Positions 1 through 64,000 of a stretch of 64,000 nt of DNA are shown one piece after another. Each line of letters begins with the position of its first letter. Position 1 is the first letter of the stretch. The translations under genes and the position numbers were made by a program. The notes under the pieces were generated by a model. It searched no databases and was not told where the DNA came from. It saw only the letters and a program-made list of their open reading frames with translations. This stretch comes from Mesostigma viride (lineage: Eukaryota > Streptophyta > Mesostigmatophyceae > Mesostigmatales > Mesostigmataceae): positions 2,036,660 to 2,100,659 of the forward strand of contig RPFO01000022.1 in NCBI GenBank assembly GCA_009746045.1, given 5' to 3'.

Positions 1-357
1 CTCCACTCCACTCCACTCTGGACACTCCACTCCACTCCACTCCACTCCACTCCACTCCACTCCACTCCACTCCACTCCACTCCACTCCACTCCACTCCAC
101 TCCACTCCACTCCACTCCACTCCACTCCACTCCACTCCACTCCACTCCACTCCATTCCATTCCATTCCATTCCATTCCATTCCATTCCATTCCATTCCAT
201 TCCATTCCATTCCATTCCATTCCATTCCATTCCATTCCATTCCATTCCATTCCATTCCATTCCATTCCATTCCATTCCATTCCATTCCATTCCATTCCAT
301 TCCATTCCATTCCATTCCATTCCATTCCATTCCATTCCATTCCATTCCATTCCATTC
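1..357. repeat. Pentanucleotide satellite, two homogeneous blocks
   Basis: A 5-bp tandem array. The left block (to about 151) is built on CTCCA/TCCAC, the right block (about 152-357) on TTCCA. The change from C to T at one unit position is abrupt and each block is nearly perfect, so the two sub-arrays were probably homogenised separately. Only the CTCTGGACA interruption near position 17 breaks the left block. It runs off the window's left edge. Confidence 0.97.
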
Positions 358-1263
358 AATGAATGGATGGATGGGTACACGCAAGCCTACCGGTCTAAGC
401 TATATACATGCTATCTACAAAACAATCCTATTCAACATCTATGGTGTACATAGCACCATGCTGGGGGCCCAGCATACTCGAACACAAGGTGTTGCCCCTC
501 TTAGCAGCGTGGGTGGGTGGGAGGGAGCTGAAAAGAGGCCTCCCTACGTCCCCTACACCACTCTAAGTACTGACATCATTCACATTGCGCCACGCAGGCC
601 TGCCGGCTGGCGCAGGTTCAAGGTGTACTGACTGCCCATCACAGTTGCGCCACGCCTGGCGGCTGGCGCAGGTACAAGGGCAAGTGACATACGTAGCTAC
701 CTGGGCCTGCACTCCGGAACCACACTCAGCCTCGGCACAAAAAGGGCCAGCCGGTGCAGTGCCTCGTGACAAGCGCTAGTCTTACGCTACCTACGGCAGG
801 TCGGTCCCCTTTGAGCCCGTCCACGCGTCATATATAAAATCCAGTCCAGGCATAGTTGTCTCACTTCATAAAATGAGCGAAGCTCAACAAATTAATTAAT
901 TAATTAATTAACTAAAGACACGCTCGGACCGTTGGGGAGTCATGGAGCACAATAATACAGAGTTACAGTGCTTTTTATCCATCTATGTTGCGCGTTGGGA
1001 AGGGGGCGGAGACTCCCATCGTCCCTCATGCCCGGCGGCAAGCCACAGCTGCAATCGAAACTACTCACGAGGAGAGTCTGGCATAATTGTGGGTGTGCAC
1101 ACTTATGCTGAAATGTGTATTATATTTTTAATCTGGGTGGCATGGCAGGGGCATCGTATAAATAATGAAGCACCTTGGTACACTTCGCCCCAATGCATGT
1201 ACCTTCCAGCCATTTAGAAAAAGCATGTGCGATGACCGTCCAATAAGCCCACTGTCACGATGC
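358..1263. other. Intergenic, 3' of the ARID/PHD gene; no gene seen
   Basis: No convincing coding sequence. Two imperfect copies of a short GC-rich unit (GCGCCACGC...GGCTGGCGCAGG) lie at about 588-620 and 648-680, and a TTAA microsatellite at about 890-912. Short open frames here show no family resemblance. Confidence 0.6.
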
Positions 1264-4200
1264 TCATCCATCCAAGTGGGGCCTCTTGGCCACATCCCCC
1301 CCTGGCTCCCCATCCTGCTCCCGTTCCCTCTTCACCCCAATCAAGCCCCCCCCATGGTCACCCCCCCCGACCGCCCCTCCGGCACCCCTATCACCATCCC
1401 CGCCGCCCCCTTGGGCGCCCACACTAGCCACACCCTCCCCCCCTGCCCCCCCGGCCCCCTGCTCCCCCGGCTTACTCCCGCCCTCTGCGGCACCCGTGGC
1501 GGCGCCAGCATCAGCGCCCGCAGGAACGGGCGTGCACCGGACGCACAGGTACTCCTTGGAGCTGACGCCGTCGCCCTGGTAGTCGGCAAAGCTGCCCATC
1601 CCGGGCCGTGTGTCGCACTGGAAGTGCACCCACTCCTCGCACTTCTCGCAGCCGATCCAGTCGCCCTCGTCGGTGCGCCCGCACAGGAAGCACGCACCGG
1701 ACTTGACATCCGCCAGGTGCGCGCGCTCATACTCGAGCAGGTACGTCTCGTAGCTGGGGGGGGGGGGGAGGGAAGGGGGAGAAAAGTGGTAGGAGAGGTG
1801 GGGTTCGGAAAGGGGAAAAGCAGGGGGAAGGTATGGGGAAAGAATGGGGAGAGAATGGGGAGGGCAGCGAGAGCGCAGGCCGCAGGGAGAGGGCAGGGGG
1901 AGGAAGGCCGATGGAAGGGGGAGGGGGGTAGAAACAGGGGGTTCAAGACGAAGCAGGTATGGATGGAAAGGAGGGTGGCTACGATGGAACACCCATGAAA
2001 GAAAAACACGGCCAACAGGCACCGCCAACATGCTGAGGTGCAGCCCATCATCGAACAGTGTGGTCCATCCTCATTTCTGGGATGATTGCGAGGTAGTCAT
2101 GGTTGCCCATTCCTCATGGTTGAGTTACTTTGAATAACTGATGGCTGCTCCCTAGACCCTAATTGCAGCAGCTTCCTGCCCATGCCAATAATAACTATTG
2201 CAACCTGTGGGTGCTTTCCCCCTGTTCGTGGTCACTATTCAAACCGCGTCCATGAGGTGACAATACTTATCATAATTACTATTCTCGTGATGAACCAAAA
2301 TTGCTATTCTTGCGACACCCGCACTACACATCGTGTGGCACCCGCACTGATGATGGTGGCTCTTCTACTAACAAAGACAAGCACCCAACCTATCCATGGC
2401 GTCTGTCCTAGCCACAAGGCTTTCCTATTCATGGTGACTATCGTGTTCGTTGTGATATCCTATTCATGGTGACTACCATAGTCAAGGTGGTTCTTCTATT
2501 TCCATGGTAGTTCTTCATGGCAACAGTCACCCACATGCGCTGCAGCATGCGCCGACACTATTCATTGTGGCTCTTCTACCAATAAGGAATAAGCACCCAC
2601 ATGCGCTGCAGCGTGCGCCCCATGTTGTCCAAGTCCTCCTTGGGCGCGCCCTTGGGCCGCTTGCGGTTAAAGTTGCTTAGGGCCGGCTGCACGCGGTTCT
2701 CCCAGTCAATGCCCGCGCCGCCCTTGAAGCCACCCACCTGAAGGGTAGTGGCCATTGGGCAGCCAAGAAAGGTCGTGGGGTAGCAAGAAAGGTTGTGTGT
2801 GGGTCGGGGGAGTATTGAAGCGAACGAAAAGGAAAGACAACAAAATGCAAGAAAGGCCACAATAAGCACTAGCGCCCAAAGCGCACGAAACCGGGAAATG
2901 GAGGGGGCGGTTAGGGAATCCGGGGCGGGGGCAGGGGGGGGGGGGCAAGACTTCGAGACTTCAAACCGAATTAGGGCCAGGGCTTTTTTTTTTTTTTTTA
3001 AGGCTACCAGCATTGCGCATCTCGCACGACAGGCAGTCTGCGGGAAGTTACCCCAAAGATGGCCACAGTCACTACCACGTTAAGTAACAGATGGCTACAT
3101 TAAGTACCGTGTTAAGTTACAGATGGCTACAGTCATGACACCGCGTTAAGTAACAGATGGCTACAGTCATGACCGCGTTAAGGTACAGATGGCTACGGGA
3201 AGGTGCCGATTCGACTACAAACCTTCCGTCGTGCATTCACGGCAAAAGTTAAAGCACTTGTGAGGGTATTCATGCGCAAATGCCACATGGGCCCCACCTC
3301 CTCGCGTGGTTGCACTCACAGGGGGAGTCGCACAACTCCCCACCGACAAAGCATATTGTCATAGGATTACCAGGCGGCAGTAGCAACCGAAGGTAGTCTC
3401 ACGGACAGAGCACGGTCCGCATGCACCCCGATGCCACTGATGAGGCTGTGCTCACGAGAAGGCCCGATGCCACTGATGAGGCTGTGCTCAGGCATGCACC
3501 CCGATGCCACTGATGAGGGTGTGCTCACGAGAAGGTCCGATGCCACTGATGAGGCTGTGCTCAGGCATGCACCCCGATGCCACTGATGAGGGTGTGCTCA
3601 CGAGAAGGCCCGATGCCACTGATGAGGCTGTGCTCAGGCATGCACCCCGATGCCACTGATGAGGCTGTGCTCACGAGAAGGCCCGATGCCACTGATGAGG
3701 CTGTGCTCAGGCATGCCCCGATGCCACTGATGAGGCTGTGCTCACGAGAAGGTCCGATGCCACTGATGAGGCTGTGCTCAGGCATGCACCCCGATGCCAC
3801 TGATGAGGCTGTGCTCACGAGAAGGCCCGATGCCACTGATGAGGCTGTGCTCAGGCATGCACCCCGATGCCACTGATGAGGCTGTGCTCACGAGAAGGCC
3901 CGATGCCACTGATGAGGCTGTGCTCAGGCATGCACCCCAATGCCACTGATGAGGCTGTGCTCACGAGAAGGCCCGATGCCACTGATGAGGCTGTGCTCAG
4001 GCATGCACCCCGATGCCACTGATGAGGCTGTGCTCACGAGAAGGCGCGATGCCACTGATGAGGCTGTGCTCAGGCATGCACCCCGATGCCACTGATGAGG
4101 CTGTGCTCACGAGAAGGCGCGATGCCACTGATGAGGCTGTGCTCACGAGAAGGCCCGATGCCACTGATGAGGCTGTGCTCAGGCATGCACCCCGATGCCA

Positions 4201-7200
4201 CTGATGAGGCTGTGCTCAGGCATGCACCCCGATGCCACTGATGAGGCTGTGCTCACGAGAAGGCGCGATGCTACCATTTCAGGCCATGGGTTCTCGTCTC
4301 CCTTTACCAAGGAGTCAACCAGCGCACAATAGCTTTACAGCTATTGCCCCATTTCACAGATTAATCACCTCACGCAAGGTAGATCCCACATCAACACACA
4401 TCTCACGTGTCGTATCACATCCCACGCTGCGGGGCTAACACCCAACCATGCTCACAGAACCCATATCTCATATCCCTCGACACATTGCGCACGATGCTCA
4501 CCTCTGTCACTTGTGAGTATAATTGTTGTCATTATTATTGCTCGTTGTTGTTATCCCTTGTTTCCCAATGCTCACCTCTGTCACCTCGCGGTACATCCCA
4601 AACAGATCGACCCGGTACCCGTTCAGCTTGGCGTCCGCGGGGAACGACGTCGGCTTGAAACCCTTGCTACTGACCGCCGCCCCCGGCTCCGGCAGCGCCA
4701 CCAGGCTGCCGTCTGCCTTGAGACATCCACTGGCCTTGAGGCTGGCGCCGCACAGCCCCTCGGCCGCACAAAACGATATCAAGTCCACCAGGAACTCCTC
4801 CTCCGTGCAGACAGCTAGCGGCCTGCGCGCACAATTATGCTGGCGCATGTTCGTGCCGTAAACCACCGCGTCCGTCTGAGGGACCAGAAGCACCTCTGCG
4901 GCCGCCCCCTCCGCGCCGAATAGCTCCGAACCGGCGCCCCCGCCCGCCGCCCCCCCGCCGGCCGCCCAATCCCAGGACGCGCCAGCGGTGGCCGGTCGGC
5001 CCCCGCCGGCCCCATCATGGGCCGGGTGGCCACCCGGAGGCTTGTGGTCGTCCATGACACTGCTGCCATCCACGCTGACGTCATCGGCCATGCCCAAGTG
5101 CAGGCTCCCTGCGATCGACTTGGTGCGCCCCGCCTTGCCCCCGCCAGACTTCTTCTTCTCGCCGCCCCCGCCGGCGCCCCCCTTGGCGGGCTTGGGCGGC
5201 GCTGCGGCCTCTGCGGTCGCGCCAGGTAGCGGCGTCTTGCCAGGTGGTGCCGCCGCGGGGGTCTCCTTGGCTGCGGGGGTAGGCGCCTTCTCTGTCATGG
5301 CGACACCCCCGGGTGGCAGAACCATCTCCAACGTGGGGCAGAGGCGCGGGGGTGGGCCTGGGGGCGGCGGCGGCACAGGCAGGGGGGGAGGGGCAGGGGC
5401 TCCTTCGAGTAGACCGGCAGCAGCGGCAGCGGCGGCCTCTGCGGCAGCCGCGGTCGCCTCTGCCTCCGCCATGTAGTCAAAGTTGGCCCACATGCCTGAC
5501 CCTGTCAGGTTCTCGCGCCACACAGGGATGACTTCGAACTCGGTCGGCTCTGCACCATGGCCCCGGTGGAGGAGATGGCATATAGGTAGGAAGGCAGCAA
5601 CGGCTAGGCATTCCTGGTTAGGCATTCATGGTTTCGCGTTGAGATTGACTACAGTTTATGGCAACGACTCCACTAACTGACAAGTAGGTACAGCTGGCGA
5701 TGGCCCCCACCATGAAGAGAAGCCAAGTCCCCACACCGTTGTGCATATGTATGGCGCACCCACTCACTAATCCCTGAGGAACGTAACAAGATTGCGAGTC
5801 TCCCAAGAGCATCCGTGCTGCCCGCACACACTGCTGTCTCCCACCCACAAACACACCAATCACGCTATAACGACACTATAACCTTCCACCCACTTTCAAC
5901 GTCACACCTCCCACGCACTGCCGTCACCCATTTCAACACTGCTCGCCAAAAATCGGTTTTCTCTGAATATAGTTTAATTAACGCATGCGGGAAAGATAAG
6001 GCCGCCATGCCTTGGCCTGGATGTGGAAGGCTGTCTGCGACATGGGCTGACTAATTCGATCTGTACAAAGGGTTTCCTGCTCGCCCGAATTTTCCTTGGA
6101 TGACCCGGTTGTTTATAAGGGTCGGTGGCTATTAATTAGCGGTCCGAGGAAATTAATTGTAGGTTTTATACGACTTCACTTGCAAAGATTCGTGTTTGGT
6201 TGCACCAGCTGAGGTTAGGTGGGGACCTGTAGGGTCGGCTGGTTGCGTACCGAATCTTTGGCTGATTTGGGTTATTTAGTGAGTCGTGATTAATTATTGT
6301 ATAGTGGATTCGGACCGGCCCAAGGGGTCGATGGGCGCGTTTTATGGTTGTCAGTCTTGGGAACCTTGTACAACTACCTGTACGGTTAACGCACTAGCCT
6401 GGGGGTGCGTGGCCACGCTGTTTGTAGTGGCGTTTTCAGCACTGTTCAGGCCGGTGTGTGACGCATGCCGGTGTTAATTAATTTAGGATGATGTCAGCTT
6501 GTGTGTCGGCGGGCCATGCCTTAAGCAAGCTAGGCAGGCAATGATCCGCAATTGTTTCTTTCACAATGGCGGCAATGGCCGCCTGTGCAAAATTGCACAT
6601 TCTAGCGCGGGTTGCATCTGTCTTGTAGCCGAGGCAGATGGTGGCACAACCGCTAAGTTGTTCGACCAAGCATAGTATAGTTGGTCGTGCAACGGAAAGA
6701 AAATTTAAATTTACCCCCATGTCGTTTTCCCCGGCTGCGGGTCTTTTTGACATGGGCGAAGGATGGGGCGCTACTCCGGCGGTTTGGCCAGCTTCGGCGG
6801 AGCTGTTTATAAGTTTCTAAAACAGCTCTAGTGTCACATCGCAGGCTTGCCACCTTGCGATGGTGCGTGGGACGTGACCTGGACTCAAAAGGTCCCGAAC
6901 CAGGTTCCTGTCAGCAACGACTTTTTTTGTCATAAAATATTTTTTGTGGCGGCAGGTCAGTTGTCCAGCTGCCCCTGCCGAGGAGGGGTGGTTGGGGACA
7001 ATAGGAGCCGCGCGAGAGTTGCGCTCCGAAGCTAGAAATTTCCCTATTGCGAGACTCGAGTTGGGGAGGGCGTCTCAGGGAGGCGAGGCTACGCCAGACC
7101 TTTGTCGTTCCTTTTCGTCTCAGCACCTGCTGCGCGGCTCAGTCTATTATGGTGTCGTAAAACCTCTTTCCTTTTTGGACGGTTCCGGAATTGCGAAATG

Positions 7201-10200
7201 CTGGCTCTTTTTGAGGGCTTGCTTTTGGGGTGGTCACCGGCTTGTGTCGCATTGTAACCAGCGGGCCCCTGCGGGGGTTAATATAGCCTAGCGCGGGCTG
7301 AGTCGCCATTTAAGATGTTGCGACACGCTCTTTCGCGCACGGTGGTCATGAGTTTAATCGGCGCAATGGGGTTGGCGCCAGGGGGGGTAATTGGGTGGAG
7401 GCTTCTTGCTTCCGCGTGCGGATTGAGAAACCTTAAGGCCACTGTTAACTGCTGCATTTGTGGCAGGGCTCCACTTATTGTATTCAATCAAATGCTGGTC
7501 TTCTTGGGAGCTGAGTGATCTTAATCGGTTTTCTCTGAATATAGTTTAATTAACGCATGCGGGAAAGATAAGGCCGCCATGCCTTGGCCTGGATGTGGAA
7601 GGCTGTCTGCGACATGGGCTGACTAATTCGATCTGTACAAAGGGTTTCCTGCTCGCCCGAATTTTCCTTGGATGACCCGGTTGTTTATAAGGGTCGGTGG
7701 CTATTAATTAGCGGTCCGAGAAAATTAATTGTAGGTTTTATACGACTTCACTTGCAAAGATTCGTGTTTGGTTGCACCAGCTGAGGTTAGGTGGGGACCT
7801 GTAGGGTCGGCTGGTTGCTTACCGAATCTTTGGCTGATTTGGGTTATTTAGTGAGTCGTGATTAATTATTGTATAGTGGATTCGGACCGGCCCAAGGGGT
7901 CGATGGGCGCGTTTTATGGTTGTCAGTCTTGGGAACCTTGTACAACTACCTGTACGGTTAACGCACTAGCCTGGGGGTGCGTGGCCACGCTGTTTGTAGT
8001 GGCGTTTTCAGCACTGTTCAGGCCGGTGTGTGACGCATGCCGGTGTCAATTAATTTAGGATGATGTCAGCTTGTGTGTCGGCGGGCCATGCCTTAAGCAA
8101 GCTAGGCAGGCAATGATCCGCAATTGTTTCTTTCCCCTCCCTCCCACCCTGGAGGCTTCTTGCTTCCGCGTGCGGATTGAGAAACCTTAAGGCCACTGTT
8201 AACTGCTGCATTTGTGGCAGGGCTCTACTTATTGTATTCAATCAAATGCTGGTCTTCTTGGGAGCTGAGTGATCTTAAAAAAATTACACATACTCTCCCA
8301 ACCCCACAAGAACACAGGTAGATCACCCACACAATTCGGTCGCCCACGCACCAGTCTCCCACCGCATCCAACGCTCATTGCCCAGGCACACAAACATCTC
8401 CCGCCCACATCCATAAATCGGTCGCCCACGCACCAATCTCGGGAACTTTACTCAGGACCTTGGCGGCGGCGGATGCCCCCTCCTCCATCGCCTCAGCTGG
8501 CCACAGGGTCGTCACCCGCTCTGTGTCCTGGGCGCCAAATGCCGCCACCGACATGCCCGCAATGCCCGCGATGCCTGCGGCGGCGAGCCCCCGGTAGCTG
8601 CCATCTGTCGCAAGCTGGTGCAGCACGGTCTGGGCCCACGAAGGCATCGCCGTCACCACCTGTGCGGTAGATGCCGGGGGGAGGGGGAGGGGATAAGACG
8701 GGATAAGACGGGATAAGACGGGATAAGACGGGATAAGACGGGATAAGACGGGATAAGACGGGAATGAAGGGATTAGAAGGAGTAGAATAGTTTAGAAGGG
8801 ATCAGAAGGGATTAGAAGGGATAAGACGGGATTAGAAGGGATAAGACAGGATTAGAAGGGATCAGAAGGGAATGAAGGGATTAAAGGAGTAGAAGAGATT
8901 GGAAGGAGGAGGGAGGAGTGGGTGGGATGAGGGGGGAGTGGGTGGGCACGACGCAGGCCGTGCCACAAGGGGGTGCATGCTAAGGACAAGAGGTATATGT
9001 TATCCAAGAACAGGTATTATAGGATCCAATAACAGGTATGTATGATAGGATCAAAGTACACCGTCCGCATCAGTAGTTTGTTATTAGGGGTCAATTTTTG
9101 CCGTATTTGCATTATGAATAACCCTGGATTGTTTGTTGGGAGCCAGTTAGAGTCCCGGGTTCTATATTATTTAATCAAAACCTTTTGTTTGTTTGTTTGT
9201 CCTGCAGCCGTTCAAGGCACATGGGTACTTATTTAATTAATAAATTTCTTTTGTTTGTTCGGTAGATATCGTACACGCCGTCCCCAATTCGGCCATGGCC
9301 CGGCGGCCCCCCCTCGCCGGCCATAGGCTAGAGTCAGTGGAGGTCAGTGATACCCAGAGCCCACAGGAGTTAATTAATTTAATTTTGTTTGTTTGTTTGT
9401 TTAGTCCAGTCCTCAGCCCCCGGAGTTAATTAATTAATTTTCTTTTGTTTGTTTCCTGGTTTTCAGCCAGAACATTTTACAGAAGCTAATTATTTATATA
9501 AAACTACTAATGCGGACGGTGTACAGGTACTACAGTACTATAGTATCCAAGGGCTAGTAAACATGAATCCAAGAACAAGTATTATAGTATCCAAGAGCTA
9601 TAGTATCCATTCCGTGGGGATGTATCCATGCGACAACCCGCGCCGGCGTGCCAATAATATACTATAGTGACCATGCTCCATGAGACAACCAGCGCAGGCG
9701 TGTAGGTGTACGGCCACACACATTCCTTCCATGCAGGGATATATCAGGTACATCCGTTTCGCCCTTTTTTTCCCCCCCAATAATCAGATGTTGGGCAGAC
9801 GTGCGGCCCCTGGCCACAAGCGAAGCAGCCAAGGGAGTGGGCGCTTCACACCCGCAAGTAGAAGGGAATCATCCCCCCTCAAAGGGGTCGCCATCACCAA
9901 GGCTTGCTAGCACCGTGCACCTACGCCAGGTGCGCATCCATCCGTGAGGAATCCAGCGGACATGCCTGGCGGAACGGTGCCTAGTCGATAGGGCTGGTAC
10001 ATCCGGGTCATGTTGCGACCCGAACACGAACACGAACACCTGGGCAGAGTACCCGAACACGAATACCGAACACATCCGGTGGATTTCCAGGTGACCCGAA
10101 CACGAACACGAACTTGTGCTGTAAGCTTTGAAGGTGACCCGAACCCAAACCCAAACCCAAACAATACCCGAACATTACCCAAACATTACCCGAACATTTA

Positions 10201-13200
10201 CCGAATGCGAACAATTCATCAATATACACTTGCAAGTAGGATACGGACACCATCCATTAGCCAACGAGGACAAGTGAACTGTCATTAGAGAGAGCAACAA
10301 GCTAGCTGTCGTCTCAACTTAGAAACCTAGAGAAAGAAAACCTCAAGGTATAGTATCTTGTTCATTGGCTGGCACCGACTTATCGTATGAGAAGTGAAAG
10401 TTCTGCGGTACGGACTCAAAAAGGCATAGAAATGTTCCGTACCGGGTCAGAGGCGAATATGTTCCCAGGGGTGACCCAAACACGAACACGAACACGTTCT
10501 GTAAGTTCCCAGGCTGACCCGAACCGGAACAGCACATATTCGGCCGAACATTTCAGGCGACCCGAACACCGCACATGTTTGGTATTCGCCCGAGCATGTT
10601 GGTGTTCGGTATGCGGCGGATGTACCAGCCCTACTAATCGACAACACAGGATGACAATGTCCAGCCTGCCAAGCACGCCGCATGAAAGTACACTCCCACA
10701 ACACCACAACTGCCCATGTGGTACACTGACAACGACGCGACCAACCCTTCTGGCACCACAAATGCTCACTCAGTAACAGCTGCCTGCCAGCAACCCAGAG
10801 TGCACGCCTCCAGAGTTTTGTCGAGATTTCGATGCCGGCACTTTGCCTTGCTGGTCTCATGACCGTAACATATAGTTTTTCAATGAGTGCACAAAGTGGC
10901 GCGTCCACCCACCTCCACCACGGGTGCCCCCGCTGCGATGGCTGCGGAGCGGCGTCCCACAAAGGAGACGAGCCGGCAGGCGGGCGCCCATCCGGGCAGT
11001 GGCGGCACGACCTGGGACGGCGAGAAGACGCGCGAGGCGTTGATGACCTGGCGGTGACACGCAGAACAACACAGGGCAGGGCAAGACGAGACAGAGCAGG
11101 AGAGGGAAGGGCAGGGAAGGAGAGGGCAGGGAAAAAGAGGACAGGGCAACACGCCACGACAGGGATGGACCGCAAAAATATCAGCACCCAGCAGGCATGG
11201 CGATTTCCCCCATCAGACTCGCGCGTCACCCTGCCACCCAATGACCCATCCCAGGAGGTGGCGGCGGTGGCATCGGGCCGAGGATCGCGCCCGAGATGTG
11301 TCCTCATTTCAGGAGTTGTGTCAAGCAAGCTTCCAAGATAACTACAATACATCAACATCCCCAATGTGCACTGCCACCCGAACGTCCCCCCTGCATCCTT
11401 CCACCGGGTCGTCTGCCATGGATGAGTCCGTAACCGCGTTTGTACGACGCCAAGTGCCACAGGAGCGGGCCGCTAACACGCATGCTGCAGGCACGGGCAT
11501 ACACCAACTGCGGTTGGTAGAGTCATCCACGCCTTCAGTTGGGCAGATTGAACTGGTGGAGCAAAAACACGCGAATCTAGTCGAAATAGTTTGAACTAAG
11601 GATCTCGAAATCCTTGGCGATCCAATTCAACGCGTCATCCCAACCTACGCAAACCCAACGGGAGGTCGAAATGATACGCAAACCCAACGGGAGGTGGAAA
11701 TGATACGCAAACCCAACGGGAGGTGCAAATGATACGCAAACCCAACGGGAGGTGGAAATGATACGCAAACCCAACGGGAGGTGCAAATGATACGCAAACC
11801 CAACGGGAGGTGCAAATGATACGCAAACCCAACGGGAGGTGCAAATGATACGCAAACCCAACGGGAGGTGGAAATGATACGCAAACCCAACGGGAGGTGG
11901 AAATGATACGCAAACCCAACGGGAGGTGCAAATGATACGCAAACCCAACGGGAGGTGCAAATGATACGCAAACCCAACGGGAGGTGGAAATGATACGCAA
12001 ACCCAACGGGAGGTCGAAATGATACGCAAACCCAACGGGAGGTGGAAATGATACGCAAACCCAACGGGAGGTCGAAATGATACGCAAACCCAACGGGAGG
12101 TGCAAATGATACGCAAACCCAACGGGAGGTGCAAATGATACGCAAACCCAACGGGAGGTGGAAATGATACGCAAACCCAACGGGAGGTGCAAATGATACG
12201 CAAACCCAACGGGAGGTCGAAATGATACGCAAACCCAACGGGAGGTGGAAATGATACGCAAACCCAACGGGAGGTCGAAATGATACGCAAACCCAACGGG
12301 AGGTGGAAATGATACGCAAACCCAACGGGAGGTGGAAATGATACGCAAACCCAACGGGAGGTGCAAATGATACGCAAACCCAACGGGAGGTCGAAATGAT
12401 ACGCAAACCCAACGGGAGGTGGAAATGATACGCAAACCCAACGGGAGGTGGAAATGATACGCAAACCCAACGGGAGGTGCAAATGATACGCAAACCCAAC
12501 GGGAGGTGGAAATGATACGCAAACCCAACGGGAGGTCGAAATGATACGCAAACCCAACGGGAGGTGGAAATGATACGCAAACCCAACGGGAGGTCGAAAT
12601 GATACGCAAACCCAACGGGAGGTGCAAATGATACGCAAACCCAACGGGAGGTGGAAATGATACGCAAACCCAACGGGAGGTCGAAATGATACGCAAACCC
12701 AACGGGAGGTGCAAATGATACGCAAACCCAACGGGAGGTGCAAATGATACGCAAACCCAACGGGAGGTGGAAATGATACGCAAACCCAACGGGAGGTGGA
12801 AATGATACGCAAACCTAACGGGAGGTGGAAATGATACGCAAACCCAACGGGAGGTGCAAATGATACGCAAACCCAACGGGAGGTGGAAATGATACGCAAA
12901 CCCAACGGGAGGTGCAAATGATACGCAAACCCAACGGGAGGTGTAAATGAGTGTATCCTTGAGGCTTCAGGCCATCTTGAAATTGCTTCTTGGTTGTCTT
13001 GCGGGGAGAAGCGGCGAGGGTAAAACACAGGCTGCCCCTCACCAGGCTGGTAAATACACCACCCAGAATCACCCCACCACCCCTCACTCACATAACAAAC
13101 GCACCATGCCGCACCCTCTTCACTGGCACGGTGAACATCACACCAAGAGTGCACGTCCCCCCCCCCCCCCCCCCACACCTGCGTGGAGGCCGCGTCCTTG

Positions 13201-15581
13201 AGCAGGGCGCTGCGGATGACCTGCGCGGTTGCGGCGGGGTCCTTGAGCACGCTGCTACTGCAAGTAGCCGACACTGCCGCGCGGCCGCCGCTGCCCGTGC
13301 GGAAGAGGCAGCGGAAGGATGAGAGACCCTGCAGGGGGTTTGGGGCCACACGTGCGTGCAGGGCAGGGGTAGATAGATGGGTCACATGCTCAAGATGCCA
13401 CGCATGGGACCCACCTAGTGGATGACAAAGGCTTTTGTTCAGGGCAGGGAGCGATGGGCATGTGGGCGAGGGCACGCACATGGTGCTATTACACCCACAA
13501 GAGGCATGTGGGCGAGGGCACGCACATGGTCCTACTCCACCCACAAGAGGCATGTGGGCGAGGGCAAGCACATGGTCCTACTCCACCCACAAGAGGCATG
13601 TGGGCGAGGGCACGCACATGGTCCTACTGCACCCACAAGAGGCATGTGGGCGAGGGCACGCACATGGTCCTACTCCACCCACAAGAGGCATGTGGGCGAG
13701 GGCACGCACATGGTGCTATTACACCCACAAGAGGCATGCGGGCGAGGGCACGCACATGGTCCTACTCCACCCACAAGAGGCATGTGGGCGAGGGCAAGCA
13801 CATGGTCCTACTCCACCCACAAGAGGCATGTGGGCGAGGGCACGCACATGGTCCTACTCCACCCACACGAGGCATGTGGGCGAGGGCACGCACATGGTCC
13901 TACTGCACCCACAAGAGGCATGTGGGCGAGGGCAAGCACATGGTCCTACTCCACCCACAAGAGGCATGTGGGCGAGGGCACGCACATGGTCCTACTCCAC
14001 CGGCAAGAGGCATGTGGGCGAGGGCACGCACATGGTCCTACTCCACCCACAAGAGGCATGTGGGCGAGGGCACGCACATGGTCCTACTCCACCGGCAAGA
14101 GGCATGTGGGCGAGGGCACGCACATGGTCCTACTCCACCGGCAAGAGGCATGTGGGCGAGGGCACGCACATGGTCCTACTCCACCCACAAGAGGCATGTG
14201 GGTGAGGGCACGCACATGGTCCTACTCCACCCACAAGAGGCATGTGGGCGAGGGCAAGCACATGGTCCTACTCCACCGGCAAGAGGCATGTGGGCGAGGG
14301 CACGCACATGGTCCTACTCCACCCACAAGAGGCATGTGGGCGAGGGCACGCACATGGTCCTACTCCACCCACAAGAGGCATGTGGGCGAGGGCACGGTGT
14401 CCTTGTTGGGCCTTGTGTGCCGTCGGCCGCACCTGCAAACAAGGCCTTGTGTGCAGCTTGCTACAACGGCGTTTGCGCGACCTGATGCCTGATGAATACT
14501 TAGGACCTGCTGAAGATGTAGGACCTGCTTTCTCAGAGCGAATCAGCCCCCAGGCGCCACCTTGTGGGTGGTGATGGTCACCGCGCCCACTTGACATGCG
14601 CCGTGCGCTCGAACAGGACATGCAATGAACGGGACATGCAAGACGGTGGATGAGAGTCCGCACGAGTCCGCAAGAGTCCGCACGGCCCTAGCCCGGCGCC
14701 AGTTTGTGGGTGGTCTGCCCACCGCCTTCGTCACTGTGCCCACGCGACATCCGTAACCAGACCGCCCCGCACAGTGATCGCAGGACGAGAGTCCTTCCAT
14801 CAGAGAGCACATCATGCCCCTCGACTCTCACCTTGTTGGTGGTGACTGTCTTGGCCACCGTCCCCACCGCCTGCACCACCACGGTGACCCCCTGCACCTC
14901 GATCTGCAGAAGCGTCTGGAGGCTCGCCGACAGCGCGACAAGTGGCGCCGGGTCGACCAGGAAACGGTGGCCACAGAGCAACACCCGCACCTGAGGGGTT
15001 GAAGCACATGGGGGGGCGCACGGGGGGGCCACATGTGGGTGAGCATGGGGCGGGTGGAGGGGTGGGCGCACCGCGGATGTGGGGAGTGGGCGTGAAGGGC
15101 TTGAGCAGCTTAGGCTGAGTATTTCATGCGTCGGGCGGTTGACCCTCTGCACATCCCACGCAGAGGGACATTGGGCAGGAATGCAGCAGGACCTACTTAG
15201 CAACCCATACAGTGGTACCTGCTGTATATACAAGTAGATACCTCTGCGGTTCTATCAAACTTAACCGAAACGGGCCCACGATTGGGCACACGCAGGTCAA
15301 GGCCTGGGGGGTGGGATACGAACGCATTCTTGCAAACAGGTGAGGGCATGGGCATTACATGCTTGCACACGTTTGCAAAATGGTCAGAGCATGAGCATCG
15401 CCAGTCAGTTGAAGGGAACCAGGTCGGGGCTCTTTTTGGGGAAAATGTTCAAACGAGGCTCTGCGAGAGAGAACCCCAAGCAGGGCGCATCCGCCACAGC
15501 TTCCCCCTGTGCATACACGCCACAGCATAATATTTCCCCTAACCCCCTATCCCTATTCCCCCACCACCCCCACTACCATAC

Positions 15582-15640
<59 letters not shown>

Positions 15641-16913
15641 CCACGACTGGCGAGTCGTCCGTATTACCCCCCATTTGTCTACCCCCCCCCCCCCCAGCTG
15701 TGAAAAACACTTCTCTTCACCTCCACTGGCGCACCTGACACACCAAACTGACCACCACCATCACCCCACCCCCCCCCCACCTCGACGGGCGGCGAGTCAC
15801 TTTAGTCCTGTCACCCGTATCCCCATAACCCCCTTCGAATTCCCCCCCCCCCGCCCTCACCTCCACAAGCGGCGAGTCGAGCGCCACCTTCGCATCCCTC
15901 TCCCGTTTGTGTGCGTCCACCATCATCTGCGTGCGCAAGTAGCCCGGCACGCCGAACACGCACGGCGACTCACCCAGCTGTGCCGCCAGCTGCTGGTCAC
16001 CGCTGGCCGCCGCGCAGGCCAGGTAGGCCTCGTTAGATGCGCACTGGAGTATGTCAGGCACACCCTCATTGATTATGCTGGCGTTGGCGTTCATGCTGGC
16101 ATTGGCGCCGCTGGCGCCGCCACCACTGCCGGCGGCAGCATGACTCCCACTGCCACTCTGTGGGCGCGGCGGCTGTTGACGAGAAGAAGAGGAGGGGGGG
16201 GGGGCCGAGGAGGGTCTGTCGGCGCAATGGTTGGTCATGCTGCCATCCAGGGCGTTGTCTGCGTTGCCAGAATAACTATTGGCGGCGAGCGCTGCGCGCG
16301 CACCCGCGCCGTGCATGCGCACAAACGCGCGCGCCAGATTAAACGCGTCGATGGGGGCCGCGCTCGGCAGCGTGAAAGCGGCGAAGAATGTGCTGGCGAA
16401 CGCGTGCGCCGCCGCCGGCGATGCTGGTGCACGCTTCCAGTAAAGCACAAGGGGGACGCCGCAGTTCTTAAAATAGGCCGCCTCCTCGGCTGCGGGGGCC
16501 GCGTCGATGTACACGACCTCAGGGACGTGGGATGTGCCGTCCAAGAGGCCCCACAGGGCGGGCGCGTTTCCCTCGTGCTTGGAGGGGGACTGGAGCACGA
16601 TCCGGCCCATGCTCTCGGCATGGGCGGAGCCGAGCTGGTCCCGGCCCGCAGGTTTTGGCCCGAGGCCCGAGCAGTAGAGGATGTTGGGGCACCACGCGCG
16701 CACCTGCGCGGCGAGCTGCGCGCGGGTGGGGCTCTGCATCAGCCGAACCTCGGCCTCGTGCGGCAGCGCGTGCCGCAACTCGTTCCACGGGCCGGCAGGG
16801 ATGGGGCTGTCTCCCAACGTAGGGTCGGAGTCTCGGGTCTCGCAACAGATGCTCGCCAGAACTCGCCACCTACGGCGCTTGGGTTTCACCGGAGGACGCG
16901 GCAAGGTCGCCAT
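1264..16913 (-). CDS. ARID and PHD-finger chromatin protein, plant ARID4-like
   Basis: Predicted nuclear DNA- and histone-binding regulator of 1107 aa. Eight exons join in frame with GT-AG borders: 16913-15861, 14990-14832, 13328-13179, 11047-10913, 8659-8434, 5549-4576, 2737-2601 and 1753-1264. An ARID domain (about residues 824-954) is split by two introns; it has the LNGYRVDLFGMYREV and VGGF core and ends YETYLLEYE, with an extra loop of about 30 aa. A complete C4HC3 PHD finger follows (C966, C969, C980, C983, H988, C991, C1015, C1018). The tail has KRERE and AKRPH basic clusters resembling a nuclear localisation signal. The N-terminal 350 residues contain a GVPLVLYWKRAP segment that resembles the N-terminus of plant ARID4 proteins (recalled, not searched). 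Exon 6 is rich in Ala, Pro and Gly. Its introns hold most of the minisatellites at 3-15 kb. Additional small exons cannot be excluded, although every join preserves frame. The start is the first ATG of the 5' exon. Confidence 0.85.
1754..1965 (-). other. Long polypyrimidine tract before the last ARID/PHD exon
   Basis: About 200 nt upstream of the acceptor at 1754 are almost purely C/T on the minus strand (G/A on plus), ending in a run of C directly before AG. This is an exceptionally long pyrimidine tract for the acceptor of the PHD-finger exon. The purine-rich plus strand could also form triplex or quadruplex structure. Confidence 0.6.
2528..2554 (-). repeat. Copy of exon 7 end and splice donor inside intron 7
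   Basis: The last bases of exon 7 and its donor (2594-2620, exon end GCTGCAGCGCAT then GTGGGTG on minus) recur 66 bp downstream in the intron with one mismatch in about 27 nt. The copy carries a usable GTGGGTG donor. Confidence 0.8.
3058..3197. repeat. Short degenerate tandem repeat in intron 6
   Basis: Four to five spaced copies of AGATGGCTACAGTCA with CGCGTTAAGTAAC spacers, unit about 34 bp with indels. It lies in ARID/PHD intron 6, next to the larger minisatellite. Confidence 0.8.
3420..4270. repeat. Two-type 36/37-bp minisatellite in intron 6
   Basis: About 23 units, all starting GATGCCACTGATGAGG. They alternate between one ending CTCACGAGAAGGCCC and one ending CTCAGGCATGCACCCC. The alternation is nearly strict, so the higher-order unit is about 73 bp. 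Two places break the alternation: around 4126-4160 (two 'CACGAGAAGG' units in a row) and 4180-4235 (two 'CAGGCATG' units). It sits in the intron that splits the ARID domain. Open frames across it are by-products of the repeat. Confidence 0.95.
4494..4510 (-). repeat. Copy of exon 6 end and splice donor inside intron 6
   Basis: Seventeen bases spanning the exon 6/intron 6 border (plus 4568-4584; on minus GTGACAGAG then GTGAGCAT) recur exactly 74 bp further into the intron. The copied donor is as strong as the original. Confidence 0.85.
5951..8277. mobile_element. Tandemly duplicated unknown element, second copy deleted
   Basis: Unit 1 is 5951-7522 (about 1.57 kb). Unit 2 starts at 7523 and repeats the first 612 bp (5951-6562 against 7523-8134) with only about three differences noticed. 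It then lacks the unit-1 segment 6563-7395, has a short CCCTCCCTCCC filler, and resumes with the last 127 bp (7396-7522 against 8150-8277). Units meet head to tail at GATCTTA/ATCGG. I see no TG...CA ends and no target duplication, so an LTR element is not supported. A rolling-circle origin is possible but not shown. It lies in ARID/PHD intron 5. No protein in it is recognisable, though short minus-strand frames near 6480-6850 may be decayed coding sequence. Confidence 0.8.
8338..8358 (-). repeat. Copy of exon 5 end and splice donor inside intron 5
   Basis: The exon 5 border (8420-8440; on minus GAGATTG then GTGCGTGGGCGACC) is repeated 82 bp downstream in the intron with one difference in 21 nt. 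Confidence 0.8.
8692..8905. repeat. 10-bp minisatellite in ARID/PHD intron 4
   Basis: GGGATAAGAC repeated almost perfectly to about 8760, then decaying into GGGATTAGAA, GGGATCAGAA and GGGAATGAAG variants. It lies just upstream of the exon 5 acceptor. Confidence 0.92.
9056..9524. mobile_element. MITE-like element with terminal inverted repeats of about 25 bp
   Basis: The left end starts GTACACCGTCCGCATCAGTA. The right end, read in reverse complement from 9524, starts GTACACCGTCCGCATTAGTA, and the match continues into AGTTT. The interior (about 470 bp) has no coding capacity and holds four TTAATTAA-(TTTG)n blocks. If the outermost GTAC is excluded, a TA target duplication is possible. It lies in ARID/PHD intron 4. 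Confidence 0.65.
10010..10600. repeat. Degenerate GAACAC-type repeat cluster
   Basis: Blocks of ACCCGAACACGAACACGAAC and CCCAAACCCAAAC, separated by a longer repeated segment (GTGACCCGAACAC...CTTGTGCTGTAAG or CGTTCTGTAAG), around 10015-10200 and 10480-10600. It looks like an old minisatellite inside ARID/PHD intron 4. The CCCAAAC run is not a telomere: it is short, internal and merges into the CCCGAACA type. Confidence 0.7.
11641..12949. repeat. 29-bp minisatellite with three unit variants, about 45 copies
   Basis: The unit ATGATACGCAAACCCAACGG plus GAGGTNNAA is essentially invariant except at two adjacent bases, which occur as GG, GC or CG. Because 29 is not a multiple of 3 and the unit lacks minus-strand stops, all three minus frames stay open for hundreds of codons; those frames are artefacts. 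It lies in ARID/PHD intron 3. Confidence 0.97.
13452..14394. repeat. 46-bp minisatellite, about 20 copies, in intron 2
   Basis: The unit starts GAGGCATGTGGGCGAGGGCA and ends CTACTCCACCCACAA. Variants include CACGCACATG/AAGCACATG, CTACTCCACCCACAA/CTACTCCACCGGCAA and a GTGCTATTACACCC form. Long plus-strand frames follow from the repeat, not from a gene. Confidence 0.96.
14555..14742 (-). repeat. Two degenerate copies of the exon 2 end and donor in intron 2
   Basis: The end of exon 2 (on minus GTGGGGACGGTGGCC...ACCACCAACAAG then GTGAGAG, 14832-14871) recurs as GTGGGCACAGTGACG...ACCACCCACAAA near 14695-14742 and GTGGGCGCGGTGACC...ACCACCCACAAG-GTGGCG near 14556-14600. The second keeps a GT at the donor position. 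Confidence 0.7.
15583..15638. repeat. (CA)n microsatellite
   Basis: About 27 CA dinucleotides in ARID/PHD intron 1, running directly into a copy of the exon 1 donor (GTGTGTG on the minus strand). Confidence 0.97.
15637..15798 (-). repeat. Three copies of the exon 1 end and splice donor in intron 1
   Basis: The exon 1 border (15859-15879; on minus GACTCGCCGCTTGTGGAG then GTGAGG) has echoes at 15779-15798 (GACTCGCCGCCCGTCGAG then GTGGGG), 15718-15730 (CGCCAGTGGAG then GTG) and 15637-15657 (GACTCGCCAGTCGTGGAG then GTGTGT). Each is followed by GT. Confidence 0.75.
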
Positions 16914-18050
16914 GTCGAAAGATCTTTATAATTCTAGAAAGCGGGCTACTCGAGCGCGCACACACAGCTGCACTTTACACTTCCCAATTCACGGGCTTAG
17001 CAACGCGGCCAGTGTACCACATAGCGGTCGTGTCAAGCTCGATAAAATGGGAGGTCAGAGCAGCGACGCATCGTACAATCGCACTTCCAGATTTCCAATG
17101 CAGCAAGTGGCACGTATTTATAGTCATGCTACGGCCCGAAAGCTGGATGTGAACTGGACCAGCAAATTGCTGCAAAGACCACGTGTGTTGCGTGAGCAGT
17201 GTGGGATTCTACATGCCTGCTAGAAACGCCACGAAACATACGCAGCATTCAAGCTGAATTTATTCTCATCCAGTCATGCCTCGGCTGATAAATACATGCA
17301 CGCTCATCAACTTATTCATGCATTTGCCCTGCATTTGCACGGAAGGCCTTTGCTGCCTGCCGGTCCTTTGTGGCCGAGGGCAGCATTTCATACTGACTTG
17401 TTTCTGACAGAAAAGTGCCATGGGCAAGTACCTTGTACAGTGTATCTTTTGGGTTCACTGGATGCCAAGTTGGAAATGCCGGGCACTCTGGGCAGATTGC
17501 TTTCATGGCTTTGCGCGCCAACGTCACGACATCTTGGCCAGGACGAACAAGGTACGGACTGTTGTATTTCTAATGACGTGTACGCCATTAGCCATAACCA
17601 CACCGCGCGCGAACGCCCCCTGGTACCGTAGTCCCTGCAGTTGTTGTTGTTGTTGTTGTTGTTGCTGTTGCTGCTGTCATCCAAAGTGGCTTTCTGGGTG
17701 GGGAAGTACGCATCGAAGGTCGCCCGTGCATGCGTGCATTGGAAGACGATTCCCAGCTGTTTGGCCTGATGATGCAAACTTGCAAGACTTGGACAAAAGG
17801 AACACCAGCATTTCGCCACCCTGTGCGTTTTGGGTGGCTGTCCTGACGAAGCCGAATGCTTTGTGGCAAGGTAGCAATCCAGCTGTGAGCAAGTTGCGTC
17901 CGAACCCTGTTAAATGGACATGTAGTGGACGTGGATGCGTAGTAGTCCACACAGCTAGTTAACGGGTTTAATTTTTTCTTACCGTAGGTTCGTAACCCCG
18001 TCCACTCCAGTGCCAGAGCTCGTTATCGCATTGACGTACTTGACAACGCC
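16914..18050. promoter_or_regulatory. Divergent intergenic region, ARID/PHD and desaturase genes
   Basis: About 1.1 kb between two oppositely directed start codons, so it must hold both promoters and leaders. A TTG/CAA trinucleotide run lies at about 17640-17672. Two minus-strand frames on either side of it read like possible protein: one at 17312-17520 with CPEC and KDTLYKVLAHGTF, another around 17660-17819 ending in poly-Asn. They are in different frames, have no recognised family and may be a decayed gene or transposon piece. No TATA box or known motif could be assigned. Confidence 0.5.
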
Positions 18051-21000
18051 ATGACGAGCAGGGCGACGAAGGATGACGCGGCAAAGGGCATGGCGTTGGA
18101 TAAGCTCGTCGCATATGATACCACCTCGCGGCGGCAAGAATACCTCTTCCCGTGTCCCGGCTTCCTGGAGCGTTACTTCCTTCCCATGATGAACGATACC
18201 CGCGACTTGATCATGGTGCACCTCCTCTTCAACATCACCATGATATCCGTCCCGTTTGCCATAACTCTGTACATTCTACCCAACGTCTCGCATCTGCTGG
18301 GGCTGGCCTACTTCGTCGCTCATTACGTCATCTTTCTGGAGCGGTTTATCTTGCTGCTTCATTATTCCGAGCACAGAAAGGTGAGGGACCCTCCAGCAAA
18401 GTACACGGCTGCGCTAGTTTGCCCTGTCGTTTTGTCTACAAAATATAAATTCGATAGTCATGGGTCTGTCATTTGCATTAAGCCGGCAGCCGCGGCGGTG
18501 TCTACAAGTTCACTGCTGTCAATGTAATAAATTAAAACAAAATATATCAGCAACCAGGAGTATGCTCTCCCACAGGAATTCCACGAGAAACGCAATCAAT
18601 AGCTTGACAAGAATCTGTCGACATCAGCAGTACATAGTCACATCCTCACACAGGGTCTTCCATCCAGTAACGAGCTTTGGCCTACAAGTAAGAGTAACAA
18701 ACATGCGCGCACCCCACCCGACGCCTCATCCACACACCAACGTGTACGCCCACCCGACCCCCCACCCTCGACAGTTCTACAAATTGCATAACGCTGAACA
18801 CATTTAGATCTTGACCACTCAATCAGCAACCATGGATGCTGCTCCTGTGTCTTCCATGCTTGCATCCCCCCTGCTCTCCCCCCCCCCCCTCCCCTCCTGG
18901 CAGATCTTCAAGCCCACCTCCCTGGTCGGCCGCCTTCTGAACGGCTACTCGCCGTACCTGCTCAGCCCTCTGTTTGGCGTGCCCAGCGGCGTCTACCGCG
19001 TCCACCACGTGATCATGCACCACATCGTGAGTTGATGCCATTAGTCAGCACAAGTGTGATAACATCGTGAGTTGATGCCATTAGTCAGCACAAGTGTGAT
19101 AACATCGTGAGTTGATGCCATTAGTCAGCACAAGTGTGATAACATCGTGAGTTGATGCCATTAGTCAGCACAAGTGTGATAACATCGTGAGTTGATGCCA
19201 TTAGTCAGCACAAGTGTGATAACATCGTGAGTTGATGCCATTAGTCAGCACAAGTGTGATAACATCGTGAGTTGATGCCATTAGTCAGCACAAGTGTGGT
19301 CACATTGTGTGTTGATGCCATAAATAGCTACTTGTGAGTCAACATTATTTGCCACGTTCGTGCACCACATCGTGAGACCATGCCATCTATAATGAGCCGT
19401 GAGCCAGCATCAGCTGCCGCTATCATCTCTCTCCACACCATGAGTCAGGGATAGCGTGGTCATGCACCACAGTGTGAGACGATGGCCACAGTACAAGCAC
19501 CACAAGCGCCACTTAGTTGTTAACGCGCCACAAGGAGAGTCATCATCGACTTGGTAACACACCACTTTGTGAATGGCCGCCTGCTGCATTGGCATGAACA
19601 CCGGATGCGCAACACGGCGAGCCCGTGCTAGCTTCAGATGTGCCACAAATCCTTGGGCGGTACCTTGTGGCATCAGCAAGCAACGCCCGGATAAGCCGTG
19701 GCCACCAGTTGTGACATAGTGAACCCGATGCGCAACCCAGTTGTGACATAGTGAACCCGATGCGCAACCCAGTTGTGGCAGAGTGAACCCGATGCGCAGC
19801 CCAGTTGTGGCAGAGTGAAGGTTATCAGCAACCGCCGCTGCTGCCTGTTTGCCCTTCAGCACTAGGCGTCGATGTAGCACGACCATATGAGCTCAGTTGT
19901 GCATGGGTGAGGAGTACGGCTGGTCGAGGAATGGTCAATTGCAGGTAGTTGCGTAGGGTCATGCCACTGGCAGCCGATTGTAAGTTCCAGGGTCTACCCA
20001 GGTGTAACAATGGTATCAATGAGACCACCAACTAGCATGGTATTAATGAGACCACCAACTAGCATGGTATCAATGAGACCACCAACTAGCATGGTATCAA
20101 TGAGACCACCAACTAGCATGGTATCAATGAGACCACCAACTAGCATGGTACCAATGAGACCACCAACTAGCATGGTATCAATGAGACCACCAACTAGCAT
20201 GGTATCAATGAGACCACCAACTAGCATGGTATCAATGAGACCACCAACTATCGTGGTCTGGTGCTTTTCCTTTGCCCTTGTCTGGTTTCCCCCACGCCCA
20301 TCCATGTGATCTGTGGGATAAGGGTTGCTTTGCATCCCGTACCGCGTTAAATAGGGTTGCTTTGCATCCCGTACCGCGTTAAATAGGGTTGCTTTGCATC
20401 CCGTACCGCGTTAAATAGGGTTGCTTTGCATCCCGTACCGCGTTAAATAGGGTTGCTTTGCATCCCGTACCGCGTTAAATAGGGTTGCTTTGCATCCCGT
20501 ACCGCGTTAAATAGGGTTGCTTTGCATCCCGTACCGCGTTAAATAGGGTTGCTTTGCATCCCGTACCGCGTTAAATAGGGTTGCTTTTCACCCCGTACTG
20601 CATGGAAGGTTTCTTTTCATCCCACAACGCGCTCTCTCTTACAAAAGCCTGCGGCTCTTCGATAAGCTTGAATGGCAAAGCTCAAGCCGCCATGGGCCCC
20701 GCTGCGGGCGACAGGGGGTGTTCACGGGCACAGGGTCTATCTCGCAGGTGGCAGGAACTTGTAAACTGTACTGCTGTCGTGCCGCTCTTTTTGGTTTCTT
20801 GCGCCGGCAGGTAACAGTGGCCGCCGCAACTCATGCACCCACGACCCTGCGCTTACTCCCAGGTGTGCCTGTGTCTTCTGCTAACAGGGCATTTGCATGG
20901 TGTGTGTGTGTGTGTGCGTGTGTGTGTCAGTGTGTGTGCTCATGTGCATGTGCTCATGTGCATGTTCTTGTGTGAGTGCGCGCCTGTGGTTGCCACCCGC

Positions 21001-24000
21001 CACCCCCGTACCCTCCTCTCGCACCCTATCCCCCCTGCCATGTCGTATCCGCCCTCCACCAGGAAAACAACGAGAAAAGCTACGACCTGTCGTCCACGGA
21101 GCCGTATCAGCGCGACAACTTGCTGCACTTCCTCCTGTGAGTAGACAGATGCCAGCACCGCACTTGATCATTTGCTGCCTTGTGTGTGATAAATGTGGCC
21201 ACTCCCTCTTGTGAGTGACAAATGCCAGCACGGACTCATGTATGAGGCGTGAGGCGTGGATGCCAGCAATATTTGATGTTTGAGTGCCCCACGCCAGCAC
21301 TAGCATGTGTGAGGCGTGCATGCCAGCAATATTTGATGTTTGAGTGCCCCAGGCCAGCACTAGCATGTGTGAGGCGTGCATGCCAGCAATATTTGATGTT
21401 TGAGTGCCCCACGACAGCACTAGCATGTGTGAGGCGTGGATGCCAGAAATATTTGATGTTTGAGCGCCCCATGTGAGTACTGGCATGCAGCAGTTGGGCA
21501 GCTCCTCCACTGGCAATGCCCAGGCAGGCATCCCACGCGGGAATGATCCCCCCGTATGTGTGCGTACTTCCCATATTCAGTTATGGGGGCTATGAACCGT
21601 GAGGGATATTATAAGGCCACACTAGGGTCACATACCAACTTAGTATAGTCTAATTTTTATTTTTTGGTCGGCATGGTCCAATTCTTGCTGGCAATACATT
21701 TCTTGTTCGCAATACACGAAGGTACGCACGCCGAAGGGCTCCCAGGGAGACCCCATCCCCTCTCATCCACCCAGCTACGCTCGGCCATCCTCCTGCCTGT
21801 GGCAATCAATTTCGGCGCATGCCATGTTCGGGCGCTCGTCGGCTTGTGCAGGCCAGGCCCCCGGCTCGGTGACGCTGCCGTGGTTGTGGCGGTTGACCAC
21901 CTTGTCTGTGTACACAATGCCGGCTGTCTTGGTTCTTGTTGGGTCTCCATACCCGGCCCCTGCAGGTACCTGGCCCGTTACGTGTTTGCTATCTGGGTGG
22001 AACTGCCCTGGTACACGATTCGTCGCCGGCGCTTGGGCGTTCTGCTGCAGGCTGCCATCCCCCTCATCAGCTACTGGTGAGTTGTGTTGGTATCAATGTT
22101 GGACCACCGTTGGTATCAATGTTGGTATCAACCGTTGGTATCCATGTTGGACCACCGTTGGTATCAACGTTGGTATCAACCATTGGTATCAATGTTGGAC
22201 CACCGGTTGCGTCGGGGCTGGCATGCTCAGCAGGCAGCAGCGTACATGCTAGTCGGACGGTAACTTAAAGGTGACATTTGTTTCTCATAGGGGCAGCCTG
22301 ATAAGAACGCAGTGTTCAATGCCTGTGTAGTTGATTGTATTTGACCAGGAGGGCTTGGCAGATAGCAAATGGGTGTCTTTGTTCTCGAAAGTTTCAAACA
22401 TAGTATTATGGTCATTGGTCAAGGGCTGGCAAGCCCCTATAAGCCCATATGCCCTTCGTTTTCACGGACCCAGAATGCTCTTCTATCTGCGCTGTGTATC
22501 ATCCATGACAACCCCCCCTTTTGCGGTGACTGTGTGCTGCGCATCCAGTGCCCCTGATCCGGACAAAAAGTCAGCTTTTGCCTACACTCCCACGTGATAA
22601 CCATGTGCCTTTGGCTGTATGCCCTGGTGCCTCCATGAAGATAGCCAACGACATGCCCCCCCCCTTACCAACGATCAAATAATAGCGGAAAGAATATAAT
22701 TGAAACAACTGTAATATAATAATGGCAAAGAGTATATTTGACACATCTCTGTGTGCAAATAAGCATATTTTACATCATGGTGTGCATGCCATACCCATCT
22801 GCGTCTTCCGAAACCATCCCCAATCTTACCCCACACCCCACCCCACCCCGCCATGTCCTACTCCAACTGTCATCCCCACCCCCTCCATCGCTACTCTCGG
22901 CACCAGGGCAGCGGTGTACGCGCTCTACCAGTTCTCCCCAGTTGCCACCACGTGGGTGAGTTCCGTGAGCGTCCTTCATCTTCCTTTTCTTTTTTCTTTG
23001 TGGGTGGGTTTGTGGGTGGGTCGGTGGGTTGGTGGGTTGGTGGGTTGGTGGGTTGGTGGGTTGGTGGGTTGGTGGGTTGGTGGGTTGGTGGGTTGGTGGG
23101 TTGGTGGGTTGGTGGGTTGGTGGGTTGGTGGGTGGGTGGGTGGGTGGGTCGGTGGGTGGGTGGGTGGGTGGGTGGGTGGGTGGGTGGGTGGGTGGGTGGG
23201 TGGGTGGGTGGGTGGGTGGGTGGGTGGGTGGGTGGGTGGGTGGTGGGTGGGTGGGTGGGTGGGTGGGTGGGTGGGTGGGTGGGTGGGGGGCGTGGGTGGG
23301 TGGGTGGGCTGGTGGGCTGGTGGGCTGGTGGGCTGGTGGGCTGGTGGGCTGGTGGGCTGGTGGGCTGGTGGGCTGGTGGGCTGGTGGGCTGGTGGGCTGG
23401 TGGGCTGGTGGGCTGGTGGGCTGGTGGGCTGGTGGGCTGGTGGGCTGGTGGGCTGGTGGGCTGGTGGGCTGGTGGGTCGGTGGGTCGGTGGGTCGGTGGG
23501 TCGGTGGGTCGGTGGGTCGGTGGGTGGGTGGGTGGGTGGGTGGGTGGGTCGGTGGGACGGTGGGTCGGTGGGTCGGTGGGTCGGTGGGTCGGTGGGTCGG
23601 TGGGTCGGTGGGTCGGTGGGTCGGTGGGTCGGTGGGTCGGTGGGTCGGTGGGTGGGTGGGTCGGTGGGTGGGTGGGTCGGTGGGTCGGTGGGTCTTTGGG
23701 TCGGTGGGTCGGTGGGTGGGTGGGTGGGGGGTGGGGTGGGGGTGGGGTGGGGGGGGGGGGGGCGGTGGGCCGGTGGGCCGTTGGGATGGTGGGCCGGTGG
23801 GCCGGTGGGCCGGTGGGCTGGTGGGCCGGTGGGCCGGTGGGCGGGTGGGCCGGTGGGCCGGTGGGCCGGTGGGCCGGTGGGCCGGTGGGCTGGTGGGCCG
23901 GTGGGCCGGTGGGCTCGTGGGCCGGTGGGCTCGTGGGCTCGTGGGCTCGTGGGCTCGTGGGCTCGTGGGCTCGTGGGCTCGTGGGCTCGTGGGCTCGTGG

Positions 24001-27000
24001 GCTCGTGGGCTCGTGGGCTCGTGGGCTCGTGGGCTCGTGGGCTCGTGGGCTCGTGGGCTCGTGGGCTCGTGGGCTCGTGGGCTCGTGGGTCTGTGCGTTT
24101 GTGGGTTCGTGGGTTTGTGCTGCGTTTCATGGCTTGCACAGCCACTCACCTGTGGGATATGAACGACCACGCAGCCAAGCTATTAGCTATGCCAGGGTCG
24201 TCTTCTATTCACCGCTTGTTGACCCTACCATATTATGAGTGATCGTGTACCTAGCCCTGTTCTATAAATCTCTGTGGTTGGTACAGACATGTGGCGCCAT
24301 GGGCGGTTTGCGTCTCATGCTCTGTCAATAAGTGGTGGTGTAGTTTGTGTGCGAGGCGATTCATGCCATGGTGACACGAACGCAAGCAAGAAGCATGTGT
24401 GCGCAGGCATCGGGGGTTGGTGACGTACGACATGCTGTGGTGGCAGTTTGCGGGTGGTGTTTCCGGTGGATGCTAGCAGCCATGTGTGGGTGCGACCTGC
24501 CAGTGATTAGGCATCGGTTAGCAAGGATACCGGACGCTCTTGGGAGTGGTAGTTTAGCGCCAAGCGGTAGTTTAGCACCGAGGACGTCTTGTATACCCTT
24601 GAAAGGGTCTTTCATGTTATCTTGGCATATAAATTATAGAGTTGCTGGGTGGAAGGCCTGCCTTATCTTTTCCCCCTTCCGTTTCCCACAAAGATTGTCT
24701 TCTCACCATGCCTCACGCTGGTTGCTTCCACCCAGCGCGCGCCGCGCACTGGACACATGTGCAATTGACTGTGACGTTAGATAGAATTGCCTAAATCTGG
24801 CCGCTCTTGCCGGCGCATATTTCTGGCGTTTTGTGACCTGTCATGCCACGGTGTGTCATTACCCACCATCAAATATTACCGTCGGTAGTCGTTGGCGACC
24901 CCTTCTGTAGTTGCTGCTGACGTCATCGGCAATTTCTTCTCGCTTCCACCGCGCCCGTTTGTGCCCCCCTCCCTGGCTCCTTGCCCCTGCGTGCCTTGCC
25001 CTTTTTTCGCCACCCCCCTGGCTGCCCCCCCACCTGCAGGTGTTCCTCGTCCCCTTCTGCTTCTCCGCGGTGGCCATGATGTTCGGCAACTGGAGCCAGC
25101 ACATCTTCATTGACCCGGACAACCACCGCAGCAGCTACGCGCTCACGTACGTCACCATGCTGCGTGCCGTGCGCCAAGTATTGCTTTTTCTCACGAAGTA
25201 TTGTATCGGTCTTCCCGTTGGAATCGAGCGCTGCGAGTAGGTAAACCGTGGAGCAGCGTTCCCTGGGACATTATCCGTCACCCCACTTGCTGTAACTGCG
25301 TAGCATACGCAGGACCGGCCGTTGGTTGGTTACCCCAAGTGCGTGCGCTGCCGTTGTGATGTGCGGTAATATATATTCATTAAGAATGATAAAGTACGGA
25401 AATGAGACCGGTATTATATATAGTAGTATATAACAGAAGGACGGTTTCGCATATGCCAGCATCGTGGTCAAAGACTTGGGTCTGACATCGGCCCCTTGCT
25501 TTGACCGCGCGTGCTTTGGTGTGGCTGCTAGTGTAAGCACGTTGGCAGTCTTTTGCACTCCTTTGCTCCTGCTTGCGTCCGGCACAGCCGGCAGTCATGC
25601 GCCGTGCAGTCAGCACAGCCGGCAGTCATGCGCCGTGCATAGCTCGTGTCGGGTGGACCTATACCACATCGACCTGGCGCATTCGATACACGTGTAAAAG
25701 TACAGGAGCACTTAATAAAGTTCTTGTAACTTTATATAGAGATTTTCAGTTTAGGTATAGCAGCACTTACTGCCAGTGAGCGTCATACATATGTCGTATG
25801 GCTCGTACTGCTTCCAGTGAGTTGATGTGCAGAGAATCTGATCAGGTGCGCGCGTCCCCGACCATGTGAGATCCTAGGCGTGTGTACCTGGCATCGTTGC
25901 ATGCATTTCCGCGGGTGGAAGGCAACATTGCGCTATCTATCTATTAGTATTTAAGCTCGCTTTTAATGCTTGACGCCTGCCACAAAATGGGTTCCTGGTG
26001 CTTTGTTGCTGCTGATGATGATGATGATGCCGCCGCCGCCGCCGCTACTGCGGCTGCTTCTGCTGTCCACATGCGGGTGCCGTCTGCCAGGTACAACTGC
26101 ATCCACGCACCAGGGAACCTCCGCACGTTCAACGACGGGTACCACATCGTCCACCATGTCAACTCCAAGGTCCACTGGTAAGGCCGCGCAATCGCTGAGG
26201 CTATTTGATGAATATACTACCGAGTATTTTCCATTGAAATACAAATCCGCTGGGATGGCTGTATGCAGCACGTGAGTGGGTGGGCGCTGTGGATGGGCGA
26301 GCACTTGTTTCATTTATCCAATTGCGGTCATGTGCTCCCCAGCATGCGGGAGAGAGTCCCTGGCAGGAGTCTCTTTTGCCTCCGTTCCTTTTTCTGTATG
26401 TGGTTGCCAAAATTTGTGACTGGCCACACTACTGGATGACTGGCCACGCTACTGGATGAAGAATCATGTTCCGGTTTCGAACCGTGTTGCACGGTGTTGC
26501 AAGGATAATCGTACTTTGATCAGCGCCTTCACTCGGCAACCAACAGCGCTCGCTTCCCTGCTATGGTCTCGCTGCGTGGCATGCGTGCATACTCCCCCCC
26601 CCCCGCCCAGGTCGGAGATTATGCTGCATGTGTTTGCATTCATAACCGCTCCATCAGCAGGTTTACTCGGCAGCCCAAAGTGGTCCGCTTCCCCTGCAAT
26701 TTCCCTCTTATGTGTGCGCCCCCCCTCCCTAGGTCGGAGATGCCTGCCCAGTTCCTGAGCACCTTGGACCGCCACGTGCAGGAGGACGCGCTTGTCTTCG
26801 AGGTGCGCAGCAGGGACCCTGGGGCCGCCACTCCTGGGGCGGCCCTCTCTGCCCGCTTGTGCAGTCACTATTCATGTACCTGCTGCCGTGTTGGATAGCT
26901 GGAACGTGATCACCCTGGTTGAATGTGCCGTTGGATATCCTTCACTTGTGTGAGTGATTGTGGAAATTATTTTATATACCCCCTGGTGCCTCCGTGGTGT

Positions 27001-29808
27001 GTGCTAGCATCATAGTTGAAATCGAAAGAAAAACTTTTAGGCTTGGCCATCCAGGTAACCAACCGGCCAAGATTGTTATTTCTTTGCCATTCAAGGTTCC
27101 TCTGTTCGCTGGACCAATCAGTTAATTACTTCCTTTGCGGAGAAGCTCACTGGGGATGATCGCTTGTGGGTGAGATTGTGGTTGCCTAACCCGGGCGTGG
27201 GTGCTTCTTCCATAATGGCATTGTCTAGCAGAACAGATGCAGTAGTGCGTGGGGTGCAATAAAGTGGTCGGGTGGATCCAGGGAATCCCCTCATGGCCGC
27301 ATGTGTCACTGGCGTTCTGTGGCATCGTTGCTGTTGCTGTCAGTTCGGCCGTTGCCCAGTGTTATATTCTTCTGGTTGTTATTTGCAAGTATTATTTTCG
27401 TTGTTATTGGCAAGTATTATTTTCGATGTTATTGGCAAGTGAGCAGCAAGGCAACTGCAGCGCGCAGGCAATCCGCCTTGAACTCATCATTCTGCACTGG
27501 AGAATGGAGGAATGCTGCCCCTGGGGTAACGCCAGTGGTGGCATGGGTCATCGTCTGCATGCGTGCCTATCGGCAGGGCACCCTTGCCAGACTGGTTGGG
27601 GTGGCTGTTTCATGATTTCTCTTGGCTACATGCAGACCGTGATTGATGAGCGCGACAGTGACTGCAGCGGGCAGCATCGCAAATGAGCCCAGCATCTTTG
27701 TTGGGCGGAAGACGGGCCAGTGTCTGCGGTAACAAATACATAGATTTTGTAAACCCATCCCCTGTCACAAAGCATTCACCAGTTCGTACCCTGCACCCTG
27801 TGCTTACTTTGTTATAGTATCTGACTTCTTGCCCTCATTTCACATAGTGACATGCTAGGCCTTGATTAAGAGGATGCTCCACCGCCGTGATGTGGAGGTT
27901 TCTGACAGCTGGCAAGCGTCCCCTCCCCTCTCCTGTCCTGCTCCTCCCCTTGCCTCACCTCGTCCTTCCCTCCTTGTCCGTGTTGGGCCACTCGCAGGGT
28001 ATCCACTTCTTTGATGTGGGAATCATGGTCATGACGCGCCGGCTGCACGTGCTCGCCGACAGGTGCGCGGCCGATACCTGCGCTCGACGCCATGCATTCC
28101 ACTACTATATGCCATCGTGCTGACATCAGATGCTGCCTTGGTTAGCCCACCCGCTGCCTGTACTCAAGAATACTGTAAGATAGATCAACAATATAGGGTA
28201 GAGTACTAGTAACCGAGTAGGTCCACTCAGGTTGTGTCACACGGCCATGCGTTGAGGTGGTTGCCGAGCACCCGATGCTCTGGGTGGCTGCCTGGTGTTT
28301 TTGCTGGAGTGACCCATGGCAGGGGATAGTGAGCATCGCATGGCTATAGTGAGCGCTGCTGGGCTATAATGACCGCGTCTTGTGGTGGGGCTTAAACGAT
28401 GGCTGCTTTATGCTGTTGCGTCCGAATAGCTCGGGCCTTGATGGCCCTCTTCTCTCTTTTAGAGCTGCTCGCTGGAGACCGGCGACCCGGCCTCCATGCG
28501 CAATCCACGGGCCATGATGTGGATGATGTGGGCCTAGGCCTCTGGGGGTTGCCCCCCTGCCTGACACGGTCACATTTCGTATTTCTAGGCCCCATTTAGT
28601 GGGACCCCTCGCCTGAAGTCTCATTTCGTAAGGTCGAATATCGAAATTCTAGGCATCGTTCTTTGTGATGGTGTTCCCGGGCGAACCCCTCGCAAAAGAA
28701 AAGATTTTGCGTGGAATGCATCTCGCGGAGAGGGTGCAGGTTTGTTTGGGGATGAGTGGCTTGAAAGACGGGGGCGCACTAGGGGGCCCACCCATGTGCA
28801 GCTCATGCCTTCATCAACGTGTGTGTTTGAGTGCTTCGTGTGTGCAGAAGGGGCGCTTCTATTTCTGTCATTTTGATACCAGTGCTAAGTTTTAAGTAGC
28901 TGGTACATGACCCTCATGTGCAGACAAGGGACGTTGTGGGGCTCACTTATTTGGGAGCTGTGAGGCGGGTGAGAGAGGAGGGATGTGAATGACGACCCAA
29001 CCCTGGCGAACACATGTGCACAGAAGTGGTACCTTGTGGTAGCTGCTTTATGGTCATCTGTCTCTGATTGTGCCGTTCATGCTTCCCTGATTTGTGGTAG
29101 CCTGCCCTGGTAGTGGTTGCGCCACGCATGCTTCCCACATCGCTTAGGTAACAGGCCGTGCATTGTACAATGGCCGTGCTGCGAGGGGGCCACGTGGCAG
29201 CACCTCCTGGTAATCCCTGAATCATGTATTCTAGACATGTACGTGCTCAAAGGCACTCTTCAAGGGCACACTTCAAGGACACACTTCAAGGGCACACTTC
29301 AAGGGCACACTTCAAGGGCACGCTTTGGCTGCCATCTTTGTTCCTCTGGCTTGTGGGCCAGAGACTTTGATTGATGCTAAAATGGGTAAGGGGGCTGGGT
29401 GAGTTGAACGCCATGCTTTATTGTGTAGTAACAGGTACTCATTACCGTGTTGTGGTATGAGGATCCTTGAAAACTTGGCTTGTATTATGTACTGACAGTT
29501 TTGTTTATTTTCGTTGGATCAATGAGCAAGTAAATGTCAGCAGCTTTTATCATTTTACTATGCTCCATCTGCATTGCCTTCATGGCAGGATGTTTCCTCG
29601 GTATCTGCAACATCATGTGTTTTCTGGCACATTGCCAAATTCTTAGTTGAGCTCCTTTCTGTTCTCCCTTGCGGTGATTCCGCCTTTTTCTTTTTGTTGC
29701 AATTTCAGGATAGTGCAAATCGGGCCCAAGAAACGGACGCGGGCAGAATTGGTGGAGATGCTGCATCGAAGGCTTGCTCCCATCCAAGCAGCGTCAAAGA
29801 AGGAATGA
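18051..29808 (+). CDS. Membrane fatty-acid desaturase family protein
   Basis: Predicted integral-membrane, di-iron acyl-lipid desaturase or hydroxylase-type enzyme of 371 aa; substrate and double-bond position unknown. Ten exons join in frame with GT-AG borders: 18051-18380, 18904-19026, 21063-21136, 21966-22076, 22907-22955, 25040-25146, 26091-26177, 26733-26802, 27998-28062 and 29709-29808. All three histidine boxes are present: HYSEH (104-108), HVIMHH (145-150) and HIVHH (283-287). Hydrophobic segments flank box I (about 55-100) and lie at about 178-245. The motifs ENN..YDLSSTEPYQRDN after box II and RTFNDGYHIVHHVNS at box III match a desaturase-like family known from algae (recalled, not searched). 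The C-terminus is basic (GPKKRTRAELVEM). ATG 18051 is the first Met of the frame. A stop soon after exon 9 (28121-28123) would be used if the last intron were retained. Introns 2, 3 and 5 are swollen by tandem repeats. Confidence 0.87.
19024..19305 (+). repeat. 40-bp tandem array built on a splice donor
   Basis: Seven near-identical units beginning ATCGTGAGTTGATGCCATTA. The first unit starts in exon 2: its ATC is the last codon (Ile151) and GTGAGTT is the true donor at 19027. Each later unit repeats (AC)ATC then GTGAGTTG, so the intron carries at least six extra copies of the exon-end/donor sequence. A further echo, CACCACATCGTGAGACC, lies near 19364-19380. Confidence 0.95.
19704..19820. repeat. 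Tandem repeat of about 32 bp in desaturase intron 2
   Basis: Three to four copies of a unit starting CCAGTTGTGACATAGTGAAC and ending CGATGCGCAAC, drifting to GTGGCAGAGTGAAC in the later copies. Confidence 0.85.
20010..20250. repeat. 27-bp minisatellite, about 9 copies, desaturase intron 2
   Basis: The unit is ATGGTATCAATGAGACCACC plus AACTAGC. Because 27 is a multiple of 3 it creates open frames on both strands with a 9-residue period; these are artefacts. Confidence 0.96.
20321..20600. repeat. 32-bp minisatellite, about 8.5 copies, desaturase intron 2
   Basis: The unit starts AGGGTTGCTTTGCATCCCGT and ends ACCGCGTTAAAT. The first eight copies are essentially identical and the last one decays (GCTTTTCACCCCGTACTGC). 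Confidence 0.96.
21137..21475 (+). repeat. Donor copy plus 60-bp repeat in desaturase intron 3
   Basis: The intron 3 donor region (CCTCCT then GTGAGTAGACAGATGCCAGC at 21137) is echoed at about 21207-21235 (CCTCTT then GTGAGTGACAAATGCCAGC). Then follow about four 60-bp units starting GTGTGAGGCGTGCATGCCAG (about 21240-21475), which still contain the TGCCAGC of the intron start. A last GTGAGTACTGGCATG lies at 21473. Confidence 0.85.
22085..22205. repeat. Short GTTGGTATCAA repeat in desaturase intron 4
   Basis: Interleaved copies of GTTGGTATCAATGTTGGACC and GTTGGTATCAAC beginning directly after the exon 4 donor at 22077. Confidence 0.85.
22998..24115 (+). repeat. G-rich (GGTGGGTN)n array of 1.1 kb, quadruplex-prone
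   Basis: Octamers GGTGGGTT, GGTGGGCT, GGTGGGTC, GGTGGGCC and CGTGGGCT occur as successive, mostly homogeneous blocks. A perfect (TGGG)n stretch lies at about 23125-23285 and a run of G at about 23741-23762. It lies in intron 5 of the desaturase, on the sense strand, so the pre-mRNA would carry dozens of G3 tracts. The long Trp/Gly- and Pro/Thr-rich frames on both strands come from the repeat. Confidence 0.96.
29256..29327. repeat. 14-bp tandem repeat in desaturase intron 9
   Basis: Five to six copies of TTCAAGGGCACACT with small variations, a few hundred bases upstream of the last exon. Confidence 0.9.
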
Positions 29809-30246
29809 ATAAGAACAATCATTGAAAGAATTTCCATGTCCTGATAGGCAAGGCTTTTCCACATCAGGGTAGGGGGTTATGCGGACAGAGCTCAATTCAA
29901 CTGTGAGAATGTGTTTTGTGGATAAACTTTCCAATGGTGCATGTAAGGAACTTTTTATGCTTACCTGCATGCATCGCACTGGCTAGATATTGTAGTTTAC
30001 ATCATCATGTGAGTCATTATGTAATAGAGTAAATAACGGAGCTAAGTTCATAAAACTATTCCCATGTTTCTGGTATGTGCATGCATGCGCACATGAAGCG
30101 CCTGTATAATGCATGCCCCGGCTTCAATCAGCCACCCACGACCGCACTTTTCTACAAAGTGTATAACAACCACGCCTGCATAAGTAAGTGAGTAAGTACT
30201 TGCGTGTCATGCGCATGGGCATGCCGCGGAGTACGTACTATTAATT
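29809..30246. other. Desaturase 3' flank with a retrotransposon 3' stub
   Basis: No gene. At about 30180-30236 lies the extreme 3' end of the endonuclease/RT retrotransposon in minus orientation: an AAGT-type tail, then CTTGCGTGTCATGCGCA and GCATGCCGCGGAGTAC. The same end occurs at 33968-34040, 43690-43745 and 46370-46415. Confidence 0.65.
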
Positions 30247-31857
30247 TTAACCCGTGTTTTTTTACAACGCGATACATCGCGTTGTAGGGTTAGAACTCGA
30301 TGTATCGCGTTGTAATCTGACACGTGGCAAACCTATTAAACATGCGATTTTTTGACTGAAACTTTCAACACAGGTCAGAAACATCTCATAGAATTCAAGA
30401 AAAAATCCTGGTTTTTTTGGTTTTTTTTTTTGTGACAGCTGCAAACAAATATGTACCACTGAAATCAGGCATTTTCGCGGGACGAAGGTGAAGACGACAG
30501 CGATGGCGGCAGGTAGATCTTGCCAGTTTTCGCGCGAATTTCAGTGGCTGTTGGGTGGCACGACCATGATGATGCGTTCAAAGGTTGTATGATAATTAGG
30601 TTTCTACGAGTTTGTTGAGGTACTGGGGCAAAGGAAACGTAGTTTTTCCCAGTTTCTCACCCAACTTTCATGCGGAAACCCTGGAAACCGGCATGCATGT
30701 TATTACGGCAAGACTCGGGTCTGCTGCGGCACCATGCTTGGTATTTCCATGGTGCTTCGACTTCTTAACACATGTTTATTCATTCCGAACGCCCGGACTC
30801 TCGGCTAAACCGAGATTTGTGCAGACTTTTATTGGGTAGCTCCGAGCATGATGGTGCCTGCAAATAGCGTAAGGCGTGACCGTGGCTATTGCTACGGTAT
30901 GCTGTATTTTCCTGGAAATGGCCTCTGCCACCGGCTCAATAGTGCTTGCAGGCGTAAGTATATCGTGTTTCTAGCTAGTTTCTGCCAGTTTTCCACTTAT
31001 TTCTACCGACCTCTGCCCAGCCTCTCTAAGACCGCCATCCTACTCGACGTTGCTTGCATGCCAGCCATAGCAGGTTGCAGTTGTGCAGTATTTAGGTGCT
31101 GTATACGTCGTCAAAATTAAATTAAAATTAAATTATAACATGCCTCCGTTGGGAGATCATACGTCGTCAAGCCGTGCATATTTTGTGAGAGAAATCAGAA
31201 TATATCGTGAGGATTGGATGTTGATGGTTTATACTGCGTTGATTGTGCAAGAAGATCAGCTAGGTGCCCATAATCATGGTTTATAATCATGTGTTGTTAG
31301 CATCTTGCCACCATTTGCTAGCATGCATTCCAGCGTCATCTTTGCCTGCATGTACTTAGGTCATGGATCACTCAACCTATCCAAGCCTTGCATTACACGT
31401 GCCTCTTTCTTTCAGTATTGCACGCGTTATGGAATGAAAACCCAGCACCTCCGTTACCACGAGGCATGTGCTCAACACGTTGTGAGAGTGGATGATGCTT
31501 AGGCTATGGCTGCCTGATTCAGTCATATTAGGTCATCCAGTCATGATGTTTGATGCATGTTTTCAAGATGCTGTATAACTTATACAACGCCAGTAGGTAT
31601 ATTTTCAACGTTTTGACCCTCCAAGCTCACATGGCCCCGTTTATGGGGCTCGTGTCGTTGCGTCATGTTGTGAAGGGCTCTCATTTTCCCCACTGCGTTG
31701 TACTGCGTTGTGTTTGTGATGCTAATGAAAAATAGCTAGATGGAGTGGCCCAATGGGCCTGAGTTTCGTTCCACAAAGCCTGCATATGTTGCCCATAGCT
31801 CGTGCAAGAAGCCAGATTTTTTTCATGAACCATTTGTGAATAAGCACATGACTTGTG

Positions 31858-32990
31858 ACCTAGTGGATCACGTCATGCGCCGGGCACGTGCGCGCTTTAC
31901 TGCCCTTAAGAAGGGGTTCGAGCCAGGCTTGGACATCCTTAAGGTGAAAGAGCACGGCGTGGTTAGACCTGGTTACCGCCTTGCCGACCTGATTTATGCG
32001 GATGACACCATGCACCCGGCTCATCGAGAGCCCATAGCACATTCAGACCTGGCTGGACTGTCTGGGCCTGGAGGCGCGGGCGGTGGGGTTGGAGATTAGT
32101 GTCAAAACTGAGGCGATGGTGATTGGGGCCTCCAGTACACCACCGCTGCCGCGCCTGCTTGACGGGACGGAGGTCACCGTTCCGCGATCGCTTCAAACTG
32201 TTGGGGAGCACTCCCTGACACCGCCGACGATGTGGACATCCGCATCGGCCTGGCCTGGGCTAGGCTTCGTTCGCTCAAAACCTACTGGCGCTCGAAGGGC
32301 CTGGGCGAGCACCGCAAACGCATGCTCTTCAAGGTCCTCGTCCTCACGGTGCTCACGTATGGCGCCGAGGCGTGGACCATCCCACCCAAAATGGCAGCTA
32401 GGCTAGACGGCACGGTTTACAGGATGCTCCGTAGGGTTTTCCGAGCGTCCGTCATCAGAATCTTTGTATCATGGCATGCCTCGTATTTCGGACGAGATTA
32501 GGCAGCGTAGGATAGCATTTGTAGGACACCTTGCTCGCACTAGCCAGGTCGACACCGCCCTTGGCCTGGCCGGCCCCCAGCGGCTTGGCCAGCCAGCTGG
32601 GCGACACATTCTGACCTGGCCTGGCCCCGAGGGCATTCCCAAAAGGGTAGGGAAACCTGTCACGAACTACATCCAGATGTTGCTGGATGACCTAGTGGTC
32701 CCAGCCCAGTTTGAGCACCGCATCCACTCTCTCTCCCGTCTTTGGACTGCCATGCAGGACAAGACGCGGTGGAAGAAGATTGTCAAGGCGCACACGCCCA
32801 ACCCTGTGGGCAAGCCCCCTCCCCCCAAGCGGAGGACGCGTTTTGATGAGTAGTGTAGTTTGGATTTTCTAGATAGCTTAGAGTTAGGATAGTTCGATCA
32901 CGCGACTTCCTCCACCCCATCCATCATGGAATATGTGCTACATGATCTCCCCACGGAGGCATGTTATAATTTGTTTTAATTTAATTTTGT
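31858..32990 (+). pseudogene. Non-LTR retrotransposon RT, 3' part, frameshifted
   Basis: The 3' half of a LINE ORF2: LADLIYADDT (RT motif C, YADD) at about 31981, then a thumb-like region (ERRKRMLFK-type, here EHRKRMLFKVLVLTVLTYGAEAW) and a C-terminal RRIAFVGHLARTSQVDT segment ending in a basic tail at 32853. It needs at least two frameshifts and is 5' truncated. The 3' UTR ends GGAATATGTGCTACATGATCTCC...GGCATGTTATAAT before an AT-rich tail. This terminus is shared with the ORF1-only elements. Cited motif is split: key residues are HRKRM and GAEAW. Confidence 0.8.
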
Positions 32991-33084
32991 GACCCAGGGT
33001 CAACAAATCGTGGTCATGGTCAGACCCTCCTGTATTCAAACCAGTGTATCTCTCTAATGAACTGGCATGTTGTAGGTCTGAGTT

Positions 33085-33640
33085 TTTAAATTAAATTAAA
33101 TAATAACATGCCTCGACCGTTGGGAGATCATGTAGCACATATTCCATGATGGATGGGTGGAGTGGAGGAAGCCGCGTAATCGAACTAACCTAACTCTACG
33201 TGACCATGACGGAAACCCATCTGAGACCGTCGCCCAGGTGTGGGTCCAGCGCGGCGCGGAGCCTAGCTGTGCAGCATCATGCGCATGAAGACCTTCAGCG
33301 CGCCGGCGCTCTGGAGGCAGACACCCCGGTAGTTACCGGGGTCAGCAGCATGCAGAGCCCTTCTTGTACAGCATGACGCGGATGGCCGTCTGCCACTCAG
33401 CAGGCGGAGGCTCGTCAGAGAGCAGGACACGGTTGCAGAACGCCAGCAGAAGATCCCCAACCGCCGGGTCAAGAGTCTTCAGCAGCTCAGCCGAAAGGTG
33501 GTCGGCACCGACCGCTGCGTCGTAATGCAGGCGAGCAAGGGCGCCGTCCAATTCCTTCAAAGTGAAGGGGTGGACGACGTCGTTGGTGGCAAGGCAGCCC
33601 TCCTGCAAGGCGGGGACTTGGTAGTCCGCGGCCGAGGTCT
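33085..33640 (-). pseudogene. Non-LTR retrotransposon RT fragment, N-terminal palm
   Basis: Minus strand. A 3' terminus (33085-33230) almost the mirror of the one ending at 32990 is joined to an internal RT piece with LKELDGALARLHYDAAVGAD, EWQTAIRVMLYKKG and NYRGVCLQS. The region between these and the 3' UTR is missing, so this is an internally deleted copy. It faces the previous fragment tail to tail across about 90 bp. Confidence 0.75.
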
Positions 33641-33794
33641 GAGTAGATAAAAAAAAATTTGATTTATGGGCTTTCAGGAAAGTATATACATGACCATGAA
33701 AAATTTTTTTCCTTACTAAGGTGCTATACGCGTTCTAAAAAAAGCTTACAAGGCGATATATCGCATTCTAATTTAAAAAACACGGGTTAATTAA

Positions 33795-33967
33795 TTATTT
33801 AGGAACATAACTCCGTTCGGAGTATATGTAGCACATATCCGTGAGAAGGGGCATATGGCTTTTAAGGGGACGTGGCTGGCGCGCCGAATATTTGTACATT
33901 CTGGGCTACTTCCTGCAAGGGAAGGGTGTAAACTACACAGGCTCTGGGAGCACGAAGTGCACCTGCA
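33795..33967 (-). mobile_element. 3' end stub of the ORF1-only retrotransposon family
   Basis: Starts after TTAATTAATTATTTAGG with AACATAACTCCGTTCGGAGT and continues GTAGCACATATCCGTGAGAAGGGGC, matching the ends at 47385-47460 and 58318-58400. Only about 150 bp is present. It abuts the AAGT tail of the next LINE. Confidence 0.6.
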
Positions 33968-34560
33968 GTAAGTAAGTAAGTAAGTAAGTAAGTACTTGCG
34001 TGTCATGCGCAAAGGCATGCCACGGAGTACTATGCTAATCTGATTAGAAAAATAATTACACAAAAAAGTTTAAACAAATATCGTCTGCATCATCCCCCAA
34101 CCGCACTAGATGGGGATGTAATCCTCATTCGAGCTGTCCTCCACTGTAATGGCAGACGAGGCGGTATAGTGTAGCGGCTATCCTCAGGACCAATAACCTC
34201 CACCTGCGGACTTCTACCCTGGCTAGCAACGGGCCGCGGGGCCCGAGGGGAGAAAACAGGAGCATACGGCCCCTCAGGAAGGTGCTTATCGCAGATGGCA
34301 GCCCATTTCTCCTTGTCAATCATGCGGGCGCGGAGTACGGATAGTCCCAGAAGCCCTGCATCTTCAAGCAGTTGTGTCACATAGGTCCGGGTCGCGCCGC
34401 GCCGGTGCCCGGCGCGCGCAAGTTTGCCAGTGGGTTGCGATGGGACAAGGGGACCCTGCCATAGGAGGAGGTGTCTACCTGGTTGGCCCGTCTTAAGCCC
34501 CCCGGCAGGGCCCACATCGGCACCTGCACCACCATGATGTAAGTCAGAGCTCAAAGGCCT
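33968..34560 (-). pseudogene. Endonuclease/RT LINE, 3' terminal copy
   Basis: Minus strand. An (AAGT)n tail at 33968-33990, the 3' UTR to about 34108, then the C-terminal ORF2 region back to about 34510, including GHRRGATRTYVTQLLEDAGL and DKEKWAAICDKHLPEG. It is closely similar to the plus-strand copies ending at 43610 and 46288, but has small frameshifts and is severely 5' truncated. Confidence 0.85.
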
Positions 34561-34564
34561 GGCA

Positions 34565-34820
34565 TGGGGTGGAAGATTAATTAATTAATTGATTAATATA
34601 CACATGTGTGACTGCGTCACGTGAGCATAAATCCTCAGTGGGAGGCCGGGAACATGGGATCGATGGAATGGATGATGTACTTAGCTATCTAGGTCCTAGT
34701 TACAGGGTTGTGGGCACCACGGCCCGAATCGCTATGAATGCCATACGCGGTCACACGCGGAGCCCCCACAGACTTGGGCCCGGTGGTCTCCTTTATCAAG
34801 TGCTACTTGCCATCGATCCT
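34565..34820 (+). repeat. Dispersed repeat, inverted copy at 46437-46690
   Basis: Begins at a TTAATTAATTGATTAA microsatellite, then GTGACTGCGTCACGTGAGCATAAATCC and a segment through ATCGCTATGAATGCCATAC and GGAGCCCCCACAGAC. The reverse complement of most of this occurs at about 46455-46640, again bordered by a long (TTAA)n. No coding capacity. It may be a SINE-like element or another 3' end. The first cited string is split for length: GTGACTGCGTCACGTGAG. Confidence 0.7.
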
Positions 34821-34909
34821 TGCGTACCATCTGCCTCCATATTACAGACAAACCAGGAGGCTGCCCGGGTGTGAGCCCGTCACGTCTAGGGTAGCACGTG
34901 TCCATGCCG

Positions 34910-36390
34910 AGTCTATCGCGAAAAGTCCACGGGTGGCGGCCCTGCCGCGCGCGGCCTGCATGGGGCTCGCCAGGTGAGGACATAACGCCCAGGCTGGGCA
35001 GGCTTGGTGCCCTGAGCTAGTCTATCTGACGTGTCTACCTGATCTGTGCGGGCCAGGTGCCCGGCTAGGCCCAGGCGCCTGTGCCTAAGAATGTGGGAAA
35101 CATAGGGCAAATCAGCGTACAAATCCTCATTACTAATGTGCAAACCAAAGGGGATGTTAAAAGGGCCTTGCGCAGCATCTTGGTGACGTTGCTGTCGAGT
35201 CGTTTGGTTGCTCCAGCTCCTCAGTGCGTCAGTGTCCAGGTCTCGGCGCCGTACTAGGTCAGGATCGTCAGAATGATGACCTTGAAGAGGTCACGTTTGA
35301 CGATCCGGGGTAGGGCGGGGTATAAGGGGTTGCTCCACCAGCGGCGGTGCCAGGTCATGGAGTTGCGCCCACGCCATGCCGATCCGTGTCGTCAGGTCGT
35401 CCTCACAGTCGGGAAGCCGGCAACTGCCGAGCAGCTTGAAGCGGCCTGAAGTAGGGTAGTTGACCTCGGTGTCCGGTCTAAGAGGCGGAGTGTGGGCGGG
35501 GGCCCTGCCACGCCGAGGGCCAGGGCCTCCGTTTTGGGGCTGATTTCTAGACCAACCGCCCGAGCCTCGAGGGCCAGGCAGTCCAACCAAAGTTGGGCAG
35601 ACGGCGGCTTCTCGATGAGCGTGATGTCGTCGGCATAAATGAGGTCAGCTAGTAAATTCTGCTTGTTAGTCGGCCCCCCTTCCCGCAAGCTCGTTCGTGA
35701 TCACTAGGCCAGGGGCACGGCCTGCAATGCTAGTACTGAAGCGGGCACGTGCCTGCATGGCGCATAACATAATCCACTACAATAATAAACAGGTACGGCG
35801 ACAGGACGCAACCCTGCCAGACGCTGGTCTGCAGTGGACATGGCGGGGTAAAGCCGTGTTGAGTGCGCACCGAAGTGGACGACCCCTTATACAGCGTGCG
35901 GATAACAGTAATCAGGGAAGTGGGGACGCGAGTGCGAGCAAGTACAGCCCATAAAGTGTCCCAGACGACAGAACTCAAAAGCCTTGATGAAGTCGACGAA
36001 GATCAGGATGGCGGGAAACTCACCAGGTTGCAGGAGAGCGATTTCCACGAAGAGATGGCGCGCGACGAAGATGGCCATGACGGTGTTGCGCCCAGGACGA
36101 AAGCCCATTTGACTTTCCCCTAGGTAGGTGACGGTCGAGAGCAGAACGAAGGCGGTTGAGGATCATGCGCATGAACAACTTGAGTGCGGCGCTCTGGATG
36201 CAGACAGTCTCCTCGGTAGTTGGCGGGGTCGTCAGGGGAACCTTTGTTTTTGTACAGCATAATACGGTAGCTGCAGTGCTGCCACTTGGGAATCGGTGGC
36301 GCAACGGCAAGCATGCAGGATCGATCGATATCCGGTTGCAGACGTCAAGCAGGAACCCGGGCGCCGGGTGGAAGCTGATCATCATGGCTA
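34910..36390 (-). pseudogene. Non-LTR retrotransposon RT, degraded
   Basis: Reads from about 36390 down to 34913 on the minus strand: NRLRSALDRHLP, MGFRPGRNTVMAIFVARHLF, LIFVDFIKAFEF (RT motif A), GCVLSPYLFIIVVDYVMRHA, LADLIYADD (motif C) and the C-terminal HRRLGLAGHLARTDQVDTSD. Many frameshifts separate the blocks. No endonuclease region or 3' terminus is attached. It is divergent from the 39.4-kb element. Confidence 0.8.
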
Positions 36391-36509
36391 AACAAGGGCT
36401 ACGGCATGGCTTCTCAGCATGCAGAGAGTAGCTCTCTGCATGGGCACAGCATAAAGTAAATAAAGCTAGGCATCATCTGGTGTGGGGCACATCATATTAG
36501 GCACACATT

Positions 36510-36850
36510 AAAGTAAAGTAAATTAAATCATAACATGACTCCGTTGGGAGATCATGTAGCACATATTCCTTGCTGGATGGGTGGAGGTGGGCGAAGCCGC
36601 CTGATCGAACTAAGCTAACTCTAAGCTATCTAGCTAGTACTAGAAAATCCTAACTACACTACTCAGCAAAGCTCCCCTTCCGCCTGGGGGAGGGGGCTTG
36701 CCCACAGGCCGGGGCTGGCGTGTGAGCCCGGACAATCTTCTGCCACCTCATCTTGTTCTGCATATAGCAGTCAAAAGAAGAGAGAGGGAGTGAATGCGGT
36801 GTTCAAACTGAGCTTGGACCACTAGGTTGGCCAGCAACATCTGCATGGAT
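36510..36850 (-). pseudogene. LINE 3' end fragment
   Basis: Minus strand. A TTAAATTTACTTTAC-type tail, then a 3' UTR with GTGCTACATGATCTCCCAAC and the ORF2 C-terminus (basic SPRRKG tail near 36670-36760). It resembles the 32990 and 33085 termini and is 5' truncated near 36850. Confidence 0.7.
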
Positions 36851-36899
36851 GTAGCTCATAATGATTAGTTGTCTCACTTAGTACACAAGTATCTACCAC

Positions 36900-39420
36900 A
36901 ACGCCACGAGCCACGAGCCACGAGGTAGCCATGGCTGACGGCGGAGCTCGTAACTTTCACGTTTGAGCACCGAATTTAGCCGTGAATATCACAGTCGACG
37001 CGTCTTTCTACGACGCACATGCTGATATAATTTTCCGAGGCTATTACGCAATATATGACGAGCAAACGCTCCTCGACGCAACGCAGCCTGCATGGCGGCT
37101 GCGCTCGGCAATGAAAATACGTCCGCAGCTCCGGCTGCCACTTCGCCCACTGGCCCAGAAGGCAGCGGCGCCACTATAGCCAAGCTCTAGTGGTCGCCCA
37201 GCCCCGGGTGGTCCCACGCCGAATGGGGTAGTTTTTCGCGCATTTTGCAAGAAAAAAACGCTGTTTTCAACTTTTTGATTCGAAATTTTTTCTGGCGATT
37301 TGAGAACGCCCGCAAAATTTTGCACAATTTCGCGTGATTTTTGCACAATTTTCGCACAACTTCACACAATTTCGCACGATTTCACAGGATTTCGCATAAT
37401 TTTACACGAAGGGTCTAGCTGCAGAGAGACCCTTTGAAAATTTTCGCATGAATTCACGCATTTTTTACATGTCGTAATTTTTTTGCAATCGAACTTTTTT
37501 GCATGAATTCGCACTTTTTTGGTCGGTTTTTGGTCAATTTCAGCGAAATTTTCAAGATTTCGCATGATTTTACACTTTTTTGGCCTAGTTTTGGTAAATT
37601 TCAGCAAATTTTGCGTGATTTCGCACGATTTGCGAAGGGTCTAGCTGCAGAGAGACCCTTTCCGGCCGGCGGAAAATTGGCTCCGCTGCAAATTTTTCGG
37701 CAAGAATTTCGGCGCAATGTCCGGTTTTCGGACGATTGAAACTAGCGTTTTTTTCTTGCAAAAATCTACCCCATTCCGCGTGGGACCACCCCCCCCCGGG
37801 CTCGCCTCGCCAGCAGCGTCGCCTGAACCCAAGCGCAGTTGCCCTGACGAGCTTTTGGACGAGTATACGACTTTGACGCCAGCCAGCCCGGCTTTTTTGA
37901 CAATTTCACACACGATCGCATCCTGGCCTACGTGTTTATCGGGTCGACGCACGCCTCTCTTATATAGAACTGTGCAAGCAGCTTTCCCACCATGCAAGGT
38001 CGCCTCGTCAATGCCTTCCTCCGGAGGCGCTATTTTGACAATTAAGGACGTCCTCAACGCCCGCCGGGCCCCCACCGGCCTTCAGCAATTCGCTCTTTTC
38101 TCCCTCCTTGGCCGCTCCATCGAGGAGCAGCTGGCCCCTCAAGCCCGGCCCTCACCACCACCTTAACCGAATCCTCCATCTGCTCACTCCTTAAGGAGGC
38201 CCTCGAGCAGTGAGCACGTGGCCCCCATCGCTGCAGATGTGGCGGCCATGGGCGGCACGCTGGCTGCCGAGCTTCCCCTCCTCTCCACCATCTCCACCGC
38301 CGGCCACCTCCACCCTCCTCGCCTCCTCCACCGTCACCACCCCCGGCCACCTCCGACGCCATCACCGCCCAGCTCCGCGACATCGACCAGCGTCTTAAGG
38401 ACATGCAATGCCATTGCTATCGAGGTCCTGCAGAATTAACACCGCAGGCCTCACCGCCCAGGCGGTGAAGGACATTGCCGCCAAGCCAGCCCCTGCTGGC
38501 CTGGCCGGCGATGCTCCTCCCATCACGACCTGGGCGGACAAGCACTGCACACCACCTCCACCACCTCCGCCGTCGCAGCCCAGCTCTAGCGGCAGACGCT
38601 TGACCTCCGCGAGGAGGCCGAGCTCGCCAAGCGCAGCCTCAACGCCATCGTCAAGAACTTCAGTTCGACATGGAGGAAGGTGAGAATTCCGAGAAGCTTG
38701 CACGTGCATTTGAGAGCAAAATCCTTGCACGCATGGGCCTTCTTGGTGAGATTAAGCTGACCGCCCACCGCCTCCCCCGCGCGCGGGGTAAGGCAGGGGC
38801 GCCTCCGCTTCTTCTCATCTTCGAGAGCCCATCGATCGGACAAGATTTCGTTTCTCAGACGCCGCAAGCGGCTCGAGAGCACTCCCTTCACCGTGGACGA
38901 CGACTTGACCCTGGCGCAGCAACAATGCATGGCGACGGGAGCTATGGCCGACCTACCTCCAGCTCCGGCAGACCAAGGCGGGCCAGCCGGTGTGACTGGA
39001 AGGGGGCGGCCATGTCTACGTGGGCCACAAGCCCTGGCACGCGACCCCCTCGACCACCGCGGCCCCAGCGACCCCAGACGCCCCATGCAGCCTAGGGGGA
39101 TACAGCAGCAGTAGTGTAGAATAGTTAGACCGTGGCCGGCCTTGTACATGCCCGCCTACTACAGCTATAGGCACTATACCAGCTGAGGCCTAGCATTTTT
39201 AGTCATGTACATGTGTGCCTATGATGAGCCACACTCCAGATGATGCCTAGCTTTATTTCATTATGCAGTGCTCATGCAGGGAGTCACTCTCTGCTGAGAC
39301 GCCATGCCCTAGCTCTTGTATAGTCTCTCTCTCTTTTCTGCTGTTGGCTCGAGGCGTATTTTTCTCATTTCTCGTTTTCAGGATTAAATCAAAAAAGTGG
39401 TTTTTCATTTAAAAATTAAA
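36900..39420 (+). pseudogene. ORF1-only retrotransposon copy, degraded
   Basis: The 5' UTR (CACGAGGTAGCCATGGCTGA...CTTTCACGTTTGAGCACCGA) is followed by a decayed ORF1 from about 37080 to 39110 with many frameshifts. It matches the intact minus-strand ORF1 at 58727-60145. A 3' UTR with TGATGAGCCACACTCCAGAT and CTCTCTGCTGAGACGCCATG follows to about 39360. There is no RT between ORF1 and this 3' UTR. ORF1 is interrupted near its 5' end by the MITE at 37203-37800. Confidence 0.8.
37203..37800. mobile_element. MITE with long inverted ends and TTTCGCACGA repeats
   Basis: The ends are inverted repeats of about 60 bp: left CCCGGGTGGTCCCACGCCGA...GCAAGAAAAAAACGCT, right the complement with a longer G run. 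The interior is a loose tandem of TTTCGCACGATTT-like words with two copies of a palindromic GGGTCTAGCTGCAGAGAGACCC-type core (about 37408 and 37636). It interrupts the ORF1 pseudogene between codons equivalent to VVAQ and PASP. A target duplication is not clear and about 12 bp of target may be missing. Palindrome given by its ends: GGGTCT and AGACCC around CTGCAG. Confidence 0.75.
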
Positions 39421-42400
39421 GTTACACAGCCATTTTAGGTCACCTCACACCGCGAGCAGCTACCGGGGGGTTAGCTAGAACCCACCCCCCACACCCGTCG
39501 TCCGATGGCCGAGCGTGTCTTGGATAGTCCAATCTCACGGACGACGCAACGGAGTCAAAGCCGCGACCTTCATCGCCAACTTCGCAACAAGGAGCGCCTG
39601 CTGGCTTTCGCAACCCGGCACTCCCAACGGTATGCTGCATTTTTTGACCCCAAGACCAGGCGAGCAAGTCGCGCCGCCCGCCTGGAGGGTGCCCTATGCG
39701 CGTTGAAAAGTACTATGTTATCTCACGCCGCACACACGTCCCCGCCAGCCTCCCCCCAACCCCCTGCCGACACCGCGGGTCCCCGGCGCCCCCTGCTGGG
39801 CCAACGCCGGCACCACTCGCTGCGCATCGCTACCTACAATGTCCGCACCCTGCCCGGGGGAGATGCCCCCCCGCGGGCCAACGAGCTTGTCCACTACTGC
39901 CGCCTATATGGCATTGATGTGCTTGGGGTCCAAGAGCACCGACGCTCCTTTGAGGGCCCCGTTCAGCGTGTCACCCTCGCACTACAATGGCAACTGCTGT
40001 GCGGCCCGGCGCATGCACCGGGTCAGGGAGGAGTGGGCCTGCTGTGCTCCCCCACCGCTGCCGCCCAGCTCGTGGACCACAAACTTTGCTCGAATCGGAT
40101 CCTTCAGTGCACTTTCCGCTCCCTTGAAGGACGGACCCCCATTATGCTCTCGGTAATTGTCGGATATGCCCCACATGCTGGGCACCCGGCCGAGGACCGC
40201 GCAGCGTTCTTCAACCAGTTGCTCGACATAGAGAAACAGATCCCACGTCAATACATCGTTGCCATCTTGGTGGATGCCAACGCGACCCTGCCCGTGGGCC
40301 GCGGGGGCTGCATGTATGCGCCGCGCCTAACCGATAGCAATGCCAACACCCCCCTACTTGAGCAACTGCTCACTGAGGGGGACTTGACTGCTGCCAATAC
40401 GCTTTTGCTAAACCGCCTGATGCACTAGTGACCTTTGTGGGCCCCATGCGCAGGGCGGCTGGCTCGATGCTCCCTCGGCGGCGATGTGTATGCTTGGACT
40501 ACATACTTGTGCGCAAGTGCTGGCGCTCTTCCGTCATCGATGCCCGTACGCTGACCACCCCCAGTGTCGCATCGGATCATCGCATGGTCACCGCAACCTT
40601 GCGCCTACGTCTTCAGGCCCCTGCGCGCCGCCGCCCCCGGCCCCGCCCTGACTGGACCTGCTTACGCCCCGTCCGTGGGCGCAGGGAGAAGTGGTCAGCG
40701 GATGAGATACGCCGCGATGCAATCAGGTCTGCCTTTGTGGACGCGCAACCTTTGATGTACCTGGACGCAGATCGCGGTGTAGATCTCACGCCACCCTACG
40801 AACTGTTCATGCGATCGGTGGAGCTTGGCTCTAAGCTTCTCCCCGAGCAACCCCGCGCCCGACCAGCCCCGCTCTACCTGCGCGACGCCCGGGTGGTTGC
40901 CGCCCGGCTGGCGCTAGCGCAGGCCCGCCGCCGCGGGGAGGACCTGTACCCGTACCAGGAACGGCTTACTCAAGCATATACTGCCGCACATGCGGAGGAG
41001 GTGGAGACACTTGCCGCCGAAATCAATCGCCACACGGCCGCCAACCAGCACAAGGCGGCCTGGCGCTCTCTCGACCGTCTCACCGGACGCCGGGAAACGC
41101 AACGGGCTGACATCCCAGGCACCCCCAGTGAACGCCTTGAGATTTGGTTCAGCTCCCAGGCCAAACTATCAGGGGCCCCTGGCCCGCCCCCCCCGCTTGA
41201 CCCCGCTGCAGCTGCACGCCCTGCGGCCAGCCGAGGCGGCCCCATCGAGCCCCCGCAGGCGCCCACCAGCGAGACGGACTACCTGGTCCCACCGCTCTCC
41301 GGCCCCTGGTGGACGGCCCCCACGACGAGTGGACTCCCCAGGAATGGGCTGCTGCCATCTCCACCCTCCGCAATGATGCTGCCATGGGAGTGGACAATAT
41401 TTCACCGGAGGTGGTTAAGATGCCTGAGCTTGAGCCCTTCCTCCGGGGTGTTTGCAACCGGATTCTACGAGATGGCCTCCCCCCGCCGACGTATTGGAAG
41501 ACCGCTGTCCGGGTCATGCTCTACAAGGGCAAGGGGTCCGCCGCGGATACCGGCAACTACCGCGGCGTATGCCTCCAAAGCTGCGTGCTGAAAGTCTTCA
41601 TGCGTCTCCTGCTGAACCGCATGCGCGCCAGCCTCGATCCCCACCTAGGTGAGTCCCAGATGGGCTTCCGTGTTGGTCGCAATTGTGTTATGGTCACTAT
41701 TACCGCGCGCCGCCTGATCGAGGAAGTGGGCCGCCTGGCCCCCGGCCTCTTGCCATTGCTATTGATCTTCGTGGATTACACCAAGGCATTCGATACGGTT
41801 ATATGGGACGCCCTGTGGGTGGTCCTTCACCTGTTCCGTGTCCCATCGTACATCGTTGAGATCATCCGCCAGTTCTATGAAGGGTCCCAAGCCCAGGTCC
41901 GTACCGCCGACGGCGTCACTCCGGCGTTCCCCTGCACACCGGGGTGTGGCAGGGCTGTGTGCTCTCCCCATATCTATTCATCATTATGGTGGACTATATT
42001 ATGCGGCGTGCACAAGCCCGCTTCGCCCGGGTGGAGGGGCGCCCGCCGGGGATCGAGGTCACGGAGAGTACGCCAGCTACGGCGGGGTTGACCCACCCTA
42101 CCGCCTGAGCGATCTGATCTACGCTGATGACACGACACTCGTGGAAACCCCAGAGTCAGCCCAACTGTGGCTAGACAGCTTATCACTGGAAGCGCGGGCG
42201 GTGGGGCTTATGATCAGCAAGAAAACGGAGGTCATGGCCATCGGCTTCCCTGCTGGGATAGCCCCACCCACCCTCCTCTTGCTGGACGCAGCCCCCCCCC
42301 CCCCGGCGACTCGCTTCAAGCTCCTTGGCAGCTGGCTTCCCTCCACGGCCGACGACATCAACACCCGCATTGGCCAGGCCTGGGCGGCCCTCCGCCGCCT

Positions 42401-43750
42401 CGACAGGTTCTGGACCTGTCGCTACCTGAGTGAGCGACGCAAGCGCATTCTGTTCAAGGCCCTTGTCCTCAGCATCCTCCTTTATGGCTGCGAGGCGTGG
42501 ACCCTGGACCAGGCGCTGAGCCAGCAGCTTGACGGGCCGGGCCCACTTCAAATGTTCCGAAAAGTGTGACACTTTTTGTCGTTTTTTGGACTTTTTCGAC
42601 GATCGTCACTCTGCAGAGTGATTCGTCGTGCGAAATCGTGCGAAATTGTGCGAAATTTGATGACATCGTGTGAAATTTGCTGAAATCGTGCGAAATTGTA
42701 CGAAATTTGCTGAAATCGTGCGAAATTTCATGTGAAAAATGTCGACGGTAAAAAATTTTGATGTGCACAACGTGTGTGAATTCATGCGAAATTTTGTCAA
42801 ACGTCACTCCCCAAAACGACCCTTGGTTGAAATCCATGCGAAATCGTGCGAAATCATGCAAAATTGTGCAAAATCGTGCGAAATCGTGCGAAAATGTGTG
42901 AAAATTTTGCGAAAATTTTGCGAAAATCACGCGAACTCGTGCGAAATTTTTTTTTTCTGCGAAAATAGCGAAAAAGTGTCACACACTTGGCTAGTTGGCT
43001 TGGACGGCGGAACATTTGAAGTGGGCCCGGCCGACGGCACCGTCACTCGAATGCTCCGTCATATCCTCGGCGTCCGCTACCAAGAACGCCGCACCCGGGC
43101 CGAGCTCTACTGCGAGCTCCCTCTTGTCACCCATACCATCCGACACCGCCGCCTCCTCTTTGCCGGCCATCTTGCCCGCACAGACCAGGTGAATACCGAT
43201 GTGGGCCCTGCCGGGGGGCTTAAGACGGGCCAACCAGGTAGACACCTCCTCCTATGGCAGGGTCCCCTTGTCCCATCGCAACCCACTGGCAAACTTGCGC
43301 GCGCCGGGCACCGGCGCGGCGCGACCCGGACCTATGTGACACAACTGCTTGAAGATGCAGGGCTTCTGGGACTATCCGTACTCCGCGCCCGCATGATTGA
43401 CAACTGAAGGAGAAATGGGCTGCCATCTGCGACAAGCACCTTCCCGAGGGGTATGCTCCTGTTTTCTCCCCACGGGCCCCGCGGCCCGTTGCTAGCCAGG
43501 GTAGAAGTCCGCAGGTGGAGGTTATTGGTCCTGAGGATAGCCGCTACACTACCGCCTCGTCTGCCATTACAGTAGAGGACAGCTCGGATGAGGATTACAT
43601 CCCCATCTAGTGCTTAACGGTTGGGGGATGATGCAGACGATATTTGTTTAAACTTTTGTGTATTTATTTTTCTAATGAGATTAGCATAGTACTCAGTGGA
43701 CAGTGGCATGCCTTTGCGCATGACACGCAAGTACTTACTTACTTAGGTCA
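39420..43750 (+). pseudogene. Endonuclease/RT non-LTR retrotransposon, near full length
   Basis: ORF2 starts at 39505. Residues about 105-310 form an exonuclease-endonuclease-phosphatase (APE-type) domain (LRIATYNVRTLPGG, GVQEHRRS, VDANATLP). After a frameshift near 40425 it ends LDYILVRK...SDHRMVTATL. After a second shift near 41310 the RT follows: NYRGVCLQS, MGFRVGRN, FVDYTKAFDTV (motif A), then shifts near 41930 and 42060 before LSDLIYADDTTLVET (motif C). The C-terminus (GHLARTDQVNTDVGP, to a stop near 43610) lies beyond a MITE at 42535-43032. The tail is ACTTACTTACTTA at about 43733. High identity to 44866-46415 suggests recent activity, but this copy is dead. Confidence 0.88.
42535..43032. 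mobile_element. 498-bp MITE with 25-bp perfect inverted repeats and 4-bp target duplication
   Basis: Both ends begin GGCCGGGCCCACTTCAAATG and continue TTCCG, exactly. GACG flanks both sides (42531-42534 and 43033-43036). The uninterrupted paralogue at about 45700 has a single GACG followed by GCACCG, which proves the insertion. The interior is AT-rich with many GCGAAATCGTGCGAAAT-type words, a CACTCTGCAGAGTG palindrome and AAGTGTGACACTTTTT near both ends. It has no coding capacity. Confidence 0.92.
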
Positions 43751-44850
43751 CCCAGGTAAAACTTTTGTGCTGAAGCCGTATGTCTCATCAAAACACCCCA
43801 TATCTAGACATGCATATCTGTTTTCACATGGACCTCATGAATAAAATCCCATGGCACGCATTTCTGCATTCACATGTGCTGGGTTAATTTTCTGCTCCAG
43901 TTCAGACTCATGAGACTCGCTACCGCTGTCCACCCGAATAGGGCGTTGCTGCTGCTCCTTGTTATTGCGGCCGTGTACCACTTTCTCAATGAGGGAGTCA
44001 TCATCCAAGTAATTGTTGCGCGGAGGGCGTCGCACCCCATCGAGGACATTGGCGTCCATGACTATAACAGCGCTCGCTCTATGGCACGTACAATCACATG
44101 CAGTGAGTGGTCACCCAACTATGGCGCTACCATGATCTCAAAAGCAGATTGCGCACGGGGATAGTCCAGACCCCTTCAATAGTACACTCTCCTGCAAACC
44201 ATGCAGGAATTTGGTTTCCTCCTGCCAACCATGCAGACAAGTGGCCAGTCTTCATCATATTGTGATAGCGTCCTTATAAGGTTTGGCTCGCGACTAATCC
44301 TTGCATGATCGTTGAACCAGCACACCGGGCTGCACTTCTGGTAAGTTGTACGCATTGAGACACAATGTGTGAGATTCATGCAACATACTCGATCTATCTC
44401 CTACTTTTTCCTTTATCTTCTTCGTCAGTACAATGTGAACTCATACAGAATGTCAAACCCAGCTTAATTTTCCGATTTCAGGGGTACCCAAACATGCCAG
44501 AAAACTTGGTCTTGTGGCGCTTTGGGCTCCGTAGTTTTAATGCTCGGTGTCTTGCTAAATGCCGACTAGAAAGGTACAAAGTCTCCCCGACGTCATCGAC
44601 CGCCTCGTCTTCATCTTGTATGAGCCTCGTCCACGTCCACCTCGCCTTGCATGGCCTTCTGCCTGCACACAAGATGCGTAGGCGACGCTGAAACGTACAA
44701 GGAAATCAAGACCATACACGATCAAACTTCTAATTAGACGGTCGGCTGAAAAACATTTCTGGATGAAAATGACGGACAGTAAAACTGTGGCAGATTCCTA
44801 AAACAAGGCAGATTATAAACCAATGTCGCGTTTGAGATTATAAGTAACTA
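43750..44850. other. Unassigned spacer between two LINE copies
   Basis: No recognised gene. Two minus-strand frames have a protein-like, charged composition: 43835-44059 (YLDDDSLIEKVVHGRN) and 44478-44690 (LIQDEDEAVDDVGETLYLSS). They could be remnants of one unknown gene or transposase. It ends in a TAAG microsatellite (44838-44860) at which the next LINE begins. Confidence 0.35.
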
Positions 44851-44865
44851 AGTAAGTAAGTAAAA

Positions 44866-46415
44866 AGTGATCGAGGAAGTGGGCCGCCTGGCCCCCGGCC
44901 TCTTGCCATTGCTATTGATCTTCGTGGATTACACCAAGGCATTCGATACGGTTATATGGGACGCCCTGTGGGTGGTCCTTCACCTGTTCCGTGTCCCATC
45001 GTACATCGTTGAGATCATCCGCCAGTTCTATGAAGGGTCCCAAGCCCAGGTCCGTACCGCGCCGACGGCGTCACTCCGGCGTTCCCCCTGCACACCGGGG
45101 TGTGGCAGGGCTGTGTGCTCTCCCCACATCTATTCATCATTATGGTGGACTATATTATGCGGCGTGCACAAGCCCGCTTCGCCCGGGTGGAGGGGCCAGC
45201 GCCCGCCGGGGATCGAGGTCACGGAGCTAGTACGCCAGCTACGGCGGGGTTGACCCACCCTACCGCCTGAGCGATCTGATCTACGCTGATGACACGACAC
45301 TCGTGGAAACCCCGGAGTCAGCCCAACTGTGGCTAGACAGCTTATCACTGGAAGCGCGGGCGGTGGGGCTTATGATCAGCAAGAAAACGGAGGTCATGGC
45401 CATCGGCTTCCCTTCTGGGATAGCCCCACCCACCCTCCTCTTGCTGGACAGCAGCCGGCCGCCCGGCCCCCGGCGACTCGCTTCAAGCTCCTTGGCAGCT
45501 GGCTTCCCTCCACGGCCGCCGACATCAACACCCGCATTGGCCAGGCCAGTGGGCGGCCCTCCGCCGCCTCCGGACAGGTTCTGGACCTGCCGCTACCTGC
45601 AGTGCGCGACGCAAGCGCATTCTGTTCAAGGCCCTTGTCCTCAGCATCTTCCTTTATGGCTGCGAGGCGTGAACCCTGGACCAGGCGCTGAGCCAGCAGC
45701 TTGACGGCACCGTCATCACTCGAATGCTCCGTCATATCCTCGGCGTCCGCTACCAAGAACGCCGCACCCGGGCCGAGCTCTACTGCGAGCTCCCTCTTGT
45801 CACCCATACCATCCGACACCGCCGCCTCCTCTTTGCCGGCCATCTTGCCCGCACAGACCAGGTGAATACCGATGTGGGCCCTGCCGGGGGGCTTAAGACG
45901 GGCCAACCAGGTAGACACCTCCTCCTATGGCAGGGTCCCCTTGTCCCATCGCAACCCACTGGCAAACTTGCGCGCGCCGGGCACCGGCGCGGCGCGACCC
46001 GGACCTATGTGACACAACTGCTTGAAGATGCAGGGCTTCTGGGAAGTCCTATCCGTACTCCGCGCCCGCATGATTGACAAGGAGAAATGGGCTGCCATCT
46101 GCGATAAGCACCTTCCCGAGGGGTATGCTCCTGTTTTCTCCCCACGGGCCCCGCGGCCCGCTGCTAGCCACCTGGGTAGAACTAGTCCGCAGGTGGAGGT
46201 TATTGGTCCTGAGGATAGCCCCTGCACTACCGCCTCGTCTGCCATTACAGTAGAGGACAGCTCGGATGAGGATTACATCCCCATCTAGTGCTTAACGGTT
46301 GGGGGATGATGCAGACGATATTTGTTTAAACTTTTGTGTATTTATTTTTCTAATCAGATTAGCACAGTACTCCGTGGCATGCCTTTGCGCATGACACGCA
46401 AGTACTTACTTACTT
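44866..46415 (+). pseudogene. 5'-truncated copy of the endonuclease/RT LINE
   Basis: Starts inside the RT (LIEEVGRLAPGLLPLL) directly after AAGTAAGTAAGTA, and runs through FVDYTKAFDTV, the YADD region and the C-terminus to a stop at 46286-46288. A (ACTT)n tail is at about 46402. It is nearly identical to the 39.4-kb copy but has its own indels, for example near 45060, 45190-45230 and 45455-45610. It lacks the MITE. The 5' truncation point at a TAAG microsatellite that resembles the element's own tail suggests integration at, or priming on, such repeats. Confidence 0.88.
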
Positions 46416-46436
46416 ACAGACTTTGTGCTTATATAT

Positions 46437-46690
46437 TCAACCAGGATAGATGGCAACTGAGTAGTGATGAAGGAGACCACCCCCAAGCCTGTGGGGGCTC
46501 CGCGTGTGACCAAGTATGGCATTCATAGCGATTCGGGCCGCGGTGCCCACACCCCTGTAACTAGGACTTAGATAGCTTATACCATCCATTCCATGTTCCC
46601 CTCCCACTGAGGACTTATGCTCACGTGACGCAGTCACGTGTCTATTAATTAATTAATTAATTAATTAATTAATTAATTAATTAATTAATT
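46437..46690 (-). repeat. Inverted copy of the 34565-34820 repeat
   Basis: Reverse complement of the repeat at 34.6 kb, ending in about 45 bp of (TTAA)n (46645-46695). The (TTAA)n run is much longer here than in the other copy. Confidence 0.7.
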
Positions 46691-46695
46691 AATCA

Positions 46696-47380
46696 ATTCA
46701 ACCAGGACTTAGGGAAACTTTGCGAACTGAAGACGTGTTAGAATCCCTGAATGCCTCTGTCGGCCCTGTCGCCATCGCCCCGCACTCCCGCACCTGCCAA
46801 CCACCACCTGTGGCTTTTTTTGTGGTGCCTGTGCTCGCGCCGTCCATGCCTTCGTCCAACATGAAAGACGCGACGCGCATTCGCTGTCGCCTTTGGATCG
46901 ATCAAAGGACACGCACTTAGAACTAACCCTAGTCTTACGAAGCAAACTTGAAATAGTTACTCGTACAGCTAAACGTCCTAGGACCCGTAACTGGAGCTAC
47001 GGTTGCTGAAATGCCAGAGCTATCAGTCCAGCACCTGCACGTTAAGAACCGAGACTCGTGTGAATTTTGCGACACTTCCGCGACTTCAGTTTTTTCCGTC
47101 ACCCTTGACATCTTGTCGTACAATACTACACATTTACGCCAGTAGAAACTCGCCTCCAATAATATATCTTGATAGAGGCATGCCTCTCATTTAATTTCAA
47201 CCTACCTCTTCATTAATCTCTGAGAAATGGTGAATTTGAGAAACGGGGCAAATTTTCAACGACTATGCTGATCTTTCCCCCCATGACAGGCTCCCCCATG
47301 ACAGGCTCATATGCCCCCTCTCTGGGCTATGTGCTACAGATACTCCCAACGGAGTAATTAATTAATTAATTAGAAACATA
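46696..47380. other. Unassigned spacer
   Basis: No recognised gene. Open frames of 60-78 codons at 46698-46945 on both strands show no family resemblance. A short inverted/tandem motif CCCCCATGACAGGCTC occurs twice at 47278-47306. It ends in (TTAA)n before the next retrotransposon 3' end. Confidence 0.4.
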
Positions 47381-47384
47381 ACTC

Positions 47385-49575
47385 CGTGATCAGAATAACT
47401 CCGTTGGGAGTACATGTAGCACATATCCCTGAGAAGGGGCATATACATTCTGGGCTACTTCCTGCAAGGGTGGGAATGTAAGCGACCCTTGCTCTAGGTG
47501 CACCAGGGCACCTGCACCCTCATGTAATCTTCACACTATGCCCAGCTAAGGGGGAGTATGTTATGTGGGGGAAGATCATCATGGCTATACACGAGCTAGG
47601 ACATGGCTTCTCGGCAGAGAGCATCTCTCTGCATGGCATAGCATGGCTAAATTCTTAATGCAACATCCATGGGGGTCCCATTATAGGCATGGCTTGGCTA
47701 AATTCTGAAGGCAACATCCATGGGGGCCATTGTGGGCGGGCATGCGCGTGGGCCACATGCTAGGCTAAGCCTTACTAATCTACACTACTGGTATATATCA
47801 AGGAGACAACCACACGGTATATTCTGATCTGGTATATATATTCCTAGTCTGAGGTGGCAGGAGGGGGCTGCCAGGGCTTGTGGTCAACGTGGATGACCGC
47901 CCCCCTCCAGTATACCGGCTTCCCCCGCCGGGCGCTCTGCCGGAGCTGGAGGTAGGTCGGCCATGCATAGCTCGCGTCGCCGCTGTTGCTGGGCCAGGGT
48001 CAAGTCGTCGTCCAGCGTGAAGCGAGTCTCCGAGAGCTTCTTGCGGCATTTAAGGAACGACAGCTTGTCCGCCATGTACTTAAAGGTGAGGAGCACGGGT
48101 GCCGGGCCAGCCTTCCCCCGCGCGCGGGGGAGGCGGACAGCCGACATGTCCAGCTCACCAGTGAGTCGCATGGGGGCAAAAATGTTGCGCTTAAATGCCT
48201 CAAGAAGGCTCGTGGAGGTCTCACCTGCCGGCTGGTCGAAGTGCTTGACGATGACATTGTCAAGGAGACAACCAGCGCAGGCCAGAAATCGGGAGAATCC
48301 GGACCATGGTAGCTCGAGCCTGCCGTTATCTTGTCCGCGTGTTCGAGTCGTTCAGGATGATGAAGATGAATGGTGATGGAAATGTGTATCCTTGTGCATT
48401 GAAATTATGGCTGGCTTACGTGTAGAGCGACGAGATGACCTAGACGGTGGGGCCGGAAACAGCATGCTTGATCAGGGCGTGTGTTTCGAGCCTAACTGGC
48501 CGGGAGTGTCTAGACATTGTGGCTGCGCCGGGCGATGTCGGCTTCCTCGCGAAGGTCGAGGGCTTGGTGCTTGAGTTGTGCCGAGATGGTGGAGGTGGTG
48601 GAGGTGGTGTGCTGCTTAAGCAAGTCCGCCCAGGTGGAGGGAGCATCGCCGGCCGGGCCAGCAGGCGCCGGCTGGGCGACGATGTCCTTCACCGCCTGGG
48701 CGGTGAGGCCGGCGGTGTCATGCAAGCTCTCAAGGGCGGTGGCCCGGTGGCTTGAAGGCGTTGGTCGAGGTCGAGGAGCTGGGCTTTGATGTCGGCAGTG
48801 GAGGCGGAAAGGGCAGTGGAGGTGGCGGGGAGGTGAGGAAGTTCAGCAGCCAGCGGGCCACCCATTGCTGCGACGTCAGCAGCAAGGGGGGTCACGTGCT
48901 GCTGAAAGGCTTCCATGAGGATGGAACGGAGGGTGGAGGCGGAGATGGATGGAGCCCAGATCTCGCCGTCAGAGCGCTGGAGAAGGGAGTTGAGGATGGC
49001 GTGCTGGAGCTGGGGGCGGGGGCAGCCAAGCAGGGCACCGTGGGCTTGCCAGCGGCTGCCGTTGCTGCAGAGGAGGCGATCTTGGTCGTAGAGATGGAGG
49101 CACAGGTCGTAAAGCGAGGCGTAGTTCCCCGTAGAAGATGCGGTCCAGAGCATCGGTCGGAGACATGTTGGTCCAGTCGTGATCATCGACCTGGAAAGGT
49201 TGGGGCCAAAAGCGCGGTTCAGAGGGGCGGGACCATCCTGTTTTGTCGGCTGGGCGGGTGCGTTTCGGGTCAGGCGATGCCAATGGCGAGGCATTAAGCC
49301 CGGGAGGTTGCTGGGCGACCACCAGTGCACGACCAGTGTCACCGCTGCCTGCCGGACCTGATGGCGAAGCTGCAGCCTGGGCTGCAGAATTTTCATGGCC
49401 GAGCGCATCCGCCAAACTGCGTTGCGTCAAAGGACGTTTGCTCGTCATATATTGCGTTTCAGATTCGGAAAATTATATCAGCATGTGCGTCTTAGAAAGA
49501 CGAAGCGATAGTGATATTCACGGCTCAATTTGGTGCTCAAACGTGAAAGTTATGAGCTCCGTCGTCAGCCATGGC
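47385..49575 (-). pseudogene. ORF1-only retrotransposon copy, degraded
   Basis: Minus strand. A 3' end beside (TTAA)n (AACATAACTCCGTTGGGAGT...GTAGCACATATCCCTGAGAA), a 3' UTR to about 47850, a decayed ORF1 from about 49448 down to 47860, and a 5' UTR to about 49575 (TTTCACGTTTGAGCACCAAA on the minus strand). N-terminal (MTSKRPLTQRSLADALG) and C-terminal (TLDDDLTLAQQQRRRELC) blocks are clear, but frameshifts separate them. It is interrupted by a 252-bp insertion at 48261-48512. As in the other copies, no RT follows. Confidence 0.82.
48261..48512. mobile_element. 252-bp insertion with 8-bp target duplication
   Basis: GACATTGT occurs on both sides (48253-48260 and 48513-48520), and the uninserted paralogue near 61275 reads GACATTGTGGCTGCG without a break. 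The insert begins CAAGGAGACAACCAGCGCAG. A second copy is at 60424-60655, flanked by GCTAT, but that copy lacks the last 24 nt (AGCCTAACTGGCCGGGAGTG plus TCTA). No inverted termini are visible, so a SINE-like, RNA-mediated origin with a variable 3' end is as likely as a DNA transposon. Confidence 0.8.
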
Positions 49576-50122
49576 TACCTCGTGGCAAAGAAAGAGACGG
49601 AGTTATGTTCCTACTTAATTAATCTACCACTGAACTTTGGGGTCAGCGCAGGTGAAGGTGCGTTCTTAAAAAAAAAGGGTAAAGATGTTGGATCGAGCGC
49701 CATGCCTCCACAGGATTGGCTATCACACAAAAACGAATGTACTAATTACTGAAACATCAGAGGGCACTTTGTTTACCATTAGTACACGGTGCAAAAAGTT
49801 TCAGCTTTGCATGATTACGTCATTTATTACTGTATAATACATCACAACCCTACACACTGTCTTAATGGCCTTCATCCCCTTCGGACCAGTGCACATGGCA
49901 ATACACTGACCATGTCTGGGCGGGACATACGCCACAGACGGAAGAATGAAAGGAAAGAGTGGGTAAATGAGCACAGTGGTCATTGTCAGCTACATTCCCA
50001 TGTAATGCCCAACCCCTCTTTCCAACCTGCCGGCAATCCGCAATGCAATGAACTTTATTGGCTCCCATGGCAGCAACGCAAAAATCTTTGCCCAGGCGCC
50101 ACCACCCATGACAATATGAGTT
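49576..50122. other. Intergenic, 3' of uS9; no gene seen
   Basis: A TTAATTAAT patch at about 49614 and no coding resemblance. It presumably includes the uS9 3' UTR (minus strand, below 50122). Confidence 0.5.
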
Positions 50123-53100
50123 TTAACGGTAGGACTTCTGGAAGCGCGAGCGGGCACCGCGACCACCGAACTTCTTGGCCTCGCACCGACGTGGGTCGGC
50201 GACCAGCAGCGTCCGGTCGTACTGCAGCAGGATGTCCTTGATTTCCTTCTTCGTCACCTCATCAACGTCTGGAAGTATTAGGCAGCGGGCGATAGGAGGC
50301 AGGGGGTAGGCCACACGATTCGGACATCAGGCAACGCGACGAACGGGCCACACGTCAGAATTCTTTAAGATTCTTGATTCCTTGAAGTGCGACCTGCGGT
50401 ATGTCAGACACCAATGCCCTGTGCGACAAATAGTTCCTGTGACCTTTAAGTTCAGTACTCTGCGACAAGCCCTTATCTGGGCACTCACATACTTATCAAT
50501 GTGACAACCTGCTTCTGTTTAAAAATGTCACCAACTTCTAAACAAGACAAACAAGCAAAAAATTTCATGGCTACGTCCACTGGCGAGATCAAAAGCAAGA
50601 AGGGAAGGAATTGAGGAGGAGAATCTCCAGCTAGCGCGCACTCCGGAGGGACAAACCAGCTGTGCCAACATTACATGCAAGGGTTGGTGCCATGATGATG
50701 TAAACCGACCACCGAATCCAATCACACCCCCTCAAACACGTTCATTAACAGCACAATTCGTCTCACTTTTGCGAATCTTATCCATGACCCATGAGGACAG
50801 TGCCCTCGCAAGCGGACGCAAAGCATAATTTGCACATACACACCTGACAGTGCCAAGGTACATTCACTACCGCGTTCACATCCGGAAAACCATGTGGCCA
50901 GTACTACATGGTTCCACGGGTGGGTGGGGGGAAGAACTTGGCACCACCTGCAAAATCTAGCAATGAGTTCTGAGCCTTCCCATCTAGTGCCTCTGCATGA
51001 CAACTACCCACCTTGGCATTTCGGCATAATCACCCCCCACCCCCACCCCACCCCCAACAGAGTGATAATTACGCAACAACCGAGCCCACATAATACCCCA
51101 GTCCTGGCAATCACGCGTCATGTGACCGCACACATGCCCCGAAACCATGCGAAGACTGCACCAGCGTCTTTGACGACCGCCACCATATACCTTGCACACA
51201 TGTTCCTAACCGAGTAGCTGCTGTTGGCCGAGCCACACCCTGGAACACAATACAGCCCTCCTACCCGAGCATCTCACCCATAACTTGCACGAGTGCACTA
51301 CCATGGCAGCATACGCCACTTACCCTGTAGACAACCATGCCGTGGCACAACGTAAATGCCAAGTTGACTACCATTCCAACGAATGGGGTGAGAGTGTGGG
51401 TCCATGTGGGGAAGCCTCCAAGGGGAAGCCAAGCCATGCACACAAAAGCTTTTTTTCGGCGAAATGTTATCCCATCACGCCGGGCCCATCACTCACACTT
51501 CTGGTAGAATGCCACAATCGCCTTGGCAATGGCCTGGCGCATGGCTGCGGGGAGGAGTACGGGGCAGGCAGGGAGGACAGGCAGGAACAAGTGCCGGGCG
51601 AGTCAGCAAAACTTTTACCATGCATATGCACCTGTGCAGCATCCCATTAATCCTGCAAAGGGCAACATACTCATCATCCACAGGCAGGATGATAGTTAGA
51701 AAGGATAATAAAGACCCTCGATCATTCCTCATCAGGCTGGTTTAATTAATTAATTAAGTAATGGGCGGATGCCACATGGTAGAGGGGCAGCCAGCATTGA
51801 GCTCGGCCGATGGCTGAGGTCCTTCTACCATGACACCCTTCTGGCCTTCCACCTGAACACTACAGCCCCACAGTCTAGGACTTCATCATCCACAGCTGTG
51901 GCACCTCACGGCTCAAGCGCCACCGTCAACGCGAGTGGACATCCCACTTGGCAATCACCTATCATCGCGCCTGAGGCCACGAAAAGATTCTGCTTCAACG
52001 AACGGCAGCCTAAACAACGAGCACTCCAGCACACACCCTTTTGAGTATCTGACTAGCTGCGTTGCTGTGTACATCGAACCATCATCCCGGAGATACTGAT
52101 ATACAACACATGTCGACGCTGTTTCTGGGCCACGAGGCCTTTCGGTAAATGCTTTCAAGCTCTGTCAGTGCAAATCAATGAGGGCTGGGTCAAACCATCC
52201 TCCCCCCCTTCCACTACCCAGAAGACTAAGTGGGCCTCTCACCCACCCCTTGACCTGCTCACCACAGTAACATCCAACTGTGCAACACATCGTCTCACTC
52301 CCACCCTTTGGCCCCCCTAACTGTAGGCCACCACATAGAACTACCTTGATCCATTCTGCGGAGGCCTGGTCCTGGCCATATAGCTACCGTGCACACAGCC
52401 ACGACAAGCATAGTCATGTTCATAACCGTGGGCCTCTCACCACACATAGCTACATCAAGCCATCCGACCCACGCCAGTTTCTCACCATAGATCTGGGAGA
52501 CGTGGCCACCCCCGTTCACACGGATCCGGATGTCGACGTTGGCAAACCGCTGGCGGCCGAGCAACAGGATGGGCTCATACACCTTGTAGCGCAGAATGTC
52601 GGGCTGTACAAGATCCAATGGGGTACCTGTGGTGATGACCAGGTACGCACGGGGCCAGCACAGCGTCACCATAAAGCCCACCGAACGTGTCAGAGAGCAT
52701 AAATGAAAAACCTACCAAGGATGCATAGTTACAGGAAATGCTGGACACTCTCGTCTGACAAAAGTGCGAGACAATCCCGTCAAGATCCTCGCATACCCTC
52801 TCCAGTAGATGGGCAGTATCATCATGACAACGGGAGAAAGTTCATACCATTGATCTTCAGCAGACCGCGCCCGCGTTTGCAGTGCGCGACGGCAACGGCC
52901 GTCTTCTGCTCGTCACACAATAAGGTGGAGCAAGCAAGGGCGAGCATCATGAGCAACGAGAGTCGTCAGCATCAACAGGAAAACAAACGCAACAGACGTC
53001 TCAAGGATGCCACGAATTATGGCAGAACCTGAAGACAGCACCTAAGGCGAGGTAAAACTGTAATTCCAGCATGGGCTTCCGCAGCCAAGGGCATTGCTGC

Positions 53101-53635
53101 AGGCGTGGGAACAGCTACCACATTGCTCGCGTTCTCGTGGATGCCTCATAACGGGATCATACCTTGCGACCGTAGCACTGAACCGACTGTTGCAGCGACG
53201 TCGCACCGGGATATGCACGAGAACAACCCACGAGCAGGGGTAAACAAGAAGAAGCTTCGGTCAGACTCTCCGCAGGAACCGCACATTCTGCTGTCACTTT
53301 GCCCATCCAACAACGTGTGGCCAAATCCGTTGCACTTAAAAAACCAAATATCATGGCCAGTTCTAATGGTAACCCGTACACCCCACGCCAGGGACTCCAA
53401 TAATTTTATTTCCCCCATCATCATGCTATACCGGCGCAAAAATATTTCATCGAACTACATGGCATGAGCGATGCGGAGGCTTGGCTACCATAGCAATTCT
53501 ATTGACGGCTAAACCGGCGTGAACTGAAATCCTGTACGAAAAATTCTTGGCTCTGTAGGCACCATGCATTCGTAACCGATTCATCACTGTTTATCCTATC
53601 AAATTCCAGGCTTCCCAATTGAAACTAACCTCCAT
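50123..53635 (-). CDS. RPS16: Small-subunit ribosomal protein uS9 (S16e)
   Basis: Component of the cytosolic 40S subunit; its C-terminal tail reaches the decoding region. It is 140 aa, the usual length. Six exons join in frame with GT-AG borders: 53635-53630, 53186-53163, 52905-52848, 52626-52486, 51544-51497 and 50268-50123. Recognisable blocks: [20 protein letters not shown] (3-22), [20 protein letters not shown] (47-66), [19 protein letters not shown] (68-86), [19 protein letters not shown] (104-122) and the invariant basic end [10 protein letters not shown]. Exon 1 contributes only ATGGAG; it was chosen because it supplies Met directly before the conserved SVQC and has a GTTAGT donor. Residue 132 is Ser where many homologues have Ala. 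It is head to head with eL13. Confidence 0.95.
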
Positions 53636-54416
53636 GGCGACCTTGAGCCGGCAAATGCAGCACCAGCACGACAAGAGACCGACGATGGCACGGCCGCCAG
53701 CCATTTGCACCCATCGCGGGGGACTGGGGAACTCCACCGGGCGGCGCGCCGCTTCGCGCGTCAACTTGCATATTAACCTCTGGAGTGTCTACAGTAGGGG
53801 TCCGGCCTTCCGGGCTTGCGGGCAGTTGTGTGCATACTGAGCATGCGGTGACATGCACCATGCCAGCACAACAGATACATATGTCATGCATACTGTAGCG
53901 CCAGCCATGAGCTATGCCACATTGCCCCGCGCCGCGCCGATGGTGTCAGCGGCGTCAAAGTGCGGTTCGCGGCGGGCAAAGCGTCCTAACTGCGGAGTGG
54001 TTGTGCGCCCACTTTCTCTCGGGCAGCTCTCTCAGCGACTGCGGAGCATGGACAACAACTGCGGGCAGCCACACCAGAGACGACCCGCCCGACCCGCCTG
54101 ACCCCGGACCCGCCGCCTTGGCGAATAAAATGCTGCGCGGGTGATGGAGGTCGTCCTCTTGGAAGCATTGCCGGCTGCTCTTACAGAGGTGTGTTTATTA
54201 GGGATTTCTGGCCATGGCGGCATGCGTTATTTTTCGGAGTAGTCAAAGTTTTAGATGATGGTCTTGCTATGATTATGTTTAGTGCATGCTTAGTGTCGCT
54301 ATGACGGGTGAAGTGGTGATATCGGGGCGGTTTTGCGAATACCCCAGCTCAACTGTCGATGCATTTCTTTGCACGTACGCAAAATTCCTTGGGCTTGCAG
54401 ATCGGCAACTGTCAGG
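53636..54416. promoter_or_regulatory. Bidirectional promoter region of uS9 and eL13
   Basis: The 781 bp between the two start codons must contain both promoters and leaders. The eL13 ATG is preceded at 54400 by GGGCTTGCAG, a good acceptor 17 nt upstream. A candidate donor (TTACAGAG then GTGTGT, about 54189) upstream would give a 5' UTR intron; this is inference. No TATA box near either ATG could be assigned. Confidence 0.55.
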
Positions 54417-57400
54417 ATGGTCAGGCACAACAATGTGGTGCCTAACGGGCATTTCCACAAGGACTGGCAGCGATATGTGAAAACATGGTTCGAGCAACCA
54501 GCACGGAAGACCCGCCGGCGTCTTGGTACGTGTTATTTCGTTATTTACATACTAACGCCCTTCAATTGTGGATAGTTTGGCTAATGCGTCTCCGTCACAA
54601 GCGGCGTTAGCGGCAGTGCTTCTAGCATGCTCGTTTGCCAGCGTGATCTTGACTCACGTAATTTATCCTCCTCGGTATTGTTGGTGGTGATGTCTGAGCA
54701 GCTCGCCAGCGCAAGGCGGCTGCCGTCTTCCCCAGGCCAACTGCGGGCCTTCTGCGCCCCGCTGTGCACTGCCAGACTGCGAAGTACAACATGAAGGTCC
54801 GGGCTGGGCGTGGCTTCACCCTTGAGGAGCTCAAGGCAAGTGCTTGCGAAGTCTGTCGCTGTTGGTATGGAGCGCGACAGAAGGAATAACCCTGTTATTT
54901 TTGTTTTTGTCTGTTAAGTATATAGCTGTGCATTTAGGCTGCATAATCTCCCTGTGCGTACAGCACCTGGCCGACATGGTGCTTTGTTAGCTAGGGGGGT
55001 TCTCGTCCTTTGATTAGGCAAGGGTTTTTGTCAGATATGAGCCTTCATTCTCAATGTGTCACGTCTGTCTCTGGCATGCCTATACTTGGTTTGTGGATCC
55101 CGCATAGTTTACCAGACATATAAATAGCCCGCTTGGTTTATTTAGCTAGCATCGGCTATGCCTTTGAACTGGGTTTTCCGTTCAGATTCAGCCGTGGTCA
55201 GCGCGTTTTGCATTCGATAGCTTCGGTATCGAGTGGACAGGTGTGTAGTACTTCTACACACCACGAACTCTCGTGGTATATCTAGCACAATTTCTGAATT
55301 ACTGGCACCACTCTCCGGTAAAGAGTTTTTTCGCAGTTGGGCTGTAGCTTGGGATGCCTTCACATAAGGAGACCCATATAGCTGCGGAATCATGCCAGAG
55401 GTCATGGCGAAGAATACATGTTTGACTTACTTGAACTTAAGCTTTTTTCGCGTCCCGGCGTCCAGCAACATTAACTACTTGTTGCTTGCCTCAAGAATAT
55501 AAATAACCGGCCACGCCTCTCCATGGAACCGTGCACTTCCATTTGCTGTTTCAATTTACCTGCATAGAAGCTTTCACCTGCTGTTGCACTTCAATAGGAT
55601 GCCTAGTCAACGCCATGCACGGCATGACACAGGAACCCTCCCTATATGGTTGTCCCACGTATACTGATGCTGTCTCCCACTTTTGATCTGCTTTCTGTAT
55701 TTGTTGTTTGTATGTTTGTTATTGTAACGAAATTCACGGTGAATGGTTCCTAAATATCCGTTGATTACCGCAGGAGGCGGGCATCCCCAAGAAGCTGGCC
55801 CCCACGATTGGCATTGCGGTTGACCACCGCCGCCGCAACCACTGCTTGGAGAGCCTGCAGGAGAACGCCCAGCGGCTCAAGGCCTACAAGGCTAAGCTGG
55901 TCATCTTCCCGCGCCGTTCGAAGAAGCCAAAGGTAGGTGATTCGAACCAGGCCTTGTTGTTTCCCATGCACCAGGGGGGTTTGGCAGTCGCAGCGGTTGC
56001 CACGGTCACGTGGTTTTCATGACTCCGGATGTTTTCATCGGCATGGTGGCACTTTGCGCAGAGCGGCATGCACCGCATGCAATGGTGGCTGTTAGTGAGC
56101 ATCGGTCGTGTGCACATGTTTGTGTAGCGCACTTCAACATCTGATTGTGGTTGAAGGAAGAAATGTGGTCGCAAATTTTCTAGATTAGATGAATTGCCAT
56201 GGGCACATTTGTCGTAAAGCCAAGCAAGGTCCCACCATGCTGCCACGACTGCGGTATCCAAGTTTTGGTTGATTTGCCCTTGATTAGTGGGCAGGTTACC
56301 CTTTTTTTCCCTTAGCACATCAACAAGCCCCGGAGCAGTTAGGTTTCTGTGAAGGCACCAGCTCCATTTGGCAGCACATTGGCGTGTGACACCATGGGTC
56401 CCAGCTTTGGGGAACCCTCCTGCATGAGTAAGTGAGTAATAGAAGACGCCAGTAGTGTGAACGCTTTCCTATGCCCTCATGACCCAGTTGCCTTGTGGCG
56501 CGGTAGCAGTAACCTTCGGAAGCGAGTTCGGTAGTCTGCAGGGAAGGCACGCAGTCAGGTTGCACGCAGTATTGGTCCTCGGGTGATGGGATGTAACGGC
56601 CGGTGTAAGCGTAGCTTATGCATATGTTATAGGCTAACAGGGCACAGTTCATACAGCGAGACAAACCAGTGTGGTGTTTGCAGAGGACATGCACATGAAA
56701 GACATGGTTTGTTGCCTGGCGCCGGTCCCTTTGCCCCTTCATGTGGTTTCCAGGTAGAGAAGCTGGCCTTAGGGAGTGGCATGGTTCCCTTAGGACGTGT
56801 AATTATGTCGAGGCTGGATATGTGATCAGGATGATAAAATCGCGTGGTGGCGAGGAGATGGCTGGGCGCGGTTTTTATCAATGATGCATTGGCATGCATG
56901 TATGCCTGCCATTGTAGCGTAGTTGTTACGCTTGGCATGGGCTTGGGCAAGGTATAATCAGCACGGGCATTTAATTGTTTTGAAGTTCGCGAATGTTTCA
57001 GTGTAGTTAGCTCGTCGTCAGGTTTGTTTACTGCACGCTCTCCGCGCTGACCCCATGTGGTCTATTGAGCACGTCATGTGTTATATGTTGAAGGGCGCCA
57101 GCTGTACGGGCTCATAGCACCTTCTTAGCTCGGGGGAGAGGAGCCACATCTGTCCTTGTTTTTGTGCTCACTGTCCTGACAAGGTACTTTTGAATGGGTT
57201 GGTTCCAGCATAAGTTGCTGCATCTATGGTTGGCAGCGGGGAAGTCCTGAATGTTAACCTGTGATTAAGCCTTTCGCTGAACTGCTAGGTTTGGGGAGAC
57301 CAGTCGCCTCCTGTATGGACGTCAGTCTGTTCTGCACACGGGAAGGGGAGATGAAATGGGCGATTTACTTATGTCATGCAATAGCCCTGTCTCGGGGGGT

Positions 57401-57856
57401 GGGGAGGGAATCTCTGTTAATGTCGCCATCCACGGTTGTTTGCGATGGGTCAGCCGGTAAGCATAGGGTGTCTGGCCTGCGCTGGTTGTCTCCTTGATAG
57501 GGTGTCTACACACCCCTCTTGTGTTTGTGTGTGAAATTGTGTATGTGATTTATTTATTTATTTTTAATGGCGAGCTGGGATTTCATATTGCAAATGGTGT
57601 CTGTGGCCATTTCTTTCCACAGGCTGGCGATTCTTCTGCTGCTGAGCTGGCCACTGCCAGCCAATTGACGGCGCCGTTGATGCCGGTGCGCACGAAGAAG
57701 CCCACGGTTGACATTGTCAACGTGACGGACGAGATGAAGGCAGTCAAGGTCTACCAGAAGCTGAGGATCGAGCGGACGAACAAGAAGCTGGAGGGCAAGA
57801 GGAAGAAGGCCAAGCTGGAGGCCAAGGACGAGGAGAAGGCGGCACCCAAGGAGTAA
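54417..57856 (+). CDS. RPL13: Large-subunit ribosomal protein eL13
   Basis: Component of the cytosolic 60S subunit, 211 aa, normal for the family. Four exons in frame: 54417-54525, 54702-54835, 55774-55932 and 57623-57856. The start [20 protein letters not shown] is the family signature. Others are [12 protein letters not shown] (25-36), [14 protein letters not shown] (46-59), [14 protein letters not shown] (68-81), [20 protein letters not shown] (83-102) and [15 protein letters not shown]. The tail is Lys/Glu-rich. Exon 2 ends CTCAAG and the intron begins GCAAGT: a GC-AG intron. No GT nearby preserves the ELK-EAGIPKK reading. Intron 3 is 1.7 kb with nothing recognisable in it. Confidence 0.97.
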
Positions 57857-58110
57857 ACCTAGCGTTTTATGTGGTCTAGAGGTCTTTGTGCCGCCCGGCA
57901 CAGAGCAAGAGCCAGGTTTAGGTGGTCCATGCACACCCCGCTTTTGAAATGCCTTGATTGGCAAGGCCTGATATTCATGGCCAGCCAGCTCACAAGAGAA
58001 GCGAAAAGGTGCATGCCTGTATAAATTGTGGACATAAAAAAGCTTGCTAATGGCTTAATTGATACGAATAAAAAATATCCCTTTTCTCCTCATGTAACCA
58101 TGAAGCAATC
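57857..58110 (+). other. eL13 3' flank
   Basis: Probable 3' UTR. AT-rich AATAAAAAAT at about 58070 is a possible polyadenylation region. It ends in TTAATTAATTAATTAAA (58111-58128), at which a retrotransposon 3' end begins. Confidence 0.5.
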
Positions 58111-58125
58111 GATTAATTAATTAAT

Positions 58126-58290
58126 TAAAATCATAGTTCCGTTGGGAGCATATGTAACACATAGCCCTGAGAAAGGGGCATCTATGGGTTTGTAATACAA
58201 TCAGGGCTACAACCTGCAGGTGGAGGATGTACAACTATCACCTGCTCTGGGTGCACAAGCATGCACCTGCACCGCCATGATGGTTCATGC
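58126..58290 (-). mobile_element. ORF1-only retrotransposon 3' stub
   Basis: Minus orientation: TTAA tail, then CATAGTTCCGTTGGGAGCAT, GTAACACATAGCCCTGAGAA and TCTGGGTGCACAAGCATGCA. It is a divergent, about 160-bp copy of the terminus seen at 58318, the two being in tandem. Confidence 0.7.
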
Positions 58291-58295
58291 CTCCT

Positions 58296-60310
58296 TGAAT
58301 TGAATTGAATTGAATTGTAACATAACTCCGTTGGGAGTATATGTAGCACACAGCCCTTGAGAGGGGGGCATATGGCCTATCATACATCCTAAGCTACTTC
58401 CTGCAAGGGTGGGGATGTAAAGGACCCTTGCTCTAGGTGCACCAGGGCACTTGCATCCCATGATCTTCAAGCTATGCCCAGCGAAGGGGGAGCCTGTCAT
58501 GGGGGGGAAGAGCAGCATAGCTATACAAAGAAGCTAGGGCATGGCGTCTCAGCAGAGAGTTACTCCCTGCATGGGCACAACATAACTAAATAAAGCTAGG
58601 CATCATCTGGGGTGTGGCTCATCATAGGCACACATGTACATGATTAAGGAAAGCGCGTGGCTTAGCTAGGATAGTGCCTCTAGGAGGCGTACATGTACAT
58701 GGCCACGGTCTATCTATTCTGCACTACTACTGCTGTATTCCCCTAAGCTGGGGCGTCTGGAGTCGCTGGGGCCGCGGGGGGGGGGGGGTCGCCTGCCAGG
58801 GCTTGTGGCCGACGTAGATGGCCGCCCCCTTCCAGTACACCGGCTGGCCCGCCTTGGTCTGCCGGAGCTGGAGGTAGATCGGCCATAGCTCCCGTCGCCG
58901 TTGTTGCTGCGCCAGGGTCAGGTCGTCATCAAGGGTGAAGAGAGTCTTCTCGAGCCGCTTGCGGCGTCTGAGAAAAGAAATCTTGTCCGCCGGGGTCTTA
59001 AAGGTGAGAAGGAGCGGGGGCGGCCCTGCCTTACCCCGCGCGCGGGGAAGGCGGTGGGCGGCCAGCGCGATCTCACCGATAAGGCCCATGCGACCAAGGA
59101 TTTCTCGCTCAAACGCACGCAAAAGCTTCTCGGAAGTCTCACCTTCCTCCATGGTGAAGTTCTTGACAATGACGTTGAGGCTGCGCTGGGCGAGCTCGGC
59201 CTCCTCGCGGAGGTCAAGCGTCTGCCGTTGGAGCTGGGCTGCGACGGCGGAGGTGGTGGAGGTGGTATGTTGCTTAAGCATGTCCGCCCAGGTGGTGATG
59301 GGAGGAGCATCGCCGGCCAGGCCAGCCGGGGCTGGCTTGGCGGCAATGTCCTTCACCGCCTGGGCGGTGAGGCCTGCCGTGTTCTGCAGAACCTCGATAG
59401 CGATGGCGTTGTCCTTAAGACGCTGGTCGATGTCACGGAGCTGGGCGGTGATGGCGTCGGAGGTGGAGGTGGTGGCGGTGGAGGAGGCGAGGAGGGTGGA
59501 GGTGGCGGTGGAGATGGTGGAGGTGGCGGTGGAAAGGAGGGGAAGCTCGGCAGTCAGCGTGCCGCCGATGGCCGCCACATCTGCAGCAATGGGGTCCACG
59601 TGCTCCTCGAGGACCTCCTTAAGGAGTGAGCGGAGGGAGGATTCGGTTAAGGTGGTGGTGAGAGGCTTGGGGGGCCAAAGCTCCCCGATGGAGCGTCCAA
59701 GGAGGGAAAAGAGAGCGAATTGCTGGAGGAAGGGGCGGTGGAGGCTGGGAATGATGTCGAAAGAGGCGAGACGAACCCAGCGAGGGTCAAAGAGGCGACC
59801 TTGGTTGAAGAGCTGCTTGCATAGTGCAAGAAGCGAGGCGTGCGTTCCATAAAACACGCAGACCAGGATGCGTTCCGGGTTAAGCGTGTCAAGGAAGCCG
59901 GGCTGGCTGGCTTCGGCGACAAAGTCGAGCTCTGTCCAACTCGGCTCGGCAGAGCGACTGCGCTTGGGTTCAGGCGACGCTGCGGGCGAGGCGGGCTCAG
60001 CAGGCGGCTGGGCGACCACTAGAGCTTGGCTAGTGGCGCCGCTGCCTTCTGGGCCGGTTGGCGAAGCTGCAGCCGGGGCTGCAGACGTATTTTCATTGCT
60101 GAGCGCAGCCGCCAGGCTGCGTTGCGTCGAGAGGCGTTTGCTCATCGTATAGTGCGTTACAGCTTCGGAAAATTATATCAGCATGTGCGTCTAAGAAAGA
60201 CGAAGCGATTGTGATATTCACAGCTGAATTCGGTGCTCAAACGTGAAAGTTATGAGCTCCGACAGCCATGGCTACCTCGTGGCTCGTGGCTGCGGTAGCT
60301 CGTGGCTGAG
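58296..60310 (-). mobile_element. ORF1-only non-LTR retrotransposon, apparently complete
   Basis: Minus strand, about 2.0 kb. The 5' UTR is at 60310-60146 (GCCATGGCTGTCGGAGCTCA...TTTCACGTTTGAGCACCGAA), one intact ORF1 at 60145-58727, and a 3' UTR to about 58318 ending CATATACTCCCAACGGAGTT then ATG, with a (CAATT)n tail at 58296-58317. There is no room for an endonuclease or RT. The same structure is seen, more decayed, at 36.9-39.4, 47.4-49.6 and 60.7-63.1 kb. Confidence 0.8.
58727..60145 (-). CDS. Retrotransposon ORF1 protein, L1 ORF1p-like
   Basis: Intact 472-aa frame. ORF1 proteins of this kind bind element RNA and act as nucleic-acid chaperones in retrotransposition. N-terminus: MSKRLSTQRSLAAAL, then an Ala/Pro-rich stretch and KRSRS (61-65). 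Residues 205-300 are Ser/Thr-rich with heptad-like Leu/Ile spacing (DITAQLRDIDQRL-type, about 230-245), suggesting a coiled coil. Residues 322-402 look like the RRM-type domain (LNVIVKNF, AHRLPRARGKAGPPPLLLTF). Residues 403-446 look like the ORF1p C-terminal domain (LDDDLTLAQQQRRRELWPIY, VYWKGAAIYV). This is the only undamaged transposon frame in the window. Family assignment rests on these motifs. Confidence 0.82.
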   Translation of the reverse strand: MSKRLSTQRSLAAALSNENTSAAPAAASPTGPEGSGATSQALVVAQPPAEPASPAASPEPKRSRSAEPSWTELDFVAEASQPGFLDTLNPERILVCVFYGTHASLLALCKQLFNQGRLFDPRWVRLASFDIIPSLHRPFLQQFALFSLLGRSIGELWPPKPLTTTLTESSLRSLLKEVLEEHVDPIAADVAAIGGTLTAELPLLSTATSTISTATSTLLASSTATTSTSDAITAQLRDIDQRLKDNAIAIEVLQNTAGLTAQAVKDIAAKPAPAGLAGDAPPITTWADMLKQHTTSTTSAVAAQLQRQTLDLREEAELAQRSLNVIVKNFTMEEGETSEKLLRAFEREILGRMGLIGEIALAAHRLPRARGKAGPPPLLLTFKTPADKISFLRRRKRLEKTLFTLDDDLTLAQQQRRRELWPIYLQLRQTKAGQPVYWKGAAIYVGHKPWQATPPPPRPQRLQTPQLRGIQQ

Positions 60311-60423
60311 AGGCCATGCCTCCTTAACCCGGGTTAACAAGCACAGGCACCCAGGGGGGGCTTGAGGAGAGGGCCTAGAAGGCCTGCATGACATATGGGG
60401 TGGAGGGTATGTGGCTAGGCTAT
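60311..60423. other. Spacer between retrotransposon copies
   Basis: Short unassigned sequence with AACCCGGGTTAACAAG. It leads into the copy of the 252-bp repeat. Confidence 0.4.
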
Positions 60424-60655
60424 CAAGGAGACAACCAGCGCAGGCCAGAAATCGGGAGAATCCGGACCATGGTAGCTCGAGCCTGCCGTTATCTTGTCCG
60501 CGTGTTCGAGTCGTTCAGGATGATGAAGATGAATGGTGATGGAAATGTGTATCCTTGTGCAGTGAAATATATTATGGCTGGCTTACGTGTAGAGCGACTA
60601 GATGACCTAGACGGTGGGGCCGGAAACAGCATGCTTGATCAGGGCGTGTGTTTCG
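60424..60655. mobile_element. Second copy of the short insertion repeat
   Basis: Nearly identical to 48261-48488 over about 230 bp (differences include an ATAT insertion near 60569 and one base near 60600). GGCTAT precedes it at 60418-60423 and GCTAT follows it, consistent with a 5-6 bp target duplication. Confidence 0.75.
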
Positions 60656-61384
60656 GCTATAGCTGGTGTACACATGGCATCTCAGCAGAGAGTAACTCCC
60701 TGCATAGGCATGGCATGGCTAAATTCTTAATGCATCATCCATGGGAGGTCCCATTGTAGGCTGGGCGCGGCTAAATACTGAAAGCATCATCCATGGGGGC
60801 CATTATGGGCGCACATGCGCGTGGGCCACTTGCAAAGGCTAAGCCTATCTAATCTACACTACTGGTATATTCCCTAGTCTGGGGTGGCAGGAGGGGCCTG
60901 CCAGGGCTTGTGGTCAACGTGGATGACCGCCCCCCTCCAGTATACTGGCTTCCCCCCTGCACGCTGCCGGAGCTGAAGGTAGGTCGGCCATAGCTCGCGT
61001 CGCCGCTGTTGCTGGGCTAAGGTCAAGTCGTCGTCCAGCGTGAAGCGAGTATCCGAGAGCTTCTTGCGGCATTTAAGGAATGCCAGCTTGTCCGCGATGT
61101 ACTTAAAGGTGAGGAGCACAGGTGCCGGGCCAGCCTTACCCCGCGCGCGGGGAAGGCGGACTGAGCCGACATGTCCAGCTCACCAGTGAGTTGAGGGCAA
61201 GAATGGCGCGCTTAAATGCCTCAATTAAGGAGGCTCGTGGAGGTCTCACCTGCCGGCTGGTCGAAGTGCTTGACGATGACATTGTGGCTGCGCTTGTCGA
61301 GCTCGGCCGCCTCGCGGAGGTCGAGGGCTTGTTGCTTGAGTTGTGCCGTGATGGTGGAGGTGGTGGAGGTGGTGTGCTGCTTAA
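60656..61384 (-). pseudogene. ORF1-only retrotransposon copy, 3' part
   Basis: Minus strand. The 3' UTR (60660-60870, with CTCTGCTGAGATGCCATG) and the ORF1 C-terminal half back to 61384, including TLDDDLTLAQQQRRRELWPT. ORF1 is broken at 61384 by the piggyBac-like element and resumes for only about 60 bp at 63078-63140 (matching the AGDAP region), then is truncated against an RT fragment. Confidence 0.8.
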
Positions 61385-63073
61385 CCCCTAAATGGTCTTG
61401 CTGCCGATTTTCCGCCAAAAATCGAGTTCCAGCCGATGCATCGGCCCCTTCTCGGGGGACCAGATGCCGCGAAATCTATTGAGAATTAGGAAAAGTTTAG
61501 CTGAGAAGATCGAAAGTTTATAAAATTCTTCACAGCATGGTACTAGGGTTTGCATACTTTTGACAAAGTTATAGAGGTGTTCTGGCCGGTCAAAGTACAA
61601 GGGGTCAGGGTACTTTTTCACGTACAACGTGCATTCCGGAAAACGACGACCTGGCCATGGCGGCTTGCGCCCACGCATGGCATTTACGTTTGCGTTCGAA
61701 TTTTCTGGCCAAACTTAGGATATTGATTTTAAACGTCCTAAAGATGATACAGGCCAATTTTTGGTTCGCGGGAATGCCATTTGATAGGTGTCGGCAGCGT
61801 TCTTGCTGGAAAAAACTGCGATCAGGCCGGACGATAGAAACGTTGACAGCAATACCTTTCCGGCGTATTTTAAAGGATATATTGGTTTCTTTGTACTTTT
61901 TATGATACATAGTAGTCGTAAACGTGCAAGGGTGGCCAGAAATCGCCGAATCCAGCGACCATGCTGCACAACTTTGGTGTGCCGAAATGCGCCATTTTGC
62001 GGCCACCGCCTGGGCCAAGTTAACGCCATCCATGCCTGGTAAAGCTTAAGCATCGTTTTCCTATCGATGTTTGACGTTTATATATACGTTCTAGCTTGTG
62101 TAGCACATTCTTTTTGCACTATTCATGCTCTTTCTTGACCCTGGCCTGGCCCCTTTCTAAAACACCCTTCTTAGATGCTTCCCTCAGTCAGTTGACCTGC
62201 CACAGGGTGATGGTGATAAGTTTTAGAGGCTGTATGGGTTTGAATACCTCCATATATGTTTGTTATACATTTCCCATACACATATTGCATGAGTGTGAGG
62301 CAGTTGGCTGGTCTCTGTGGCATCATCAAGCACGTAACCGGTGAGTAAAAGCTTCCCATTGACAGCATGTGCCACCAGGTGTGCTGGCCATCACCTGGCA
62401 AGCTATAGCAGCTTAGGCCTAGTTTATCCTTGCTAGGGCAGGCTGAAATAGGCTCAACACCACTAGTTTGTTGGTGGCTGCCTCCTAGAATGCATGCCTT
62501 GCGTAGGGTGTCCGTACCACGTTACCTACGTGCATGGACAAGGTGGCACCTGCACATAGGTGCCATGTAAGGGCAGTGTGATGATGCAGTTATGTTTCCC
62601 CATCATTGTGGAAGGGAAATGTATTGTTTGGCATGGTTGGTGGCCATATTAGGAGGTAGTATGCCCACCCCTACTCCCTTGGTTGCTTTTTACCAACGGT
62701 ACCCCTATGGGCTGTACTGGGTGTAACTGCTGGTATACCCACCCAAATTATGACCCCAATAGCTCAAACTGTTCAGCAACTAATTGTTTATCATCCCTGA
62801 AGTGGTAGGTGCCTAGGTCTTATAACATAATTCAAAATGCACATTCTACCAAAAATGAAAACGCGCGTCTTGACCCCCCTGACTTTGACGGCAGTTAAAC
62901 ATGGCCTACCCTGCATATATGTGAGGTTGTGATATACCAACCCGAAGGGCAACTCATGGACATGCTTGGCCCCCAAGGACAGCCATTGGATATGGGTAGG
63001 TTGGATGGCATCTGGTTTGCAAAATTGTGAAGATCCAGCCGATTTATCGGCAGGATCTCAGACCATTTAGGGG
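61385..63073. mobile_element. piggyBac-like element, 1.69 kb, with TTAA target duplication
   Basis: The ends are exact 13-bp inverted repeats, CCCCTAAATGGTC, flanked by TTAA (61381-61384; 63074-63077, with a second TTAA at 63078-63081). The paralogous site at about 48620 reads CTGCTTAAGCAAG with one TTAA, which shows a clean insertion into ORF1. Subterminal palindromes GCCGATGCATCGGC (61433) and GCCGATTTATCGGC (63038) sit at equivalent places. Minus-strand frames at 61388-61678 and 61605-62033 may be decayed transposase, but no catalytic motif could be identified. The right half has no long frames, so it is probably non-autonomous. Confidence 0.8.
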
Positions 63074-63178
63074 TTAATTAAGCAAGTCCGCCCAGGTGGA
63101 GGGGGCATCGCCGGCCGGGCCAGCAGGCGCCGGCTGGGCACAAGCAATCGATGTTGTGGCTTCCAGTGACAAGCTTAA

Positions 63179-63374
63179 TCTAGCCAGAGTTGGGCGGACT
63201 CAGGGATCTCCGGCCACAAGCGTCATGTCATCAGCGTAGATCAGGTCGCTCAGTCGGTAGGGCGGGTCAACCCCGCCGTAGCTGGCGCCGTACTCTGTGA
63301 TCTCGATCCCTGGCAGGCGCCCCTCCACCCAGGCAGAGCAGGCTTGTGCACGCATCATAATATTAAAAATTAAA
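63179..63374 (-). pseudogene. LINE RT fragment with YADD motif
   Basis: Minus strand: ARACSAWVEGRLPGIEITEY, then YGGVDPPYRLSDLIYADD and ESAQLWLD. It matches the motif C region of the 39.4-kb LINE and is truncated on both sides. Confidence 0.85.
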
Positions 63375-63378
63375 TTAA

Positions 63379-64000
63379 CCCGTGTTTCTTTAATTATAGA
63401 ACGCGATATAATTTTTTTTAATTATAGATCGCGTTGTAAGCTTTTTTTATAACGCGTATGTAACAACCAAATGTTACATCCAAAGTTTTCCTACTGTTGA
63501 TCTTAGTATGAGTTCTTTAGGACAATTATTTGGGAAGTTAGGAGGCTTCGACGTCTGATGGATATTGGGCCTGCTGAGATCTGCAGAATTTATTGTTCTA
63601 CCCTCATTGGTCGTGGCCTGATCCACGTAGGGTACTTTGCATGGTTTTGTTCAGTCAGTCATAGATTCTCTTTAATACCGTTGTACCTGGTGGATCTGGT
63701 TCCAGGTCATGGAGATTCCGTATGTGCTGGCTTTGTGTTGTGTTGAGGATTCGGAAGCTAAGATCTTATCTTGAGTGATTCTCACTTTTGATTGGTCCTT
63801 CCGGGTTAGGGCTGAGCCGACTCTGCGTGCACGATGACTTTTATCCTGTTTGTGGCGGCTGGGCATGTGTGCGTATACGAGAACTAAAGCTATGGTGTAA
63901 TTCAAGGGTTTCCTTGTTTCATCAATCAAACAACCCTCGCTAAAAGTCAACTATAACTTCAACAGATAGTCGACTTGGATATAACTTGTCTGTTGTGTCT
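63379..64000. mobile_element. End of a second CCCGTG-type piggyBac-like element
   Basis: TTAA (63375-63378) then CCCGTGTTTCTTTAATTATA, GAACGCGATATAA and TTGTAAGCTTTTTTTATAAC, the same order as the right end of the 30251-33786 element read inward. The rest of the window (to 64000) has no recognisable gene and presumably belongs to this element. Frames at 63558-63746 (+) and 63672-63950 (-) are unassigned. Confidence 0.6.

Follow-up and report, generated by a model that had tools for sequence, protein, structure and literature searches.

Two neighbouring genes on opposite strands of one Mesostigma viride contig carry, near the start of many of their introns, copies of the exon end and 5' splice site from which those introns begin, and the question raised is whether such copying is peculiar to the locus or reflects a recurring process at exon–intron borders. 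The whole stretch analysed, referred to here as the window, comprises 64,000 nt (GCA_009746045.1, contig RPFO01000022.1, positions 2,036,660–2,100,659 of the forward strand), and the searches beyond it covered the 440 Mb genome in this one assembly. Border copies were scored by a swap test, a donor being called positive when it lay above 99% of the swaps. By this test, seven of the ten donors in the window are positive, namely A1, A2, A5, A6, and A7 of the minus-strand ARID/PHD gene and D2 and D3 of the plus-strand desaturase gene. These labels were matched through coordinates to the intron numbers of an earlier sequence-only reading, which had claimed copies in exactly these seven introns. 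The donors at 10912, 18381, and 22077 show no border copy by the swap test; at 22077 there is an array of the intron head only.

The minus-strand gene is recognized by Pfam matches to ARID (1e-6), which spans the exon join at donor 4575, and to PHD (2e-5), which spans the join at donor 2600. The first exon has no Pfam match, and the assignment of donors 15860 and 14831 to the same gene is therefore putative. The source border of A6 (4568..4584, minus strand, as for all borders of this gene; donor 4575) lies within the region coding for the ARID domain, and its copy at 4494..4510 is identical over 17/17 positions without gaps, to +8, and extends to +24 when gaps are allowed. This pair had been quoted before and was found again unchanged, as was the 20/21 pair formed by 8338–8358 and 8420–8440, which belongs to the A5 border (8412..8440, donor 8433; copy 8330..8358, 26/29). 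For A7 (2594..2619, donor 2600), the repeat at 2528..2553 is present and ends at +7, its identity being 25/26 rather than the "about 26/27" given earlier; the head of this intron also has its own copy at +213. The A2 border (14829..14850, donor 14831; swap test and alignment) has a copy at 14558..14579 that matches in 19/22 positions without gaps and in 46/56 over a longer, gapped stretch. For A1, the exon tail and intron head around donor 15860 (15841..15878; positive by the swap test) align with 15761..15798 (31/38, spacing 80) and with 15636..15657 (19/22, spacing 222). The interval 15637–15798, listed previously as having three copies, holds these two divergent copies, and a further, weaker one is discernible in it by eye.

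The desaturase match of the plus-strand gene (9.4e-6, 26.0 bits) falls under the Pfam cut-off of 29.7. Its intron 2 (D2) contains a 40-bp tandem array of 7.5 copies (19022..19321, plus strand), the first unit of which takes in the last 5 nt of the exon together with the donor at 19027. Older, divergent copies of the same border align at 19358..19386 (spacing 345) and 19455..19484 (spacing 447). In intron 3 (D3), the source border (21126..21164, donor 21137) is repeated at 21200..21236, with 33/37 identities in a gapped alignment. The spacings in the window run from 40 nt, in the array, to 447 nt. The exon tail without the GT is positive for 3/10 donors of the window. Control segments of the window gave positives in 0/10 cases for exon positions −70..−30, 0/10 for the reverse complement, and 0/8 for acceptors. 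Intron-only segments, however, are often copied here too (6/10 at +1..40, 3/10 at +41..80, 4/10 at +81..120, and 3/10 at +121..160), such that the specificity for the border is weak inside the window alone.

Outside the window, the analysis covered 38 introns from five other genes or gene families on several contigs. Donor border copies are found in 15 of them, as compared to 0.4 expected, while acceptor borders are positive in 2 of 34 (L040 and S11d; Fisher p = 0.0008 versus donors). The enrichment over an acceptor control implied by the sequence-only reading is present, and its proposal of a recurring local process at exon–intron borders is supported for donors, not for borders in general. 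In the same sample, the exon tail without the GT is positive in 10/38 introns, exon positions −70..−30 in 2/38, the reverse complement in 2/38, downstream exon heads in 3/34, intron-only segments in 1 to 6 of 37–38, and a reversed-intron decoy in 0/38. Along 22 kinesin introns, copying is most frequent for the final 24 nucleotides of the exon (8/22) and stays at 0–1/22 across nine segments starting at +0 to +48. A further signal for segments starting at +120 to +150 (3–6/22) we attribute to arrays and to internal repeats like those of L039 and L047. These results confirm that the copying of exon ends by introns is real and extends beyond the window. That the copies reproduce the borders at the starts of introns, and hardly those at their ends, suggests that DNA is copied locally by a process centred on the donor boundary.

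The kinesin introns derive from 37 that could be paired, of which the 20 shortest were fetched together with, by their donor side only, 3 of the remaining 17; one (L033) was excluded, as its reading frame continues without a stop. Seven introns were retained from L011, four each from L023 and L004, and one from L014, short or doubtful predictions (e.g., L011 5424 and L023 8861) being omitted, and L019, L025, L007, and L017 were left out of the counts. The borders of L023 and of L014, which has no Pfam match and whose product we presume to be PA2G4-like, come mostly from a home-made gene finder. This program produced many false introns in apparent transposon genes, and it was mainly genes with homology support that were retained from its output; after filtering, 9 of 40 gene-finder introns reached p ≤ 0.02. 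An annotation-free test, based on donor hexamers within local repeats over 332 kb, was dominated by a few arrays and was uninformative.

An alternative that we rate as only somewhat less probable than the explanation favoured below is that local duplication is uniform along these introns and only its visibility is unequal. The exon source being frozen, border copies would remain recognizable for longer, in theory for twice the visible lifetime, and copies of an acceptor upstream of it would be purged, since they would capture splicing. The introns here are indeed rich in arrays, interior segments are copied as well (up to 9/32 over all 32 introns, window included, versus 13/32 at the border peak, in addition to the 6/10 at +1..40 noted above), and some copies extend into the intron when gaps are allowed. 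Exon heads, however, are just as frozen as exon tails and are rarely positive, and interior donor-like sites have a copy in only 4/32 introns (p = 0.015 versus donors). With five array introns excluded (U4a, U4b, L039, P23a, and L050, a choice made post hoc with the results already known), the latter comparison becomes 1/28 versus 14/33 (p = 6e-4); without any filtering, copies accompany 33 of 142 such sites, U4a alone contributing 30. When all local duplications were set against block-shuffled sequence, this null proved too permissive (125 expected versus 152 seen). Array members were instead removed, leaving 67 of the 152 duplications, and borders and interiors were compared at higher thresholds. 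At a score of at least 15 and an identity of at least 0.78, the borders hold 8 events in 1.5 kb and the interiors 11, a ratio of 10.4, and other thresholds give ratios from 7.1 to 20. Under uniform duplication with decay of the copy alone, the border should show double the interior rate, which predicts 1.55 events there against the 8 seen (p = 2e-4). The border excess survives this factor of two at four thresholds (p = 2e-4, 2e-5, 7e-4, and 9e-6, with 7–10 border events each).

The form of the copies also has to be accounted for. They contain the last 5–70 nt of the exon and 3 to about 30 nt of the intron and are sited within the first few hundred intron nucleotides. Most are short and direct, with 21–287 nt of unrelated spacer between source and copy. 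True tandem arrays beginning inside the exon occur in two introns, D2 and U4a, while the other listed introns hold one to three copies, mostly with an unrelated spacer. Slippage, one of the two processes offered by the sequence-only reading, suits these two arrays; elsewhere the unrelated spacer that precedes the copies favours template switching, the other of the two, or repair with filler DNA. Among 14 young copies, ungapped identity is 0.95 at +1..4 but only 0.38 at +9..12, remains at 0.38–0.43 over +9..16, and is near chance past +16 and upstream of −20. This drop beyond +8, which again argues against uniform duplication, indicates that most young copies are not whole tandem units. Gapped alignments nevertheless run further into the intron not only in A6 but also in L044 and L042 (to +25) and in D3 (to +28), and, together with the intron-head copy of A7, they suggest that part of the copied material may be old tandem units. 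The best non-array copies stop no more than 1 nt short of the border in 19/20 cases (S11e ends at −9), in a search that admitted near-border segments only.

The ungapped right ends of the copies cluster, 12/20 lying at +3..+9, while the left ends are spread between −7 and −50. Many ungapped copies end near +8, about as far as pairing with U1 extends, and GT is kept in 15 of 19 non-array copies; selection might accordingly retain the extra donors as reserve 5' splice sites or as decoys. The GT is lost, however, in L041 (to GC), L037, L042, and P23d, and, with all non-array copies taken together, conservation is the same for the first four bases of the intron as for the final ten of the exon (0.79 versus 0.79). 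The multiplication of usable donors suggested by the sequence-only reading is not established by these figures. There is no evident reason why selection would preserve the exon tail, and we regard this explanation as improbable. The same clustered right and variable left ends, the direct orientation of the copies, and the near absence of signal at acceptors would fit an RNA-linked route, in which a cDNA- or RNA-templated repair event begins near +8 at the 5' splice site, proceeds into the exon for varying lengths, and then enters the nearby gene. The clustering is weaker with gapped alignments, of which only 5/14 and 1/4 (border-hit introns in two alignment sets) end at +3..+9. Nicks could yield identical ends, the arrays and the copies reaching +22 or +28 require an additional step, and a direct trace of RNA is absent, so that such a route appears very unlikely. 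Still less credible is the insertion of mobile elements at donors with the repeats as target-site duplications, even though the border–spacer–border form resembles such a product. Two spacers searched against the 440 Mb, with very common words skipped, match only themselves, which makes mobile elements unlikely, and the spacers of eight introns appear unrelated by eye.

The best explanation, to which we assign a probability of about 0.43, is a recurrent duplication, at the DNA level, of the 5' exon–intron border. Breaks or paired nicks at the border would be filled in and their ends joined with the inclusion of filler DNA, or else a short template switch would occur during repair or replication, each event leaving a border–unrelated spacer–border arrangement. 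That fill-in at breaks bearing 3' overhangs can produce duplications is well established (PMC8355091). Some duplicated borders may later expand into true tandem arrays. As splicing would still use the first donor, the one adjoining the intact exon, the outer copy would be harmless and decay neutrally. The focus on the donor side might arise from the G-rich sense strand of the 5' half of the intron, which could form R-loops or G-quadruplexes, the 3' half being C-rich (G 0.37 and C 0.22 at +7..30; C 0.49 and G 0.18 in the last 30 nt). G-richness as a predictor of copies is unsupported by the comparison of introns with and without them (GGG runs, p = 0.57; skew, p = 0.39). The asymmetry is probably deepened by the purging of acceptor copies that lie upstream and could capture splicing. 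A more far-reaching version, which we consider rather unlikely, is that mutation in this lineage is concentrated at 5' splice sites as hot spots, where a donor-recognizing process, with ends near +8 and a variable start in the exon, copies the exon end downstream, introns growing from their 5' end while old copies drift and decay.

The closest known counterpart is the exon stuttering described for chicken dot chromosomes by Hron et al. (2026, PMC12954441), in birds and with a remark on gerbils. There, 3.4% of the annotated dot-chromosome introns contain exon parts of 20–187 bp (median 36) in a median of 4 imperfect tandem copies, the source lying no more than 1 base from the border in >90% of cases, at either the donor or the acceptor edge. 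Polymorphism of intron length between individuals is a further mark of exon stuttering. As in that description, a lateral part of the exon with its splice site is imperfectly copied into the adjacent intron while the exon stays intact (15/38 introns outside and 7/10 inside the window), the source touches the border (15/38 versus 2/38 for exon −70..−30), and the introns are repeat-rich and the genes GC-rich. The present cases differ from those reported there in belonging to the green lineage, in reaching 15/38 introns on several contigs by a more sensitive test, and in consisting mostly of one to three short copies with an unrelated spacer, the donor edge being clear and the acceptor edge nearly silent (2/34 outside, 0/8 in the window). 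In Daphnia neointrons, direct repeats of 4–17 bp are ascribed to the repair of staggered double-strand breaks (Li et al. 2014, PMC4202315), with sequence inserted between the repeats as a proposed route of intron lengthening. Direct repeats flanking an unrelated insert are likewise found here, gapped alignments extending some of them; in the Daphnia account, however, exon-end repeats of 4–12 bp lie at the opposite end of the new intron, whereas in the present introns it is the donor border itself that recurs, at a downstream site in the same intron. Intron gain by tandem genomic duplication (PMC4974935) also duplicates exonic sequence with splice signals, but as described there it creates a new intron, while the introns studied here hold extra copies with putative donors; repeats spanning donor and acceptor are not supported by our sample (exon heads positive in 3/34, acceptor borders in 2/34). 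The pol alpha-primase fill-in of PMC8355091 similarly yields short duplications, at breaks with 3' overhangs, the abstract of that paper making no mention of splice sites.

What is new here is the green lineage, the proportion of about 40% of the sampled introns, and the donor-side polarity, and these findings suggest that what was described in 2026 from bird dot chromosomes is not peculiar to birds. The findings address the open question of how introns lengthen and why their two ends behave differently, copies of the own donor border in about two-fifths of the sampled introns providing a natural record of the process. The genome would also allow one to ask whether DNA damage and repair are directed by splice sites or by adjoining R-loops, and the putative spare donors may feed alternative splicing.

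A conveyor-belt relation between the age of a copy and its distance was considered, the cases being too few for a claim: the nearest copy is the most similar one in L040, L044, L048, A6, and the D2 array, and not in A1 and A2. As to a templated origin of the spacers, four of five have no nearby match beyond those of shuffled sequences, while the A7 spacer has a 13-nt direct match in its own intron, against a shuffled maximum of 12.

The recurrences that the sequence-only reading had described, in which the last exon nucleotides and the GT donor reappear within their own intron, were re-found at the quoted positions in the window; for the pair at 2528 and 2594 the repeat holds, but 25/26 rather than "about 26/27" identical positions were counted. 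In our swap test, the 30 last exon and 10 first intron bases are aligned locally to their own intron, the null for the 10 window donors being the windows of the remaining donors. Seven of the ten lie above 99% of swaps, and these are exactly the seven introns named from the sequence. None of 8 window acceptors passes the same test. Intron-only windows of the window introns also pass often (+1..40 in 6/10, +n counting intron bases after the donor), and the window by itself is thus no proof of a border effect. ARID and PHD domains of the minus-strand gene span the exon joins at donors 4575 and 2600, while the plus-strand gene has a fatty-acid desaturase match slightly under the Pfam cut-off.

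Since the window introns had been picked by the finding, an independent set was built from the same 439.9-Mb eukaryotic assembly (2243 contigs; the window is C777:2036660-2100659). A kinesin-motor search gave 129 exon matches with profile coordinates, 37 consecutive pairs and, from these, the 22 introns used, and 16 further introns came from random stretches (starch synthase 7, TAZ/PHD protein 4, subtilase 4, PA2G4-like gene 1), making 38 introns from five gene types. Exon borders outside the kinesin and starch synthase genes rely on a home-made gene finder. The best solved relative of the starch synthase, on the randomly drawn stretch L011, is starch synthase I 4hln (602.8 bits), which we take to be the barley enzyme; from this gene and 33 matches to the chlorophyll-binding protein family, the source genome is read as that of a green-lineage alga.

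In 15/38 introns of this set, a copy of the donor border outscores 99% of swaps (binomial 1e-20 at 1%), and 10/38 pass with the exon tail alone as query. The copies in introns L031 (24/26), L044 (29/33), L052, L048 (two copies, of stretches 75 and 48 nt) and subtilase intron U4a are plain by eye. The controls pass far less often: 2/34 acceptor borders, 3/34 heads of downstream exons, 2/38 windows at exon -70..-30, 2/38 reverse-complement queries and 0/38 with reversed introns as decoy targets. Intron windows pass in 4/38 at +1..40 (three of these being border matches as well), 1/38 at +41..80, 3/38 at +81..120 and 6/37 at +121..160. The kinesin profile peaks over the last 24 exon bases (8/22), falls to 0-1/22 for windows starting at +0 to +48 and rises again at +120 to +150 (3-6/22), where the L039 array and other internal repeats sit. 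Interior donor-like GT sites have a copy in 33/142 cases, 30 of them in subtilase intron U4a; per intron this is 4/32 against 15/38 true donors (p 0.015) and, with five array introns excluded (1/96 sites), 1/28 against 14/33 (p 6e-4). Kinesin intron L040 is among the very few acceptor-side cases: at +221..249 it repeats the start of its downstream exon in degenerate form.

The anatomy was examined in 22 introns with border matches (15 independent, 7 window). True tandem arrays beginning within the exon are found in two, desaturase intron D2 and U4a; in U4a a 47-nt spaced unit, which reaches 22-31 nt back into its exon, repeats ~10 times through about +500. In the remaining introns, the stretch copied without gaps is short. 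For 14 young copies, ungapped identity climbs from 0.31 at -30..-21 through 0.54 at -20..-11 to 0.84 at -10..-1, reaches 0.95 at +1..4, and drops to 0.66 at +5..8, 0.38 at +9..12, 0.43 at +13..16 and then about 0.3. The best ungapped copy lies 47-320 nt from its source and is separated from it by 21-287 nt of unmatched sequence; two spacers that were searched gave self-matches only. Ungapped right ends fall at +3..+9 in 12/20, a post hoc count with a query that favours near-border pieces. Gapped right ends do so in 5/14 introns of one alignment set and 1/4 of another, because A6, L044, L042, D3 and others extend to +15 or beyond; a sharp edge at +8 is therefore suggested, not established. Copies of 92-100% identity (L031, L041, A6, A7, P23b) are not followed by an equally good repeat of the intron head just past the donor, whereas whole recent tandem units would be; the A7 head has a separate copy at +213. 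GT is kept in 15/19 non-array copies, but over all copies donor and exon-tail bases are conserved alike (0.79 each), which fits neutral decay.

A staggered break repaired with filler would leave border, spacer and border in direct orientation, and so would a short template switch. Break fill-in is a known origin of small duplications (PMC8355091), and such repeats have been proposed as a lengthening route for Daphnia introns (PMC4202315). The 38 sampled introns show strong strand asymmetry, the sense strand being G-rich in the 5' half and C-rich in the 3' half, with G at 0.37 right after donors and C at 0.49 ahead of acceptors. This polarity could favour R-loops at donors, but copy-bearing and copy-free introns are not separated by their skew (p 0.39). 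The donor/acceptor asymmetry is probably increased by purging of acceptor copies. Alternatively, duplications may arise uniformly across introns and stay visible longer where an exon is the source; by argument rather than computation, if the exon source is frozen, its copy can be recognised for twice the time of an intron-intron pair. Once array members are taken out, duplications exceed the interior rate at the border 7- to 20-fold per kb of source, and after this factor of two the excess still gives p 2e-4, 2e-5, 7e-4 and 9e-6 at four thresholds; with only 7-10 border events, however, uniform duplication keeps real weight.

The same kind of pattern is described as "exon stuttering" in 236 introns of chicken dot-chromosome genes (PMC12954441), exon edges and splice sites being copied through the adjoining intron from a source at most 1 base from the border in over 90%. 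Full-text search for the term gave this paper alone, and no green-algal or splice-site-duplication report was found, which for open-licence texts and strict terms is weak evidence of absence. Compared with chicken, what is new here is the green lineage, the much larger fraction of introns with copies (by a more sensitive test and in a small sample), the donor-side polarity, and copies that are mostly short and single.

The window also holds a TCCAT pentanucleotide array (66 copies, 26-357), large 29-bp x45 (11646-12950) and 46-bp x20 (13457-14396) arrays inside the minus-strand gene region, a large 8-bp array (23000-24119), and a GTTGGTATCAAC array (22086-22205) that begins 9 nt past the fourth desaturase donor and does not include the exon. 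In the intron that follows donor 8433 of the ARID gene, two long direct repeats ~1 kb apart (about 5955-6600 and 7546-8260), very similar by eye, resemble an inserted element's terminal repeats. One kinesin gene was found twice, at C2:6330541-6334132 and C622:17695-21288; the two occurrences share their E-values and space their exons almost identically. The pair is probably a haplotig or a recent duplicate and could allow allele comparison.
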